Positions 1 through 43,876 of a stretch of DNA of 43,876 nucleotides are shown one piece after another (positions within the stretch are counted from its first letter, which is position 1; every line of letters begins with the position of its first letter). Under the pieces are notes generated by a model. The model worked only from the letters and a program-made list of their open reading frames with translations, was not told where the DNA came from and did not search any database. This DNA comes from a virus. The translations under genes and the position numbers were made by a program. The DNA lies in IMG/VR virus record IMGVR_UViG_3300010396_000025, positions 1 through 43,876 of that record; one strand, given 5' to 3'.

Positions 1-107
1 AGACAATAAAGACCGAACTCGCCGAAGCCAAGAACTGGCTCGCCCAACTCAAAGACCAACGTGACAAAGCACTCGCTGAACGCACGTCGAATGGGAAATT
101 GTCTTGA
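1..107 (+). CDS. 3' end of the junction-spanning coiled-coil/zinc protein (duplicate fragment)
   Basis: These bases are the last 35 codons of the gene complete at the right end of the window, ending at the TGA at 105-107. The fragment encodes a charged, Ala/Glu/Lys-rich helix of coiled-coil type. It has no start because the contig begins inside the gene; it is not a separate gene but the same one seen across the circular junction. Confidence 0.9.
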   Translation, partial: TIKTELAEAKNWLAQLKDQRDKALAERTSNGKLS

Positions 108-123
108 GCGGAGGACACCCAGA
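1..123. repeat. Direct terminal repeat, left copy (circular overlap)
   Basis: Identical over 123 bases to the right end of the window. The copy falls inside a coding sequence and runs through its stop codon, so the gene is whole only at the right end. This is what a circular or circularly permuted molecule looks like when an assembler leaves an overlap; a true packaging terminal repeat cannot be excluded from sequence alone. Confidence 0.97.
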
Positions 124-253
124 TATATTCGTAATCGTGACCGCGCCGGAGAACGCGACCGATGCGGAGCTGCAATCGCTGGCCGAAACCGAGGCGATGG
201 CGAAAACCTACATTTGGTCGAAAAAGCGAGTGCGGCCTAACGAAAAAAGCTGA
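104..253 (+). CDS. Small hypothetical protein, 49 aa, TTG start
   Basis: A 49-codon reading frame opens with TTG overlapping the TGA of the preceding gene by three bases, the coupled arrangement seen throughout this genome. The product begins SGGHPDIFVIVTAPENATD and continues as a charged helix rich in Ala and Glu, ending in a basic tail (WSKKRVRPNEKS). Upstream GGGA gives a weak ribosome-binding site. No family is recognised. The start is uncertain because no ATG lies near; the even spacing between genes and protein-like composition are the main support. Confidence 0.5.
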   Translation: MSGGHPDIFVIVTAPENATDAELQSLAETEAMAKTYIWSKKRVRPNEKS

Positions 254-275
254 ATGAATCGTTGATGAAATAATT

Positions 276-434
276 ATGAGATGGTTTTTTAAATTCAAGG
301 TCTATCGAGCAGGCTGTGAGACGTTCGATGTCGGACATGTCTGCTGCGGAAGCCACTCAGAGGCGTTCGAGCTTGTGCGCAAGACTTGGGGCGGAGACTG
401 GAAATTGATTCCGAATGGAATTGAACAAGTATGA
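276..434 (+). CDS. Small hypothetical protein, 52 aa
   Basis: An ATG frame of 52 codons ends in TGA overlapping the next gene's ATG (ATGA at 431-434), which supports translation. The product starts MRWFFKFKVYRAG, has a Cys-Cys pair in the middle (VCCGSHSEAF) and ends in a Trp/Gly-containing segment (RKTWGGDWKLIPNG). It resembles small phage proteins of single alpha/beta type but I do not recognise a family. Confidence 0.55.
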   Translation: MRWFFKFKVYRAGCETFDVGHVCCGSHSEAFELVRKTWGGDWKLIPNGIEQV

Positions 435-748
435 AAACTAAAAAAGAATGTTTCTCAATAACACCCGCTCCTGGTATTGGTGAAGCAGAATCCATGCGGC
501 CAGAAATAAATCTTCAATCTACTGAGACGGATGGAAAACAAGATGATCAAATCATCTGTTGCGGATATGTGCCAGTAGTGCTGATTAAAATGTTTGGTCC
601 ACTAATCTTCGCGGATATCCGTATCCGGGCCGAATCAAAAACGTGTGAATGGATAGTCGAGCGCCAAAGAATAGACACCATGCAATGGATTGAGGTTATC
701 CGAATACCTGGACAAGTCGAAGATGAATTTGATGATACAACTACATGA
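431..748 (+). CDS. Hypothetical protein, 105 aa
   Basis: The frame is coupled at both ends: its ATG overlaps the previous stop and its TGA overlaps the next ATG at 745. The N-terminal 40 residues are polar and likely disordered. The C-terminal half (from CCGYVPVVLIKMFG) alternates hydrophobic and polar residues like a beta-rich fold and ends in an acidic tail (EDEFDDTTT). It sits directly before the DUF1376 replication protein. No function can be assigned. Confidence 0.65.
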   Translation: MKTKKECFSITPAPGIGEAESMRPEINLQSTETDGKQDDQIICCGYVPVVLIKMFGPLIFADIRIRAESKTCEWIVERQRIDTMQWIEVIRIPGQVEDEFDDTTT

Positions 749-1128
749 ACCCCGATGACTACATGCCGTTTTTCTGGCCCAAGTTCTGGGAGGCTGTCAA
801 GAGCTGGCCATACTCGGCCATAGTCGCCTACCAGAAAGCCCTGACCCACTATTGGTTTCATCTTAAATGCAAAGGTCTGCCGGATGACTCCGAGAAGCTC
901 CGAAAGATTTGTGAGACCGATAAAGATGACTGGGATGAAGTCTGCGGGCTGGTCTTTGATAACGACGAGTTTTTCAGGCAGGACTCGTCCGGCCTCTGGA
1001 GGCAGAAGAAAGCGGATAAGGAATGGGCTGTTTGCCTTGAAAAGATTAAGTTTAACAAGGCCCGCGCTGCTGCTGGTGGCCGGGCAAACAAGGCCAATTG
1101 GGAGGCCCGCAGGAAGCTTGAAGCATAG
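745..1128 (+). CDS. DUF1376 (YdaU-like) phage replication-region protein
   Basis: The 127-residue product follows the DUF1376 pattern: a hydrophobic start with aromatic residues (YMPFFWPKFWEAV), a helix ending in HYWFHLKCKGLPDD, then a W..V segment with DEFF and a GLWRQKKADKEW stretch. DUF1376 proteins are found in phage replication modules and resemble the DNA-binding N-terminus of initiators such as phage O-type proteins; the precise activity is not established. This copy is short and ends in a basic, Ala/Arg-rich tail (KARAAAGGRANKANW). Its last codons merge into a tandem-repeat array that may be the origin. Start chosen for the ATGA overlap with the upstream stop. Confidence 0.75.
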   Translation: MNPDDYMPFFWPKFWEAVKSWPYSAIVAYQKALTHYWFHLKCKGLPDDSEKLRKICETDKDDWDEVCGLVFDNDEFFRQDSSGLWRQKKADKEWAVCLEKIKFNKARAAAGGRANKANWEARRKLEA

Positions 1129-1172
1129 CTTGAAGCATAGCTTCAAGATAGCTTGTGGGCTAGCTTGGCGGT
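1115..1172 (+). repeat. Tandem 11-12 bp repeats, candidate origin iterons
   Basis: Five consecutive units begin AGCTTG or AGCTTC: two identical copies of AGCTTGAAGCAT (1115-1126, 1127-1138), then AGCTTCAAGAT, AGCTTGTGGGCT and AGCTTGGCGGT, and a partial AGCT at 1173. The array straddles the stop codon of the DUF1376 gene. Lambdoid phages carry origin iterons inside their initiator gene next to an AT-rich tract, and the same arrangement is seen here. Confidence 0.75.
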
Positions 1173-1262
1173 AGCTACTAATAGATAAGGCGGAAAAAAG
1201 AAGAGTAGAATAGTAGTAATAGAATAAGGATAATGATTATGGATAATAGAATAAGTCTCTTG
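1173..1262. other. AT-rich purine-biased tract beside the iterons (candidate unwinding element)
   Basis: The 90 bases after the repeat array are strongly AT-rich and purine-biased on the top strand, built from short TAGTA, AATAG and GGATAAT runs. Such a tract next to iterons is typical of a DNA unwinding element. It also carries the AAGGA ribosome-binding site and start of the next gene. The assignment is inference from position and composition. Confidence 0.4.
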
Positions 1263-1511
1263 GAGAAAACTATCTGGTTATGGTTAACTGGAGGAGTTAA
1301 TCAAGGGTTAAGGTTTAAGAGGCCAAGCCCGCCGGCTTATGATATGGCGTGGGCTTGGCTTATGAAGCAACCGCCCAAAACCTTCTGCGCTGTCCGGCTT
1401 AGGTCGAAGGCTTATCGCATTGCCGGAGTAGCTAATAGCACCCTTAGCGCAGAGTATGCTTTAAACGACGTGGCTGGGCTTATGGGCGATTCAAATGGGG
1501 AAAGGGTATGA
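1239..1511 (+). CDS. Hypothetical protein, 90 aa
   Basis: I choose ATG 1239 over the in-frame ATG 1233 because AAGGA then lies eight bases upstream instead of two. The product has a hydrophobic N-terminal helix (LLEKTIWLWLTGGVNQG), a central helix with AWAWLMKQPPK and a basic stretch (RLRSKAYRIAG). The stop overlaps the next ATG. It follows the DUF1376 gene and the putative origin, so a role in replication such as loader or accessory factor is possible, but no family is recognised. Confidence 0.6.
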   Translation: MDNRISLLEKTIWLWLTGGVNQGLRFKRPSPPAYDMAWAWLMKQPPKTFCAVRLRSKAYRIAGVANSTLSAEYALNDVAGLMGDSNGERV

Positions 1512-1642
1512 GACTAAGGTTTGGAAATCAAAATGACTTAAATCGAATCCTGGGCGGTCCGGGGAAAAGGAATCTTTTTAGGGTTTTGGGTCAGCTAGAT
1601 ATTTATAAACTCCCGTCCTCTGCCGCTGCGCCAATTTTTTAA
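1508..1642 (+). CDS. Small hypothetical protein, 44 aa
   Basis: The ATG overlaps the previous TGA (ATGA) and a GGGGAAAGGG run upstream gives a purine-rich ribosome-binding site. The 44-residue product is basic (MRLRFGNQNDLNRILGG, then GKRNLFRVLGQ) with an Ala/Pro C-terminus. It is too short to classify; coupling to the upstream gene is the main evidence that it is translated. Confidence 0.45.
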   Translation: MRLRFGNQNDLNRILGGPGKRNLFRVLGQLDIYKLPSSAAAPIF

Positions 1643-1663
1643 CCAAAAGCTAAATCAAACAAA

Positions 1664-1939
1664 ATGAACACACCACCAATCGAACTAATCGCTACGGAAC
1701 TCCAGCGTCAGCAATTAAAATATAATCCAGAACATGACGACCAGCATGCTCAATGCGAACTCCTCGCAGCCGCAGCCAACTATATGTTCTACGGCGCGAC
1801 CTGCGATGTTCCAGGCCTCGATGGAATTCCGTATCCTTTCGAGGATGATCTTCTTCCGCGTCAGTATCGCATTGATAACCTCGTCTGTGCAGCATCCTTA
1901 ATCTGCGCCGAGATTGCGCGGCTTCAGAGGTTGAAATAG
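1664..1939 (+). CDS. Conserved phage protein of the EHDDxH...ELxxAA type, 91 aa
   Basis: The product contains YNPEHDDQHAQCELLAAAA, then PYPFEDDL and LVCAASLICAEIARLQRL. This matches a very common phage and prophage family in which a (W/Y)(T/N)PEHDD.H..GEL..AA segment is followed by a Pro/Trp loop and a C-terminal helix with LI.AEI.RL. Members resemble the N-terminal part of dATP/dGTP diphosphohydrolase-type proteins, but their biochemistry is largely unproven. The start follows an A-rich leader (TCAAACAAA). The stop TAG shares its G with the first palindrome copy. I am confident of the family resemblance, not of a nucleotide hydrolase role. Confidence 0.7.
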   Translation: MNTPPIELIATELQRQQLKYNPEHDDQHAQCELLAAAANYMFYGATCDVPGLDGIPYPFEDDLLPRQYRIDNLVCAASLICAEIARLQRLK

Positions 1940-1954
1940 TAACCTTAAAGTTAC
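1939..1954. repeat. 16-bp palindromic element, copy 1 (intergenic)
   Basis: GTAACCTTAAAGTTAC flanked by A and C, matching the family RGTAACYTTAARGTTACY. It begins on the last base of the upstream stop codon and ends six bases before the small terminase ATG. Confidence 0.95.
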
Positions 1955-1960
1955 CAATTT

Positions 1961-2407
1961 ATGCCACGCAAACGAACAGGCAACGTAGCCACGACGGTCA
2001 ACGGATGGGCGGTAGAGCTGGCCATAGACCAGCAGACCATCCAGCGCAGGTTGACCAAATACGGGATGCCACCAAAACCCCTTGTGCTGTATTCTGCGCG
2101 GGATGTCTTTGCAGCCATCCATGGAGACCGGGAGGCGATGCTTCTGCGCAAGGCAACTGCCGAGGCCGAACAGCTGGAGCGGGAGAATCTGGAGGCTGAA
2201 AAGATTCTGGTGAACGTGGCCGAGCTTGAGCCGAGAGTCTGGGGCGAAATCCTTCTGCCCATCAAAGTCGAGGTTGACCTGGTGGCTGACAAGCTGGCGG
2301 CTCTGGTCAATCCAGAAAACCCGGACGCAGCCCACAAGATTCTGACCGAGTGGTCGGAGCAGGTGATAAAACAAATCAACGAAAAGAAACCAGCAAAGAA
2401 AAAGTAA
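1961..2407 (+). CDS. Terminase small subunit (Nu1-like)
   Basis: The 148-residue product has an N-terminal winged-HTH-like segment (NGWAVELAIDQQTIQRRLTK, about residues 13-32), a glycine/proline turn, then a long charged helix (AEAEQLERENLEAEK) and a Lys-rich end. This layout, DNA-binding head plus helical oligomerisation region, fits the small subunit that recognises viral DNA and delivers it to the large terminase. It sits directly upstream of the large subunit. The gene is bracketed by two palindrome copies, and its TAA stop lies inside the second. Sequence identity to Nu1 cannot be judged here; position and domain layout carry the call. Confidence 0.75.
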   Translation: MPRKRTGNVATTVNGWAVELAIDQQTIQRRLTKYGMPPKPLVLYSARDVFAAIHGDREAMLLRKATAEAEQLERENLEAEKILVNVAELEPRVWGEILLPIKVEVDLVADKLAALVNPENPDAAHKILTEWSEQVIKQINEKKPAKKK

Positions 2408-2419
2408 CCTTAAAGTTAC
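2404..2419. repeat. 16-bp palindromic element, copy 2 (provides a stop codon)
   Basis: GTAACCTTAAAGTTAC again. Its second to fourth bases are the TAA stop of the small terminase gene, and it ends four bases before the TTG start of the large terminase. Confidence 0.95.
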
Positions 2420-2423
2420 CATT

Positions 2424-4334
2424 TTGAAAACCTCCACCGACAAATTCTTTCAAGTCCTGCTGGACCGGTTCTGTCAAACCAGGTCGAAGGTGCCAGCCTC
2501 GACCTGGTGTGAGGAGCATCTGAACCTGAACGAGCCGAAGATTAAGGGCCGGTTCAGTTTCAGTGGGCGTGAATATCTACGCGAGGTTGTGGACGCATGG
2601 GGAGTCCTTCCGCAATCTTTGCGCGGCGGTAAGAACTTTATCTTTGTCGGTGGAACCGGAGTCGGAAAGACCATAGCCACGGTTGGAGGTCTTTGCCATC
2701 GTATCGGAACCTGGCCCATGCGGGCACTGGTGGTGAAGCCGACATCTGGAGGGCCGGCCGGTGCCCGTTCATTTTCAAAGACCAGGCTTGGAAAAACCAT
2801 CAGGTCAACAAAAGTTCTGGCCGATAAAATTCCACAAGGCGTGGACCGCTATGACTTCTCGACCATGCAGATGATTATCAATGGTTCGGTGATAGACCTG
2901 ACCGGAAGCAATTCAGTTGGGCAGTTGGGGGAGAACCGTTGCGACGTGGTGCTTCAGGACGAGATTGATAAATACCCAACCCAGTCGGAGGACTCGAAGG
3001 AAGCCAGCCCGATAGTCCTGGCCGATGAGCGCATGAAGAACGTCATCGGCGCGCGCGCTTACAAGATGTCCACACCGACCCTGCCGACGGTCGGGATTTG
3101 GGCGCATTTCAAAAACACAGACATGCGGCGTAGGTTTCTCCCGTGCCCGCATTGCAAGGATTTTGTTGTCCTTGCCTGGTCCAAGCGGTTCTCAGTCTTC
3201 GAGCCAACCGGAAACGAAGCCTATGTCCATTGGGACACGGAAGCAAAGGTGAATGGAATCTGGGATTATGACCGAGTTGAAAAGTCCGCGCACTATGTCT
3301 GCCCGCATTGCCAGGGAAAGATTCGGAACATCCACGTTGCCCAGATGGACCATTTCGGAAAATGGGTGGCGACGGCCAAGAATCCTTTGCCCGGAGAAAT
3401 CGGATGGCATCTTCCGTCGCTCTATTCCACTTCACCCGATTGCGCAGTCGGCAAGCTCGCGGTCAAGTTTCTGAAAGCCAAGCGCAGCCCAGAAGGCGTG
3501 AAGGGTTTCATTAATTCAGATTTGGCCGAACCGGATATGCAGCAGGACATGAAGGTGGATAAAATAGGAACGGCTGCGCGCCAGATTGAAATAACGCAGG
3601 AATGGCTGAACCTGATGACTGTGGATTATCAGCAGAACGCACCATACTTCTGGGCCATGATTCGGGCTTGGGATGGAAAGGACAAATGCCACGGATTGGC
3701 TTACCGGGCACTTCATCAATGGTATGAACTCGACGAGCTTCAAAAAGAGTTCAAGATTATTCCGCAGGCCGTGGCGATTGACATCGGATTCGACCAGGCC
3801 GAGGTTTTTAAAAACTGCGCGGATATTAAATCAGTCAACCGTTGCAACCTGCTCGAAGCCCAGCAGGACGCCCTGCCATTATGCGATGGTTGGTCCCCCA
3901 TGAAGTCGTATGGGGGAAAGAGACTATACAGGGAGGAGGAGACCGGACTGTTCCTTCCGTATCGTCTGCGCAAAAATGTTGACCCGTATGCTGGAACCGA
4001 GCTTGCAGCCAAGATGCAGATTGAGGTTATCGAATTTCTGAATGATGTATTCGAGGACATGATGGAAAACATCCGGCTTGGAAAGTCCGGTCTTCAATGG
4101 ACGATTGCGCCGGAGGTGGACACCGAGGAATATCACAAACACATGGCCGGAAAGAAACGGGTGTATTCCAAGAAAGACCCAAGGCAGTATTCCTGGGAGC
4201 GAATCCGGTCTGGATATGCCGACCACATTCACGCCTGCGAAGTCATGCAGTTGGTTCTGGCCTTCCGGTTGCAGTTGATAAGTTTTGACGCGATTCAGAC
4301 CAAGAAAAAAGAAAATGAAAATTCCACCACCTAG
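2424..4334 (+). CDS. Terminase large subunit, gpA family
   Basis: ATPase-nuclease motor that packages DNA into the prohead. The 636-residue product has the Walker A GGTGVGKT (76-83), Walker B DVVLQDE (174-180) and a coupling DKYP segment just after it. Two CPHC pairs (about 237 and 291) form the zinc-binding element seen in GpA-type terminases, and a C-terminal nuclease region includes IDIGFDQAEV and a GYADHIHACEV end. Length is normal for the family. The start is TTG, as no ATG lies near the conserved N-terminal region (STWCEEHLNL). No clear Shine-Dalgarno is present; the palindrome copy 2 fills the ribosome-binding region. The 3' end overlaps the PP-loop gene by 20 bases. Confidence 0.93.
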   Translation: MKTSTDKFFQVLLDRFCQTRSKVPASTWCEEHLNLNEPKIKGRFSFSGREYLREVVDAWGVLPQSLRGGKNFIFVGGTGVGKTIATVGGLCHRIGTWPMRALVVKPTSGGPAGARSFSKTRLGKTIRSTKVLADKIPQGVDRYDFSTMQMIINGSVIDLTGSNSVGQLGENRCDVVLQDEIDKYPTQSEDSKEASPIVLADERMKNVIGARAYKMSTPTLPTVGIWAHFKNTDMRRRFLPCPHCKDFVVLAWSKRFSVFEPTGNEAYVHWDTEAKVNGIWDYDRVEKSAHYVCPHCQGKIRNIHVAQMDHFGKWVATAKNPLPGEIGWHLPSLYSTSPDCAVGKLAVKFLKAKRSPEGVKGFINSDLAEPDMQQDMKVDKIGTAARQIEITQEWLNLMTVDYQQNAPYFWAMIRAWDGKDKCHGLAYRALHQWYELDELQKEFKIIPQAVAIDIGFDQAEVFKNCADIKSVNRCNLLEAQQDALPLCDGWSPMKSYGGKRLYREEETGLFLPYRLRKNVDPYAGTELAAKMQIEVIEFLNDVFEDMMENIRLGKSGLQWTIAPEVDTEEYHKHMAGKKRVYSKKDPRQYSWERIRSGYADHIHACEVMQLVLAFRLQLISFDAIQTKKKENENSTT

Positions 4335-5169
4335 AAAACAAGATAAAATTATATTTCCAACTGACAGACTGATTGAGGTCTTTTCATCTGGAGGAGGAAC
4401 TCAATCAATAGCTGCTCAGGTTTTAGTGCTACAAGGCAAACTGCGCAGGCCTGATATTATTGTAATTGCAGATACCGGCAGAGAAATGCCGACAACTTGG
4501 AATTATTTTAATGAAGTAACTCTGCCGGCTTTTCAGAAAACGGGTATTCCGATATTTAGGGTTAAGTCTTCTGAGTGGTCGTATAAATGCTATACTAACG
4601 GAGGAGCATTTACAGAGCCGACAAAGGAAGGCGTTGATTCACATCTTCAAATTCCGGCATTCTCAAACATAAACGGAGCTGTTTCAAAACTGAAGCCGTT
4701 TTGTTCTAAGGCATGGAAGCGGGAGGCAATTCAAAGATTTCTTTCAATAAAATTTGGAATCAAGCGAAGTAAATATAAAACCTGGATTTGTTTTTCTATT
4801 GACGAAACTAACAGAGTTTTAAGAATGAAGGAAGGCGGAGACTTCAAAAAAGGATTGGTTTATTTTCCGCTCGTTGATTTGATGATTAAACGTCAGGATG
4901 CGATTCAAATTGTAAAAAAGTTTGGATGGCCAGAGCCTCCAAGGTCAAGGTGCTTTGATTGCCCAAATCAAACAGATTATGAGTGGACAGAAGTGGCCGA
5001 AAACTTTCCAAAAGAATTTAAGAGTGCGTGCGACAGGGACGACTATATTAGGACGAGAGATAAAAATGCTTTTCTTCACTCTACTCTTACGCCGTTAAGG
5101 TCTGTTGACCTTTCAAAAAAGGATGATTTGTTTAGCGGAGGGTGCCCGTCTGGAGAATGCTTTTTATGA
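4315..5169 (+). CDS. PP-loop ATPase (PAPS-reductase/adenine nucleotide hydrolase-like)
   Basis: The PP-loop SGGGTQS lies at residues 25-31 after strand EVFS. It is followed by IIVIADTGREMP (48-59), the characteristic second motif of PAPS-reductase-like enzymes that activate a substrate by adenylation. C-terminal cysteines (RCFDCPNQ and the terminal GGCPSGECFL) could bind metal. Phage enzymes of this superfamily act in sulfur transfer or nucleobase modification; the substrate here is unknown. I take ATG 4315 rather than TTG 4285, leaving a 20-base overlap with the terminase. The gene is visibly more AT-rich than its neighbours, with many A-ending codons, suggesting later acquisition. Other possibilities are DndC-like or a stand-alone sulfurtransferase. 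Confidence 0.8.
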   Translation: MKIPPPRKQDKIIFPTDRLIEVFSSGGGTQSIAAQVLVLQGKLRRPDIIVIADTGREMPTTWNYFNEVTLPAFQKTGIPIFRVKSSEWSYKCYTNGGAFTEPTKEGVDSHLQIPAFSNINGAVSKLKPFCSKAWKREAIQRFLSIKFGIKRSKYKTWICFSIDETNRVLRMKEGGDFKKGLVYFPLVDLMIKRQDAIQIVKKFGWPEPPRSRCFDCPNQTDYEWTEVAENFPKEFKSACDRDDYIRTRDKNAFLHSTLTPLRSVDLSKKDDLFSGGCPSGECFL

Positions 5170-5354
5170 CCCCACCCCTTTCCCTGCGCCAGGAACAAAT
5201 CATCCACCTGATTTCCCACGGCCTGACAGACAAGGCGATTGCGGCCAGGCTTGGGATAGCTGAGGCTACCGTGGGGCACCATGTGACCGAGGCATTAAAG
5301 AAGCTTGGAGCGCATAGCCGGTCTCACGCTGTGCGCCGTAGGTATCTTAAGTAA
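5166..5354 (+). CDS. Stand-alone LuxR/GerE-type HTH protein, 62 aa
   Basis: Almost the whole product is one LuxR-type DNA-binding domain: LSLRQEQIIHLISHGLTDKA (5-24), then AARLGIAEATVGHHVTEAL with the recognition helix at about 34-47, and a basic C-terminus (SRSHAVRRRYLK). There is no receiver or ligand domain, so it would act as a small dimeric regulator. Translation is coupled to the PP-loop gene by ATGA. It ends the leftmost block, just before an AT-rich control region and terminator-like hairpin, so it could regulate the late operon that follows. LuxR-type dimers bind palindromes of about 18-20 bp, the size of the repeated palindrome in this genome. Confidence 0.85.
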   Translation: MTPPLSLRQEQIIHLISHGLTDKAIAARLGIAEATVGHHVTEALKKLGAHSRSHAVRRRYLK

Positions 5355-5550
5355 AGAGAAGGTTACTTTGTGAATTTTAACTTAGGTTAAGTATCTGTGG
5401 TTGAATACCTTATGCCTATATAATTTATAAGATATTGATTTTTAGATACTTACTAAAGTAATTAAAAATTTAGTAACTTGCTCTTTACCTTTTTTGGGCT
5501 GGAGCTTTTGTCTAGCTACCAAGTTTTTTTTTCTGGCCTAGACTAGACTC
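5355..5550 (+). promoter_or_regulatory. AT-rich intergenic control region before the head genes
   Basis: This 196-bp gap is the most AT-rich stretch of the left arm. It holds a perfect TATAAT hexamer at 5419-5424 without a convincing -35 at 17 bp, an 8-bp inverted repeat (TTACTAAA 5450-5457 with TTTAGTAA 5469-5476), and a terminator-like hairpin at 5500-5532. It separates the terminase block from the portal/capsid operon and is the likely place for late-gene control. Promoter strength is not judged. Confidence 0.5.
5500..5532 (+). terminator. Probable rho-independent terminator
   Basis: TGGAGCT (5500-5506) pairs with AGCT-A-CCA (5514-5521), leaving one bulged A and a seven-base loop, followed by a run of nine T (5524-5532). 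The stem is short, so strength is uncertain. It lies upstream of the head operon, and readthrough or antitermination here would matter for late expression. Confidence 0.5.
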
Positions 5551-6012
5551 GTGGACATTAGTGTAGAAAAACTACAATTTTTTCTTGAGACGGCCTGGGT
5601 CAACGCGCCGAAGGATGCCAATACCCTGCGCGACCAGATGTTCACCTACGAGACCACTGCACGGAATCTGGCCAGGGGCGGTTCAATCGGTTCGGTTTCC
5701 AAGAATAATGCTTCTCATTCTTATCGCGGTCCAGGTCTCGGAACTTACACACCGGACCAGCTCGGTGATGCGTGGCGGATGCTCATAAATTTCTACGAAG
5801 ATTCTCTGCGCTGGGTCAAGTGGGCGATTCTGAATCCTCCGACACCGCTTCCTGATTGGTGGCCGGTGGCTCCTCCAGATGGAGATTATGACCCGGCTAC
5901 TTATGCAGCAATGAAATGGAAGCTGAAAGGCTGCACAGAATATCAAACTGACCTTTCTGATTTGCGGCTTCACCCGACCCTTGGAAATGGGAGCTTTGTC
6001 CAGACATGGTAA
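5551..6012 (+). CDS. Small head protein in gpW position, 153 aa
   Basis: A GTG-started product with an N-terminal helix (VEKLQFFLETAWVN), a conserved-looking Gly/Ser stretch (ARGGSIGSVSKNNASHSYRG) and a Trp/Pro-rich C-terminal half. It sits between terminase and portal, the place of the head-completion protein gpW in lambda. That position, plus the SVSKN...SY segment resembling small head-tail joining proteins, suggests a capsid role, but the length exceeds gpW and I cannot prove homology. The stop overlaps the portal start by seven bases. Confidence 0.6.
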   Translation: MDISVEKLQFFLETAWVNAPKDANTLRDQMFTYETTARNLARGGSIGSVSKNNASHSYRGPGLGTYTPDQLGDAWRMLINFYEDSLRWVKWAILNPPTPLPDWWPVAPPDGDYDPATYAAMKWKLKGCTEYQTDLSDLRLHPTLGNGSFVQTW

Positions 6013-7727
6013 AACGCTCACCAATGATGATTTTGATTGCTGCGCAGGTGCAGCATAGCCTTCCGACTTTCCTGAAGGCGACAGTCAATTCGACGCGTTA
6101 TCTGGCGCAGAAATTTCCGCGCATCAATTCGCTGAAGAAAATCCATCACGCAGCCCGCAATTGGTATGAGGGCGGATGGCCAATCTGGACGGGTGGGAAT
6201 TATTCTTATCTTCCATCTTTGGTTCAAGACGCAAGGTTCGACCAAAATTATGTCACCCGTCGGGAGATGATGAGGCGGATGCGCTACTGGTCGCAAAATT
6301 CCGCCTTGCTTGAATCAATTCTTTCTGTTGGCGAGCGATACACGGTCGGCTCCGGTGGGCTGACGGTTTCCTGTTATCCGGCTGACGGAGGTCTGGATGA
6401 TGAAATCGAGGAGGACAATTGGTATGAACGCGCCGAACAAGTCATTGCCGAATGGTTCAAAGACTGTGGTTGGAACTGCGAGACGATGGAACGTCTCCTT
6501 AAAATCGGCTACCGGTGCCAGAAGGTTGATGGTGAAGTGTTCTATATCAAAACCCGCAAGCTGGGCTTTATTGAATACGACGGCCGGAAAGTTCAAGTCT
6601 ATAAGCCTTGCCTCCAGGCCGTAGAGGCCCACCGGGTTGAAACCCCGTGGACAAAATTCGATGACTACAATCTGATTGACGGAGTCCAGTTTAAGTTGGT
6701 GGATGCCGGAGATGGAAAGGAAAAGCGTCAACTGCTTTCCTTGACCGGTTTCTGGTGCCGCAACGGGATGGGCGGATTCGAGCAGAACGATTCGTGGAAT
6801 CTGATTGAAAAGGAAAACTGTTTTCACTTGTTCAACATGCACCGCGTGAACCAGTATCGCGGACTGTCTGATTTCTATTCCTGCTCGATGGATCTGCACA
6901 AGCTTGAAGACTTGGTTGAGATTGAGTTGAAAGCGCAGAACTCCCAGTCAATTCGGGCAGTCGGGATTGAGTCCAACTCCGGACAGGCAACGTCTCCGCT
7001 TGACCCGAAGCTGGAGGCGGTTCGCATCGCACGCGGACAAGGCTCAACCCCGACGAATACCGGAGAGAAGGAATTATTTGCTCGCTATGAAATGTTCCGC
7101 AAAGAAACCGGGGCATACGTCTATGGATTGAAGACAGGTGAAAAGGTTCACTTCGATTCTCCGAACCGGCCCAGCGAGTCCACGCTTCAACTTTGGGAGT
7201 TCCTTGTGAACTCAGTTTGCGCAGGTGGGAAAGTTCCACGCTGTTTGGTTTTCAATCTCATTTCTGGTTCATCTGCCCGCCCGCAGGGCACGCAGGTTCG
7301 AGCCGACCTTGATAATGCCGACCTGTTTTTCAAATCTGACTTTCAGAAGTGGAAGCACTTTTTGATTGATGCCGTCATCTGGTATTTGGAATGGGCCATC
7401 AAGAATGATTTGCGCGTGTCTGATCCTCCGGCTAATTGGAGGTCTTGCCTTCATATCCAACAGCCCGAAGCCTGCAATGTTGATGTCGGTTATACCACGC
7501 AGTCCAATCTTGCGCTGCTTTCGGCCGGTGCAATGGATTATGAGGAAATCATTGGTCCACGCGGTTCGTCTTTCATAACCGTGGCCAAGCGCCTGGCCCG
7601 CCAGCAACGCTTCCTTGAGAAGAACAACATCCGCGTCACGCTTCCGGCCCAGTTGCAGGCTGCGCAGCAACATCAGCTTGATGATTTGAAAACCTCCGTT
7701 GACGACTTTGCTTCATCCCAGAAATGA
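6006..7727 (+). CDS. Portal protein, lambda gpB-like
   Basis: A 573-residue product of the size and pattern of lambda-type portals, which form the dodecameric ring for DNA entry and tail attachment. Typical features are the N-terminal YVTRREMMRRMRYWSQNS block, the GSGGLTVSCY strand, the EVFYIK/YKPCLQAVEAHRVETP region, and a NMHRVNQYRGLSDFYSCS segment where gpB-like proteins carry H..R..Q.RG. A C-terminal helix region precedes a Gln-rich tail. It lies between the small head protein and the protease-capsid gene, overlapping both. ATG 6006 is chosen; ATG 6024 is a possible alternative. Confidence 0.9.
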   Translation: MVKRSPMMILIAAQVQHSLPTFLKATVNSTRYLAQKFPRINSLKKIHHAARNWYEGGWPIWTGGNYSYLPSLVQDARFDQNYVTRREMMRRMRYWSQNSALLESILSVGERYTVGSGGLTVSCYPADGGLDDEIEEDNWYERAEQVIAEWFKDCGWNCETMERLLKIGYRCQKVDGEVFYIKTRKLGFIEYDGRKVQVYKPCLQAVEAHRVETPWTKFDDYNLIDGVQFKLVDAGDGKEKRQLLSLTGFWCRNGMGGFEQNDSWNLIEKENCFHLFNMHRVNQYRGLSDFYSCSMDLHKLEDLVEIELKAQNSQSIRAVGIESNSGQATSPLDPKLEAVRIARGQGSTPTNTGEKELFARYEMFRKETGAYVYGLKTGEKVHFDSPNRPSESTLQLWEFLVNSVCAGGKVPRCLVFNLISGSSARPQGTQVRADLDNADLFFKSDFQKWKHFLIDAVIWYLEWAIKNDLRVSDPPANWRSCLHIQQPEACNVDVGYTTQSNLALLSAGAMDYEEIIGPRGSSFITVAKRLARQQRFLEKNNIRVTLPAQLQAAQQHQLDDLKTSVDDFASSQK

Positions 7728-10273
7728 AAATCACCAAGGAAATCAAAAACAAGTTCGGCCGCATGGCGGTCAACTTTGACGACTCGGACAAGTCTCCGGT
7801 CCAGGTGATGATTTATCAGGACATCGGCGACGACCCTTTTTCTGAGAACGGTGGATTTACGGCCAAGGATTTCATGGACGCGGTCAAGGATGTTGATTCA
7901 TCCCGAGAACTGGATGTGCGAATCAATTCTGCCGGCGGTGCAGTCTGGGAAGGGTTCGCCATCAAGACCCGCATGGATGAATGGAAAGGCCGCAAGACAG
8001 CCTGCATTGACGGAATGGCCGCTTCCGTCGCCTCCTGGATTTGCTGCGACTTTGACGAAGTCCGCGCTCCCCGCCATGCGCAGATGTTCATTCATCCGGC
8101 TTGGGGTATGTGCATGGGCAACGGTGATGACATGCGCAAGCAGGCCGACGAGCTGGACAAGACCACCGACCAGATTGCCGGAATGTATGCCGGTTCAAAC
8201 CGCAAGGGAAAATCGAAGGACGAGCTTCTCGGATTGATGCGCAATGAAACCTTGATGACCGGCGAAGAAATGCTGGCCATGGGTTTCATTGACAAGCTGG
8301 TGGATGACGAGCCGGTTTCAAATTTCACGGACACACAAATTCGCAACATGAAGGCGAGGCTGGCCGTCCTGAATAAATCGAAGACCCCACAGGGGAAACA
8401 AGACAACAAACAAAACAAAAACACAATGAGAAAAAAATTGGAATCCCTGCTGAACAAGTGGGGCGTTAAATTCAACTCTGCTGATACTGATGAGCAGCTT
8501 CTGGCTTTGGTCAAGGCTTTCAAGCCGGCCAACAAAAAGCAGAAGAACCAAAAGGCGGCTTTCAATTCCCTGTTCGAGGAGGAATCCAAGAACGAGGATG
8601 ATGATGGCGGCAATCCGATGGATGCCGAGGATGATGAACCGAAGGACGAGGATGACGAGGAGGAGAAACCGAAGAATGCTCCGAAGCCTTCTGCCGAAGC
8701 TCCCGGCTCTGACGCTTCCGGTGCACCGGGCGGAGAGTCGGCCGAATACAAGGCTGCCACTGCCAACATGAAAAAGAACAATGCCCGCATGGAAAACTTT
8801 CTGCGCAATGAACGCCGCAAGGGAATCCAGAACCGTATTGATTCGTTTATCACCGAAGGCCGTCTGCCTGCTGCTTCTGCCAAGAACTGGATAGCAATGG
8901 CCGAGGCTGCTGCCGAAGATGACAAAGGCGAGAATCCGGTGCTGAATCAACTGGCTGAACTTCCGGTAATTCTGCCTGGTCGTGCCCCACTGAATGTCGA
9001 GCTTGGAGAATCCGATTCGATTTCGGATTTGGACAAGACCATCCAGAACCTGATGAAGCCGCAGGCTTTTCTATCCCGCAATTCGCGCGGCCCGGAAAAC
9101 TTGCAGGAACGCATCACGCTCGGCCAAAACTCTAAGACGGTTGCCCGTTTGGTCAATCGCCTGAAGAAATATAACGGGCCGACTCCGAAAGGGTTAACTG
9201 GTCCAATGCCGGAGATGGTCGGGCCTCTGCGTGAAGCCTGGGACGCCCAGATGAGTGGATATGGACCTCGCAATGCGAACACCATGTCGGCCCAACTGTT
9301 GCGGCAGGTGATTCTGTCCGAAGTCATGCGGGCTTTCCGCCGGCAGTTTGCCAGCTTGGAAATCTTTGCCCACAACTTCCAGTCTGTTCCGCTCGAAGGC
9401 ACGGACTACATCGAAGTGCCATACTATCCGTTGGACACCACGGCTTCAACCGAGTTCAAGTATTCGGATGGATATGTGGTCAATCCGAATGCCCAGACGC
9501 TCTATAAGCAGATTTATGTGGGCGGTATTGGCAATGGTGTGGCAACCCCAGGCAGTGGCAGGAAATACAAGGCCCTGCAATTCTCGGCCTATGAAATCCG
9601 CCGTCAGCCCTGGTTGGATATTCAGAAGCTGTCCATCATGGCTGGTGAGCAGTTGGCCATTGATGTCCGTGGCGACATCATGGGAGCTCAAATCAATTCC
9701 ACCAACTTTGCCAATGCCATCTGGACAGGTGCGGCGAATGGATTTGACCACACGATTGTCGGCAATGTCCTGCTGCAAGCTGCGATTGCGGCCTTCTGGC
9801 CTTTGCAGGGTCGCAACGTGGTTCTGGCGCCGAGTTATTACACCAACTTGGCGATTGACCCTGGCATCACTCCGTTGCTGGCTATCGGAACAACTGATGT
9901 CCTGCGCGAGGGCATTGTTGGCGGTCTCTACGGATTCGAGAACATCATCCACGACCCGAAAATCCCGATTGCGAATTATATTCGCGGTGGCGACGGCGCA
10001 GTGACTGCCGGTTCTGACCCGAACCTGGCTGGCTTTATGGCTTGGCCTTCTGCGGTTCTGATTGCCACGGCTCCGGTGATGCCTCCTCCTGGCGTGCTCA
10101 AGAAGCTCGTGGCTTACGAGCAGATTACGGATGACCAGACTGGTCTGGCCTTCACATATCAGTTCTGGGGCAATGAGTCCGCGAACGTGGACAACGAAAT
10201 CATTGAATGCACCTACGGCTCAGGTCTCGGTGAATTGGCGGCTCTGTTCCGCCTGACCTCGGCCGGCAACTAA
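7724..10273 (+). CDS. ClpP-like prohead protease-scaffold-major capsid protein fusion
   Basis: One 849-codon frame covers three roles usually made by two or three genes. Residues 1-215 are a ClpP-like head maturation protease: RINSAGGAVWEGFA, nucleophile Ser101 in DGMAASVAS, and His124 in MFIHPAWG. Residues 235-460 are charged and helical with a strongly acidic run (EDDEPKDEDDEEE), like a scaffold or delta domain. Residues about 480-849 resemble an HK97-fold capsid protein, including NVVLAPSYYTNL and REGIVGGLYGFENI near the P-loop end. The stop is followed by a hairpin. The protease presumably separates the parts; ATG 8426 offers a second start. The fused state is unusual and no frameshift or lost stop is seen. 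Confidence 0.85.
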   Translation: MKITKEIKNKFGRMAVNFDDSDKSPVQVMIYQDIGDDPFSENGGFTAKDFMDAVKDVDSSRELDVRINSAGGAVWEGFAIKTRMDEWKGRKTACIDGMAASVASWICCDFDEVRAPRHAQMFIHPAWGMCMGNGDDMRKQADELDKTTDQIAGMYAGSNRKGKSKDELLGLMRNETLMTGEEMLAMGFIDKLVDDEPVSNFTDTQIRNMKARLAVLNKSKTPQGKQDNKQNKNTMRKKLESLLNKWGVKFNSADTDEQLLALVKAFKPANKKQKNQKAAFNSLFEEESKNEDDDGGNPMDAEDDEPKDEDDEEEKPKNAPKPSAEAPGSDASGAPGGESAEYKAATANMKKNNARMENFLRNERRKGIQNRIDSFITEGRLPAASAKNWIAMAEAAAEDDKGENPVLNQLAELPVILPGRAPLNVELGESDSISDLDKTIQNLMKPQAFLSRNSRGPENLQERITLGQNSKTVARLVNRLKKYNGPTPKGLTGPMPEMVGPLREAWDAQMSGYGPRNANTMSAQLLRQVILSEVMRAFRRQFASLEIFAHNFQSVPLEGTDYIEVPYYPLDTTASTEFKYSDGYVVNPNAQTLYKQIYVGGIGNGVATPGSGRKYKALQFSAYEIRRQPWLDIQKLSIMAGEQLAIDVRGDIMGAQINSTNFANAIWTGAANGFDHTIVGNVLLQAAIAAFWPLQGRNVVLAPSYYTNLAIDPGITPLLAIGTTDVLREGIVGGLYGFENIIHDPKIPIANYIRGGDGAVTAGSDPNLAGFMAWPSAVLIATAPVMPPPGVLKKLVAYEQITDDQTGLAFTYQFWGNESANVDNEIIECTYGSGLGELAALFRLTSAGN
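8426..10273 (+). CDS. Nested in-frame product: scaffold plus major capsid protein (internal start)
   Basis: ATG 8426 (MRKKLESLLNKW) is preceded by an A/C-rich leader, ACAACAAACAAAACAAAA, like the leaders before many separate genes here. In the fusion it is read as the linker QDNKQNKNT. Start here would give a 615-residue scaffold-capsid protein lacking the protease, parallel to the nested Nu3 start within lambda gene C. This would allow far more capsid than protease to be made. The evidence is positional and compositional; there is no strong Shine-Dalgarno. Confidence 0.5.
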   Translation: MRKKLESLLNKWGVKFNSADTDEQLLALVKAFKPANKKQKNQKAAFNSLFEEESKNEDDDGGNPMDAEDDEPKDEDDEEEKPKNAPKPSAEAPGSDASGAPGGESAEYKAATANMKKNNARMENFLRNERRKGIQNRIDSFITEGRLPAASAKNWIAMAEAAAEDDKGENPVLNQLAELPVILPGRAPLNVELGESDSISDLDKTIQNLMKPQAFLSRNSRGPENLQERITLGQNSKTVARLVNRLKKYNGPTPKGLTGPMPEMVGPLREAWDAQMSGYGPRNANTMSAQLLRQVILSEVMRAFRRQFASLEIFAHNFQSVPLEGTDYIEVPYYPLDTTASTEFKYSDGYVVNPNAQTLYKQIYVGGIGNGVATPGSGRKYKALQFSAYEIRRQPWLDIQKLSIMAGEQLAIDVRGDIMGAQINSTNFANAIWTGAANGFDHTIVGNVLLQAAIAAFWPLQGRNVVLAPSYYTNLAIDPGITPLLAIGTTDVLREGIVGGLYGFENIIHDPKIPIANYIRGGDGAVTAGSDPNLAGFMAWPSAVLIATAPVMPPPGVLKKLVAYEQITDDQTGLAFTYQFWGNESANVDNEIIECTYGSGLGELAALFRLTSAGN

Positions 10274-10279
10274 ACCAAC

Positions 10280-10311
10280 GGAAGCCTGCTGGAATAATCT
10301 GGCAGGCTTCC
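10280..10311 (+). terminator. Hairpin after the capsid gene
   Basis: GGAAGCCTGC (10280-10289) pairs perfectly with GCAGGCTTCC (10302-10311) around a 12-base loop, seven bases after the capsid stop. No T-run follows, so it is more likely an RNA-stabilising or processing hairpin, or a leaky terminator, than a strong stop. Such an element would keep capsid mRNA abundant. Confidence 0.55.
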
Positions 10312-10339
10312 AGTCAACCAAAAACAAAACAACAAATTT

Positions 10340-10750
10340 ATGAACGAACCAATTTGCCTGGCCCGCGCGCGCAAGCCGATGAAGATTGAAATCAAGGCTG
10401 GCGACTGGGTCATCCTGACTTCTCCAGACGGAACCTTCTCAGATGCTAATTCCGCATTTGAAAAAGTGAATGGAAATGTAAACGAGGACTTCAGCCGTGT
10501 TCTGATTGGAAAGGTGCAGCACTCGCGTCCAGCCAAGAATCCATTCACGAACAAGCAGAACAAAGACCGGCTGTCGCAGGTTTCGGTCCAGGACAAAAAG
10601 GTTCAGGAGATTGCGGCTGGTGCCCGCAAGCGTTCCAATGAAATCCAGGAAAAGAAAAATCTGGAAATCAAGAAGGCTCATCTGACCGAACACGAAAAGG
10701 TCAATGCCATCGCCGAGCAAATCCGCAAGGCCACAAACTACAAATCTTAA
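10340..10750 (+). CDS. Hypothetical head-module protein, 136 aa
   Basis: The start follows a leader AAACAAAACAACAAATTT. The first 55 residues are beta-like (IEIKAGDWVILTSPDG); the rest is a long, very charged helix (VQEIAAGARKRSNEIQEKKN) with coiled-coil character. It lies between the capsid and a secreted decoration-like protein. A scaffold, decoration or head-completion role is possible from position only. Confidence 0.6.
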   Translation: MNEPICLARARKPMKIEIKAGDWVILTSPDGTFSDANSAFEKVNGNVNEDFSRVLIGKVQHSRPAKNPFTNKQNKDRLSQVSVQDKKVQEIAAGARKRSNEIQEKKNLEIKKAHLTEHEKVNAIAEQIRKATNYKS

Positions 10751-10775
10751 ACAAACAAAATCAAAAAATAATACC

Positions 10776-11330
10776 ATGAAAAAAATCAAAAACATTCTAA
10801 GCCTTTGCCGGGTGCTTGGCTTTTTAAGCGTCTGCGCAATCCTGTTCTTTGCGATGCAATCGCAGGCCGCTCAATTCACGTTAGTCAACGGGACTCTGGG
10901 GACCAATTCGACTGTCACAGTTGGAGGAACGAATTATACAACCGGATGGATGACTCCATCCTCGACTAATAATTTCAATCTGGCTTCCGGGATTGGAACC
11001 CAGTCGAACACAAATCAATGGCCGTCGGCCGGATTCACTTCCGTTGGTTATCCAGGAACCTTGTATGGTCCGTTCCGCTGTGCGTCCATTTATGTCAATG
11101 GCTCTGCAACGACCGGTTCGACAGCAGCCACGTTTTATCTGGCAGTGAGTCAGGACGGGGCAAACTGGTCAACTAATTATGCGGCCTTTGCCTGGACTCC
11201 AGGCTCTCCTTTGGTCACGAACATTGATCTAGGTGCAGCGGCCTATTGTTGCATCAATCAAATCAGGAACCCGAATGCCGGCGGGCTGACCAACCTGCTG
11301 ATTGAAGTCAACGGCAAACCCGGCCTTTAA
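10776..11330 (+). CDS. Secreted Asn/Thr-rich protein in the head module, 184 aa
   Basis: The start follows an A-rich leader at 10751-10775. A classical Sec signal peptide opens the protein: basic MKKIKN, a hydrophobic core (GFLSVCAILFFAM) and a QSQA-AQ cleavage site near residue 34. The mature part is rich in Asn, Thr, Ser and Gly, with short strands, like a beta-sandwich (TLVNGTLGTNSTVTVGGTNY, later FYLAVSQDGANW). Its place directly after the capsid genes suggests a capsid or surface protein, but a signal peptide on such a protein is unexpected because virions assemble in the cytoplasm. It may instead be exported to the host envelope. Confidence 0.7.
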   Translation: MKKIKNILSLCRVLGFLSVCAILFFAMQSQAAQFTLVNGTLGTNSTVTVGGTNYTTGWMTPSSTNNFNLASGIGTQSNTNQWPSAGFTSVGYPGTLYGPFRCASIYVNGSATTGSTAATFYLAVSQDGANWSTNYAAFAWTPGSPLVTNIDLGAAAYCCINQIRNPNAGGLTNLLIEVNGKPGL

Positions 11331-11338
11331 AACCGTTT

Positions 11339-11605
11339 ATGAGCGATCCAATTGAAAAAGAGGGTGAAGATACCCTGGAGCAATCAAACGAGCCTGTGGA
11401 GGCTTCCAAGGCCGTCCATGAATCCATTGCGGAGGCTGTAATCAAGATTATGCCGGAAGCTGAAAAGGTGGCCGGCGAAGTCTTGATCCTTGCGATGCTG
11501 GTCGAGTCTGCGGTTAAAAGCCATCTGTCCTCTCACGCTCAGAATCAATCTGAGCTGACGGTTAAAAACGAACTGGCTGCAAAACTCAACCCGGTTAAAA
11601 TCTAA
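11339..11605 (+). CDS. Small acidic helical protein, 88 aa
   Basis: The product starts with an acidic, polar stretch (SDPIEKEGEDTLEQSNEP) followed by a mostly helical region (AVIKIMPEAEKVAGEVLILA) and a helix ending LAAKLNPVKI. It overlaps the next gene by one base (TAATG). No family is recognised. Position between capsid and head-tail connector genes suggests a small head protein or chaperone. Confidence 0.6.
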   Translation: MSDPIEKEGEDTLEQSNEPVEASKAVHESIAEAVIKIMPEAEKVAGEVLILAMLVESAVKSHLSSHAQNQSELTVKNELAAKLNPVKI

Positions 11606-11943
11606 TGTCTGCAATCAGCGACCAGATGATGGAGAACGCCCTTGAGCCGTGGTTTAATCTCCACGGCCAAAGGGTGACCATCACGTCTGGTGCTGATGCC
11701 GGAAAATCTTTCACAGCCACGCTGGTTATTTCTCCTCCGACTATCTTGAACGGAGAAATTGTTCAGGACAATCGGGAGGAGGCTCTGGCGGTGTTTAATA
11801 ATAACAGTTATCCGAACGTGAAGCCGGGAGACTACATGAAAGACGAATCGAATCAGGTTTGGAAGTTCGGCGAACGGGAAAATAATCCGGTTGATTCGAC
11901 CGTGGATTTCAAAATCATCAAAAAAACTACACAGGACAAATAA
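11605..11943 (+). CDS. Candidate head-tail connector, 112 aa
   Basis: The product has beta-strand segments (LHGQRVTITSGADAGKSFTA, TILNGEIV, VWKFGER) around a PGDYMKDESNQVW turn, with a basic C-terminus. Small beta-barrel proteins here in lambda-like order (gpFII, HK97 gp7-type) close the head and join the tail. The call rests on order and size, not on recognised motifs. Confidence 0.55.
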   Translation: MSAISDQMMENALEPWFNLHGQRVTITSGADAGKSFTATLVISPPTILNGEIVQDNREEALAVFNNNSYPNVKPGDYMKDESNQVWKFGERENNPVDSTVDFKIIKKTTQDK

Positions 11944-11944
11944 A

Positions 11945-12199
11945 ATGAAACGATTGACAATTTTTAAGAATGCCAGTGACTTTGCTTTTGCATCCCTGGA
12001 AACGGAAGATTCATTGCAGCTGGACATTGATTCGGCCGCTGCGTTCAAGGCGGCAAATCTTCCATCTGAAGATTATGTTTATTGGAAGCAATGCTTTCAG
12101 CAATGCCGGCAGCAATTCTCAATGCTGAATCAGCAACCGTCTCCGAGTGATCAGCTGAAGGCGCGGGTCGCATCGCGGCAACCCCAGGCTCCGAAGTAA
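11945..12199 (+). CDS. Small hypothetical protein, 84 aa
   Basis: I choose ATG 11945, one base after the preceding stop, rather than upstream in-frame starts. The product (MKRLTIFKNASDFAFASLET) has an N-terminal alpha/beta segment, a helical YWKQCFQQCRQQFSML region with two cysteines and a polar basic tail. It falls between connector and tail-completion genes; function unknown. Confidence 0.6.
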   Translation: MKRLTIFKNASDFAFASLETEDSLQLDIDSAAAFKAANLPSEDYVYWKQCFQQCRQQFSMLNQQPSPSDQLKARVASRQPQAPK

Positions 12200-12200
12200 A

Positions 12201-13007
12201 ATGCTTCAAGTCACCAACATTGATGTCAGTGGAGTCAGCCGATTGATTGGCGGACTCCATAATGCTTTGATTGGGACTGGAGGCAAGGGTGACATCGGAG
12301 ACGTAATCAGCGACGAGACGCGCAAGCTGTCGCTGGAATGCGGTTCGGCCCCAAATGCCCGGCGTAGGAAGAAAATCGAGGCATCAATGCGCCGGGACAT
12401 TGGAAAGGTGTTTATGAAAGCTCCGGCCCATCCGTTCACTGGAACGAAGCGCAAGGGTGATGGAATTGAATGGCTGAATGCCGGCCCAAATTTTCTGCTC
12501 GGAGTCCCAGAAGACCGGATGCTTGGTGATGCCGAGCTTTCAATGGGCGGTGCAAAAAAATTGTTCTACATTGCCAAGGGCAGGCTTCCGGCAGAACGAT
12601 ATGCTGATGGTGGAATGCACGGACAGCAGCACGTCCAGATTGCCAACCGTTTTGTGGTCAAGCGCGGAATTATTTCCAAGCTGTTCAATGAAATAAAAAA
12701 GCGAATCGGCCTCCGTGACGCATCATTTGCCGAGACAGCCAAGAATCTTGGTGGGAATGTTCCATCAACATCATCAAAGCATTTCCCGACCGGAAAGAAT
12801 ATCACGCAGGTTAAAAACATGAGTTCGGCCAGCCCGGAGATTGTTTTTGGTTCGCGGGCAACCGGAGTGGTCGGGCTGACCGAAAAAGTAAAACGTGCCG
12901 TGGCCATCCGCGAAAAGAAAATGCTGCATCGGCTTGGCTTGATTCTATCCGGTTACGCGCGGGACAATAATTCCGGCGGTTCAATTAAAAAGCACTCGAA
13001 ATCGTAA
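12201..13007 (+). CDS. Tail completion / HK97 gp10-like protein candidate
   Basis: A 268-residue basic protein with an N-terminal amphipathic region (GVSRLIGGLHNALIG), conserved-looking RRRKKIEASMRRDIGKVF and a Lys-rich C-terminus. Its order, after connectors and before the tail terminator candidate, is that of gpZ or HK97 gp10 proteins, which complete the tail end before head attachment. It overlaps the next gene by one base (TAATG). Family assignment is by position and general character. Confidence 0.55.
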   Translation: MLQVTNIDVSGVSRLIGGLHNALIGTGGKGDIGDVISDETRKLSLECGSAPNARRRKKIEASMRRDIGKVFMKAPAHPFTGTKRKGDGIEWLNAGPNFLLGVPEDRMLGDAELSMGGAKKLFYIAKGRLPAERYADGGMHGQQHVQIANRFVVKRGIISKLFNEIKKRIGLRDASFAETAKNLGGNVPSTSSKHFPTGKNITQVKNMSSASPEIVFGSRATGVVGLTEKVKRAVAIREKKMLHRLGLILSGYARDNNSGGSIKKHSKS

Positions 13008-13522
13008 TGCCAAGCGAAATCATATATCGGTTGCGCGAGGAGCTTGAGGACAAGGACAGCTCCCAGTCCGGTGGATTGAATGCACTGATTACGGCACAGG
13101 GTTTGGTGGTTTACACTCGAATCAATGCCACCGGAGACTGGTATAAGGAGCGTCCGCGAGTGGATTTGAAATGCTCCATCGGCAATGCCACCGGTCGCAG
13201 GTTTGCCTGCGCGGATAATGTTCCGCGCTATGATGCTTTTCATTTTGCGTTGGCCATCCAGGTGGTAACCGAGCCAAGAAATACTGCGGCCAATAATGAA
13301 CTGCATGAGCAGATGTGCGGAATTGTCCGCAATACAATCAGTTCTGTCGGTGGAAATAATTCGCTGGCTGATGTTTTAAATTTTCCGAATGTGCTGATAC
13401 CTGAAGTTCTGAAGGACTCCGGCGTATCGGATTCTGCGGTGGATGAAAAAGACGGGCTGGAATATACCACGATGTCCTGGGACGGAATCGTGGCCATCCG
13501 TCCAACAGCTTGGAACAACTAA
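13007..13522 (+). CDS. Tail terminator candidate (gpU position), 171 aa
   Basis: The protein has alternating strands and helices (LNALITAQGLVVYTRINATG; FHFALAIQVVTEP; TMSWDGIVAIRPTAW) consistent with an alpha/beta tail-terminator fold that caps the growing tail tube. Synteny is the main evidence: it follows the completion protein and precedes the tail tube candidate. The ending with W-G-I-V strands is common in such proteins. Confidence 0.55.
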   Translation: MPSEIIYRLREELEDKDSSQSGGLNALITAQGLVVYTRINATGDWYKERPRVDLKCSIGNATGRRFACADNVPRYDAFHFALAIQVVTEPRNTAANNELHEQMCGIVRNTISSVGGNNSLADVLNFPNVLIPEVLKDSGVSDSAVDEKDGLEYTTMSWDGIVAIRPTAWNN

Positions 13523-13536
13523 CAAAATAAAAAATT

Positions 13537-13905
13537 ATGGCTGATGCATATAATGAAGGTGTGGGTCACGGTGGCATAATCGTGAACATGTTGAACGGCT
13601 CTGCCCAGCAGGGCGTCGTGATCGACCCGTGGAATCTGGACCCGGAGACAATCAAGCTCAAGCAGCCAGACCAATACGGAACCTCGCAGAAAAAGGGTGG
13701 CCGTATTATAAACCTTTCGGCCACCGGCGAGGCGCAGCTTCCTACGGTTGGGGGACTTGGTGTGGCTCCGCTTCCGCTAGTGGCCGGACAATACTTTCTC
13801 GACCCGTTATCAAATTATTATTTCTGGATTGCCAAGGCTGGTCAGGCTTACCAGTCTGGCCAGTTTTGGAAGCAAGCCATTGAATGTGAACAAAAGTTGA
13901 ACTAA
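13537..13905 (+). CDS. Candidate tail tube protein, 122 aa
   Basis: The product is Gly- and beta-rich (GGIIVNMLNGSAQQGVVIDP, GEAQLPTVGGLGVAP, AGQYFLDPLSNYYFW) and follows an A-rich leader, as highly expressed genes here do. It lies directly before the chaperone-position and tape measure genes, the place of the major tail protein. It is short for a tube protein of this order (lambda gpV has 246 residues), so another tail role is possible. A palindrome copy follows its stop. Confidence 0.5.
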   Translation: MADAYNEGVGHGGIIVNMLNGSAQQGVVIDPWNLDPETIKLKQPDQYGTSQKKGGRIINLSATGEAQLPTVGGLGVAPLPLVAGQYFLDPLSNYYFWIAKAGQAYQSGQFWKQAIECEQKLN

Positions 13906-13909
13906 AAAG

Positions 13910-13925
13910 GTAACTTTAAGGTTAC
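13910..13925. repeat. 16-bp palindromic element, copy 3 (intergenic)
   Basis: GTAACTTTAAGGTTAC, the reverse-orientation form, flanked by G and T. It lies six bases before the next ATG and its AAGG could double as a distant ribosome-binding site. Confidence 0.95.
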
Positions 13926-13931
13926 TCTTTT

Positions 13932-14615
13932 ATGACGGGAATCGCTCTAAATCAAGTCCCCGGTTGGCGCGAGGCGGTAAAAAAGGCTCGCGCCAAGCAG
14001 GAGCGCATTCGCGAGAATGCGTGGAAGAATCTGGCATACGAAATCAATGGATTCAAGGTGCGGCCGATGACCGTCTTGGATTATTTGATGCTCGACCATT
14101 TCGGTTCTCCGTTTCTGTATCGCCAGCAACCGCAACTTTGTGACCTATCCTGGATTCTTTGGGCATTGAGCCCTCAATGCCTGAAATGGAACCAAAAGAA
14201 CATCCAACTCGGTCGGACTCTGGCATCTTTTTTCTATTCTCGAAAGGTTAGTAAAAAACTCGGCCGTGATGGAATCTTCCAGGAGTCCTGCACAAAAGTC
14301 TTTGAGTATATTGATGACATGTTTATGGATGCCCCGGCTGGTATGCAGGGCGGCAAGGCGGCAGTCTGTTATCTGGCCTCCTGGTTTGATATAATCCAAA
14401 GCCAGTATCATTGCAGTGAGGATGCGGTCAGGTTCATGCCGTTGCCGCAGATGTTCCAGAGGATTCGCGCCATCCAGGAGCGCAACGGAAATGAACAGCC
14501 AGCCTTCGACAAGGTTGAAGACCGGTTGAAGCAATTCGTTCAAAACGGGATTTCATCGCGCAAGTTTTCCTACGATGATTTGGTCAATGGAAAAGTTTCA
14601 TTTGAATTAAACTGA
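13932..14615 (+). CDS. Tail assembly chaperone-position protein, 227 aa
   Basis: A mostly helical protein containing INGFKVRPMTVLDYLMLDHF, a pattern like tail assembly chaperones in which a tail-binding motif precedes a helical bundle. It sits between tail tube and tape measure. Chaperone genes usually produce a second form by frameshift, but I see no convincing slippery heptamer near the end. The stop overlaps the tape measure start (TGATG). Confidence 0.55.
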   Translation: MTGIALNQVPGWREAVKKARAKQERIRENAWKNLAYEINGFKVRPMTVLDYLMLDHFGSPFLYRQQPQLCDLSWILWALSPQCLKWNQKNIQLGRTLASFFYSRKVSKKLGRDGIFQESCTKVFEYIDDMFMDAPAGMQGGKAAVCYLASWFDIIQSQYHCSEDAVRFMPLPQMFQRIRAIQERNGNEQPAFDKVEDRLKQFVQNGISSRKFSYDDLVNGKVSFELN

Positions 14616-15904
14616 TGACCACCGAACAAATATTGATTCGCATGGGAGTTGATGCCAAGGCCGTCGTGGTCGGGCTCAACAAGGTCTCGGCTTATGTGAA
14701 GGCATGGGGAACCGGATTGGCTTCCAGCCTGAAAAGCTCTTTTGGAAAGTTTCTCATTCCAGCTCTGGCGGTTGGCGCATTTGTAAAGCTGCTGTCCTCC
14801 ATCAAGGACAAGATAATCGAAATCAAAAACCTTTCCTATGAAACCGGAGCCAGCACGAATTTTATCCAGTCAATAATGATGGCGGCAGAGCGCGCAGGAA
14901 TGAGCGTGACCGCATTCACAGAACCGTTGAAGAAATTAAACGCCCTGATTGGTGATGCCAAGCGAGGGATGCCGGATGCGGCCATCAAGCTGCATGATTT
15001 GGGAATCGTAACCAAGGCAAATGAGATTAAGACGCTTTCCCTGAATTCTGCGCTGGCCAAACTTGCTGACAAGTATCGTGCAACCGGAGACGCCCAGCTT
15101 CGGGCAAATCTTTTAGAGCGCGCTGGTCTCGACCAGGGATTCGGAAAGGTTCTGGAAGGTGGTTCTGCCGGCATCAATTCAATGAACAGCTTTAATCCGT
15201 TCACAAAGATTTCCGCCGGGGCGATTGGGGATTTTGGCGATGCCTGGAAAGGAATCAAGGCGACCACCGGAGTGGTTTTGGCGACCGTGGCAAACATTAT
15301 TGATTTGCCTGCACTTGGGGTCAGAAAGTTGTCGCAATTTTTCGGAGCATTATCCGGCGGCGCGCGTTCATTGAAAGACATCGGAAAATCAATGTCTGAG
15401 GCCGAGGAGAAAAGAAAAGATGAGGCGGCAGAAGCTGCATTGCAGAATCAGGCTGACCAGGAGGGGATTTCTGTCCAGGAGAAAAAGGCTCAAATCATAA
15501 CGACCCAAAATGAACTGCTTTTGCGCCAGAAAGAATTGACTGCCGAGATTTCCGACAGGAACAAGACTTCGATTCAAGAAATGGCTGACCATGCGCGGAA
15601 GTTTCTTGGAATAATTGACCCGAAGCGTTTGAACTTTACCGTCTCGCAACGCGACCGCATGGCGCTGAACATTGACCAGAAAGAAAAGCAGGCTCAGGTG
15701 GCTTTCGAGCGCGGGGATGACAGGACATTCCGTCGCCTGACTTCCGAGGCATTGCAATTGCGGCATGGATTTTCTGCGGCTTCATTCAAAGACCGCGAGC
15801 CGATGCTGAAGACTGAAATCGAATTGCAGAAGGTGAATCTTCAGCTTGCGCCGGTTGCACGCATGGCCGAGTTCGTCAACCAGGAGCATAAGACACCAAA
15901 ATGA
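14615..15904 (+). CDS. Tape measure protein, 429 aa
   Basis: The N-terminus (RMGVDAKAVVVGLNKVSAYV) is typical of tape measure proteins. It is followed by hydrophobic segments (FLIPALAVGAFVKLL and TTGVVLATVANIIDLP) and a long charged helical C-terminal half (MSEAEEKRKDEAAEAALQNQ). Tape measures set tail length at roughly 0.15 nm per residue, so about 60-65 nm is predicted, a short siphovirus tail. It may also act during DNA entry. Overlaps both neighbours. Confidence 0.75.
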   Translation: MTTEQILIRMGVDAKAVVVGLNKVSAYVKAWGTGLASSLKSSFGKFLIPALAVGAFVKLLSSIKDKIIEIKNLSYETGASTNFIQSIMMAAERAGMSVTAFTEPLKKLNALIGDAKRGMPDAAIKLHDLGIVTKANEIKTLSLNSALAKLADKYRATGDAQLRANLLERAGLDQGFGKVLEGGSAGINSMNSFNPFTKISAGAIGDFGDAWKGIKATTGVVLATVANIIDLPALGVRKLSQFFGALSGGARSLKDIGKSMSEAEEKRKDEAAEAALQNQADQEGISVQEKKAQIITTQNELLLRQKELTAEISDRNKTSIQEMADHARKFLGIIDPKRLNFTVSQRDRMALNIDQKEKQAQVAFERGDDRTFRRLTSEALQLRHGFSAASFKDREPMLKTEIELQKVNLQLAPVARMAEFVNQEHKTPK

Positions 15905-16818
15905 ACGCTCCATATACAGGCGGATTTGCGCCAGGCAATCTTCAGTTTGCCGTGGATGGGGATTTTTATTCCTGCGACCCATGCGGGCCTCCGAAAATCA
16001 CTTTCCCGATGAAGGGGGATTCGGCTTTCAGCAACGCCGACGCGATATTCCTTTCTGGCGGGAATTATATTCCGTTCCCGCTCGGTTCATATCCGAATTT
16101 ACAACCGTGGTCGGCCACCCAGCAGACATTTATAATCGAGCAGGAATTCATGGTGGCAATGGAGGCTTATCAGCCGCTTCCGCTGAACTCTCCGTATCAG
16201 TGGCAATGGGCAATCGGCTGGCAATCACAGCTGACCAATGGTCGGTCAATTCCAGAATTATTTTATGCTGTCTTGGTCGAGGAGGGTCCAACCGAGGATG
16301 CCGGGCAAGGTATAATCAAACTTACCCGCAGGTTTGCGATTGTTCCGTTTACCAGAAATGAGATTGAACAATTTACTTACACATATCCCGGAATTGCCAA
16401 CGGCCGCTTGATGCGGAGCATTACGGTTCAGTCCCGACTGCAATACGATTATTTTATTTTTGATGACGCTGGAATTTATCCATATAGCGCGCCGTTTCCA
16501 TCTGGCTCGGTTTTGAATACATCCACCGGACTTTATCCAGTCGGCTTGATTCTCCAGCCTCAATACTATTATGCGCCGGTTGCCGATGCAGTTGCCCAGA
16601 ATTATTTTCTGCCGCCGGACACGGTTATCATTTCAGATGCTGATGTTGATGCCGGAACTCCGGCCAGCATCCCATCGGCAAGCGATTGGCTGAATTGGAT
16701 TTCCGGTGCCGGAACTTCCAATGGACTTGTTCCGGAAATCGTGGCTGAAGCATCAACCATGCGGCGCTGGATGGGCAACATTTGGGAGCGGCGGACAAGA
16801 TTCGTGCAGGTGATATGA
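15901..16818 (+). CDS. Distal tail protein candidate, 305 aa
   Basis: A Pro/Tyr/Phe-rich beta protein without helices of note (GGFAPGNLQFAVDGDFYSC; YQWQWAIGWQSQL) follows the tape measure with an ATGA overlap. Genes at this position form the tail tip, such as distal tail or hub proteins. I recognise no family. Together with the next two genes it forms a coupled three-gene block, suggesting one assembly. Confidence 0.5.
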   Translation: MNAPYTGGFAPGNLQFAVDGDFYSCDPCGPPKITFPMKGDSAFSNADAIFLSGGNYIPFPLGSYPNLQPWSATQQTFIIEQEFMVAMEAYQPLPLNSPYQWQWAIGWQSQLTNGRSIPELFYAVLVEEGPTEDAGQGIIKLTRRFAIVPFTRNEIEQFTYTYPGIANGRLMRSITVQSRLQYDYFIFDDAGIYPYSAPFPSGSVLNTSTGLYPVGLILQPQYYYAPVADAVAQNYFLPPDTVIISDADVDAGTPASIPSASDWLNWISGAGTSNGLVPEIVAEASTMRRWMGNIWERRTRFVQVI

Positions 16819-17411
16819 ACAACCGCAAAACAAAATTTCTTGAGCCGCTGAAATCCGTCATGGATTTTCAGGGGCAGCAGCAAATGTTGGCTGCGGTCAA
16901 TTCACTGCTGAACGGTAGGATGACCAACGGGCAGGTGATTTATTCCGACTCGAATGTGGTTTGGGACAATCAAGCATCCGGCTCGAAACAGGATTTTGTA
17001 ATCGTTTCAGATGGCGGCGATTGGTATAACTGCAACATGTTTGACGGTGTGAATCCGTCTGGCGGAATCGTAAAGGTAGCCAAGCATCAAGATATTCGTT
17101 GCATCCTTCCAACTGCCAGCCCGGCCGGCGGCGCATGGCCATCCAAGACGATTCGTGGAATCACTTACACTTACACCTACAACGCCGTAGCTGGGTCAAC
17201 TACTGACGGAGTAAATGTGGTTGAATATACCCGCGATGTCACAGGTTCTGATTCGTCTTCGGAAACGGATTATATTACTCCGTGTCTGAATGTCGGTGAT
17301 ATAATCTCTGCGCTTCCGGCTTCATTTGCCGGACCAGCCACATTGGTCGGTGTGGCTTGGCAGGCAATGGCAGATGGCCGCGCATGGGCTGCTCAAGTTC
17401 CACCAGTATGA
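16815..17411 (+). CDS. Tail-tip protein candidate, 198 aa
   Basis: ATG 16815 overlaps the previous stop and is preferred to the longer in-frame start at 16782. The product begins MNNRKTKFLEPLKSVMDFQG, then is beta-rich with Gly/Asp turns (IVSDGGDWYNCNMFDGV) and Thr/Tyr runs (YTYTYNAVAGSTTDG). No family is recognised; its place suggests a tail-tip or baseplate component. Confidence 0.5.
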   Translation: MNNRKTKFLEPLKSVMDFQGQQQMLAAVNSLLNGRMTNGQVIYSDSNVVWDNQASGSKQDFVIVSDGGDWYNCNMFDGVNPSGGIVKVAKHQDIRCILPTASPAGGAWPSKTIRGITYTYTYNAVAGSTTDGVNVVEYTRDVTGSDSSSETDYITPCLNVGDIISALPASFAGPATLVGVAWQAMADGRAWAAQVPPV

Positions 17412-18016
17412 ACGAAAACTTTCAGCAATCCGGCTGCCAAAATTTTAATCAAAGCCTTTGCCAAAACAGGCAGTCTGGAGTATCGGTTTCGACTCCGTTT
17501 ACATTTCTTGCATTAGCAGCGGCGACCTCGGCTGGAGCAACGGTCGGATACGATGGATTGTTGGTTGCGCTTGATACTTTTCATGGTGATACATATAGCG
17601 GAGTCCTTAATTCAATAACAACTGATGGAAGCGGAAACGCCATTATTTGGAACATAGACTGGACAACTGCATTCTTTGGTGACGGACAGCCGCCAGTTGT
17701 GAAATCTGGCCCATATAATGGGTTTTATACATATCAATATTACAATTTTGCGCTTCAGGGAAAGCCGTCAAAAATATACGGAACATTGGCATGGCATAAG
17801 GCTGTGGTATCTCCGGGGCCGGGAGTTTTATATGAGCCCGCCTATTCATCATATCAGGCGGATTGGTCAACTCGGTTCGACATGCAGAACACATCGCTTT
17901 TAGCCCTGCCACCGTCTGCCTTTCTTTACGCATTGGCATTTTGGATTGGAAAGACTCCAGCAGACTTGCCGGCCTCAAATTTTATTTTTGAGGATTATGG
18001 GTTCGGGAGAATTTAA
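17408..18016 (+). CDS. Tail-tip protein candidate, 202 aa
   Basis: The ATGA overlap fixes the start at 17408. The N-terminus repeats CQNFNQSLCQNRQSG, giving two Cys within a Gln/Asn-rich stretch, followed by a hydrophobic Ala-rich segment (FLALAAATSAGATVG) and a Tyr/Trp-rich beta region. It ends one base before the giant fibre. No function beyond a tail-tip position can be proposed. Confidence 0.5.
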   Translation: MNENFQQSGCQNFNQSLCQNRQSGVSVSTPFTFLALAAATSAGATVGYDGLLVALDTFHGDTYSGVLNSITTDGSGNAIIWNIDWTTAFFGDGQPPVVKSGPYNGFYTYQYYNFALQGKPSKIYGTLAWHKAVVSPGPGVLYEPAYSSYQADWSTRFDMQNTSLLALPPSAFLYALAFWIGKTPADLPASNFIFEDYGFGRI

Positions 18017-18017
18017 T

Positions 18018-21000
18018 ATGAAAAAAATCCTTTTACTTTTTGCGCTGCTTTTAATTTCAGTCACGTCCCGCGCTGCGATGATTTCGTTTTCCATGACGAA
18101 CTCAATCACCCTTGCGCCGGATACAAATGTCCTGAAGGTCTTTGCCTGCGGCCCTGTTAATTCTGATGGGTCGGTTTATACCACCGGAGTCCCGATTCGG
18201 ATTCAGCCGGACACCAATGGCTATGCGGTCCACCAATTTGCGCAGAACAATTATTTTGTGACCAATGCCTTCCTTGGGAGCGGATATATTTTTCGTGCCC
18301 CTCTTGATTCAAGCACAAACAACATCTATGCAAGTGCCGGGCCAAGCTGTTTTATTTCCGGTTTGAATTATTTTGTAAACCTTGTGGTTGGAGACGCGAC
18401 GAACCAGGCCGTTACACTGAACCAAATTACGAATGCGACTGGATTTCCGCTGCTGTCTCCAACCCAAATCACTAACATCGCGCAGGCAACCACAAACGGA
18501 ATGACTTCAATAGTCTATTCCAATCCGGCTGCGTTCACATCACCGCAGACCGTGACCGGAATTGTTCAGAGCCTTGCACCGTCTTTTTTGCAGCTTACAA
18601 ACGTGGCGCAAACCCAGGCATCGAACATAGTTTCCGGCTATACAACCACCAACCAATTTGTTGCCGGAACAAACTCAGCCTATGCTTATGCGCAGGCTCA
18701 GGCTGCATCTGCTTTGCAGGGTTCGACCAATTATACCCTTTCGGCCTCGAATAGCCTTTCAGTTGGTTTAACCAGCCTTGTAAACGCCTCATCTAACGCC
18801 CTGGCAGCCTCCCAGACCGCTTCAAATGCCGCGCAAGCCTCTTTAGTAGCCTCGACCTCGAACGCGCTGTGGTGGGGCAAGCAGCCAGCCTCTGGAGTCC
18901 TGTCCAATCTTTCTCTTACCGGAGCCTGGACAAATAATCTAACGGCCGGAACGAATGTGGTTTTATCAACCAATCTTTCGAGTCCGTCAATCGTCTATGT
19001 GAACGTTCCGCTGCAAACCCAACTGACAAATGGGATTACCTCATTGGCCACCACGAATCCGCTGGCAGTTCTTTACACTAATTCGCTTCCGGCGCTGACT
19101 AATGGATTTGTTTCTTCCGGCATCACAAATGGGTTGGCCTCGTATCAGAGTTTGACCAATTATGCTTATCCAAATTCAAATCCGTCAAACTTTGTAACAG
19201 CTTCGATTACGAATGGATTGGTCCAGGCATCAGTCACCAACGGACTGGCAACCACAAACTGGGTGGCGCAGAATTTTCTGACCAATGCGGCTGTGGCCAG
19301 CAATGCTCTGAATTCTGCCAAGCAGCCAGCCTCAGGCATCCTTACAAATCTGGCTCTGACCGGAGCATACACGAATCCGATTGCATCCGGGTTGAATACC
19401 TATCTGACCACGAACACTGGAATTGTTTCAATCAATGCGAGCAACCAGACATGGTTGACCAATGGATTGGTCATTCCGAGCACGAACGGGTTTGTGACTT
19501 CGTCCATAACGAACGGACTGGCATCTACGAATTATGTCCAAAGCTATTCCGATACCAACGGTGCGGCGCAGGCGGCTTTTGTTTCATCCACTAATGCGGC
19601 TCAGATTTACCTTTCCAAGACAAACGGTGCAGCCTATTCGCTGGCGGCGGTCAATCAGTTTTCAATCGGAACAGCCACCAATTTTCTGGTTTGCACAAAC
19701 CTGATTGGAGTCTCCGGCGCAGGTTCTGGAATAGTAAATGGGACGTATCAATTCGACCCATCCGGGTTTGCAAATTCATACACGAATACGGTCAACCCAA
19801 ATGCGATTATTTTGATTTCTGGCGGTAGTTTTTATATCCAGACCAATTCGGTTTCACTTTATTCAGCCAGCTCGGTCAATGGGGCATGGTCGCAAGTCAG
19901 TGGTTCGCTTCCAAATCCATCCTGCGCGTATGGTTCTTATTGGAACATGAACGGAACCATTCTGACTGGATTCATAACTGGAACGAATCTTCCAACTGGT
20001 GGAGGAGGCTCTGGAACTACAAATTTCACTTTAACCGGCGTTGTTCAAAGCTGGACTACGAATAATCAATTTTCGACTTCCGGCTCAAACGTCATAATCA
20101 ATTTGATTGCCCAATATGCTTCCAGCCCGACGAACGGAATCAGCTCCTCGACGGCATCAAACATTGTCCTGAATTATGGCGGAACTTTGTTTGACCCGCT
20201 GAATGCAGCCCTGAACGCGACGAACACCGCTTTCGCAAAACTGATTGGAACTAATGCTTGGAATACTTTAACAAACGGGCTGACGGCCGGAAATATGCCG
20301 CCGTCTCTGACTAACCTGCCAAGTTCGGGTGGTGGCAGCGGCATCCCAACACTAAACGGCTCTGGCACAAATACAACTTTAGTGACTGCAAAAAGTGTGG
20401 CCGCTACGAATCTGACCGCTTACGGAACTGCATGGTTGAATAATTCAAATTTGGTAATTTATGCAGATTCTTCAACTACAAGCTCAAATCAACTTGTTCA
20501 ATCTTTTTCTACGAATAACTTTTTTACGCTGTCAAATTCAGTTGTCGGGGCTGTGTTTGAAACACCGACAAATGGAGACACTGTTACAATAACATCGCTA
20601 GGTTTTTTTAATTATAGCTGGACTAACTCTCCAGTTTCATACGAGATGGATTTGTTTGCAGGAAACTCTGCAACCAATGTTTTAATTTTGAAAACAAATA
20701 TAACATTCGGGCCATTAAATTCTGGAACATATTGCTATACAAATATAATTCCAACCACACTTGCGCCGGGTTCTTTTTATACCATGTGGCTTAACGCGCC
20801 ATCTACAAATACATTTATTGTAACATCTGGAAATCCAATAAATAGTTACTTTCTTAATGTTGGTTCTGCCGCCGGTTATGGTGGCTCCACGAATTATTAC
20901 AATGCCGGGTCTTCTCAGTATGGACCGCCAAACTTTTTGTTTAGCGTTAAAAGACCCATCAACACACTTTCAAATTCGTTTTTATTGGAAGTTATTTCAA

Positions 21001-24000
21001 CGAATGGCATTGGAATAAACACGAATATCTCTGCAGGATTTACACTGAACGTGAATAGCAACATCAACGTCTCGGATAATTATTACATCAACGGCGTGCC
21101 GATTAGCAGTTCCGGGCAGTCTCAAACATTCTCTCAAATTTTTGTATCTGGCGGATTTGGGGTAGCCACTAATTATAATGGAATTTACCAGCTTGAGCAG
21201 GCTGGTCATGCTTATACCAATATCACGACTGGTGCGGCCCTGCTGCTGAAAGGAACTTATCAGCTCCCCGGAACCGGGCCTGATTTTGCCATCATAAGAT
21301 TCTATGAGTTCATCACCGCCTATAATGCCGCCGTTTCCACAAACCTACCAATCTATACCGGCTCGTCTTTGTTCGGAAATTACCTTCCGTATCTTACGTC
21401 ACCTACAAACCAGTTGGTTGTCAGTCCGTATTATGGGCAGAATTCAAGCGGCCTTGGAACAATGGCCTACCGCAGCACTAATGACTTTCTTGGTGCAACC
21501 TCAACGGCGGTGGCCTCGTCCAGCGTGGTCATTTCCGGTTTCAATACAAACATCCTTGAGCATTGGGGTTGGGGTTTCGCCCAAGGTGGCGGCTATGATG
21601 ATACACTGCACCACTGGGTCATAAACTCGACGGCACAGATGTCTTTATGGGATGATAATCGAAACAATATCGGGGTTGTCAACGGTGCGCCGTTCTCAGG
21701 GCTTCCTGGCACTACGGGTAATTATACTCACCTTGGAGATGGTGATTGTTTTGCTGGATACTACTTTGTTCCGGCAGAAAAATATCTTGGTGGAATACCA
21801 CTCGCTTCGAATGCCACCATCGCAGTTTTTAGCACCACCAACCTGGTTCTTGGAACCTATCTGGTTGTCAGCAATTTAATGCCCGAAATTTCTTCGCTCG
21901 TGTTAGCTCCGTTGACCGGCTCCACGGCGAGCCTTTACGCCTTCGGTCAGGACACCGTGACGAATCGTGCTTATTTTTATTCCGTCACTGGCACTACGAA
22001 CATGACCTTTGTAAGCAGCAACACCATCACCGGGATGCCACTTGAATTGATTCAGGGTTCTATTTTTGCGAGTGGCAACCTCTATGTCATCGCGAATGTC
22101 GCGACAAACTTAGCTTACAACGATGTGTATCGGGTGGATACCAACACCTTTGCCGCGACGTTCATTGGAAAAGCCTATGTTCCGGGCGGCACAGAAGGTG
22201 AAGGGGCCATTTTCCATGATGGCTGTCTCGTTTTAGCCGAAGGAGCTACCGGGACATTCTACTGGTTTAATCTCGGGCTGACTCCCGTTGTTGCGACGAA
22301 TGGTAATGTGGTTGTAAATAATTTGGTTGGTGATCTGCCGAAAGGCGGGGTGCTGAATCCGAACCAAGTTTCAACGAATACTATAATTGATGGCCGAAGT
22401 GGCAGCGTTTTTGGCTGGAACAATTTTTACAATGCAAACGGACAGTCTTTCCCGTTCATGGTTTTTAATGTAGATGGTGGCGGTGGTGGTAATTATCCCG
22501 CTTGGGGTGAAGGATTCGGACGTTTTTCTGGCATCACCGACCAGTTGATTCTTGGTTCGTCCAATACAACCACAAATTCCCCCGGAACCGGAAATCAAGC
22601 CTTCGCATTCGGCACTTACTATGGCGATTTCGGCATCAATACCACAAATCCGGCGGCGACGGTGGATGTCATTCAAAAAAATCGCCCAACGACATGGATG
22701 AATCGTCCAGTCGGAATCTTTACTCCGCTTCCAGGTATTGCAACGAATAGCTGGCAGGTCAACGGAACCAACGGTCAGCCAGTGGCCGGAGTTAATTCTA
22801 ACGGAGTATTTTTTGCAAACGGCGTAAACATAACCGGCTTGAACGCCTCACAACTCACCGTCGGCACGGTGCCGGTAACCACACTGCCGGCCCAGACCAC
22901 CAATAATGTCCGGCTGTTAATTTTCACAAACGCGCCCAGCGGGCCGGACTTCACCTATTCAACCAATGGCGCGGTCGTAACGGTAATGATCGCCACGAAT
23001 AAGTTTTCCGGTGGCGGAGGCTCCAGCTTCCCGCTCACCTCCGATCAAAGTCTCGGCGGATATTCGCTGAACAATGGCAACAAAATTCAAGCCAATGAAG
23101 TGGACGCTGGAACGCTGCTGGTGACGAATGCAGTGACCTTCACCGGCACATTCATCGGCACGAATATCGTTTATACGAATACCACGACGCTACCCGCGCC
23201 GCAGTTGAATAGTTCCATCGTGTGTTTTTCGAACGGGGTTGGCTATGTCGTCAGCGCTGGAGCAAGCTTGCCGGGGGTGACGAATCAGTTGGTTTACAAT
23301 AATTCGTTTGACGGTGTTTCGATTGCCATTGGTCATGCGGCTTCGGTAGATTCCGGATTAAGCTCCATTGCCATTGGTTCGACAAGCGCATCAAGCGGCG
23401 GCGGGACATCAGTTGGAACTGGAACAGGTTCATCCAACGGAGGAACAGCCATCGGAAATAATGCCTCAGCTTTATTAGCTGGCACTGCTTTAGGAGATGA
23501 TACAGATGGCGATGACCGTGGTTTGGCGGCTGGTCAAAATTCATTTGGCGACCAACTTTCAGTCGCCCTCGGCTACTATTCTTTTGCCACTGGGAGCAAT
23601 AACGTGGCACTTGGACCTTATGCTCGTGCGGCTGGCCCTTCCAATACTTTTACAAACACTGTCGAAATCGGGACTGGCACTGCCTCATTGCAAGGAGGGT
23701 TGAATTTCAAAGGAGTTGGGCTATTTGACGCCAGCGGTAATTTACAAGACGGACGACTTGGTTCTCCGATAAATGGAACGCAAATTACAAATCTCAACGC
23801 CTCGCAACTGACCAGCGGCACGGTTCCAGATGCTCGTCTGGCCACAAATACCCCGACGCTGGGCGATGTGTTGACGCACTCTGGTGGCACTGATCGGAAA
23901 TGGGCGGCTCCATCCGGCGGCAGTTCGACATCCAGCCAATTCTATCTGCTCACCACAAATTTTAACCTGACGGCGATTGGCGCGACCTTTGTGGCTTCAC

Positions 24001-24359
24001 CATTGCAGGTGACGCTGACCTCGAATCTTTGGGACATTTCATGGGGGATCACAGCGGATGGAATCAGTGGCAACGGGGCATATCCTTTTTCCAAACTGAC
24101 CTTCAGCTCGCCAGTGGATTTTTACAGCGGATTCCGAATGTTTGGTGACAAAATTCCGGTGACGGATTTGCCGATTTTTGGTGCGACAAACAACCTCGAA
24201 GTAGGTAGCACCGGCAACCCTTTTCCGCAAAGTGAAGTCTCGCACTTTCTGGTCAAGGTGACCAACACTGTGACCTGCATTGTGTTTATGCGTCAGAACG
24301 TTTCTGGCCAGAACACGACGAACAAGCCCGGCACTTATCTCCTTGCGAAACCGCAATGA
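18018..24359 (+). CDS. Giant mosaic tail fibre with Sec signal peptide, 2,113 aa
   Basis: The largest gene here. It opens with a clear signal peptide (MKKILLLFALLLISVTSRAA). A beta-rich head region is followed by Asn/Thr/Ala/Ser-rich repeats with ITNGLA-type motifs and predicted coiled-coil stretches (ASNALAASQTASNAAQASLV). The unit QPASG(V/I)L(S/T)NL occurs at about residues 290 and 435. A middle part (about 805-1000) is more AT-rich in DNA and resembles an inserted beta-sandwich. Then come a propeller-like region, phage-fibre motifs (NLNASQLTSGTVPDARL), a YadA-like head roll (about 1760-1875) with repeated S.AIG or ALG, and a compact C-terminal domain. It is most likely the host-binding fibre, probably trimeric. 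It overlaps the spike gene by four bases. Confidence 0.8.
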   Translation: MKKILLLFALLLISVTSRAAMISFSMTNSITLAPDTNVLKVFACGPVNSDGSVYTTGVPIRIQPDTNGYAVHQFAQNNYFVTNAFLGSGYIFRAPLDSSTNNIYASAGPSCFISGLNYFVNLVVGDATNQAVTLNQITNATGFPLLSPTQITNIAQATTNGMTSIVYSNPAAFTSPQTVTGIVQSLAPSFLQLTNVAQTQASNIVSGYTTTNQFVAGTNSAYAYAQAQAASALQGSTNYTLSASNSLSVGLTSLVNASSNALAASQTASNAAQASLVASTSNALWWGKQPASGVLSNLSLTGAWTNNLTAGTNVVLSTNLSSPSIVYVNVPLQTQLTNGITSLATTNPLAVLYTNSLPALTNGFVSSGITNGLASYQSLTNYAYPNSNPSNFVTASITNGLVQASVTNGLATTNWVAQNFLTNAAVASNALNSAKQPASGILTNLALTGAYTNPIASGLNTYLTTNTGIVSINASNQTWLTNGLVIPSTNGFVTSSITNGLASTNYVQSYSDTNGAAQAAFVSSTNAAQIYLSKTNGAAYSLAAVNQFSIGTATNFLVCTNLIGVSGAGSGIVNGTYQFDPSGFANSYTNTVNPNAIILISGGSFYIQTNSVSLYSASSVNGAWSQVSGSLPNPSCAYGSYWNMNGTILTGFITGTNLPTGGGGSGTTNFTLTGVVQSWTTNNQFSTSGSNVIINLIAQYASSPTNGISSSTASNIVLNYGGTLFDPLNAALNATNTAFAKLIGTNAWNTLTNGLTAGNMPPSLTNLPSSGGGSGIPTLNGSGTNTTLVTAKSVAATNLTAYGTAWLNNSNLVIYADSSTTSSNQLVQSFSTNNFFTLSNSVVGAVFETPTNGDTVTITSLGFFNYSWTNSPVSYEMDLFAGNSATNVLILKTNITFGPLNSGTYCYTNIIPTTLAPGSFYTMWLNAPSTNTFIVTSGNPINSYFLNVGSAAGYGGSTNYYNAGSSQYGPPNFLFSVKRPINTLSNSFLLEVISTNGIGINTNISAGFTLNVNSNINVSDNYYINGVPISSSGQSQTFSQIFVSGGFGVATNYNGIYQLEQAGHAYTNITTGAALLLKGTYQLPGTGPDFAIIRFYEFITAYNAAVSTNLPIYTGSSLFGNYLPYLTSPTNQLVVSPYYGQNSSGLGTMAYRSTNDFLGATSTAVASSSVVISGFNTNILEHWGWGFAQGGGYDDTLHHWVINSTAQMSLWDDNRNNIGVVNGAPFSGLPGTTGNYTHLGDGDCFAGYYFVPAEKYLGGIPLASNATIAVFSTTNLVLGTYLVVSNLMPEISSLVLAPLTGSTASLYAFGQDTVTNRAYFYSVTGTTNMTFVSSNTITGMPLELIQGSIFASGNLYVIANVATNLAYNDVYRVDTNTFAATFIGKAYVPGGTEGEGAIFHDGCLVLAEGATGTFYWFNLGLTPVVATNGNVVVNNLVGDLPKGGVLNPNQVSTNTIIDGRSGSVFGWNNFYNANGQSFPFMVFNVDGGGGGNYPAWGEGFGRFSGITDQLILGSSNTTTNSPGTGNQAFAFGTYYGDFGINTTNPAATVDVIQKNRPTTWMNRPVGIFTPLPGIATNSWQVNGTNGQPVAGVNSNGVFFANGVNITGLNASQLTVGTVPVTTLPAQTTNNVRLLIFTNAPSGPDFTYSTNGAVVTVMIATNKFSGGGGSSFPLTSDQSLGGYSLNNGNKIQANEVDAGTLLVTNAVTFTGTFIGTNIVYTNTTTLPAPQLNSSIVCFSNGVGYVVSAGASLPGVTNQLVYNNSFDGVSIAIGHAASVDSGLSSIAIGSTSASSGGGTSVGTGTGSSNGGTAIGNNASALLAGTALGDDTDGDDRGLAAGQNSFGDQLSVALGYYSFATGSNNVALGPYARAAGPSNTFTNTVEIGTGTASLQGGLNFKGVGLFDASGNLQDGRLGSPINGTQITNLNASQLTSGTVPDARLATNTPTLGDVLTHSGGTDRKWAAPSGGSSTSSQFYLLTTNFNLTAIGATFVASPLQVTLTSNLWDISWGITADGISGNGAYPFSKLTFSSPVDFYSGFRMFGDKIPVTDLPIFGATNNLEVGSTGNPFPQSEVSHFLVKVTNTVTCIVFMRQNVSGQNTTNKPGTYLLAKPQ
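18879..18940 (+). repeat. Internal fibre repeat, unit 1
   Basis: DNA encoding KQPASGVLSNLSLTGAWTN. It is largely repeated about 440 bp downstream at 19319-19380, showing that the fibre shaft grew by module duplication. Confidence 0.7.
19319..19380 (+). repeat. Internal fibre repeat, unit 2
   Basis: Second copy of the module, encoding KQPASGILTNLALTGAYTN. It begins with the same AAGCAGCCAGCCTC bases as unit 1 and then diverges mostly at third codon positions. Confidence 0.7.
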
Positions 24360-26767
24360 AGTTCTCGTTATCCATTTTTATTTTTGCCCTGATTGGTCTG
24401 ACCGCCTCGGCCCAGACTTCGTTGAACGTCACCAACTACGGCGCGACTGGTGATGCCGTCCAGTTCTACGTCAACACAGTGAGCAATTCGGTGATCGTGA
24501 ATCCGTCCGGCACGAATGTCTTTTCCAGTGCGGACATCGGCAAGACGATTGAGATATTCGGTGTCGGTAATCCAACAGTCGGTCCGGACACGGTTCTCGG
24601 CTATACGGATATTGGGAACTGGACGCCACTCGGCAGCGATTTGTTTGCAACGATTGTTTCGGTGGACACTACCGGAACAAACATCACTCTGCATAACGAT
24701 GGCTCAGGAACAAATTTGACGGTCGGAATTTATTCCGGGACGCCGGGCCACCTCGCCACGATGACGACGAATTACGTTGGGAAGGTGATGGACATAGTTC
24801 AGGGCCAAGCGGTGGCAATCGTTTACAGCAGTTATGTTCACGATCACCAAGACTTCATCGGCACGGTCACGAATGTTTTGCTGACGACGAATCTTTACGT
24901 CTCGGTGAACACTTCTTTGAATCTCACCAACAAAGCGCCTTCGGCGACCACGAACGCATGGGCAACTCTGGGCACGGATAACACGCTAGCTTTTTCAAAT
25001 ACGGTCATCGCGGCGGCGGCTTATACGAACGTCATCATCAACATTCCAAATGGAAAATATCTCCTGATGCCGCTGGTCAAGGATGGCGTGAACGGAGCTT
25101 TTTACGGTTCCATTTGTCTGAATCGCGGCGGCATGGATTTCAAAGGTGAAAGTCAGTCTGGCACCGTGCTGCTGTCGCGGGGAGCGTGGCAGATTAAAAA
25201 CACCAGCGATGGTTCAGCGTGGAATGGCACGGCGTTTCGCGGATTTCTTTTTCAAATGGTGGCTCCCGTGACCAACAATTATCCAGTCACTTTTGAGAAC
25301 ATGACGTGGGATGGCGGAATAATGCTCGGTAATTTTGGCAGCCGCGATTACCCGGTCAACAAGGTGACGGGCCAAGGCTGGGATGACCAGCACGGGGCTT
25401 ATTTGACCTTTGATTCCACCAGCGCGGGCGGCACGGCGCAGAATACATACTTCACCAACCTGACGGTGATTCACTGGCGCGGAGAGATGTTCAAGAGCAT
25501 TGACGGAAATACGAACGGACACATTCATATTCACAACTGCACTTACACCGATGGCAATGCGACGGCGCTTAACATTTACGGAACGTGGGATGTCTCGACG
25601 AACTACTTCAACAACCTTTTTCAGCTACTCGAATACAACCAACCCTACAGTTCTGGCCAGACGAATTATTTCACACTCAATACCATCACAAATTTGAGCG
25701 CGAATGGAATTTCGTTCAACGGTGGTTCCATCAAAGCATCGAGAACTATAGTGGCCAACAACTCGCTGTGCGACACGAATGGCGATGCGATTTTGTTTAA
25801 CACGGGTGTAGGGGTGAGCGTCATAAGCAACCTGATAAACTGCGCGGCAGCACCGCTGGTTTTTGGAGATGCCGGTGGCGTCGGGAACCTGATTGTCAGT
25901 TCAAACATTCTGATCGCGTTCAACACTTTCACGTCACCTAACGGCACGATTGGCAACTGGTTAACGCTCGGCAGTGGAGACTTGGGAATTGTTGATGGGC
26001 TTACCGTCGTCAGCAATAACTGTCCCGGTGTAACTCAAGTTAATCCGGTTTATCAGCAGGCCGGACTCGTAACGAATGCAGTTTTCCGTTTCAACAATTT
26101 CCCCGATTCAACTCTCGGAACGGTAAATCTGGCCGGTGGCACGCCGCTGATAAACTGGGAAACGAATAACTTCTACACTCCATATGGCATCTGTGGTGAT
26201 TCGGGCGGAACTCCGCAGACTTTCAAATATGGTTCAGGCTTCTCGCCGAACTCTTACGGAGGCTGGAGGATGTTGACCTATGCACCTCTGCAATGTGGCT
26301 ATGATACGACTGGCTACGTTTTTCGTATGGACACAAATCAACCGCTCAATCCTGCTTCCATCATTGTCGCCGACAACACCGGCAACTCGCGTTCGGTTGA
26401 CGTTCTATTCGGGTCGCTCGACTCCAAGCGAGTGACGGTGCCAGCGGATTCAAAAGTCACATTCGACCTGAACCCTGGCAACTACTGGGAGACAAATAGT
26501 TCATTCACGCCTTCGGTTTACCATCTGACGGTGAACAACGGCACCGGCACCGGCGATTACGGTGCGGGGACATCGGTGCCCATCGTCGGCAACACCGGCA
26601 CCGGCTACTGGTCAGCCGATGCGAACATCGCCAATACGGCATTGCAGACGACGACCTACACGATGCCCGCAGCGGACTCCAGCGCAACGTGGAATGACAC
26701 GACACCCGCACCGGCTGGAGGAGTAGTCATACGAGGAACATTCATCGGAAGAATTTCGACGCAATAA
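24356..26767 (+). CDS. Pectate-lyase-fold tail spike with signal peptide, 803 aa
   Basis: After a signal peptide (MKFSLSIFIFALIGLTASAQ), the mature protein starts with LNVTNYGATGDAV, the hallmark opening of pectate_lyase_3/GH28-type right-handed beta-helices. A Thr/Asn-rich helix body has stacked motifs such as ITNLSANGISFNGGSIKAS and a C-terminal beta region. In phage spikes this fold usually degrades or binds surface polysaccharide. No catalytic triad can be set with certainty. It is translationally coupled to the giant fibre, so both likely belong to the adsorption apparatus. The signal peptide is odd for a virion part; a secreted depolymerase is an alternative. Confidence 0.8.
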   Translation: MKFSLSIFIFALIGLTASAQTSLNVTNYGATGDAVQFYVNTVSNSVIVNPSGTNVFSSADIGKTIEIFGVGNPTVGPDTVLGYTDIGNWTPLGSDLFATIVSVDTTGTNITLHNDGSGTNLTVGIYSGTPGHLATMTTNYVGKVMDIVQGQAVAIVYSSYVHDHQDFIGTVTNVLLTTNLYVSVNTSLNLTNKAPSATTNAWATLGTDNTLAFSNTVIAAAAYTNVIINIPNGKYLLMPLVKDGVNGAFYGSICLNRGGMDFKGESQSGTVLLSRGAWQIKNTSDGSAWNGTAFRGFLFQMVAPVTNNYPVTFENMTWDGGIMLGNFGSRDYPVNKVTGQGWDDQHGAYLTFDSTSAGGTAQNTYFTNLTVIHWRGEMFKSIDGNTNGHIHIHNCTYTDGNATALNIYGTWDVSTNYFNNLFQLLEYNQPYSSGQTNYFTLNTITNLSANGISFNGGSIKASRTIVANNSLCDTNGDAILFNTGVGVSVISNLINCAAAPLVFGDAGGVGNLIVSSNILIAFNTFTSPNGTIGNWLTLGSGDLGIVDGLTVVSNNCPGVTQVNPVYQQAGLVTNAVFRFNNFPDSTLGTVNLAGGTPLINWETNNFYTPYGICGDSGGTPQTFKYGSGFSPNSYGGWRMLTYAPLQCGYDTTGYVFRMDTNQPLNPASIIVADNTGNSRSVDVLFGSLDSKRVTVPADSKVTFDLNPGNYWETNSSFTPSVYHLTVNNGTGTGDYGAGTSVPIVGNTGTGYWSADANIANTALQTTTYTMPAADSSATWNDTTPAPAGGVVIRGTFIGRISTQ

Positions 26768-26772
26768 ATTTT

Positions 26773-27042
26773 ATGACGATTCTTAAAAAGAAAAACGGCA
26801 ATGTTTCGCCAACTAAAATTACACTGTTCTGCACGATAGCCGCGACGGCTGCCACCTGCATTATTGCCATGCCGACCGCCCTGGATTATTTCTCAAAAGC
26901 CGCATCTCCATGGACTTCATTGCCAACGAAAATTGACAGCATTCAACATGACGTAAAAATCATCAAAATGGCCATGCCGATGGTTGATTTTTCAGAAGAC
27001 CAAAAGCAAGCAACCAACAAATTTGCCCAAACAAGAAAATGA
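26773..27042 (+). CDS. Small membrane protein, lysis cassette, 89 aa
   Basis: One transmembrane segment (ITLFCTIAATAATCIIAMPTA, about residues 16-37) follows a basic N-terminus (MTILKKKNGN), then a polar helix (DSIQHDVKIIKMAMP). It overlaps the next membrane protein by four bases and starts a cluster of envelope-targeted genes. A holin, antiholin or inner-membrane spanin role is possible; topology and place are all that support it. Confidence 0.6.
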   Translation: MTILKKKNGNVSPTKITLFCTIAATAATCIIAMPTALDYFSKAASPWTSLPTKIDSIQHDVKIIKMAMPMVDFSEDQKQATNKFAQTRK

Positions 27043-27299
27043 AAACATCAACTCAAAAATGGATTTACGGGCTTGGCGCGGCGGCTATCAGCGGCGGCAG
27101 CAGCTCCGTTGTGAGCGGATTGACCAGCATGGGGATTGCGCCGGATAAGTTCAACATGAACAGCACGTCCGGGATGATCCATCTGTTTGCAATGATGCTC
27201 GCCAATTTTGCAATCAGTGGATTTTTGGGGACAATGCTTTATCTGAAACAGTCTCCGCTGCCACCAGAAGATTCCAACAACAATCCGCCCAAGCCATGA
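27039..27299 (+). CDS. Holin-like two-TM protein, 86 aa
   Basis: Two membrane segments, at about residues 8-30 (Gly/Ser-rich, IYGLGAAAISGGSSSVVSGL) and 47-68 (MIHLFAMMLANFAISGFLGT), flank a short loop. A Pro/Asn-rich polar tail (KQSPLPPEDSNNNPPKP) follows. The size and two-TM layout fit a class II-like holin that would open the inner membrane at lysis. Overlaps both neighbours by ATGA. Confidence 0.6.
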   Translation: MKTSTQKWIYGLGAAAISGGSSSVVSGLTSMGIAPDKFNMNSTSGMIHLFAMMLANFAISGFLGTMLYLKQSPLPPEDSNNNPPKP

Positions 27300-27487
27300 A
27301 CAAATCCATTCTCATCGCCTTGGCCATGATGGCTGCTTCTTCGACTGGCTGCACTGTCCTGTCCTATGACCGCGCCATGCCGTCGCTGACCTGGTATTGG
27401 AGCCATGATGCCCGCGAGCAACGCGCCGAGCGCAAAGCCGAGAAGCAATGGGAAGAATCCCTTCCGACCAATTCACCCGCAAGATAA
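27296..27487 (+). CDS. Small lipoprotein, spanin-like, 63 aa
   Basis: A signal peptide with lipobox (MNKSILIALAMMAASSTGC) places a lipidated Cys at residue 19. The 45-residue mature part is charged and helical (SHDAREQRAERKAEKQWEES). A short outer-membrane lipoprotein right after a holin-like gene resembles an o-spanin (Rz1-type), although Rz1 proteins are usually Pro-rich. The upstream one-TM protein could be its inner-membrane partner. Function inferred from topology. Confidence 0.6.
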   Translation: MNKSILIALAMMAASSTGCTVLSYDRAMPSLTWYWSHDAREQRAERKAEKQWEESLPTNSPAR

Positions 27488-27504
27488 ACAAACAACAAAA
27501 CACC

Positions 27505-28101
27505 ATGAAAAATAAATCAATGTTAAAAGGAGTCTTAATTGTCGTGACCATCGGCCTGATTTGTCATGCCGCTTTTGGTCGGGACATCTCTGTTACAAAT
27601 GTTCCGCCGAATCCTGCGCCGTCTTTATCAAGCGGCTTGCAGCAGATTTACGATTCCATCAACTCAACCAATATCGGCGTCGTAATCGGTGGCGGCCGCG
27701 CCACTACCGGCCAGCGAAACCTGGCCTTCGCCGACCTTCTTTACAGCTTCACACCGAGCGTCGGGGCCGTCATCGGCTACGATTATCTTTGGGCTGGAAA
27801 ATCGCAGGGTCACGCATCGCAGGCCAATCTCGTCAAAGGTGGCATCAACCTACAAGCCGACATTTTGCCGTTCAAGGGATTCGGGCTGACAAATGTTGTC
27901 GTCACACCATTCGGTTCGGCAATGGTGGCGTCCGGCAATGGCACCGTGAGCGAGATTTATGCGGCTGGCGGCAAGATTGCCGTCTATTCAAAGTGGGGAT
28001 TAAAATTCAACCTTGGCGCGATGGTCGAGAAGCGCACTGGCTCCGGCTATTGGGATGCAACTTATCCCTGCGGATTCTTCGCCGTCACGAAGGGATTTTG
28101 A
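27505..28101 (+). CDS. Exported outer-membrane-like protein, 198 aa
   Basis: The start follows a leader AAACAAACAACAAAACACC. A signal peptide (MLKGVLIVVTIGLICHAAFG) is followed by a polar stretch and then a region of alternating strands with Gly turns (IGVVIGGGRATTGQRN, VGAVIGYDYLWAG, GGINLQADILPFKGFG, KFNLGAMVEKRTGSGYW), ending in Phe. Amphipathic strands and a terminal Phe are typical of outer-membrane beta-barrels. A phage might use it to block superinfection or assist lysis; neither is shown. Its TGA overlaps the next ATG. Confidence 0.65.
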   Translation: MKNKSMLKGVLIVVTIGLICHAAFGRDISVTNVPPNPAPSLSSGLQQIYDSINSTNIGVVIGGGRATTGQRNLAFADLLYSFTPSVGAVIGYDYLWAGKSQGHASQANLVKGGINLQADILPFKGFGLTNVVVTPFGSAMVASGNGTVSEIYAAGGKIAVYSKWGLKFNLGAMVEKRTGSGYWDATYPCGFFAVTKGF

Positions 28102-28550
28102 TGAAACCTGGATTTCATCGGGATAAAATCCGCGTCTGGACTGGAGACGGTTTGGATGACGTGATAATTGACCAGTTGGATTATTGTTCCGAAGCAGGCA
28201 TCCTTTACCGGGTGCCTGCTGGGGGAACCACAGACGGCCTTTCTGTTCCGCGAATCGTGCAGAACATAATTCCGGCCTCTGGAAACTCGTCCTGGATGGC
28301 CGGAGTCCTGCACGATTCGGCCTATCGTAATCAGCTCCTCCGCTTCGACGGCCTGGCCTTCGTTCCTGCGCTGCTTAACAGGGCCAAGGCTGACAGTTTG
28401 ATCTTTGAGGCCATGAAAGCCCAGGGAGTCGGATTGATTCGCAGGTGGGTCATTTACGGAGCTTTGCGGGCCTTTGGGAGCAAGGCATGGTTAGATAATA
28501 GGTCTGCTGCCGGAATCCTCCGAAACCAGCTTCGATCATGTAAAAAGTAA
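28101..28550 (+). CDS. DUF1353 family protein, 149 aa
   Basis: Clear DUF1353 features: a VPAGGTTDGLSVPR segment (about residues 33-46), an AGVLHDSAYR motif (about 65-74) and a helix RAKADSLIFEAMKAQGVG followed by a Trp/Tyr-containing end. The family is common in phages near tail and lysis genes; its biochemical role is not settled, and conserved His/Asp suggest an enzyme. Here it closes the lysis-like cassette, where an endolysin would be expected. Its TAA stop lies inside palindrome copy 4. Confidence 0.85.
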   Translation: MKPGFHRDKIRVWTGDGLDDVIIDQLDYCSEAGILYRVPAGGTTDGLSVPRIVQNIIPASGNSSWMAGVLHDSAYRNQLLRFDGLAFVPALLNRAKADSLIFEAMKAQGVGLIRRWVIYGALRAFGSKAWLDNRSAAGILRNQLRSCKK

Positions 28551-28562
28551 CCTTAAAGTTAC
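28547..28562. repeat. 16-bp palindromic element, copy 4 (provides a stop codon)
   Basis: GTAACCTTAAAGTTAC flanked by A and T. Its TAA terminates the DUF1353 gene and it immediately precedes the strong terminator. Confidence 0.95.
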
Positions 28563-28572
28563 TCTTTTCCGC

Positions 28573-28604
28573 AGGCGCACAAAAATAATTTCGTGCGCCT
28601 TTTC
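28573..28604 (+). terminator. Rho-independent terminator after the late operon
   Basis: AGGCGCAC (28573-28580) pairs with GTGCGCCT (28593-28600) around an AT-rich loop and is followed by TTTCC. This eight-bp GC-rich stem plus short T-run marks the end of late (structural and lysis) transcription. Confidence 0.8.
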
Positions 28605-29160
28605 CTTTCAAACATTAGCTGATTCAGTTTCCCAGCAAGATTTTTGAAAATAGTTGTAGACTTACTAGTAAGTCTTTGATAGTCTGTTCTCAGGTAAGGC
28701 GCAGTCGAAGGGCAGTCCAAGAGACCAGCAAGGCTCGCCAGCCAGAAAGCGGAATCCCGGTAAAAGCCCGGCGCAGGTCCAGCGAAAGGAACGAGGAGAG
28801 AGAAGGAAGAAATTTCCGGTTCAGTCCGGTTCTACTTAAAAAAGTATTCCTCCACCAGATAGGCAAAAGCGCAGACTCCCCCAACTGCTACTTACCGAAA
28901 TCGGTTCTGGCCAATTTCCAAACATCCCAATCCACCGACAAGCTCTTTAGAACTAAAGGCACTTCGATGCGAGTCTGAATTAAAGTAGGCACTTTGCAGA
29001 AAGCCGAAAATCAGGTAGCAAGATAAGAAGATGAAGCTCAGTTCCACGATAAGAAAGCCCGGTGGCCAAGGGTCGGTTCAATGCAGCCTTGCGCAATATC
29101 CTTTGCGCAAGTCGGTGACAAGCCCGAAACAATGCAGAGTCAAACCTAGAACGCAAAGCT
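28605..29160 (+). ncRNA. Gene-free region with candidate large structured RNA
   Basis: No reading frame here has protein-like composition. The region is rich in potential helices. GGTAAG-GC-GCAGT (28693-28705) can pair with ACTGC-TA-CTTACC (28884-28896), an 11-pair long-range helix with a 2x2 internal loop. CACCGAC (28933-28939) can pair with GTCGGTG (29111-29117). Local hairpins include TACTT/AAGTA with AAAA loop (28833-28846) and TTGCGCAA/TTGCGCAA (29089-29110 region). CAGACTC (28872-28878) and GAGTCTG (28971-28977) could form a pseudoknot. It starts just after a terminator and a palindromic operator. Large ornate RNAs (GOLLD, ROOL) of similar length occur in phages; I cannot assign this to a known class. 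Confidence 0.45.
28659..28674. promoter_or_regulatory. Palindromic operator GACTTACTAGTAAGTC
   Basis: A perfect 16-bp palindrome, related at 14 and 13 of 16 positions to two sites at the ribbon-helix-helix-like gene (31998 and 32041). It lies between weak promoter-like hexamers TTGTAG and TGATAG spaced 17 bp apart. Binding here would control transcription of the gene-free region. Confidence 0.6.
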
Positions 29161-29436
29161 ATGAAAACTCAAACTGAAATCAATTTAACTACCTTTAAGC
29201 AACGCCTTGCCATGCTTCCGAATCCTCCGGCGGCTCCGGTAAATGGGCGTGGTTTCGTTCGCAAGCTTCTGACTGATGAGTCAGAAGTGGTTGATTATGC
29301 AATCGGTCTAAATAATCCCCACATTGCCTGCGTGTCTGAGCGCAAGGCGATTAATGGTTGCGGTAAGATTGGCTATCCGAAATCAGTCTTTGTTAGCCCT
29401 GAATTTTTTGAATTGTTTCAATTTCCAGTTGCTTGA
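29161..29436 (+). CDS. Hypothetical protein, 91 aa
   Basis: First gene after the gene-free region. The product (MKTQTEINLTTFKQRLAMLP) has a Pro-rich segment (NPPAAPVNGRGF), then mixed alpha/beta sequence (DYAIGLNNPHIACVSERKAI) with two Cys (residues about 59 and 68). No family is recognised. The upstream region lacks a strong Shine-Dalgarno. Confidence 0.55.
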   Translation: MKTQTEINLTTFKQRLAMLPNPPAAPVNGRGFVRKLLTDESEVVDYAIGLNNPHIACVSERKAINGCGKIGYPKSVFVSPEFFELFQFPVA

Positions 29437-29501
29437 ATTTGCGTTCTCAACTGGCGCAGGAAGTTACTAACTGCGTAAACTTTTTTAACCAAAACAAAAT
29501 T

Positions 29502-30068
29502 ATGAACACACCAAATTATTCTTACACGAACCACGGGCACAATCTTGTAATAACTAAAGGAGGCAATGTTATTGCCTCAATTATAGCAGGGAATTTAATG
29601 CTCGAACAGCAGGCCGGAATTGCAATGCAAATTTGCAAATCACTCAACGAACACGCCGCACTCGTGGCCATGGCGGAGGCGGCTTTCCTTCTCGACTTGG
29701 TAACGCCACGCCCAACTGATTCACGGATAGCCAGTGAACGGGTTGACGCGCTGCGCGCAGCCCTCGCCAACCTCGAAGCCATCCGCAACGGAGGTGGAAT
29801 GAATCCGGCTCCCCGCGAACATCTCGGTTTTATCGAAGAATACTACGACTCGCAAACCATGTCGGCCTTTGGCCAATACCTTGGTTCAAGAGTTGTCCAG
29901 GACGCCCCGCAACAGCTCGGAACCGAAGGAAGGCAGATTATTACTCTTTCTGCGCCTCTGGAGCTTAAACGGTCGTTCTCGCGCAATATAACTATTCCTG
30001 CCGGTAAGATTATAGTTCGGGTGGTTTATCCGTTGCAGGGGAAAGAGCTTACTATTAAGTCCAGCTAA
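29502..30068 (+). CDS. Hypothetical protein, 188 aa
   Basis: ATG 29502 follows the leader ACCAAAACAAAATT, so I prefer it to a longer TTG frame from 29433. The N-terminal 55 residues are beta-rich (GHNLVITKGGNVIASIIAGN), the middle is a helix (VDALRAALANLEAIRNGG) typical of phage proteins with an ERVDALR segment, and the C-terminus has strands (NITIPAGKIIVRVVYPLQG). Function unknown. Confidence 0.6.
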   Translation: MNTPNYSYTNHGHNLVITKGGNVIASIIAGNLMLEQQAGIAMQICKSLNEHAALVAMAEAAFLLDLVTPRPTDSRIASERVDALRAALANLEAIRNGGGMNPAPREHLGFIEEYYDSQTMSAFGQYLGSRVVQDAPQQLGTEGRQIITLSAPLELKRSFSRNITIPAGKIIVRVVYPLQGKELTIKSS

Positions 30069-30102
30069 ACCTGTTTCTAAAATCTTCAACTTGCTACTAA
30101 CT

Positions 30103-31191
30103 ATGGTCACCGTGAATCGCAAGCTCGTCATCTGCCGGAAGTGCAAACGCCCAACATTAGAATCGAAGGATGCCTGCGGCTTTTGCGGGCATCCGACCAA
30201 GGCCAAGATGTTCGAGTGCCCGTCATGCGGGAAGTCCCAGCCGTGCCCGACAGGAAAGGAGAACAATTCTTTCCGGTGTGTTCACTGTCGCTCAGCCATG
30301 TGGTTTTCGGATGGCGGAGGCAAAAAGACTGTTCCTGCCAAGGGGAGCGTAGCAGCCACCCCGAAGCTAGTCTCAACGCCTCTTCCAGCCACCAAATCTC
30401 CGGTCAAGGGTAAAACTACCCTTCCGCCATTAAAACGTCCTGTAAACGATTCTACGAAGCCTGTTGAGGTATTAAAGAGTAACCTTAAAGTTACCATTAT
30501 GGACCGGGACGACATGGATATTCCTCCCGGCCAGGTTCGGCGCAGCATCGGAGACGTGTTCATGTGGGACCACTGCGAATATGTCGTGCAGAGGGTTTCC
30601 CCGACTAGCGCGACAGCCGTCTGCATGAATCGAAACCGGCAGACTGTGACCAATAAGTTGACCGGAGAAACAGCCACCTTTGAGAAGTCTGCGCGGGAAA
30701 TCCGCATCAGCTCCTGCTGCGACCGACAGGATATAATCCGCCGTGAAGAAAATTTCCAACCGCAAAAGCCCGGAGCGGTCGGACCAACCAACAAACAATC
30801 CGGCACGAAAGAAAATAGTATGGCAAAAATCAAAGCACCGAAAACAACCCAGGGCACCGTCCTCGACATGATTGTCAAGATGGCCAAGGCTGGTAAATCA
30901 GAAAAGGACATCACCTCGGCGGTCAAGTCGAACTACGGTGGACCGACTCCGAGCGTAGCCTACCTCATTGGCCGTGAATGGCGTCGGGTCAACAAGGTCG
31001 GCCGGCACTTTGCTGTTAAAGGCAAAGCCGTCAAGTCCGCTCCCAAGGCTCCGGCCAAGAAAGCACCTCCGGTGAAGCAGGTGGCCGCAAAAAAGCCGGC
31101 ACCGAAAGCCAAGGTTGTGAAGACAACTCCTCCGCCTCCGCGTGCAGTCGAATCCGAACCGACGCCGGAACAGGAGTCTGCGCCGGAATAA
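30103..31191 (+). CDS. Zinc-ribbon / basic-tail protein, apparent three-part fusion, 362 aa
   Basis: Residues 9-65 hold four CxxC pairs (CRKC, CGFC, CPSC, CVHC), two zinc ribbons. A Pro/Lys linker leads to palindrome copy 5, read as SNLKVT, then a beta-rich middle domain beginning at an internal ATG (30499, MDRDDMDIPPGQV). A second A-rich linker (TNKQSGTKENS) precedes another internal ATG (30820, MAKIKAPKTTQGTV), a helical DNA-binding-like domain and a Lys/Ala/Pro histone-H1-like tail. The junctions look like former intergenic leaders, so separate products are possible. Likely nucleic-acid binding. A strong terminator follows. Confidence 0.65.
   Translation: MVTVNRKLVICRKCKRPTLESKDACGFCGHPTKAKMFECPSCGKSQPCPTGKENNSFRCVHCRSAMWFSDGGGKKTVPAKGSVAATPKLVSTPLPATKSPVKGKTTLPPLKRPVNDSTKPVEVLKSNLKVTIMDRDDMDIPPGQVRRSIGDVFMWDHCEYVVQRVSPTSATAVCMNRNRQTVTNKLTGETATFEKSAREIRISSCCDRQDIIRREENFQPQKPGAVGPTNKQSGTKENSMAKIKAPKTTQGTVLDMIVKMAKAGKSEKDITSAVKSNYGGPTPSVAYLIGREWRRVNKVGRHFAVKGKAVKSAPKAPAKKAPPVKQVAAKKPAPKAKVVKTTPPPPRAVESEPTPEQESAPE
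30479..30494. repeat. 16-bp palindromic element, copy 5 (in frame, coding)
   Basis: GTAACCTTAAAGTTAC flanked by A and C, translated as part of SNLKVT, four bases before the internal ATG 30499. That spacing matches the intergenic copies that precede true starts. Confidence 0.95.
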
Positions 31192-31196
31192 TCATC

Positions 31197-31228
31197 AAAA
31201 GGCTGGCAGAGAAACCTGCCAGCCTTTT
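31197..31228 (+). terminator. Strong rho-independent terminator
   Basis: AAAAGGCTGGCAG and CTGCCAGCCTTTT form a perfect 13-bp stem with the six-base loop AGAAAC (31210-31215). It lies between the zinc-ribbon fusion gene and the glycosyltransferase gene, nine bases before the latter's ATG. Confidence 0.9.
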
Positions 31229-31236
31229 CCGATTCT

Positions 31237-32007
31237 ATGTTTCCAATTTATATCCCAAGCAAAGGCCGCGCAGAATTGAAAGGCGGAACCATAGACACGC
31301 TTGGAGGCTTACCGTTTAAGATTGTTTGTGAGCCTCAAGAATACTCTGCCTATTATGACAGGGTTGGTCCGGCAAGGGTTATTCGGCTGCCTAAAAATAA
31401 TCAAGGACTTGCGTTCTCTCGCCAGTTCATAAAACAGTATTCAACTGATTGCGGAGATGAGTATCATTGGCAGATGGATGACGATATTCGTTCGTTCTTA
31501 TTCCGCAAGAAAGGCGGCCACGAAATCCTTCCTGCGCAGGAAGCCTTGAAACAAGTCGAGCAAGAAGTCCTGCGATATAATAATATCGGCCAGGCAGGGA
31601 TGAATCAAAACTCATGGCCTCCGAACTGCGATAGGCCAATTGTGGTGAATGGATTGCCGGTTCAGTCTTTTTTGGTTAATAATTCAGTGAAAGCTGAATT
31701 TAGGCTTCGCCGCCTTAATGACATGGATTTTACAATGCAGATTCTAAGGGAAGGGTGGTGTAGTCTCATGTTTGATCTTTTGCGGACAAATTGCCCGCCG
31801 ATAGGAACTAATGCCGGTGGGCTTCACGATGTGTATCAGAAAAAAGAAATCCTGCTTGAGTCAATGCGGCAAATTGTAAAAGACAATCCATCAATGTCCA
31901 TTGAACAAGACGAAAAAGGATGGCACCTGAAAAAGAATCGAATCTTTTCAACATTCAAACAGCAGCCAATTCCAGTCAACCTAGAACCATTTAAGCTTAC
32001 TTACTAG
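31237..32007 (+). CDS. GT-A glycosyltransferase, TET-associated (TAGT)-like, copy 1
   Basis: The 256-residue product begins with IYIPSKGRA, then FKIVCEPQEY and an NNQGLAFSRQFI helix, and has the DxD-type metal site in YHWQMDDDIRSF (Asp81-83). Further on are NIGQAGMNQN and LNDMDFTMQILREGWC, which align with the second glycosyltransferase of this genome. These features fit the TAGT family, phage glycosyltransferases proposed to add sugars to hydroxylated bases in phage DNA. Acceptor and sugar are unknown. It starts right after a strong terminator, so it may have its own promoter or rely on readthrough. More AT-rich than its neighbours. Confidence 0.65.
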   Translation: MFPIYIPSKGRAELKGGTIDTLGGLPFKIVCEPQEYSAYYDRVGPARVIRLPKNNQGLAFSRQFIKQYSTDCGDEYHWQMDDDIRSFLFRKKGGHEILPAQEALKQVEQEVLRYNNIGQAGMNQNSWPPNCDRPIVVNGLPVQSFLVNNSVKAEFRLRRLNDMDFTMQILREGWCSLMFDLLRTNCPPIGTNAGGLHDVYQKKEILLESMRQIVKDNPSMSIEQDEKGWHLKKNRIFSTFKQQPIPVNLEPFKLTY

Positions 32008-32013
32008 CAAGTC
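31998..32013. promoter_or_regulatory. Operator-like site 2 (TACTTACTAGCAAGTC)
   Basis: Matches the 28659 palindrome at 14 of 16 positions and shares the following TTT. It overlaps the glycosyltransferase stop and lies 38 bases upstream of the ribbon-helix-helix-like start. Confidence 0.55.
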
Positions 32014-32040
32014 TTTTCAAATCTATTCCAAATGCGTCAG

Positions 32041-32056
32041 GACTTGCTAATATGTC
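32041..32056. promoter_or_regulatory. Operator-like site 3, overlapping the RHH-like start codon
   Basis: GACTTGCTAATATGTC matches the 28659 palindrome at 13 of 16 positions and includes the ATG at 32052. A dimer bound here would block both transcription and initiation, as expected for autoregulation. Confidence 0.5.
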
Positions 32057-32264
32057 CCCAATGAAAAAAGTCCAGCTCGGAGTCAAAACCACAAAAGAAA
32101 TGGAATCGGCGGTTCTGGCTGATGCTTCCGAATTCGACCGCTCAAAGGACGGCATCGTTCAGGCCGCGCTTCAGAATCATTTCCTTTTTAAAAAAGAGGA
32201 ACGCCGCAGAATCTATTCCGCAATCCCAAAGAAAATCTTTGGCCGTCCGTTAACCAAGAAATAA
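32052..32264 (+). CDS. Ribbon-helix-helix-like small regulator, 70 aa
   Basis: A short strand (KKVQLGVKTT) is followed by two helices (KEMESAVLADASEFDRSKDG and IVQAALQNHFLFKK), the order of the Arc/CopG ribbon-helix-helix fold, with a basic tail. Such proteins bind palindromes as dimers of dimers and often repress themselves. Two related palindromic sites lie at its start and a third at 28659, supporting this. AGGA nine bases upstream favours ATG 32052. Confidence 0.7.
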   Translation: MSPMKKVQLGVKTTKEMESAVLADASEFDRSKDGIVQAALQNHFLFKKEERRRIYSAIPKKIFGRPLTKK

Positions 32265-32268
32265 TTTT

Positions 32269-32442
32269 ATGGAAATCGAAAACCTGAAACAACAAGTGAA
32301 TGTTGCCCAGAGGAGCTTTGGCTCGGCAATCGAAATTGCTGACTATGAAACGGCGCATATTTTGGCTGAACTGCTTCAGCTTTTGACCCGCCATATCCTG
32401 CTCTGCCAAAAACAACAAATCGAGGAGGCCGCAAATGACTAA
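32269..32442 (+). CDS. Small helical protein, 57 aa
   Basis: A 57-codon frame four bases after the regulator. The product is almost entirely helical (MEIENLKQQVNVAQRSFGSA; AHILAELLQLLTRHILLC), with two helices of coiled-coil character. Its end overlaps the next gene by eight bases and carries that gene's GAGGAGG ribosome-binding site. No family is recognised. Confidence 0.6.
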   Translation: MEIENLKQQVNVAQRSFGSAIEIADYETAHILAELLQLLTRHILLCQKQQIEEAAND

Positions 32443-32758
32443 GAAGTCAAAAGCAATCGTCCTTGAGCTCCAGTGTAACTGCGGGAAGAAATGGACAGCG
32501 GCTTATCCATCAGGCAAGGTCAAGAAGGTAGCCAGGTGTCCTGCCTGCGCAAACTTTATCAAGACTGATGGCTCTGGTCGGTCGAAGGAAAAGCCAAGCA
32601 ACTGCACCGGATGCAATCGGCCGTTGTTTAATAACCACCATTGCACTTACTGCGGTCGGCCAGTTAATGAAAAGGCTGCGCAGAAACAGATTTCAAAAGA
32701 TGCTCGGATAACTTTCTGCACGGAGGATAACGAAATCAAACTTAAAAAAGTTGCATGA
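32435..32758 (+). CDS. Double zinc-ribbon protein, 107 aa
   Basis: Four Cys pairs are visible: CNCG and CPAC (residues about 14-37), then CTGC and CTYC (about 53-70), the latter as CTGCNRPLFNNHHCTYCGRP. These form one or two zinc ribbons. A strong GAGGAGG site precedes the ATG. Small zinc-ribbon proteins in phages often bind nucleic acid or RNA polymerase; nothing more specific can be said. Confidence 0.7.
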   Translation: MTKKSKAIVLELQCNCGKKWTAAYPSGKVKKVARCPACANFIKTDGSGRSKEKPSNCTGCNRPLFNNHHCTYCGRPVNEKAAQKQISKDARITFCTEDNEIKLKKVA

Positions 32759-32835
32759 ATTTTGGCAGGAATAGCAGAGACGTCTGGTTCGGGATTTATG
32801 AAAAGCATTGTAAACCGAACGGGGAATGCAGTTAA
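32755..32835 (+). CDS. Micro-ORF, 26 aa
   Basis: The ATG overlaps the preceding TGA (ATGA), and the product is MNFGRNSRDVWFGIYEKHCK followed by PNGECS. Two cysteines and aromatic residues make a tiny zinc or disulfide peptide conceivable. Evidence is limited to coupling and a plausible sequence. Confidence 0.35.
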   Translation: MNFGRNSRDVWFGIYEKHCKPNGECS

Positions 32836-32868
32836 ATAAACTCCACCTATTCCTGACCGCTTTATATT

Positions 32869-34011
32869 ATGAACAACATCATCACAGCTTCCCGGATGAA
32901 CTCCCTGATGAACTGCCCGCGCAGTCATTTCTGGGCTTACGAGGTCGGGCTGACCAAGGAGGATTCTGCGCACGCCTTGCGCTTTGGCTCTGCGTGGCAT
33001 AGGGCTATGGAAGCCCGATGGAACGGCTGGACTTATGACGAGGCTCTGGCCTTTGCCATTCCCGAAGGCATAGACCTGGACGAGTTTTCATGCGCTACGC
33101 TCGCAGGACTCCTCGCAGGTTACTACGACTATTATGGCCAGCGTGAAAACGTAGGCAAGTCTGAGCCTGAGCAGCAGTTTGATTTTGAAATCGAAGGCAC
33201 TCATTTCACAATGCAGGGCAAGATTGACAACATCGGACTGCTGAAAAATAAAACCCATGCGCTGGTCGAATCGAAGACCACCTCGGACCAGTTGACACCT
33301 GATTCAAACTACTGGCTTCGTCTTGCGTTCAACCTCCAGGTGTTTCAATACTTCGATGCCGCTGCCAAGCTCGGCTATGAAATCACTCAGGTCTATTACG
33401 ATGTTTGTCGTAAGCCGAGCATCCGACCGCTGAAGTCAGTGAATGAGCTTGATTCCGAAGGCCGCAAGATTGTGGTGAACAAGCTCGGCGAGCGCGTTTT
33501 TAAAAAGAAACGCATCAAGGAGAAAGTTGGCAAGGGCAAAAAGGCCAAGGAGGAAATCCGCGAAGTCGAAGACTTGGAAAAACCAATCCAGTCTGCCAAC
33601 AAAGAAAACGGCTGGGAACTCAAGCAGGCACCGGAGACTCCAGATCAATTTTCTGAACGCCTCTGGCGCGATACCATTGCCCGTCCTGACTTCTATTTTG
33701 CGCGCCGGGAAATCCCAATCCTCGAAGACGAACTGCGCCAGTTCTACGTCCAGCGCTTGTCGCTAATCAAGCTGATTCAGCACTATCGTTCCCAAGAAAC
33801 TACAGACATTAACCTAGGCGTGCGGGATGCAGAAGCCTGGCCTCGGCATGTCTCAACAAACACCTGCGACTTCTGCCGCTACAAATCATTCTGCCTTTCA
33901 AACCTGACTATTGACATTGATAATCCTCCGCAGGGATTTGCCGTGAAACCATTCAACCCAGAACTCGAAGTTTATGCCACAACCACCGAAACGAACGACT
34001 CTACCATCTAA
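32869..34011 (+). CDS. PD-(D/E)XK nuclease, Cas4/RecB-like, with Fe-S cysteines
   Basis: The 380-residue product has His44 in GSAWHRAME, Asp120 in GKIDNIG and Glu134-x-Lys136 in LVESKTTS, the active-site set of RecB/Cas4-type exonucleases. Cys16 (MNCPRSHF) and the C-terminal CDFCRYKSFC supply four cysteines for an iron-sulfur cluster as in Cas4/AddB. A Lys-rich insertion (KKRIKEKVGKGKKAKEE) lies in the middle. With the overlapping Sak4-like ATPase and the SSB candidate downstream it forms a recombination module, giving 3' single strands for annealing. Confidence 0.85.
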   Translation: MNNIITASRMNSLMNCPRSHFWAYEVGLTKEDSAHALRFGSAWHRAMEARWNGWTYDEALAFAIPEGIDLDEFSCATLAGLLAGYYDYYGQRENVGKSEPEQQFDFEIEGTHFTMQGKIDNIGLLKNKTHALVESKTTSDQLTPDSNYWLRLAFNLQVFQYFDAAAKLGYEITQVYYDVCRKPSIRPLKSVNELDSEGRKIVVNKLGERVFKKKRIKEKVGKGKKAKEEIREVEDLEKPIQSANKENGWELKQAPETPDQFSERLWRDTIARPDFYFARREIPILEDELRQFYVQRLSLIKLIQHYRSQETTDINLGVRDAEAWPRHVSTNTCDFCRYKSFCLSNLTIDIDNPPQGFAVKPFNPELEVYATTTETNDSTI

Positions 34012-34804
34012 CCCAGCGCCAGCGCAGGTTGGAAAAAAGATTGCCTTCGGCCAGATACCGGAAAGCAAAGGCCACCGCATCCTGCTTTACGGAACCGGAG
34101 GCATCGGGAAATCAACACTGTCCTGCATGGCTCCTGGGCCGATAGCTTTTATTGATGCCGATGAATCCCTCGGCATCCTGAAAAGCCAGCTCAAGGAATC
34201 AGGAATTGAACTTCCGAAGGTGGTCTCGGTTCACGATTGGGACTCGCTCCGAGCGGCCATTCAGTCTGATGGTTGGGACTCAATTAAGACCATCGCGATT
34301 GATACCGTGACGATGGTCGAGCAGTGGACTTCCGAATGGGTCATCAAAAATGTTCCTCATGAAAAAGGTGCGCAGGTTAAAATCAAACGCATTGAGGATT
34401 ACGGATTCGGGAAAGGGTTTCAGCATATCTACGACACATTCCTGAAACTGCTGGCGGATTTGGAAAGACACAACCGCGCAGGCCGGAACGTGATTCTGAT
34501 TGCGCATGAATGCACTTCGACCGTTCCGAATCCTCGCGGCGAAGACTATCTGCGTTATGAGCCTCGTTTGCAAAATCCAGGTTCAGGCAAAGGCAGCATC
34601 CGGCACAAGCTGAAGGAATGGGCCGACCATGTTCTGTTCCTCGGCTACGATGTAGTTGTGGACGATAAAGGCATCGCCCAAGGCCAGGGGACTCGCACAC
34701 TGTATTCGGCCGAGCTTCCGTTTTGCATGGCCAAGAGCCGGACCACTAACGAACAGTTTGATATTGTCCTCGGGGAGAGTCCTTGGGGAAATATCATAAA
34801 ATGA
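33974..34804 (+). CDS. Sak4-like RecA-fold ATPase (single-strand annealing)
   Basis: Walker A GTGGIGKST (residues 40-48) and a Walker B-type strand IKTIAIDTVTM lie in a compact RecA-like fold, followed by RNVILIAHECT and IRHKLKEWADHVLF. This is the pattern of phage AAA_24/Sak4 proteins, which pair with an SSB to promote strand annealing. It overlaps the Cas4-like gene by 38 bases, so the two are co-translated. The Pro-rich N-terminus may be a linker. Confidence 0.8.
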   Translation: MPQPPKRTTLPSNPAPAQVGKKIAFGQIPESKGHRILLYGTGGIGKSTLSCMAPGPIAFIDADESLGILKSQLKESGIELPKVVSVHDWDSLRAAIQSDGWDSIKTIAIDTVTMVEQWTSEWVIKNVPHEKGAQVKIKRIEDYGFGKGFQHIYDTFLKLLADLERHNRAGRNVILIAHECTSTVPNPRGEDYLRYEPRLQNPGSGKGSIRHKLKEWADHVLFLGYDVVVDDKGIAQGQGTRTLYSAELPFCMAKSRTTNEQFDIVLGESPWGNIIK

Positions 34805-34808
34805 TTTG

Positions 34809-34906
34809 CTGGCTACCACCTGAGGCGCAGGGACGTGTGCGTAGTCGCTCTACGCTATGCAGTAACAAAAATCGTCTGCAACGTTCGGAAAAATCCGATT
34901 AGCCAG
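34809..34906 (+). ncRNA. Candidate small structured RNA between Sak4 and the next gene
   Basis: CTGGCTA (34809-34815) pairs with TAGCCAG (34900-34906), enclosing three hairpins: GCGTAG/CTACGC (34839-34855), TGCAG/CTGCA (34858-34880) and TCGGA/TCCGA with AAAA loop (34885-34898). It resembles a multi-branched leader, not a canonical tRNA. The same bases could encode a 33-residue peptide (34801-34902) starting with ATGA overlap; the helices seem the better explanation, with low certainty. Confidence 0.35.
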
Positions 34907-34958
34907 TCCAAACTCTCGCCCTTTCGGGCAGAATAAACAAAACAAACAAAGGAAAAAT

Positions 34959-35189
34959 ATGACATATAAATGGATAATGACTCCCGAAGACAAGGCACTC
35001 ATCCGCGTCCGTCACACGAACGCCGATAAAACCACCATCAGCGAGAAAATCAAAGACCGCGTCGGAAAGCTATACGCTAAAATGCTGGACGGCAGCATCC
35101 GCCGTCTCGACCCGCTAAAACCGTGGCATGGCAAATCCGAACGCCGGCAGGTTTTAAAGCAGCGCAGGCTAGACCGAGCCGAAAAATAA
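34959..35189 (+). CDS. Small basic protein, 76 aa
   Basis: A leader AAACAAAACAAACAAAGGAA includes an AGGA ribosome-binding site. The product (MTYKWIMTPEDKALIRVRHT) is very basic with many Lys/Arg (KSERRQVLKQRRLDRAEK at the end), so nucleic-acid binding is likely. No family is recognised. It lies inside the recombination module. Confidence 0.6.
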   Translation: MTYKWIMTPEDKALIRVRHTNADKTTISEKIKDRVGKLYAKMLDGSIRRLDPLKPWHGKSERRQVLKQRRLDRAEK

Positions 35190-35238
35190 AATTTCTGCAT
35201 AACGCAGAGAACTAAACAAAACAACAAAGGAAAAACAA

Positions 35239-36012
35239 ATGAGCAACCTACCAAGTCCAGGAAAGTATCGTGCGCGCTGCACGGCCAGGCCGTTCTATCC
35301 CGAGCCGGGTGAAAGCGGTTCAATCATGATTCACATTCCATGTGAGTTGACTAACTCCGAAGTTCCATATTCAGGAGTCGCCAAGACGGTCTTCGTCAAG
35401 AAGGATGGAAGCCTGATGAAGAAAACGATTCAGGCCATCGCCCTGATTTTCGGAATCGAACAGCCTGCCAACCTGTTCTTCGTGGATGACATCGAAGACG
35501 AATCCGAACTAATCGGAAAAGAGTTTGAAGTGGCCGGCACAATCGGTGAGTTCACTCCAGAGGGTGCTGAGTCTCCGATTCAAACATTCGAGCTGAGCTG
35601 GCCGACTCCAATTGGTGGCATGGGCGCAAGTCCAATCACGGCTGAAACCCGGAAGGAGATGCTGACCAAATTCGGGAGCAAATTCAAGGCATTGTTCGGT
35701 TCAGCCGCGAAGCCAGCCTCGACTCCTGCCAAGTCTGCACCTTCGGCACCTGCAAAGCCGGCAGTCAAGCCTGCTGTCTCTGGGCCTCCTGGCCGCAAGT
35801 CCACTGCGGTCGTTGCGCGGACTTCAAGCCAGAACGAAGTCTGGGACGCATTGGACGAACAGAACAAGGCATCAGACGAACCGCTAGGCGAAGACGAAGT
35901 CGCACAGAAGTATTACGATGCGATTGATGCTGTCGTGCCGGAAGGTTCGACTAAGCCGGAGACATTGACGCCTGCGCAATGGGGCAAGGTGGCCGAGTCT
36001 CTCGGCGTCTAA
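35239..36012 (+). CDS. DUF669-like single-stranded DNA-binding protein
   Basis: The N-terminal 130 residues (LPSPGKYRARCTARPFYPEP; IPCELTNSEVPYSG; KTVFVKKDGSLMKKTIQAIA) match phage DUF669-type SSB-like proteins that accompany Sak4 ATPases. An Ala/Pro/Lys linker (about 155-190) leads to an acidic C-terminal region (NEVWDALDEQNKASDEPLGE), similar to protein-interaction tails of SSBs. Strong AAAGGAA site upstream. It probably coats ssDNA for the Sak4-like annealing factor. Palindrome copy 6 follows. Confidence 0.65.
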   Translation: MSNLPSPGKYRARCTARPFYPEPGESGSIMIHIPCELTNSEVPYSGVAKTVFVKKDGSLMKKTIQAIALIFGIEQPANLFFVDDIEDESELIGKEFEVAGTIGEFTPEGAESPIQTFELSWPTPIGGMGASPITAETRKEMLTKFGSKFKALFGSAAKPASTPAKSAPSAPAKPAVKPAVSGPPGRKSTAVVARTSSQNEVWDALDEQNKASDEPLGEDEVAQKYYDAIDAVVPEGSTKPETLTPAQWGKVAESLGV

Positions 36013-36016
36013 AAGA

Positions 36017-36032
36017 GTAACTTTAAGGTTAC
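36017..36032. repeat. 16-bp palindromic element, copy 6 (intergenic)
   Basis: GTAACTTTAAGGTTAC, the reverse-orientation form, flanked by A and T, five bases after the SSB stop. It sits at the left edge of the second gene-free, helix-rich region. Confidence 0.95.
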
Positions 36033-36046
36033 TAAAATTTTGGTCG

Positions 36047-36270
36047 CTCAACACAACGCTAGGCCAAAGCGCAAACTTACGATTGGGAGCAATAGACCCA
36101 ATGTTGATGTTGAGATAATTTTAATGAGCGCGTGGCGGAATAAGACGCTTGCGACTAAGGATTCAGTCAGTCCGATTGACCTCGGCGGTAGCACAGGAAA
36201 CAGAAAGTAACTAGTCAGACTTTCAATGAAGTTCCTTAAATGAATCCATGCAGGTATGAAACAACCCTGC
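36047..36270 (+). ncRNA. Candidate structured RNA, 5' part of the 36-kb gene-free region
   Basis: CTCAACA (36047-36053) pairs with TGTTGAG (36108-36114), enclosing CGCT/AGCG (36057-36071) and ATTGGG/CCCAAT (36082-36102), a three-way junction. Further hairpins are GAAAGT/ACTTTC (36203-36224) and GCAGG/CCTGC (36250-36270). Each helix alone is short enough to arise by chance; their succession in a stretch without coding signal is the reason for the call. Confidence 0.35.
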
Positions 36271-36283
36271 CGCGCTCACCAAT

Positions 36284-36396
36284 TTGATGGCAATGCAACA
36301 AAGGCAAGTCCGTATAAGGCTATTATGTTTGTGCTATGCACAGATTTGCTAGGGTGTATCCCGTATCGGTAAGAAGTCCGTGAGTATTGCCATCAA
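36284..36396 (+). ncRNA. Candidate leader RNA with 13-bp closing stem
   Basis: TTGATGGCAATGC (36284-36296) pairs with GTATTGCCATCAA (36384-36396), thirteen pairs with one G-U, enclosing about 87 bases. Inside is TGTGC/GCACA with a three-base loop (36330-36342) and a repeated AAGTCCGT. The stem ends 51 bases before the next ATG, the usual spacing of a cis-regulatory leader. Class unknown. Confidence 0.5.
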
Positions 36397-36447
36397 TTCA
36401 ATTTACTACCGAACAAGCTTGGCGCTGACGAGCAAGAAAGGAACAAA

Positions 36448-36687
36448 ATGAAAACAGCGAAAGAATGGACAAGCGAAATAATAGACTATGAGCTAACTCA
36501 CTACGACGGCTCATATACAAAGCTAATAAAACAAATCCAACTCGACGCAATGAAAGAAGGTATGCGGAGAGCGGTAAAAGTAATGAGTGAATGCAACTCA
36601 ATAGGCGATAATGAGTATGAAGAATATAAACGGTTATCACAAGCCATCCTCACCGCAGCCGAACAATTAACAGAGAAAGATTTATGA
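36448..36687 (+). CDS. Hypothetical protein, 79 aa
   Basis: The ATG follows AAGAAAGGAACAAA, with AGGA as ribosome-binding site. The product is helical and charged (MKTAKEWTSEIIDYELTHYD; KLIKQIQLDAMKEGMRRAVK). It resembles small phage helical proteins with an MKEGMRRA.. segment but no function is known. It lies just downstream of the candidate leader RNA and overlaps the next gene by ATGA. Confidence 0.6.
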   Translation: MKTAKEWTSEIIDYELTHYDGSYTKLIKQIQLDAMKEGMRRAVKVMSECNSIGDNEYEEYKRLSQAILTAAEQLTEKDL

Positions 36688-37010
36688 ACACAACACAACC
36701 CACCGATACCCAACTAAAGCAAACTCTGGCGAAGATGTTGCCGGAGTATTGCAGATGGTCTGAAAACTATCTAGCCTTGATTGAAATCAAAGAACCACAC
36801 CTTCGCGTCCTCGACACCGAACTTCTCCATCTTTGCTGGTTGGTGGAGGAGACGTTCAACGACAAGGAAATTGATAGTTACCTGTTTCGACTTGATGATA
36901 TTGTTGAACAACCGCCATTCAGAAATAGGATTAGTGCGTTTCGTTATCACGCCACATGGCAGCAACGCGTTATCGCTCTAGCCAAAGTTAAAGGAATTGA
37001 GATTTTATGA
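36684..37010 (+). CDS. Hypothetical protein, 108 aa
   Basis: Coupled by ATGA at both ends. The product (MNTTQPTDTQLKQTLAKMLP) is helical with aromatic residues (YCRWSENYLALIEIKEPHLR; HLCWLVEETFND). No family is recognised. It belongs to the operon with the preceding and following regulators. Confidence 0.6.
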   Translation: MNTTQPTDTQLKQTLAKMLPEYCRWSENYLALIEIKEPHLRVLDTELLHLCWLVEETFNDKEIDSYLFRLDDIVEQPPFRNRISAFRYHATWQQRVIALAKVKGIEIL

Positions 37011-37744
37011 ATCAAATAACAGCACCAGAAATAACCAGGCTCAAGCAGCTGGAAAAAATCATCAAGGCCGGGGAGAAAACCTTTATTGAAGTCGGCCTTG
37101 CGCTGACTGAAATCCGCGACGACAAACTGTATCGGGCCGAGCACGGCTCTTTCGAGAAATACATGGACCGGGCTTGGGGTTGGAGCAAACAGCATGGCTA
37201 TCGAATCATCGAAGCTGCGCATGTGGCCAAGGCAATCCCCGAAGTCAAATCCCAGAATGCAGCCAACGCCCTGGCCAAAGTTCCGCCTCCCCGTCGGCAG
37301 AACGTGGTCGAGAAGATAGTCGAGACCGGAAAAAAGGTTACGGCTGCGGCCATTAAAGCCGTATCCAAGCCGCCTACAAGGCCCGCCAAGACCATTTTAG
37401 ACGGAACAGGCCTGGAAGTGCCTAAAGAGGCTTTGACTGTCTGGAATCGAATGCCTGAAGCTCAGAACCTTTTGAGCAAGGTGTCCGATATTCGCGGGGC
37501 ATTAAAGTCTGCGCAGGACAACGAAGACAAGTTGTTTGCCGAGGTTGATTTTACCGACTGCCTGGCCAAATTGAATCAGGTTTACATAGACCTGCAACGC
37601 GCCAAGCCTTTTGCAGTCTGCCCGAGCTGTTCAGGAATAGATTCCGAAGGCTGCATGACTTGTTACGAGCGCGGACTTGTTTCAGAGTTCTATTGGAAGC
37701 ACAACGTCGCACAGGAAACCAAGGATTTAACCGGAAGGAAATAA
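37007..37744 (+). CDS. DUF3102-like regulator with zinc pair, 245 aa
   Basis: The N-terminus (IIKAGEKTFIEVGLALTEIR, then DDKLYRAEHGSFEKYMDRAW and GWSKQHGYRIIEAA) is the familiar pattern of phage and mobile-element proteins with an FxEVGxALxEIR..LYR....FE.Y segment followed by a helix-turn-helix. A basic Ala/Lys/Pro linker follows, and the C-terminus carries CPSC and CMTC, a likely zinc ribbon. It is probably a DNA-binding regulator, similar to ParB-adjacent proteins; targets unknown. Confidence 0.65.
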   Translation: MNQITAPEITRLKQLEKIIKAGEKTFIEVGLALTEIRDDKLYRAEHGSFEKYMDRAWGWSKQHGYRIIEAAHVAKAIPEVKSQNAANALAKVPPPRRQNVVEKIVETGKKVTAAAIKAVSKPPTRPAKTILDGTGLEVPKEALTVWNRMPEAQNLLSKVSDIRGALKSAQDNEDKLFAEVDFTDCLAKLNQVYIDLQRAKPFAVCPSCSGIDSEGCMTCYERGLVSEFYWKHNVAQETKDLTGRK

Positions 37745-37748
37745 TTTT

Positions 37749-37940
37749 ATGCCAATCGAAATAGCCAACGGAAAATGGCGTGAAGAAACTCCGCACGGAC
37801 GAATCTGCCAAATCAGGTCGGAAGGAATCCACGTCCAAAGAATCACAGACCTGCCGGACCAAATTATTGCGCATGACGAAAAGGTGGTTTCGTTTGAATC
37901 CGTCTGCGACTTGGCCGATGGTCAGAAAACTCTGATATGA
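37749..37940 (+). CDS. Small hypothetical protein, 63 aa
   Basis: The product (MPIEIANGKWREETPHGRIC) is a small mixed alpha/beta protein and its stop overlaps the RuvC-like gene by four bases (ATGA). No family is recognised; co-translation with the resolvase suggests a linked role. Confidence 0.55.
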   Translation: MPIEIANGKWREETPHGRICQIRSEGIHVQRITDLPDQIIAHDEKVVSFESVCDLADGQKTLI

Positions 37941-38395
37941 AAATCATCATTGCAGTTGACCCCGGAGCCTCTGGCGGGATTTCGTGGAACGACATCACTG
38001 GAACCAGAATCACTTCCATTCCAATGCCAGCGACCGAGGGCGACATCGTGGCGTTCTTTACGATGCTGGCCCCAAGTCATCCGACTCTGGTGATTGAACA
38101 GGTCGGAGGCTTTGCCGGGAAAGGTCAGCCAGGTTCGGCCATGTTTAATTTCGGCATGGGATTCGGGTTCATTAAGGGCGTAGCGCAGGCTCTCAAGGTT
38201 CAAGTCATTCTGGTGCGTCCTCAACAATGGCAGAAAGACCTTTCATTGGGCAACAAGAAATCCTACGAGAAGAAATGGAAAAACCATCTCAAGGAACGCG
38301 CCCAACAACTGTTTCCGCATTCAAACGTAACCCTTAAAACCGCAGACTCATTGCTCATCCTTCATTGGGCAATCAAGTTCGGAAAGATTTTGTAG
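37937..38395 (+). CDS. RuvC-like Holliday junction resolvase, 152 aa
   Basis: RNase H-fold nuclease with Asp8 in IIAVDPGASGGI, Glu54 in LVIEQVGG and a C-terminal Asp in KTADSLLILHWA. Segments RPQQWQKDL and NKKSYEKKWK are typical of phage/poxvirus-type RuvC. It would resolve branched DNA before packaging, matching the recombination-based replication set. Size is normal. Confidence 0.85.
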   Translation: MKIIIAVDPGASGGISWNDITGTRITSIPMPATEGDIVAFFTMLAPSHPTLVIEQVGGFAGKGQPGSAMFNFGMGFGFIKGVAQALKVQVILVRPQQWQKDLSLGNKKSYEKKWKNHLKERAQQLFPHSNVTLKTADSLLILHWAIKFGKIL

Positions 38396-38396
38396 A

Positions 38397-38690
38397 ATGA
38401 ATCTATTTGTCCTAAATCGGGCATCTCGGTGGTTGCGGCTATTTACTTGCTGCCATCAATTCAGGCTTGGCGACCAATCGTTCACAAAAATACCTGAACC
38501 GGAAATGCCATCGGAGAACGCGAGTTATGCGGCCTGTCTCGAATGGTGCCAAATGCGTGACAAGCACCCATCGCACACGAAGCGAGTTCAATGGCCGTGC
38601 GTTAAATGTGGAAAGGTGTTCTATGTTCATTGCGGGTTGGATATTTCCAAGCATGGAAAAATAATAAAACAGGCCGAAAATTTAATCTAA
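38397..38690 (+). CDS. Cys-rich hypothetical protein, 97 aa
   Basis: The start is one base after the resolvase stop. The product has a hydrophobic basic N-terminus (MNLFVLNRASRWLRLFTCCH), a Cys in AACLEWCQMRDKHPSHTK and a zinc-ribbon-like CVKCGKVFYVHC. A nucleic-acid or protein-binding role is plausible but unsupported beyond that. Confidence 0.55.
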   Translation: MNLFVLNRASRWLRLFTCCHQFRLGDQSFTKIPEPEMPSENASYAACLEWCQMRDKHPSHTKRVQWPCVKCGKVFYVHCGLDISKHGKIIKQAENLI

Positions 38691-38698
38691 AATTTATT

Positions 38699-38950
38699 AT
38701 GACTGAATTTGAAATTGATTTCACCCGCAACGAATTCATCAATCTGGCCATGGCCTTGCGTCACCGGCTGCTGACCAAGCCTTCGGAATTCCTGCGCGAC
38801 CTGCAACATCGCTGCACGGAGGTGGTCAATGACGGGGACTGGCTTACCTGTTCATCTGCGCGGCTCACCTGGAACATCTGCGATATTATTTTGGTTGAAC
38901 GTCAGCAAAGAAAGGAGGCGATTAAAAATGAAAGTCAGAGAACTGATTGA
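38699..38950 (+). CDS. Hypothetical helical protein, 83 aa
   Basis: ATG 38699 is preferred to an upstream start that would overlap the previous gene. The product is helical (FTRNEFINLAMALRHRLLTK; FLRDLQHRCTEVVNDGDW). Its end contains the strong AAAGGAGG site of the next gene. Function unknown. Confidence 0.55.
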   Translation: MTEFEIDFTRNEFINLAMALRHRLLTKPSEFLRDLQHRCTEVVNDGDWLTCSSARLTWNICDIILVERQQRKEAIKNESQRTD

Positions 38951-39077
38951 GGAGCTTCAAAAATGCAACCCAGATGCCGAAGTCGTATTGGATGATGCAG
39001 ATAGCCTTGTTGAAGTTGATTACGGAAATCCATCAAGTTGTGCTGCGTCAGTTATTTTAATTGGAGATTCTGAATGA
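38928..39077 (+). CDS. Small conserved phage protein (MKVRELIEEL type), 49 aa
   Basis: Perfect AAAGGAGG nine bases upstream of ATG 38928. The product (MKVRELIEELQKCNPDAEVV) is the short form of a common phage family starting MKV.ELI..L....PDA.V.., of unknown function. It overlaps the preceding gene by 23 bases and the helicase by four. Confidence 0.7.
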   Translation: MKVRELIEELQKCNPDAEVVLDDADSLVEVDYGNPSSCAASVILIGDSE

Positions 39078-40828
39078 AGCTCAGAAACTACCAACTGGAA
39101 GCTGAGAAGTTAACGCTGCAAGCGTGGGAGGATGGGAATCGTTCTGCGCTGGTAGTAATGCCAACCGGCACCGGAAAGACCGTGCTGTTTGCATCGCTCA
39201 TTCGGTCTCGGCTTCCAGGGCGTGCTCTCGTGCTCGCCCATCGCCAAGAATTGATTTGGCAGGCGCGTGATAAAATCCAGAAGGTGACCGGGCTTATAGT
39301 TGATGTCGAGATGGGCGAATACAAATCTCGCACCGATAAAGATTTGTTTCATCCGAAGGCTCAAGTCATAGTTTCTACAATCCAGACCCAGAATGCCGGA
39401 GGTGATGGAGGCGGCCGGATGGGCAAGTTCGACCCCAATGATTTCGGGCTTCTGATTGTAGATGAAGCCCACCACGCCACTTCGGTTTCGTATCGCAAGG
39501 TTATCGAGTATTACAAGACGAATCCGAATCTGGTCATTGTCGGAGTGACAGCCACTCCGGACCGCGCTGATGAAGAAGCTCTGGGCCAGGTTTTCGATAC
39601 TGTGGCCTTCGATTATGAAATCCTGGATGCAATCAATGACGGCTGGCTGGTGCCGATTGAGCAGCAGATGGTTTCGATTGAGGACTTCAGTTTTGAGAAT
39701 GTTCGCACCACTGCTGGGGATTTGAACGGGGCAGACCTGGCCGCAGTGATGACTTCTGAAAAACCTTTACAGGGCGTGGCCTCGGCCACCATAGACATCA
39801 TCGGGGACAAGCGCGGAATCGGATTTGCTTCGTCGGTGGCCCATGCGGAAATGCTTTCCGAAATCTTCAACCGCCACCGCTCCGGCATGTCCAATGTGGT
39901 TTCGGCCAAGACCGATTCTGAAGAACGCAAGAAAATCATTTCTGATTTTGCGCAAGGAAAAATCCAGTGGCTTTGGAATTGTGGAATCTTTACCGAAGGA
40001 TTCGATGACTCAGGCGTTGAAATAATCAGCATTGCCAGGCCGACCAAATCGCGCGCCCTTTATGCCCAGATGGCCGGCCGCGCAACCCGTCCGCATGAAA
40101 GCATAGCCGGAAGGCTGAATGACGTCTTTAATGCCCCTTTACGGCGCGCCACGATAGCGCGCAGCGTCAAGCCGTCCTGCCTGATAATTGACTTTGTCGG
40201 GAACTCTGGAAAGCACAAGCTGATGACTACGGCCGACATTCTCGGCGGAAATTATTCAGATGAAGTAATCGAGGCTGCGGTGTTAAGAGCCAAGAGCCTT
40301 GGCCAGCGGTTGCGGATGGATAAAACCATCGAGGAGGAAGAAAAGATTCAGGAGGAAATTAAGACGCGCAGGCTGGCCGAGGAGGCACGCAAGGCCAGAC
40401 TGGTCGGCAAGGCGCATTATAAGACTACTGCTATCAATCCTTTTGACCTTCTGCAAATCAAGCCGATTACGTCAACGCGCGGTTGGGACAAAGGCAAGGT
40501 GGCCTCTGAGAAAATGCGGAAGGTGATGCGGGAAAATATCAAGGTGAATGCAGATGATTATTCCTACGCACAGACTCGCCAGCTCATATCTGAATTTTTT
40601 CGCCGCATTGAAAACAAGCTATGCACAATCAAGCAGGCTGCAACCCTGAAGAAATTCGGAGTCGAGCCGAAGGATGTGACTTTCGATAACGCTCGTTCCA
40701 TGCTCGACCAGATTGCCAATAACGGCTGGAAGAAACCTGCGAGCTTTGCGCTTCCGAAAATGAAGTGTCCTCCTCCAAGAAATCCGAATCTGGTCGGAGC
40801 GCTGGTTGATGCCGATGTTCCATTTTGA
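39074..40828 (+). CDS. SF2 DEAH-box helicase
   Basis: Superfamily 2 helicase with a Q-like motif (LRNYQLEA), Walker A PTGTGKT (30-36), DEAHH (130-134), VGVTATPDRAD (motif III region) and QMAGRATRP (motif VI). The 584-residue length and the Arg/Lys-rich helical C-terminal extension (EEEEKIQEEIKTRRLAEEA) are as in phage UvsW/ResIII-like helicases, which remodel forks and recombination intermediates. It is coupled to the small gene before it and lies in the replication/recombination segment. Confidence 0.9.
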   Translation: MKLRNYQLEAEKLTLQAWEDGNRSALVVMPTGTGKTVLFASLIRSRLPGRALVLAHRQELIWQARDKIQKVTGLIVDVEMGEYKSRTDKDLFHPKAQVIVSTIQTQNAGGDGGGRMGKFDPNDFGLLIVDEAHHATSVSYRKVIEYYKTNPNLVIVGVTATPDRADEEALGQVFDTVAFDYEILDAINDGWLVPIEQQMVSIEDFSFENVRTTAGDLNGADLAAVMTSEKPLQGVASATIDIIGDKRGIGFASSVAHAEMLSEIFNRHRSGMSNVVSAKTDSEERKKIISDFAQGKIQWLWNCGIFTEGFDDSGVEIISIARPTKSRALYAQMAGRATRPHESIAGRLNDVFNAPLRRATIARSVKPSCLIIDFVGNSGKHKLMTTADILGGNYSDEVIEAAVLRAKSLGQRLRMDKTIEEEEKIQEEIKTRRLAEEARKARLVGKAHYKTTAINPFDLLQIKPITSTRGWDKGKVASEKMRKVMRENIKVNADDYSYAQTRQLISEFFRRIENKLCTIKQAATLKKFGVEPKDVTFDNARSMLDQIANNGWKKPASFALPKMKCPPPRNPNLVGALVDADVPF

Positions 40829-40832
40829 ATTT

Positions 40833-41051
40833 ATGAACCATCCAAATAAAAAACACATGGACCTGCCGAGCTATAAAAACCACAGCGCATACATGAAAGC
40901 GTGGCGAGCCAAACGCAAGTCTCAAGGCATCAAAACAAAAATGTATCGCAAGAAACCAAAGCAGGTGATCGAGTTCGGAAAATATGCCGACTGGTTTTCT
41001 GAATTTGCATTCGGATGCGGAACTAAAACCAATCCAATCCTTTCATCCTGA
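40833..41051 (+). CDS. Small basic protein, 72 aa
   Basis: ATG 40833, four bases after the helicase stop, is preferred to upstream in-frame starts. The product (MNHPNKKHMDLPSYKNHSAY) is rich in Lys/Arg (KAWRAKRKSQGIKTKMYRKK). Likely nucleic-acid binding; no family is recognised. Confidence 0.5.
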   Translation: MNHPNKKHMDLPSYKNHSAYMKAWRAKRKSQGIKTKMYRKKPKQVIEFGKYADWFSEFAFGCGTKTNPILSS

Positions 41052-41318
41052 ATGCCGAACCCGTTTAACCAAGGCGACTACGAATTTATGCCACCTCCGC
41101 CACCTAAAAAGAAACTACCGCCGAAACGGCAATCTGCGCCAGCCACTGGATTCGGCCTGGCCTTTCAAATCAACCAGCATTTCGACACCGAAGATGAGAT
41201 GAACCAATACATCGAAATGAACCTTTCAGAACACGGAACCAGGAAGGTCGAAGTCATCAATACATGGAAAAAAGAAGTCATCTGCTGCCGGGTCAGGCTG
41301 GCCGATAAACAGAAATAA
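41052..41318 (+). CDS. Hypothetical protein, 88 aa
   Basis: The ATG directly abuts the preceding stop (TGAATG). A Pro/Lys-rich segment (MPPPPPKKKLPPKRQ, residues 13-27) is followed by a small alpha/beta domain (FDTEDEMNQYIEMNLSEHGT; VINTWKKEVICCRVRLAD). The Pro-run start resembles that of the next gene, suggesting a shared linker or duplication. Confidence 0.5.
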   Translation: MPNPFNQGDYEFMPPPPPKKKLPPKRQSAPATGFGLAFQINQHFDTEDEMNQYIEMNLSEHGTRKVEVINTWKKEVICCRVRLADKQK

Positions 41319-41321
41319 ATT

Positions 41322-41654
41322 ATGCCACCTCCTCCTCCGAGAAAGAAGTCTGCCCCGCCGGCCAGGAAGCCTGAACCGGTTATTCCGAAGCGTGATTTAT
41401 TCCGCGCCGCTGAACAACCAGACCTGCTATCCGTGGACAAGGCTTGGGAACAAGAATGGCAGGGAATGCCTGAATATGAAAGAAGGGAAATGATGCCGTT
41501 TCACACACTTTATGTTCATTTTGAAAATAGGGAGGATATTAAAAAGTTTTCAGAAATGATTGGGCAAAAAATAAGCGAAGAAACAAAATATATTTGGCAC
41601 CCAAAGAAACAACAACTAAGGGTTGCCAAACTTAGATTTAAATCAGATAAATGA
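41322..41654 (+). CDS. Conserved phage protein beside glycosyltransferase, 110 aa
   Basis: After a Pro/Lys-rich start (MPPPPPRKKSAPPARK), the C-terminal part contains FHTLYVHFENREDIKKFSEM and IGQKISEETKYIWHPKK. This resembles a small phage family with a V.F....D...F....G...... .IW(F/H)P pattern often found next to TAGT-like glycosyltransferases. It is coupled by ATGA to the second glycosyltransferase, so the two may act together. Confidence 0.6.
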   Translation: MPPPPPRKKSAPPARKPEPVIPKRDLFRAAEQPDLLSVDKAWEQEWQGMPEYERREMMPFHTLYVHFENREDIKKFSEMIGQKISEETKYIWHPKKQQLRVAKLRFKSDK

Positions 41655-42358
41655 ATCCACAATTTCCAGTTTATGTTATCTCAAAAGGAAGGTGGGAATC
41701 ACTATTAACTTCCAAGGAACTTGATCGAATCAATGTTCCGTATAAGTTGGTAGTCGAGCCTTCGGAGGCAGAGCAGTATTTGAAAGAAGTCTCAGAAGAT
41801 AAAATCTTGATTGCTCCTGAGGATTTCAGCCTGCGCAAATGTGGCTCAATTCCTGTGCGCAATTTTGTGTGGGAACATTCAATTGAATCCGGCGCAGAAT
41901 GGCATTGGATTATGGACGACAACATTCAAGCATTCTGGAGGGCAAACAATAACATTCGCGTTCGTGTTGCTGATGGGACAATTTTTAGATGTGTTGAAGA
42001 TTTTGCTAACAGGTATGAAAATGTTGGGCAGGCAGGACTTAATTACTATATGTTCTGCGTCGATAGACTTTATTATCCGGCTTTTTGGATAAACACGAGA
42101 ATTTATTCCTGCATACTTCAGAGAAATGAAATTAAACACCGTTGGCGTGGCCGATATAATGAGGACACAGACCTATCAATAAGAATCTTAAAAGATGGGT
42201 GGTGTACAATTTTAATTCAGGCTTTCCTGGCTCAGAAAGCCACAACTGGCTCAGTCAAAGGTGGCAACATGGAGCATCTGTACGGAGGCAACGACCAGGT
42301 TGGAAACAAGGAGAAAGAATGGATTGAAAAGCGCAGGTTAATGGCGCAGTCCGATTGA
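41651..42358 (+). CDS. GT-A glycosyltransferase, TET-associated (TAGT)-like, copy 2
   Basis: The product (235 aa) has VYVISKGRW, YKLVVEPSEA and EWHWIMDDNIQAFW with the metal site at Asp89-Asp90. It shares NVGQAGLNYY and YNEDTDLSIRILKDGWC with copy 1, so the two are distant paralogues. Family knowledge suggests transfer of a sugar onto modified bases of phage DNA. It is AT-rich and coupled to the upstream small gene. Whether both copies act in sequence or on different acceptors is unknown. Confidence 0.65.
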   Translation: MNPQFPVYVISKGRWESLLTSKELDRINVPYKLVVEPSEAEQYLKEVSEDKILIAPEDFSLRKCGSIPVRNFVWEHSIESGAEWHWIMDDNIQAFWRANNNIRVRVADGTIFRCVEDFANRYENVGQAGLNYYMFCVDRLYYPAFWINTRIYSCILQRNEIKHRWRGRYNEDTDLSIRILKDGWCTILIQAFLAQKATTGSVKGGNMEHLYGGNDQVGNKEKEWIEKRRLMAQSD

Positions 42359-42380
42359 CCAACATCCAGATATTGCCACC

Positions 42381-42638
42381 ATGTCTTGGAAATGGGACAG
42401 GCCTCAGCATCAGGTGAATTATGGAGGCTTTAAGCAGAAGCTGGTCCGCAAGCCGGGCTGGAATTATTCCGGCGTAGATAACTACGGGATGAAGTTGATT
42501 CAAATCGAGAAGCCGGTCAAGGAAAAGAGTAACTTTAAAGTTACCAAATCGCCTCCGACCAAGAAAGCCTTCGACCAGGACTATTGGAAGAAACAAGGAT
42601 TCAATCGAGACCCGAAGGCAGATATTCAAAACCTATGA
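42381..42638 (+). CDS. Hypothetical protein, 85 aa, with palindrome-encoded linker
   Basis: The product (MSWKWDRPQHQVNYGGFKQK) is basic with aromatic residues. Palindrome copy 7 encodes SNFKVT at about residues 50-55 within a Lys/Pro linker (KPVKEKSNFKVTKSPPTKK). It ends in an acidic-basic helix (DQDYWKKQGFNRDPKA) and overlaps the primase start by ATGA. Function unknown; co-translation suggests a replication accessory. Confidence 0.6.
   Translation: MSWKWDRPQHQVNYGGFKQKLVRKPGWNYSGVDNYGMKLIQIEKPVKEKSNFKVTKSPPTKKAFDQDYWKKQGFNRDPKADIQNL
42529..42544. repeat. 16-bp palindromic element, copy 7 (in frame, coding)
   Basis: GTAACTTTAAAGTTAC, a perfect palindrome, flanked by A and C, and translated as part of SNFKVT. 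Confidence 0.95.
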
Positions 42639-43468
42639 TTTGGCAGCACGCAACCAAAAAGAATCCATGCCCAATCTGCGGCAGGGAGGATTGGTGTTCA
42701 TTCGGCGAACGCATGATGCTTTGTCAAAGGGTCGAATCTGCCAGGCCGCACTCGAAGGGTGGTTGGTTTCACGGCTATCCCGGCTCGGATGGTAACTTTA
42801 AAGTTACTAAATTTATCCCGCCTACGAGGTCTGCTCCGCAGGTCTTGGACGCAGAATCGGTCATGGATTCAGTTTCCGGCGCAGGAGATATAAAGAGCCT
42901 GTCGGAGTCCTTGGGCGTCTCTATGGACAGCTTAGACGCCTTGGCAGTAGGTTATAGCCATGCACATAAAGCCTGGGCTTTCCCGATGTCGGACGGAGAT
43001 GGAAAATATATCGGAATCCGGTTGCGGAACAAAGATGGGCAGAAGTGGGCTGTCACCGGTAGCCGGCAGGGGGTATTCCTGCCAAAGAGTAACTTTAAAG
43101 TTACTCCTAAAGTCTGCTATTTGCCGGAAGGTCCAACTGATACGGCCGCGCTGCTCAGCATGGGACTGTTTTCCATTGGCCGACCGACCTGCATGAGCGG
43201 AAATGAATTAGTTGCGCAGGCTCTGAAACGGCTCAAGATTTACAAGGCTGTAATCATTTCGGACAATGACGGACTAAAACAGTTTGCAAATAAAGAATCT
43301 CGCCCAGGAATCATCGGAGCCAAGAAACTTAAAAAAGAGCTTGGAATCAATTCAGTAATCTGGATGCCTCCGGCTCCAATCAAGGATGTCCGGGAATTTT
43401 ATAAGCGCGGAGGAACCGCACAACAAATCGAAAACGAAATCAAAAGCAAAGTATGGAGCAAAATATGA
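42635..43468 (+). CDS. DNA primase-like protein: zinc finger plus TOPRIM, 277 aa
   Basis: An N-terminal zinc-binding region (CPICGREDWC and LC, Cys12, Cys15, Cys21, Cys30) is followed by a linker and a TOPRIM domain with CYLPEGPTDTAALL (about 159-172) and VIISDNDGLK, the acidic residues that bind metal. This is the layout of a compact phage primase or primase-like protein. Two palindrome copies are translated within it: NFKVT at 54-58, just after the zinc finger, and SNFKVT at about 152-157, just before TOPRIM. There is no helicase domain in the same chain; the SF2 helicase is separate. Confidence 0.8.
   Translation: MIWQHATKKNPCPICGREDWCSFGERMMLCQRVESARPHSKGGWFHGYPGSDGNFKVTKFIPPTRSAPQVLDAESVMDSVSGAGDIKSLSESLGVSMDSLDALAVGYSHAHKAWAFPMSDGDGKYIGIRLRNKDGQKWAVTGSRQGVFLPKSNFKVTPKVCYLPEGPTDTAALLSMGLFSIGRPTCMSGNELVAQALKRLKIYKAVIISDNDGLKQFANKESRPGIIGAKKLKKELGINSVIWMPPAPIKDVREFYKRGGTAQQIENEIKSKVWSKI
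42792..42807. repeat. 16-bp palindromic element, copy 8 (in frame, coding)
   Basis: GTAACTTTAAAGTTAC flanked by G and T, encoding GNFKVT in the primase linker. Confidence 0.95.
43089..43104. repeat. 16-bp palindromic element, copy 9 (in frame, coding)
   Basis: GTAACTTTAAAGTTAC flanked by A and T, encoding SNFKVT directly before the TOPRIM domain of the primase. Confidence 0.95.
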
Positions 43469-43860
43469 CCGAACCCAATCAAAACAAGACGCCGAGGACG
43501 GATGCACAATATAAAGAATATGCACGTCGAGATAATGACGTGAAATGTGTAAACATTGACTTCGCTCGCCAACTCGAAACCGAACTCGCCGAGGCAAACA
43601 AGCAGAAGCGCCTAAACAAATACACATGCAGCGTTTGCTGGACAAACTCAGTTGCTCCGGCTAGTGACGACTTTGATGAGTCAAAACATTGGTTTTTTGA
43701 AATAGATGGTGAAAAGCTAGTGTGTCAAGTTTGCTATCTTACTGAAGCAATAAAGACAATAAAGACCGAACTCGCCGAAGCCAAGAACTGGCTCGCCCAA
43801 CTCAAAGACCAACGTGACAAAGCACTCGCTGAACGCACGTCGAATGGGAAATTGTCTTGA
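43465..43860 (+). CDS. Coiled-coil/zinc protein spanning the circular junction, 131 aa
   Basis: ATG 43465 overlaps the primase stop (ATGA) and has GGAG six bases upstream, so I prefer it to ATG 43453. The N-terminus (PRTDAQYKEYARRDNDVKCV, then NIDFARQLETELAEA) matches a common phage pattern PRTD...FARQLE.EL. A CSVC...CQVC zinc pair lies in the middle and a coiled coil at the end. Function unknown. The last 107 bases reappear at the left end of the window. Confidence 0.75.
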   Translation: MTEPNQNKTPRTDAQYKEYARRDNDVKCVNIDFARQLETELAEANKQKRLNKYTCSVCWTNSVAPASDDFDESKHWFFEIDGEKLVCQVCYLTEAIKTIKTELAEAKNWLAQLKDQRDKALAERTSNGKLS

Positions 43861-43876
43861 GCGGAGGACACCCAGA
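43754..43876. repeat. Direct terminal repeat, right copy
   Basis: Identical to bases 1-123. It contains the end of the coiled-coil/zinc gene and the first bases of the next small gene, so joining the ends restores an unbroken gene order. Confidence 0.97.

Follow-up and report, generated by a model that had tools for sequence, protein, structure and literature searches.

Networks of dispersed operators are most familiar from the temperate phages of actinobacteria. In phiC31, the conserved inverted repeats (CIRs) form a palindromic operator that is present in highly conserved, intergenic copies and is bound by the autoregulating c repressor of this temperate actinophage. In L5 and Bxb1 (Cluster A mycobacteriophages), the genome is dotted with stoperators, numerous sites that are specific to the phage and nearly identical to one another; their consensus differs among related phages and tracks the binding protein (PMC6550527). 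Cluster K mycobacteriophages carry start-associated sequences (SAS) and ESAS 3-7 nt before start codons, the ESAS being inverted repeats that have been read as DNA-binding sites with a subcluster-specific consensus (PMC3203893). On the protein side, the isolated 70-residue output domain of NarL binds 16-bp dyads of a 7-2-7 layout as a dimer and represses even without its receiver domain (PMC4549865).

Herein, we compare these systems with a palindrome family in a viral contig of 43,876 nt (the window, meaning the whole stretch that was analysed). Its ends carry an identical 123-bp terminal repeat, overlooked in the first-pass annotation of this DNA, so the map is probably complete and circular (43,753 bp).

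The palindrome family

A motif search of the whole window returns nine exact copies of RGTAACYTTAARGTTACY (18 bp), where none is expected by chance (zero matches across 100 dinucleotide shuffles). The same family emerges from a repeated-dyad scan (p 6e-24). Additional sites with 1-3 mismatches do not occur anywhere in the window. The first-pass annotation had likewise counted nine copies and judged them beyond chance, as these searches bear out, although its positions were each one base too high. The copies are the following.

1938..1955: copy 1, AGTAACCTTAAAGTTACC, overlapping the TAG stop of ORF 1664-1939, 5 nt before the ATG of the terminase small subunit
2403..2420: copy 2, AGTAACCTTAAAGTTACC, holding the TAA stop of ORF 1961-2407, 3 nt before the start of the terminase large subunit
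13909..13926: copy 3, GGTAACTTTAAGGTTACT, at the junction of ORFs 13537-13905 and 13932-14615, 5 nt ahead of an ATG
28546..28563: copy 4, AGTAACCTTAAAGTTACT, holding the TAA stop of the DUF1353 gene 28104-28550
30478..30495: copy 5, AGTAACCTTAAAGTTACC, read through as SNLKVT in ORF 30091-31191
36016..36033: copy 6, AGTAACTTTAAGGTTACT, 3 nt past the stop of ORF 35239-36012 (SSB, as named in the first-pass annotation)
42528..42545: copy 7, AGTAACTTTAAAGTTACC, in frame (SNFKVT) in ORF 42381-42638
42791..42808: copy 8, GGTAACTTTAAAGTTACT, in frame (GNFKVT) in the primase-like ORF 42584-43468
43088..43105: copy 9, AGTAACTTTAAAGTTACT, in frame (SNFKVT) in the same primase-like ORF 42584-43468

Only four positions of the 18-mer vary, namely the pairs 1/18 and 7/12 (two symmetric pairs, not three as had been claimed), and the changes are always A/G or C/T. 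The other 14 positions are invariant in all nine copies (126/126 bases), silent codon positions included. Three half-sites, namely AGTAACC, GGTAACT, and AGTAACT, occur six times each, and the left and right halves vary independently of each other. All nine copies are inverted repeats. Conservation extends into T-rich flanks, where three T positions (+2 to +4) carry about 1 bit each; since positions beyond the 18-mer are thus conserved too, the full site measures about 26 bp, with the symmetric consensus AAANRGTAACYTTAARGTTACYNTTT. Within it lies a 7-2-7 layout of inverted heptamers around a 2-bp spacer, GTAACYT-TA-ARGTTAC (16 bp).

The independence of the halves has a consequence for how the palindrome is read, as it leaves A:C mismatches within the would-be stem of copies 1, 2, 4, and 5. 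Because such mismatches break pairing, the symmetry points to a dyad in double-stranded DNA and not to an RNA hairpin. A signal at the RNA level, such as a weak terminator or a translation-control hairpin akin to a start-associated sequence, would agree with the T-rich right flank and with the position of copies 1, 2, 3, and 5, together with two sites in a close relative (L034), 3-5 nt before start codons. However, the stem amounts to only five GTAAC pairs, beyond which A:C mismatches are frequent, the 38-nt stretches fold weakly (-3 to -9 kcal/mol), and copies 7-9 lie inside reading frames. On the strength of the weak folding and the mismatched stem we disfavour the hairpin or terminator and consider it very improbable. 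Scans against Rfam and for tRNAs gave no match; a GGCGCAC...GTGCGCC stem with a T-rich tail stands 3' of copy 4. That the palindrome acts as a DNA site that would be read by a symmetric dimer is, by contrast with the hairpin, well supported by the letters of the nine copies. The proposal of a family of dimer-binding sites therefore holds up well: the sites are symmetric dyads, their halves vary independently, the constraint acts on the DNA, and they favour gene boundaries.

Placement of the copies and comparison with known operators

Noncoding gaps hold five of the nine copies (P 6e-5), although a hand-picked gene list leaves no more than 6% of the genome as noncoding. Copies 1, 2, and 4 share bases with the stop codon of the preceding gene. 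Copy 5 probably marks a gene boundary too, because the homologue in relative L067 matches only from residue 138, near ATG 30499; this ATG, 3 nt downstream of the palindrome, is the probable gene start. Five sites are gathered in a single 3.6-kb arc of the circular map, which begins at the primase region and reaches the large terminase; 20,000 random placements give such clustering a P of about 0.02.

Four copies (5, 7, 8, and 9) fall inside open frames, a feature that the first-pass annotation had missed, and each is read in the same frame as S/G-N-F/L-K-V-T. These in-frame copies show a constraint on the DNA that is written into replication proteins. Copies 8 and 9 sit at linkers of the primase-like protein, where homologues are 4-5 and 1-3 residues shorter, respectively.

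This last coincidence, at both primase copies, is what one would expect of a mobile or self-spreading palindromic element (compare the Rickettsia palindromic elements) that was recently inserted in frame. The junction at 13909, 19 nt longer than the palindrome-free one in relative L049, speaks for such an element as well, as does an extra gene between the small and large terminase of L034 with AAGTTACCATTTT repeats at its borders. Neutral copies, however, are not expected to keep 126 of 126 bases and to confine substitutions to four degenerate positions, and the primase length differences (1-5 residues) are not the 6 residues of an 18-bp insertion. We therefore regard a mobile element as improbable.

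Compared with the described systems, the family shares with the L5 stoperators the dispersal of near-identical, phage-specific sites over the genome, and to that extent the earlier comparison with L5 stands. Stoperators of the L5 type are for the most part not tied to promoters and block elongation. It does not extend to membership: L5 sites are asymmetric, 13-14 bp long, bound by a monomeric repressor, mostly in one orientation, and present in 20-30 copies in temperate phages, whereas the window has nine copies, all of them symmetric dyads, some coding in frame, and no immunity repressor identified among the ORFs scanned. With the phiC31 CIRs it has in common a conserved palindrome in multiple intergenic copies, but four of the nine stand in open frames, and in place of a c-like repressor, of which there was none among the ORFs scanned against family libraries, the candidate is a LuxR-type helix-turn-helix (HTH) protein of 62-70 residues. 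The proximity to start codons recalls the Cluster K sites. The SAS, however, is asymmetric, overlaps the Shine-Dalgarno sequence, and occurs at starts only, whereas in the window the palindrome itself abuts the start, also occurs inside genes, and in copies 4, 7, 8, and 9 does not precede a start at all; we do not class it as a start-associated sequence. The best reading is that the palindromes are a variant of dispersed phage operators that belongs to neither the L5 stoperators nor the phiC31 CIRs. This would place a comparable operator arrangement, whose candidate binder measures no more than 62-70 residues, in an unrelated family of uncultured phages.

Candidate binders

The features that bear on the identity of the binder are the following.

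5142..5354, + strand: small stand-alone gene for a LuxR/GerE-type HTH, candidate binder (Pfam GerE 4.5e-15; PDB matches GerE, CviR, and NarL)
5350..5367: degenerate version of the dyad, AGTAAAGAGAAGGTTACT, which overlaps the stop codon of LuxR and has four mismatches, both outer arms being intact
5457..5489: weak overlapping sites 5457 and 5472, AGTAACTTGCTCTTTACC, within the gap that precedes ORF 5551-6012 and the portal
32052..32264, + strand: possible ribbon-helix-helix (RHH) protein, alternative binder (weak match to phrog_13814, E 0.018)

We propose that the ~26-bp dyad with its A/T-rich flanks is a high-affinity operator of a dimeric phage-encoded protein, most likely the LuxR/GerE-type HTH, a free-standing counterpart of the NarL output domain, serving repression or a roadblock, and we put the chances of this reading at about even. 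The protein matches the NarL output domain in a PDB sequence comparison, and the known system agrees in having an approximately 70-residue LuxR-type HTH whose target is a 16-bp pair of inverted heptamers spaced by 2 bp. NarL differs in being a host two-component regulator with the heptamer TACCCCT, against GTAACYT in the window. Of the four weak sites that score best genome-wide in a weight-matrix scan, three (5350, 5457, and 5472) lie at the LuxR gene or in the 196-nt gap behind it. As this gap is AT-rich and shuffling it gives P 0.03 for the best score and 0.005 for the third-best, the cluster is supportive, not conclusive.

Mechanistically, the 7-2-7 dyad would be occupied by a pair of HTH molecules. 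Strong copies at gene junctions, 3-5 nt before starts, and through the replication genes could then repress or roadblock the modules behind them, while through the weak copies that follow the LuxR gene the same switch would also govern the LuxR level and the portal/capsid operon. With weak sites behind the protein's own gene and strong ones elsewhere, the switch might be a graded one. Both the binder's identity and the preference for repression over activation are our inference; the latter seems likelier because activation from a site 3-5 nt ahead of a start codon would leave no place for a start site upstream of the gene.

Alternatively, the sites could be operators of another phage protein, such as the possible RHH protein or the small terminase, or they could be dispersed replication or packaging sites. 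The small terminase gene is flanked by sites, the 3.6-kb arc with its five sites contains the primase, a primosomal-type gene, and the terminase, and half-site centres 11 bp apart fit RHH dimers as well. On the other hand, the RHH assignment is weak: the 32052-32264 protein gave no PDB sequence match, and its two-helix model, folded from the single sequence, is of low confidence (pTM 0.24). Homologues of the small terminase (TerS) occur in relatives that lack the motif, and the clustering of weak sites behind LuxR speaks against another binder. We judge this alternative rather unlikely.

The points counted against the LuxR-type HTH are that the window site behind its gene is degenerate, that the relatives L053, L054, L056, G015, and G016 are without a clear repeated dyad, that the dyad of L057 is ordered differently inside, that L034, which alone shares the exact motif, stops before the LuxR region, and that the 32052 protein, the 37007 protein, or TerS could bind instead. 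The LuxR-type protein, named in the first-pass annotation as a candidate binder, has become a better one through the weak sites behind its gene, dyads across or shortly after the LuxR stop in relatives L046 and L057, and the pairing of another HTH with another palindrome in L049; its identity as the binder is still a matter of inference.

The motif and other palindromes among relatives

Phages do borrow host operators, and the sites could be those of a host regulator captured by the phage. The exact motif is found in 89 single matches among 84,980 bacterial and archaeal species (257 billion bases), which is about the chance level, and never twice in one contig. We reject a host regulon on these grounds and hold host capture to be extremely improbable.

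In IMG/VR, 41 contigs contain the exact 18-mer, one copy each, and all but L034 look like chance. Across the collections searched, the exact motif is restricted to this phage and this one close relative. L034 is a 4-kb fragment (large terminase 90% identical) that ends short of the LuxR region. Its exact copy stands 5 nt ahead of a gene that the window lacks; a decayed palindrome with three mismatches takes the place of copy 1, and the place of copy 2 keeps the right half-site only. Beyond L034, the motif is absent from orthologous sites in more than 20 relatives, so the conservation at orthologous places that the first-pass annotation had set as its own criterion is not borne out beyond this one relative. 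Syntenic relatives found via the portal, primase, and capsid, many of them fragments, are likewise without it, and the site set is therefore young and phage-specific. Isolated phage records contained no close relative of this phage. An alignment scan with the terminase large subunit yielded mostly distant terminases.

The relatives examined encode a small LuxR-type or other HTH-like protein between the large terminase and the pre-portal gene, the non-LuxR assignments having been made by eye, and several phages have a palindrome at the 3' end of this gene or in the gap behind it. L049/G001 (22 kb, capsid 80% identical) carries GGAGCCANTGGCTCC seven times (p 5e-14 in the repeated-dyad scan), although three of the seven copies share a single tail protein, whose own repeats may account for them in part. 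Another HTH occupies its LuxR locus, and one GGAGCCANTGGCTCC copy encodes residues at the end of that gene. In G004, AAAGGTANTACCTTT occurs three times (p 1e-7 in the same scan), once about 10 bp before an ORF that is HTH-like by eye. The LuxR homologue of L046 has its stop codon within the dyad AGTAAACAGCTGTTTGCC, and a second dyad at 11385, GTAACCAGCTGGTTAC, keeps the same GTAAC-N6-GTTAC frame. The dyad scan found no convincing repeated dyad in the LuxR carriers L053, L054, and L056, none in the near-complete G015 and G016, and none in most other relatives scanned.

These scans show small putative HTH genes linked with repeated palindromes in several relatives, and each lineage appears to have its own pair of site and binder, in the manner of lock and key. 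More tentatively, this family of uncultured phages may combine a tiny HTH between terminase and portal (LuxR-type or other) with dispersed palindromes as a quickly swapped specificity pair, giving a network reminiscent of immunity groups but built on a free-standing output domain of 62-70 residues and including sites that are fixed in frame within the genes for replication; we find this conceivable, at somewhat less than even chances. With relatives in which other palindromes stand beside other small HTH genes, it can be tested directly how a regulator and its genome-wide sites co-evolve. In L057, a further LuxR carrier, the final codons of the LuxR ORF contain AAAAGCGTTACCATTGGTAACGCTTTT, a half-site stands at the stop, and a second dyad follows. 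These sites are of the AAAAGCGTTACCANTGGTAACGCTTTT type, with an internal order that differs from the window dyad, and this type of palindrome occurs in more than one copy in L057 and L055 only.

Repeats in the relatives

In L034, a 4-kb fragment from a close relative, the last of the additional genes in the terminase interval has AAGTTACCATTTT on either side, as if recombination at these half-palindromes had allowed genes to be gained or lost there. Two other relatives carry clusters of repeats, and those of L055, of the same type as in the relative L057, lie upstream of the gene that precedes portal.

L034:1354-2512, additional genes between small and large terminase
L049:187-259, three tightly grouped CAATGCTTAAGCAATG repeats near the fragment's left end
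L055:1-98, three closely spaced TTACCATTGGTAA-centred palindromes

Other features of the window

Rfam and tRNA scans of the two long stretches lacking convincing genes gave no match. The LuxR-type gene is immediately preceded by a reductase-like gene. The two TET-associated glycosyltransferase genes suggest that the phage's DNA bases are modified.

28564-29160, gene-poor stretch (~600 nt)
36034-36447, gene-poor stretch (~410 nt)
4285-5169, phosphoadenosine phosphosulfate reductase-like gene (phrog_424)
31237-32007, TET-associated glycosyltransferase gene 1 (Pfam TAGT)
41651-42358, TET-associated glycosyltransferase gene 2 (Pfam TAGT)

Follow-up and report, generated by a model that had tools for sequence, protein, structure and literature searches.

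Predicted Sec signal peptides are conserved on the outer appendage genes of an uncultured tailed-phage lineage

Tailed phages are, as far as we are aware, held to assemble wholly in the cytoplasm. Among described systems, phage lambda encodes Lom, a beta-barrel protein with a signal peptide whose gene lies between the spike and fibre genes (PMC12309495), and prophage PBSX encodes XepA, an exported beta-sandwich protein of its lytic cassette (PMC6834076). For the cultured Verrucomicrobia phage P8625 (KP792622), SignalP analysis by its authors revealed no signal peptide in any of the 52 proteins (PMC4642752). Our survey of the open-licence literature retrieved signals on lysis proteins and on Lom; it yielded no report in which tail fibre, head or spike genes carry conserved signals. 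The DNA described here (the window, that is, the whole stretch of 43,876 bases analysed) is an IMG/VR virus record from a tailed phage. It shares with P8625, in outline, the order GpA-type terminase, portal, ClpP-like head protease, capsid, tail and fibre, and the two proteases are 36% identical over 169 aa. The P8625 fibre differs in not being rich in Thr-Asn pairs (0.9%), and no match to g12 or to the signal-bearing fibre of the window (both listed below) was found in P8625. The signals are thus not a general habit of Verrucomicrobia phages, since P8625 has none.

Matches in PHROGs and Pfam to terminase, portal, head protease/capsid and tape measure place the window in the Caudoviricetes; its terminase is of the GpA type, its tape measure is short, and the closest portal among cultured phages is 26% identical. 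The features considered here are the following.

6006..7727, + strand: portal protein of the lambda family (core, without signal)
7724..10273, + strand: ClpP-type head protease fused to the major capsid protein (core, without signal)
10776..11330, + strand: g12, head-module protein, 184 aa; signal peptide at residues 1-31, C-terminus KPGL
14615..15904, + strand: tape measure protein (core, without signal)
18018..24359, + strand: g24, giant fibre, 2113 aa; signal peptide, then a weakly tail-fibre-like N-domain
24356..26767, + strand: g25, spike-like protein, 803 aa; signal peptide; 4-base overlap with the fibre stop
26773..27042, + strand: g26, one-TM protein, inner-spanin-like, conserved in L090
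27039..27299, + strand: g27, two-TM protein, putatively holin-like
27296..27487, + strand: g28, small lipoprotein-type predicted exported protein (MNKSILIALAMMAASSTGC), by position and size a putative outer-spanin-like protein
27505..28101, + strand: g29, signal peptide and beta-barrel-like body with C-terminal Phe

The head protease and major capsid protein occupy a single 849-aa frame (7724-10273) in the window and two frames in the related contigs L106 and L097. A-rich leaders (AACAAACAAAA) replace the Shine-Dalgarno motif ahead of g11, g12 and g29 (10320-10340, 10750-10776 and 27488-27505). A TET-associated glycosyltransferase is encoded at 31237-32007 (Pfam TAGT, E 1.3e-26) and, together with a similar-looking second gene at 41651-42358, suggests modified DNA bases.

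Searching IMG/VR with the capsid and portal proteins yielded about 20 contigs of the same uncultured lineage (L002-L010, L093-L107), with capsid identities of 55-64% for most of them and 31% for L004; portals of the distant clade, used as queries, brought in no additional contig. In GTDB genomes, the search for a prophage or host returned distant protease matches only, in Rhodococcus and Sphingomonas. We presume a host among the Verrucomicrobiota, a guess from the Thr-Asn-rich style of the proteins and the HSAF-type repeat in L004.

The N-termini of g12, g24 and g25, beginning at 10776, 18018 and 24356, had been read in an earlier note as Sec-type signal peptides, and this reading is borne out: MKKIKNILSLCRVLGFLSVCAILFFAMQSQA precedes the predicted cut before AQFTL in g12, MKKILLLFALLLISVTSRA that before AMISF in g24, and MKFSLSIFIFALIGLTASA that before QTSLN in g25. 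Two further predicted exported genes, those of the lipoprotein g28 and of g29, had been overlooked. Signals were scored by a homemade measure (charged start, hydrophobic run and small-X-small site) rather than by SignalP; on this score the features of a Sec/signal peptidase I substrate, namely n-, h- and c-regions and an AXA-type site, are present and kept in homologues. A lone match on such a score is little proof: 62 of 500 shuffles of the g12 N-terminus score as high as the original. Of 928 control ORFs, drawn from 74 loci, in other phages, that encode a related head protease, 19 score as signals (8 at a stricter cut). The pattern across relatives is decisive.

Across the window and its relatives, signals occur on 21 of 22 appendage genes (head 13/14, fibre 8/8) versus 4 of 123 core-virion orthologues on the same contigs. 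Fisher tests give p 3e-20 against the core genes and p 5e-31 against the control ORFs; these tests count related sequences as independent and so overstate the significance, yet the contrast is plain. All four scoring core orthologues were judged false: the 'signals' on portal and g16 proteins in L100, L101 and L106 were taken as false positives of the heuristic and nonetheless left in the count. By the same score, signals are absent from the 11 core head and tail proteins examined in the window, from portal to fibre. The head-gene count comprises the window and 12 other contigs with a signal, near twins L097 and L099 included, and one exception, L006, which lacks a clean signal. The fibres are those of the window, L004, L005/L090, L007, L095, L104, L106/L110 and L093/L109; the L095 protein is counted as a candidate, being signal-bearing and Thr-Asn-rich with homology to g24 not established. 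Chance hydrophobic N-termini were rejected as an explanation on this comparison of homologues and controls.

The signals themselves have a mean pairwise identity of 20-27%, while the export features and the domain behind them are retained. Fibre signals average 20% identity between members and the following 100 columns 29%; in the closest fibre pair, window and L093, both signal and next domain are conserved. Judged from these identities, the signals are conserved as signals, not as sequences. In L004, the head and fibre signals (L004:14817-14910 and L004:15700-15870) are made of a TTCTGCATTC-type DNA repeat (SAFCILHSAF, FCILHSAF) and still read as signals, which on sequence grounds makes this contig a case of repeat DNA giving rise to a signal.

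The second mark of these genes is compositional. Thr-Asn pairs make up as much as 13% of residues in signal-bearing proteins and about 0-1% in most others; over 259 ORFs, a Thr-Asn content of at least 3% is found in 24 of 27 with a signal versus 8 of 232 without (odds ratio 224, p 6e-24), and most of the eight signal-less exceptions are copies missed by the score, or frame-shifted or overlapping reads. In g24, 92 TN are seen where 28 are expected, and 21 NT. The enrichment extends over 10776-11330 and 18018-26767 of the window and is seen in L093/L109, L005/L090, L004, L007, L095, L104 and L110. Two more small Thr-Asn-rich signal proteins lie at L110:8083-8490 and L111:3368-3874, one of them within the tail module of the L106 phage. 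This mark suggests that the signal-bearing proteins occupy a compartment separate from that of the other proteins, or are modified in it; one idea is that the Thr-Asn pairs serve as a periplasmic modification site. What the sequences show directly is that the signals are present, conserved and limited to the appendage genes, together with the composition mark; across the sequences compared, the trait is fixed in the lineage, confined to outer appendages and tied to Thr-Asn composition.

In each of the 14 copies the g12 gene follows the capsid genes, and its product is modelled as a beta-sandwich (pLDDT 75) with a weak likeness to carbohydrate-binding modules (CBM/lectin-like). No match to g24 was found in Pfam or PHROGs. 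Its N-domain, in a weak model that is poor past residue 97, retrieved minor tail or tail fibre proteins of Gordonia phages and of BFK20 from a viral structure library (Foldseek, E 0.03-0.2), the best match covering about 79 residues at an rmsd of about 3. By eye, the start of the Beenie minor tail protein (MPTITYTLDDGFGTPD) is in register with ATITFALTNSLGQPDTN behind the L005 signal; hhalign of the fibre N-domain against Beenie was not significant (P 0.09). Further along, g24 has YadA-head-like repeats near residues 1768-1860 and NASQLTxGTV motifs. A C-terminal YadA-type membrane anchor gave no Pfam match at E 0.1, and g24 was therefore not assigned to the trimeric autotransporter adhesins. 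The gene next after the fibre encodes a protein whose signal is strong in the window and L004 but weaker in L090 and L109; g25 shows no similarity to the post-fibre protein of L109, and no close g25 relative was found in viral contigs, phages or plasmids. The beta-helix proposed for g25 in the earlier note has a sequence motif in its favour but no Pfam, PHROGs or PDB match. The coupled operons proposed there apply to g24-g25 (ATGA overlap) and g23-g24 (1-base gap), but not to g12, which has its own A-rich leader.

In the window, L005 and L093 the fibre gene follows the tail genes; in L004, L007, L104 and L106 it stands directly behind the head genes. Fibre and lysis genes are grouped, before or after the tail genes depending on the member; the move of the fibre in L106 includes both the lysis genes and the g29 homologue. 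The tentative barrel assignment of g29 comes from a Pfam BBP2 match (E 0.036) beside a clear signal, and its homologue at L110:5417-5977 also has a signal. Both end the lysis block, a place resembling that of Lom in lambda.

Export through Sec of the signal-bearing appendage proteins is, in our judgement, very probable from these sequence features, given the conservation of the signals, the contrast with core and control genes, the turnover of signal sequence, the Thr-Asn mark, the lack of a conserved downstream start and the absence of signals from P8625. Where the proteins go next is less certain. With a probability that we place just short of even, they are last-added virion appendages that first enter the periplasm and become part of the virions at lysis. 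Functional Sec signals would take g12 (on or near the head), the giant fibre g24 and the spike g25 over the inner membrane of a diderm host, with DNA-filled heads and with tails still being assembled in the cytoplasm in the usual way. Once exported, the proteins would fold and trimerise in the periplasm; when the adjacent lysis genes opened the envelope, they would attach to the released virions. Export, cleavage, trimer formation, virion attachment and the timing of these steps are what we infer. The signals are confined to those parts (decoration, fibre, spike) that other tailed phages attach in the final steps and from the outside, so that a single account of export followed by attachment is the simplest. 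Against it count the assembly of well-studied tail fibres in the cytoplasm, the hhalign result for the fibre N-domain and the L006 head gene. Stated in full, the proposal is that this lineage completes its virions outside the cytoplasm: Sec would secrete the fibre, the spike and the head decoration, periplasmic modification may then act on the Thr-Asn stretches of these proteins, and binding to the particles would follow at lysis; in this form we consider it somewhat less likely than not.

The main rival, which we regard as less probable, is that the exported proteins form a non-virion secretome, deployed late in infection to modify the host envelope, block superinfection or free the progeny from polysaccharide, acting for example as surface adhesin or receptor blocker, secreted depolymerase or outer-membrane protein. 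The neighbouring g28 and g29 are of such a kind, lambda, with Lom, provides a precedent for a single protein of this type (PMC12309495), and the fibre groups with the lysis genes and can sit outside the tail cluster. However, a further tail-fibre gene was not recognised anywhere in the window, which would leave the phage without an obvious adhesion fibre; moreover, g12 is found behind the capsid genes in every copy, and the weak structural match makes the fibre N-domain look tail-fibre-like. Both the export and the different mode of assembly offered by the earlier note are viable, whereas its third option, uncleaved anchors, fares less well. Uncut signals could tether the fibres to the inner membrane or lie buried, as a hydrophobic N-terminus, in the virion, and the signals of L006, L095 and L104 are indeed long or lack a perfect AXA site; since most signals have a clear c-region with a classical cleavage site, and the predicted cut falls immediately ahead of the conserved domain, we consider this improbable. 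SAR endolysins were also dismissed, as the c-region is present and no lytic domain occurs in g12, g24 or g25.

Still more improbable is that the signals are functionless leftovers of captured genes for secreted host proteins, or that translation starts downstream of them. Thr-Asn-rich, low-charge sequences such as these may resemble host extracellular proteins, but the signals are kept down to 31% capsid identity despite the turnover of their sequence. As for downstream starts, which the earlier note had singled out as a test along with the presence of signals in homologues, ATG codons do occur behind the signals of the window (codon 21 in g24, codon 27 in g12), but these positions are occupied by different residues in homologues and no start is conserved; in g25 the first ATG past the start does not come before codon 136. 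Downstream starts were thus rejected as the real ones, and the homologues, as given above, retain the signals.

Secretion signals on outer appendage genes, and not on core genes, would either break the rule of cytoplasmic assembly or reveal a large phage-coded secretome. The prediction is that the mature N-termini occur, free of the signal, on virions, in the periplasm or in the medium; detection of processed appendages on virions would make the trait categorically new. For uncultured phages of diderm hosts, the way fibres and depolymerases are annotated would be affected too.

Parts of this arrangement are reminiscent of known systems. The Gordonia phages Beenie, MichaelScott and Dorito have a head protease 33% identical to that of the window and a fibre N-domain of weakly similar predicted fold, but the Beenie minor tail protein 27 starts straight at that domain, without a signal. 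YadA-type trimeric autotransporter adhesins share with g24 a Sec signal, YadA-head-like repeats and a long fibre; g24 differs in being phage-encoded and in having no detected C-terminal membrane anchor. XepA is a prophage-coded exported beta-sandwich protein, to which the g12 fold is weakly matched; the TM-score is low (0.35), and g12 is located in the head module with a Sec signal. Lom and similar phage outer-membrane proteins resemble g29 in their signal, their position beside fibre genes and, tentatively, their beta-barrel body; Lom, however, is a single accessory protein, whereas in the window the signals are carried by head, fibre and spike proteins.
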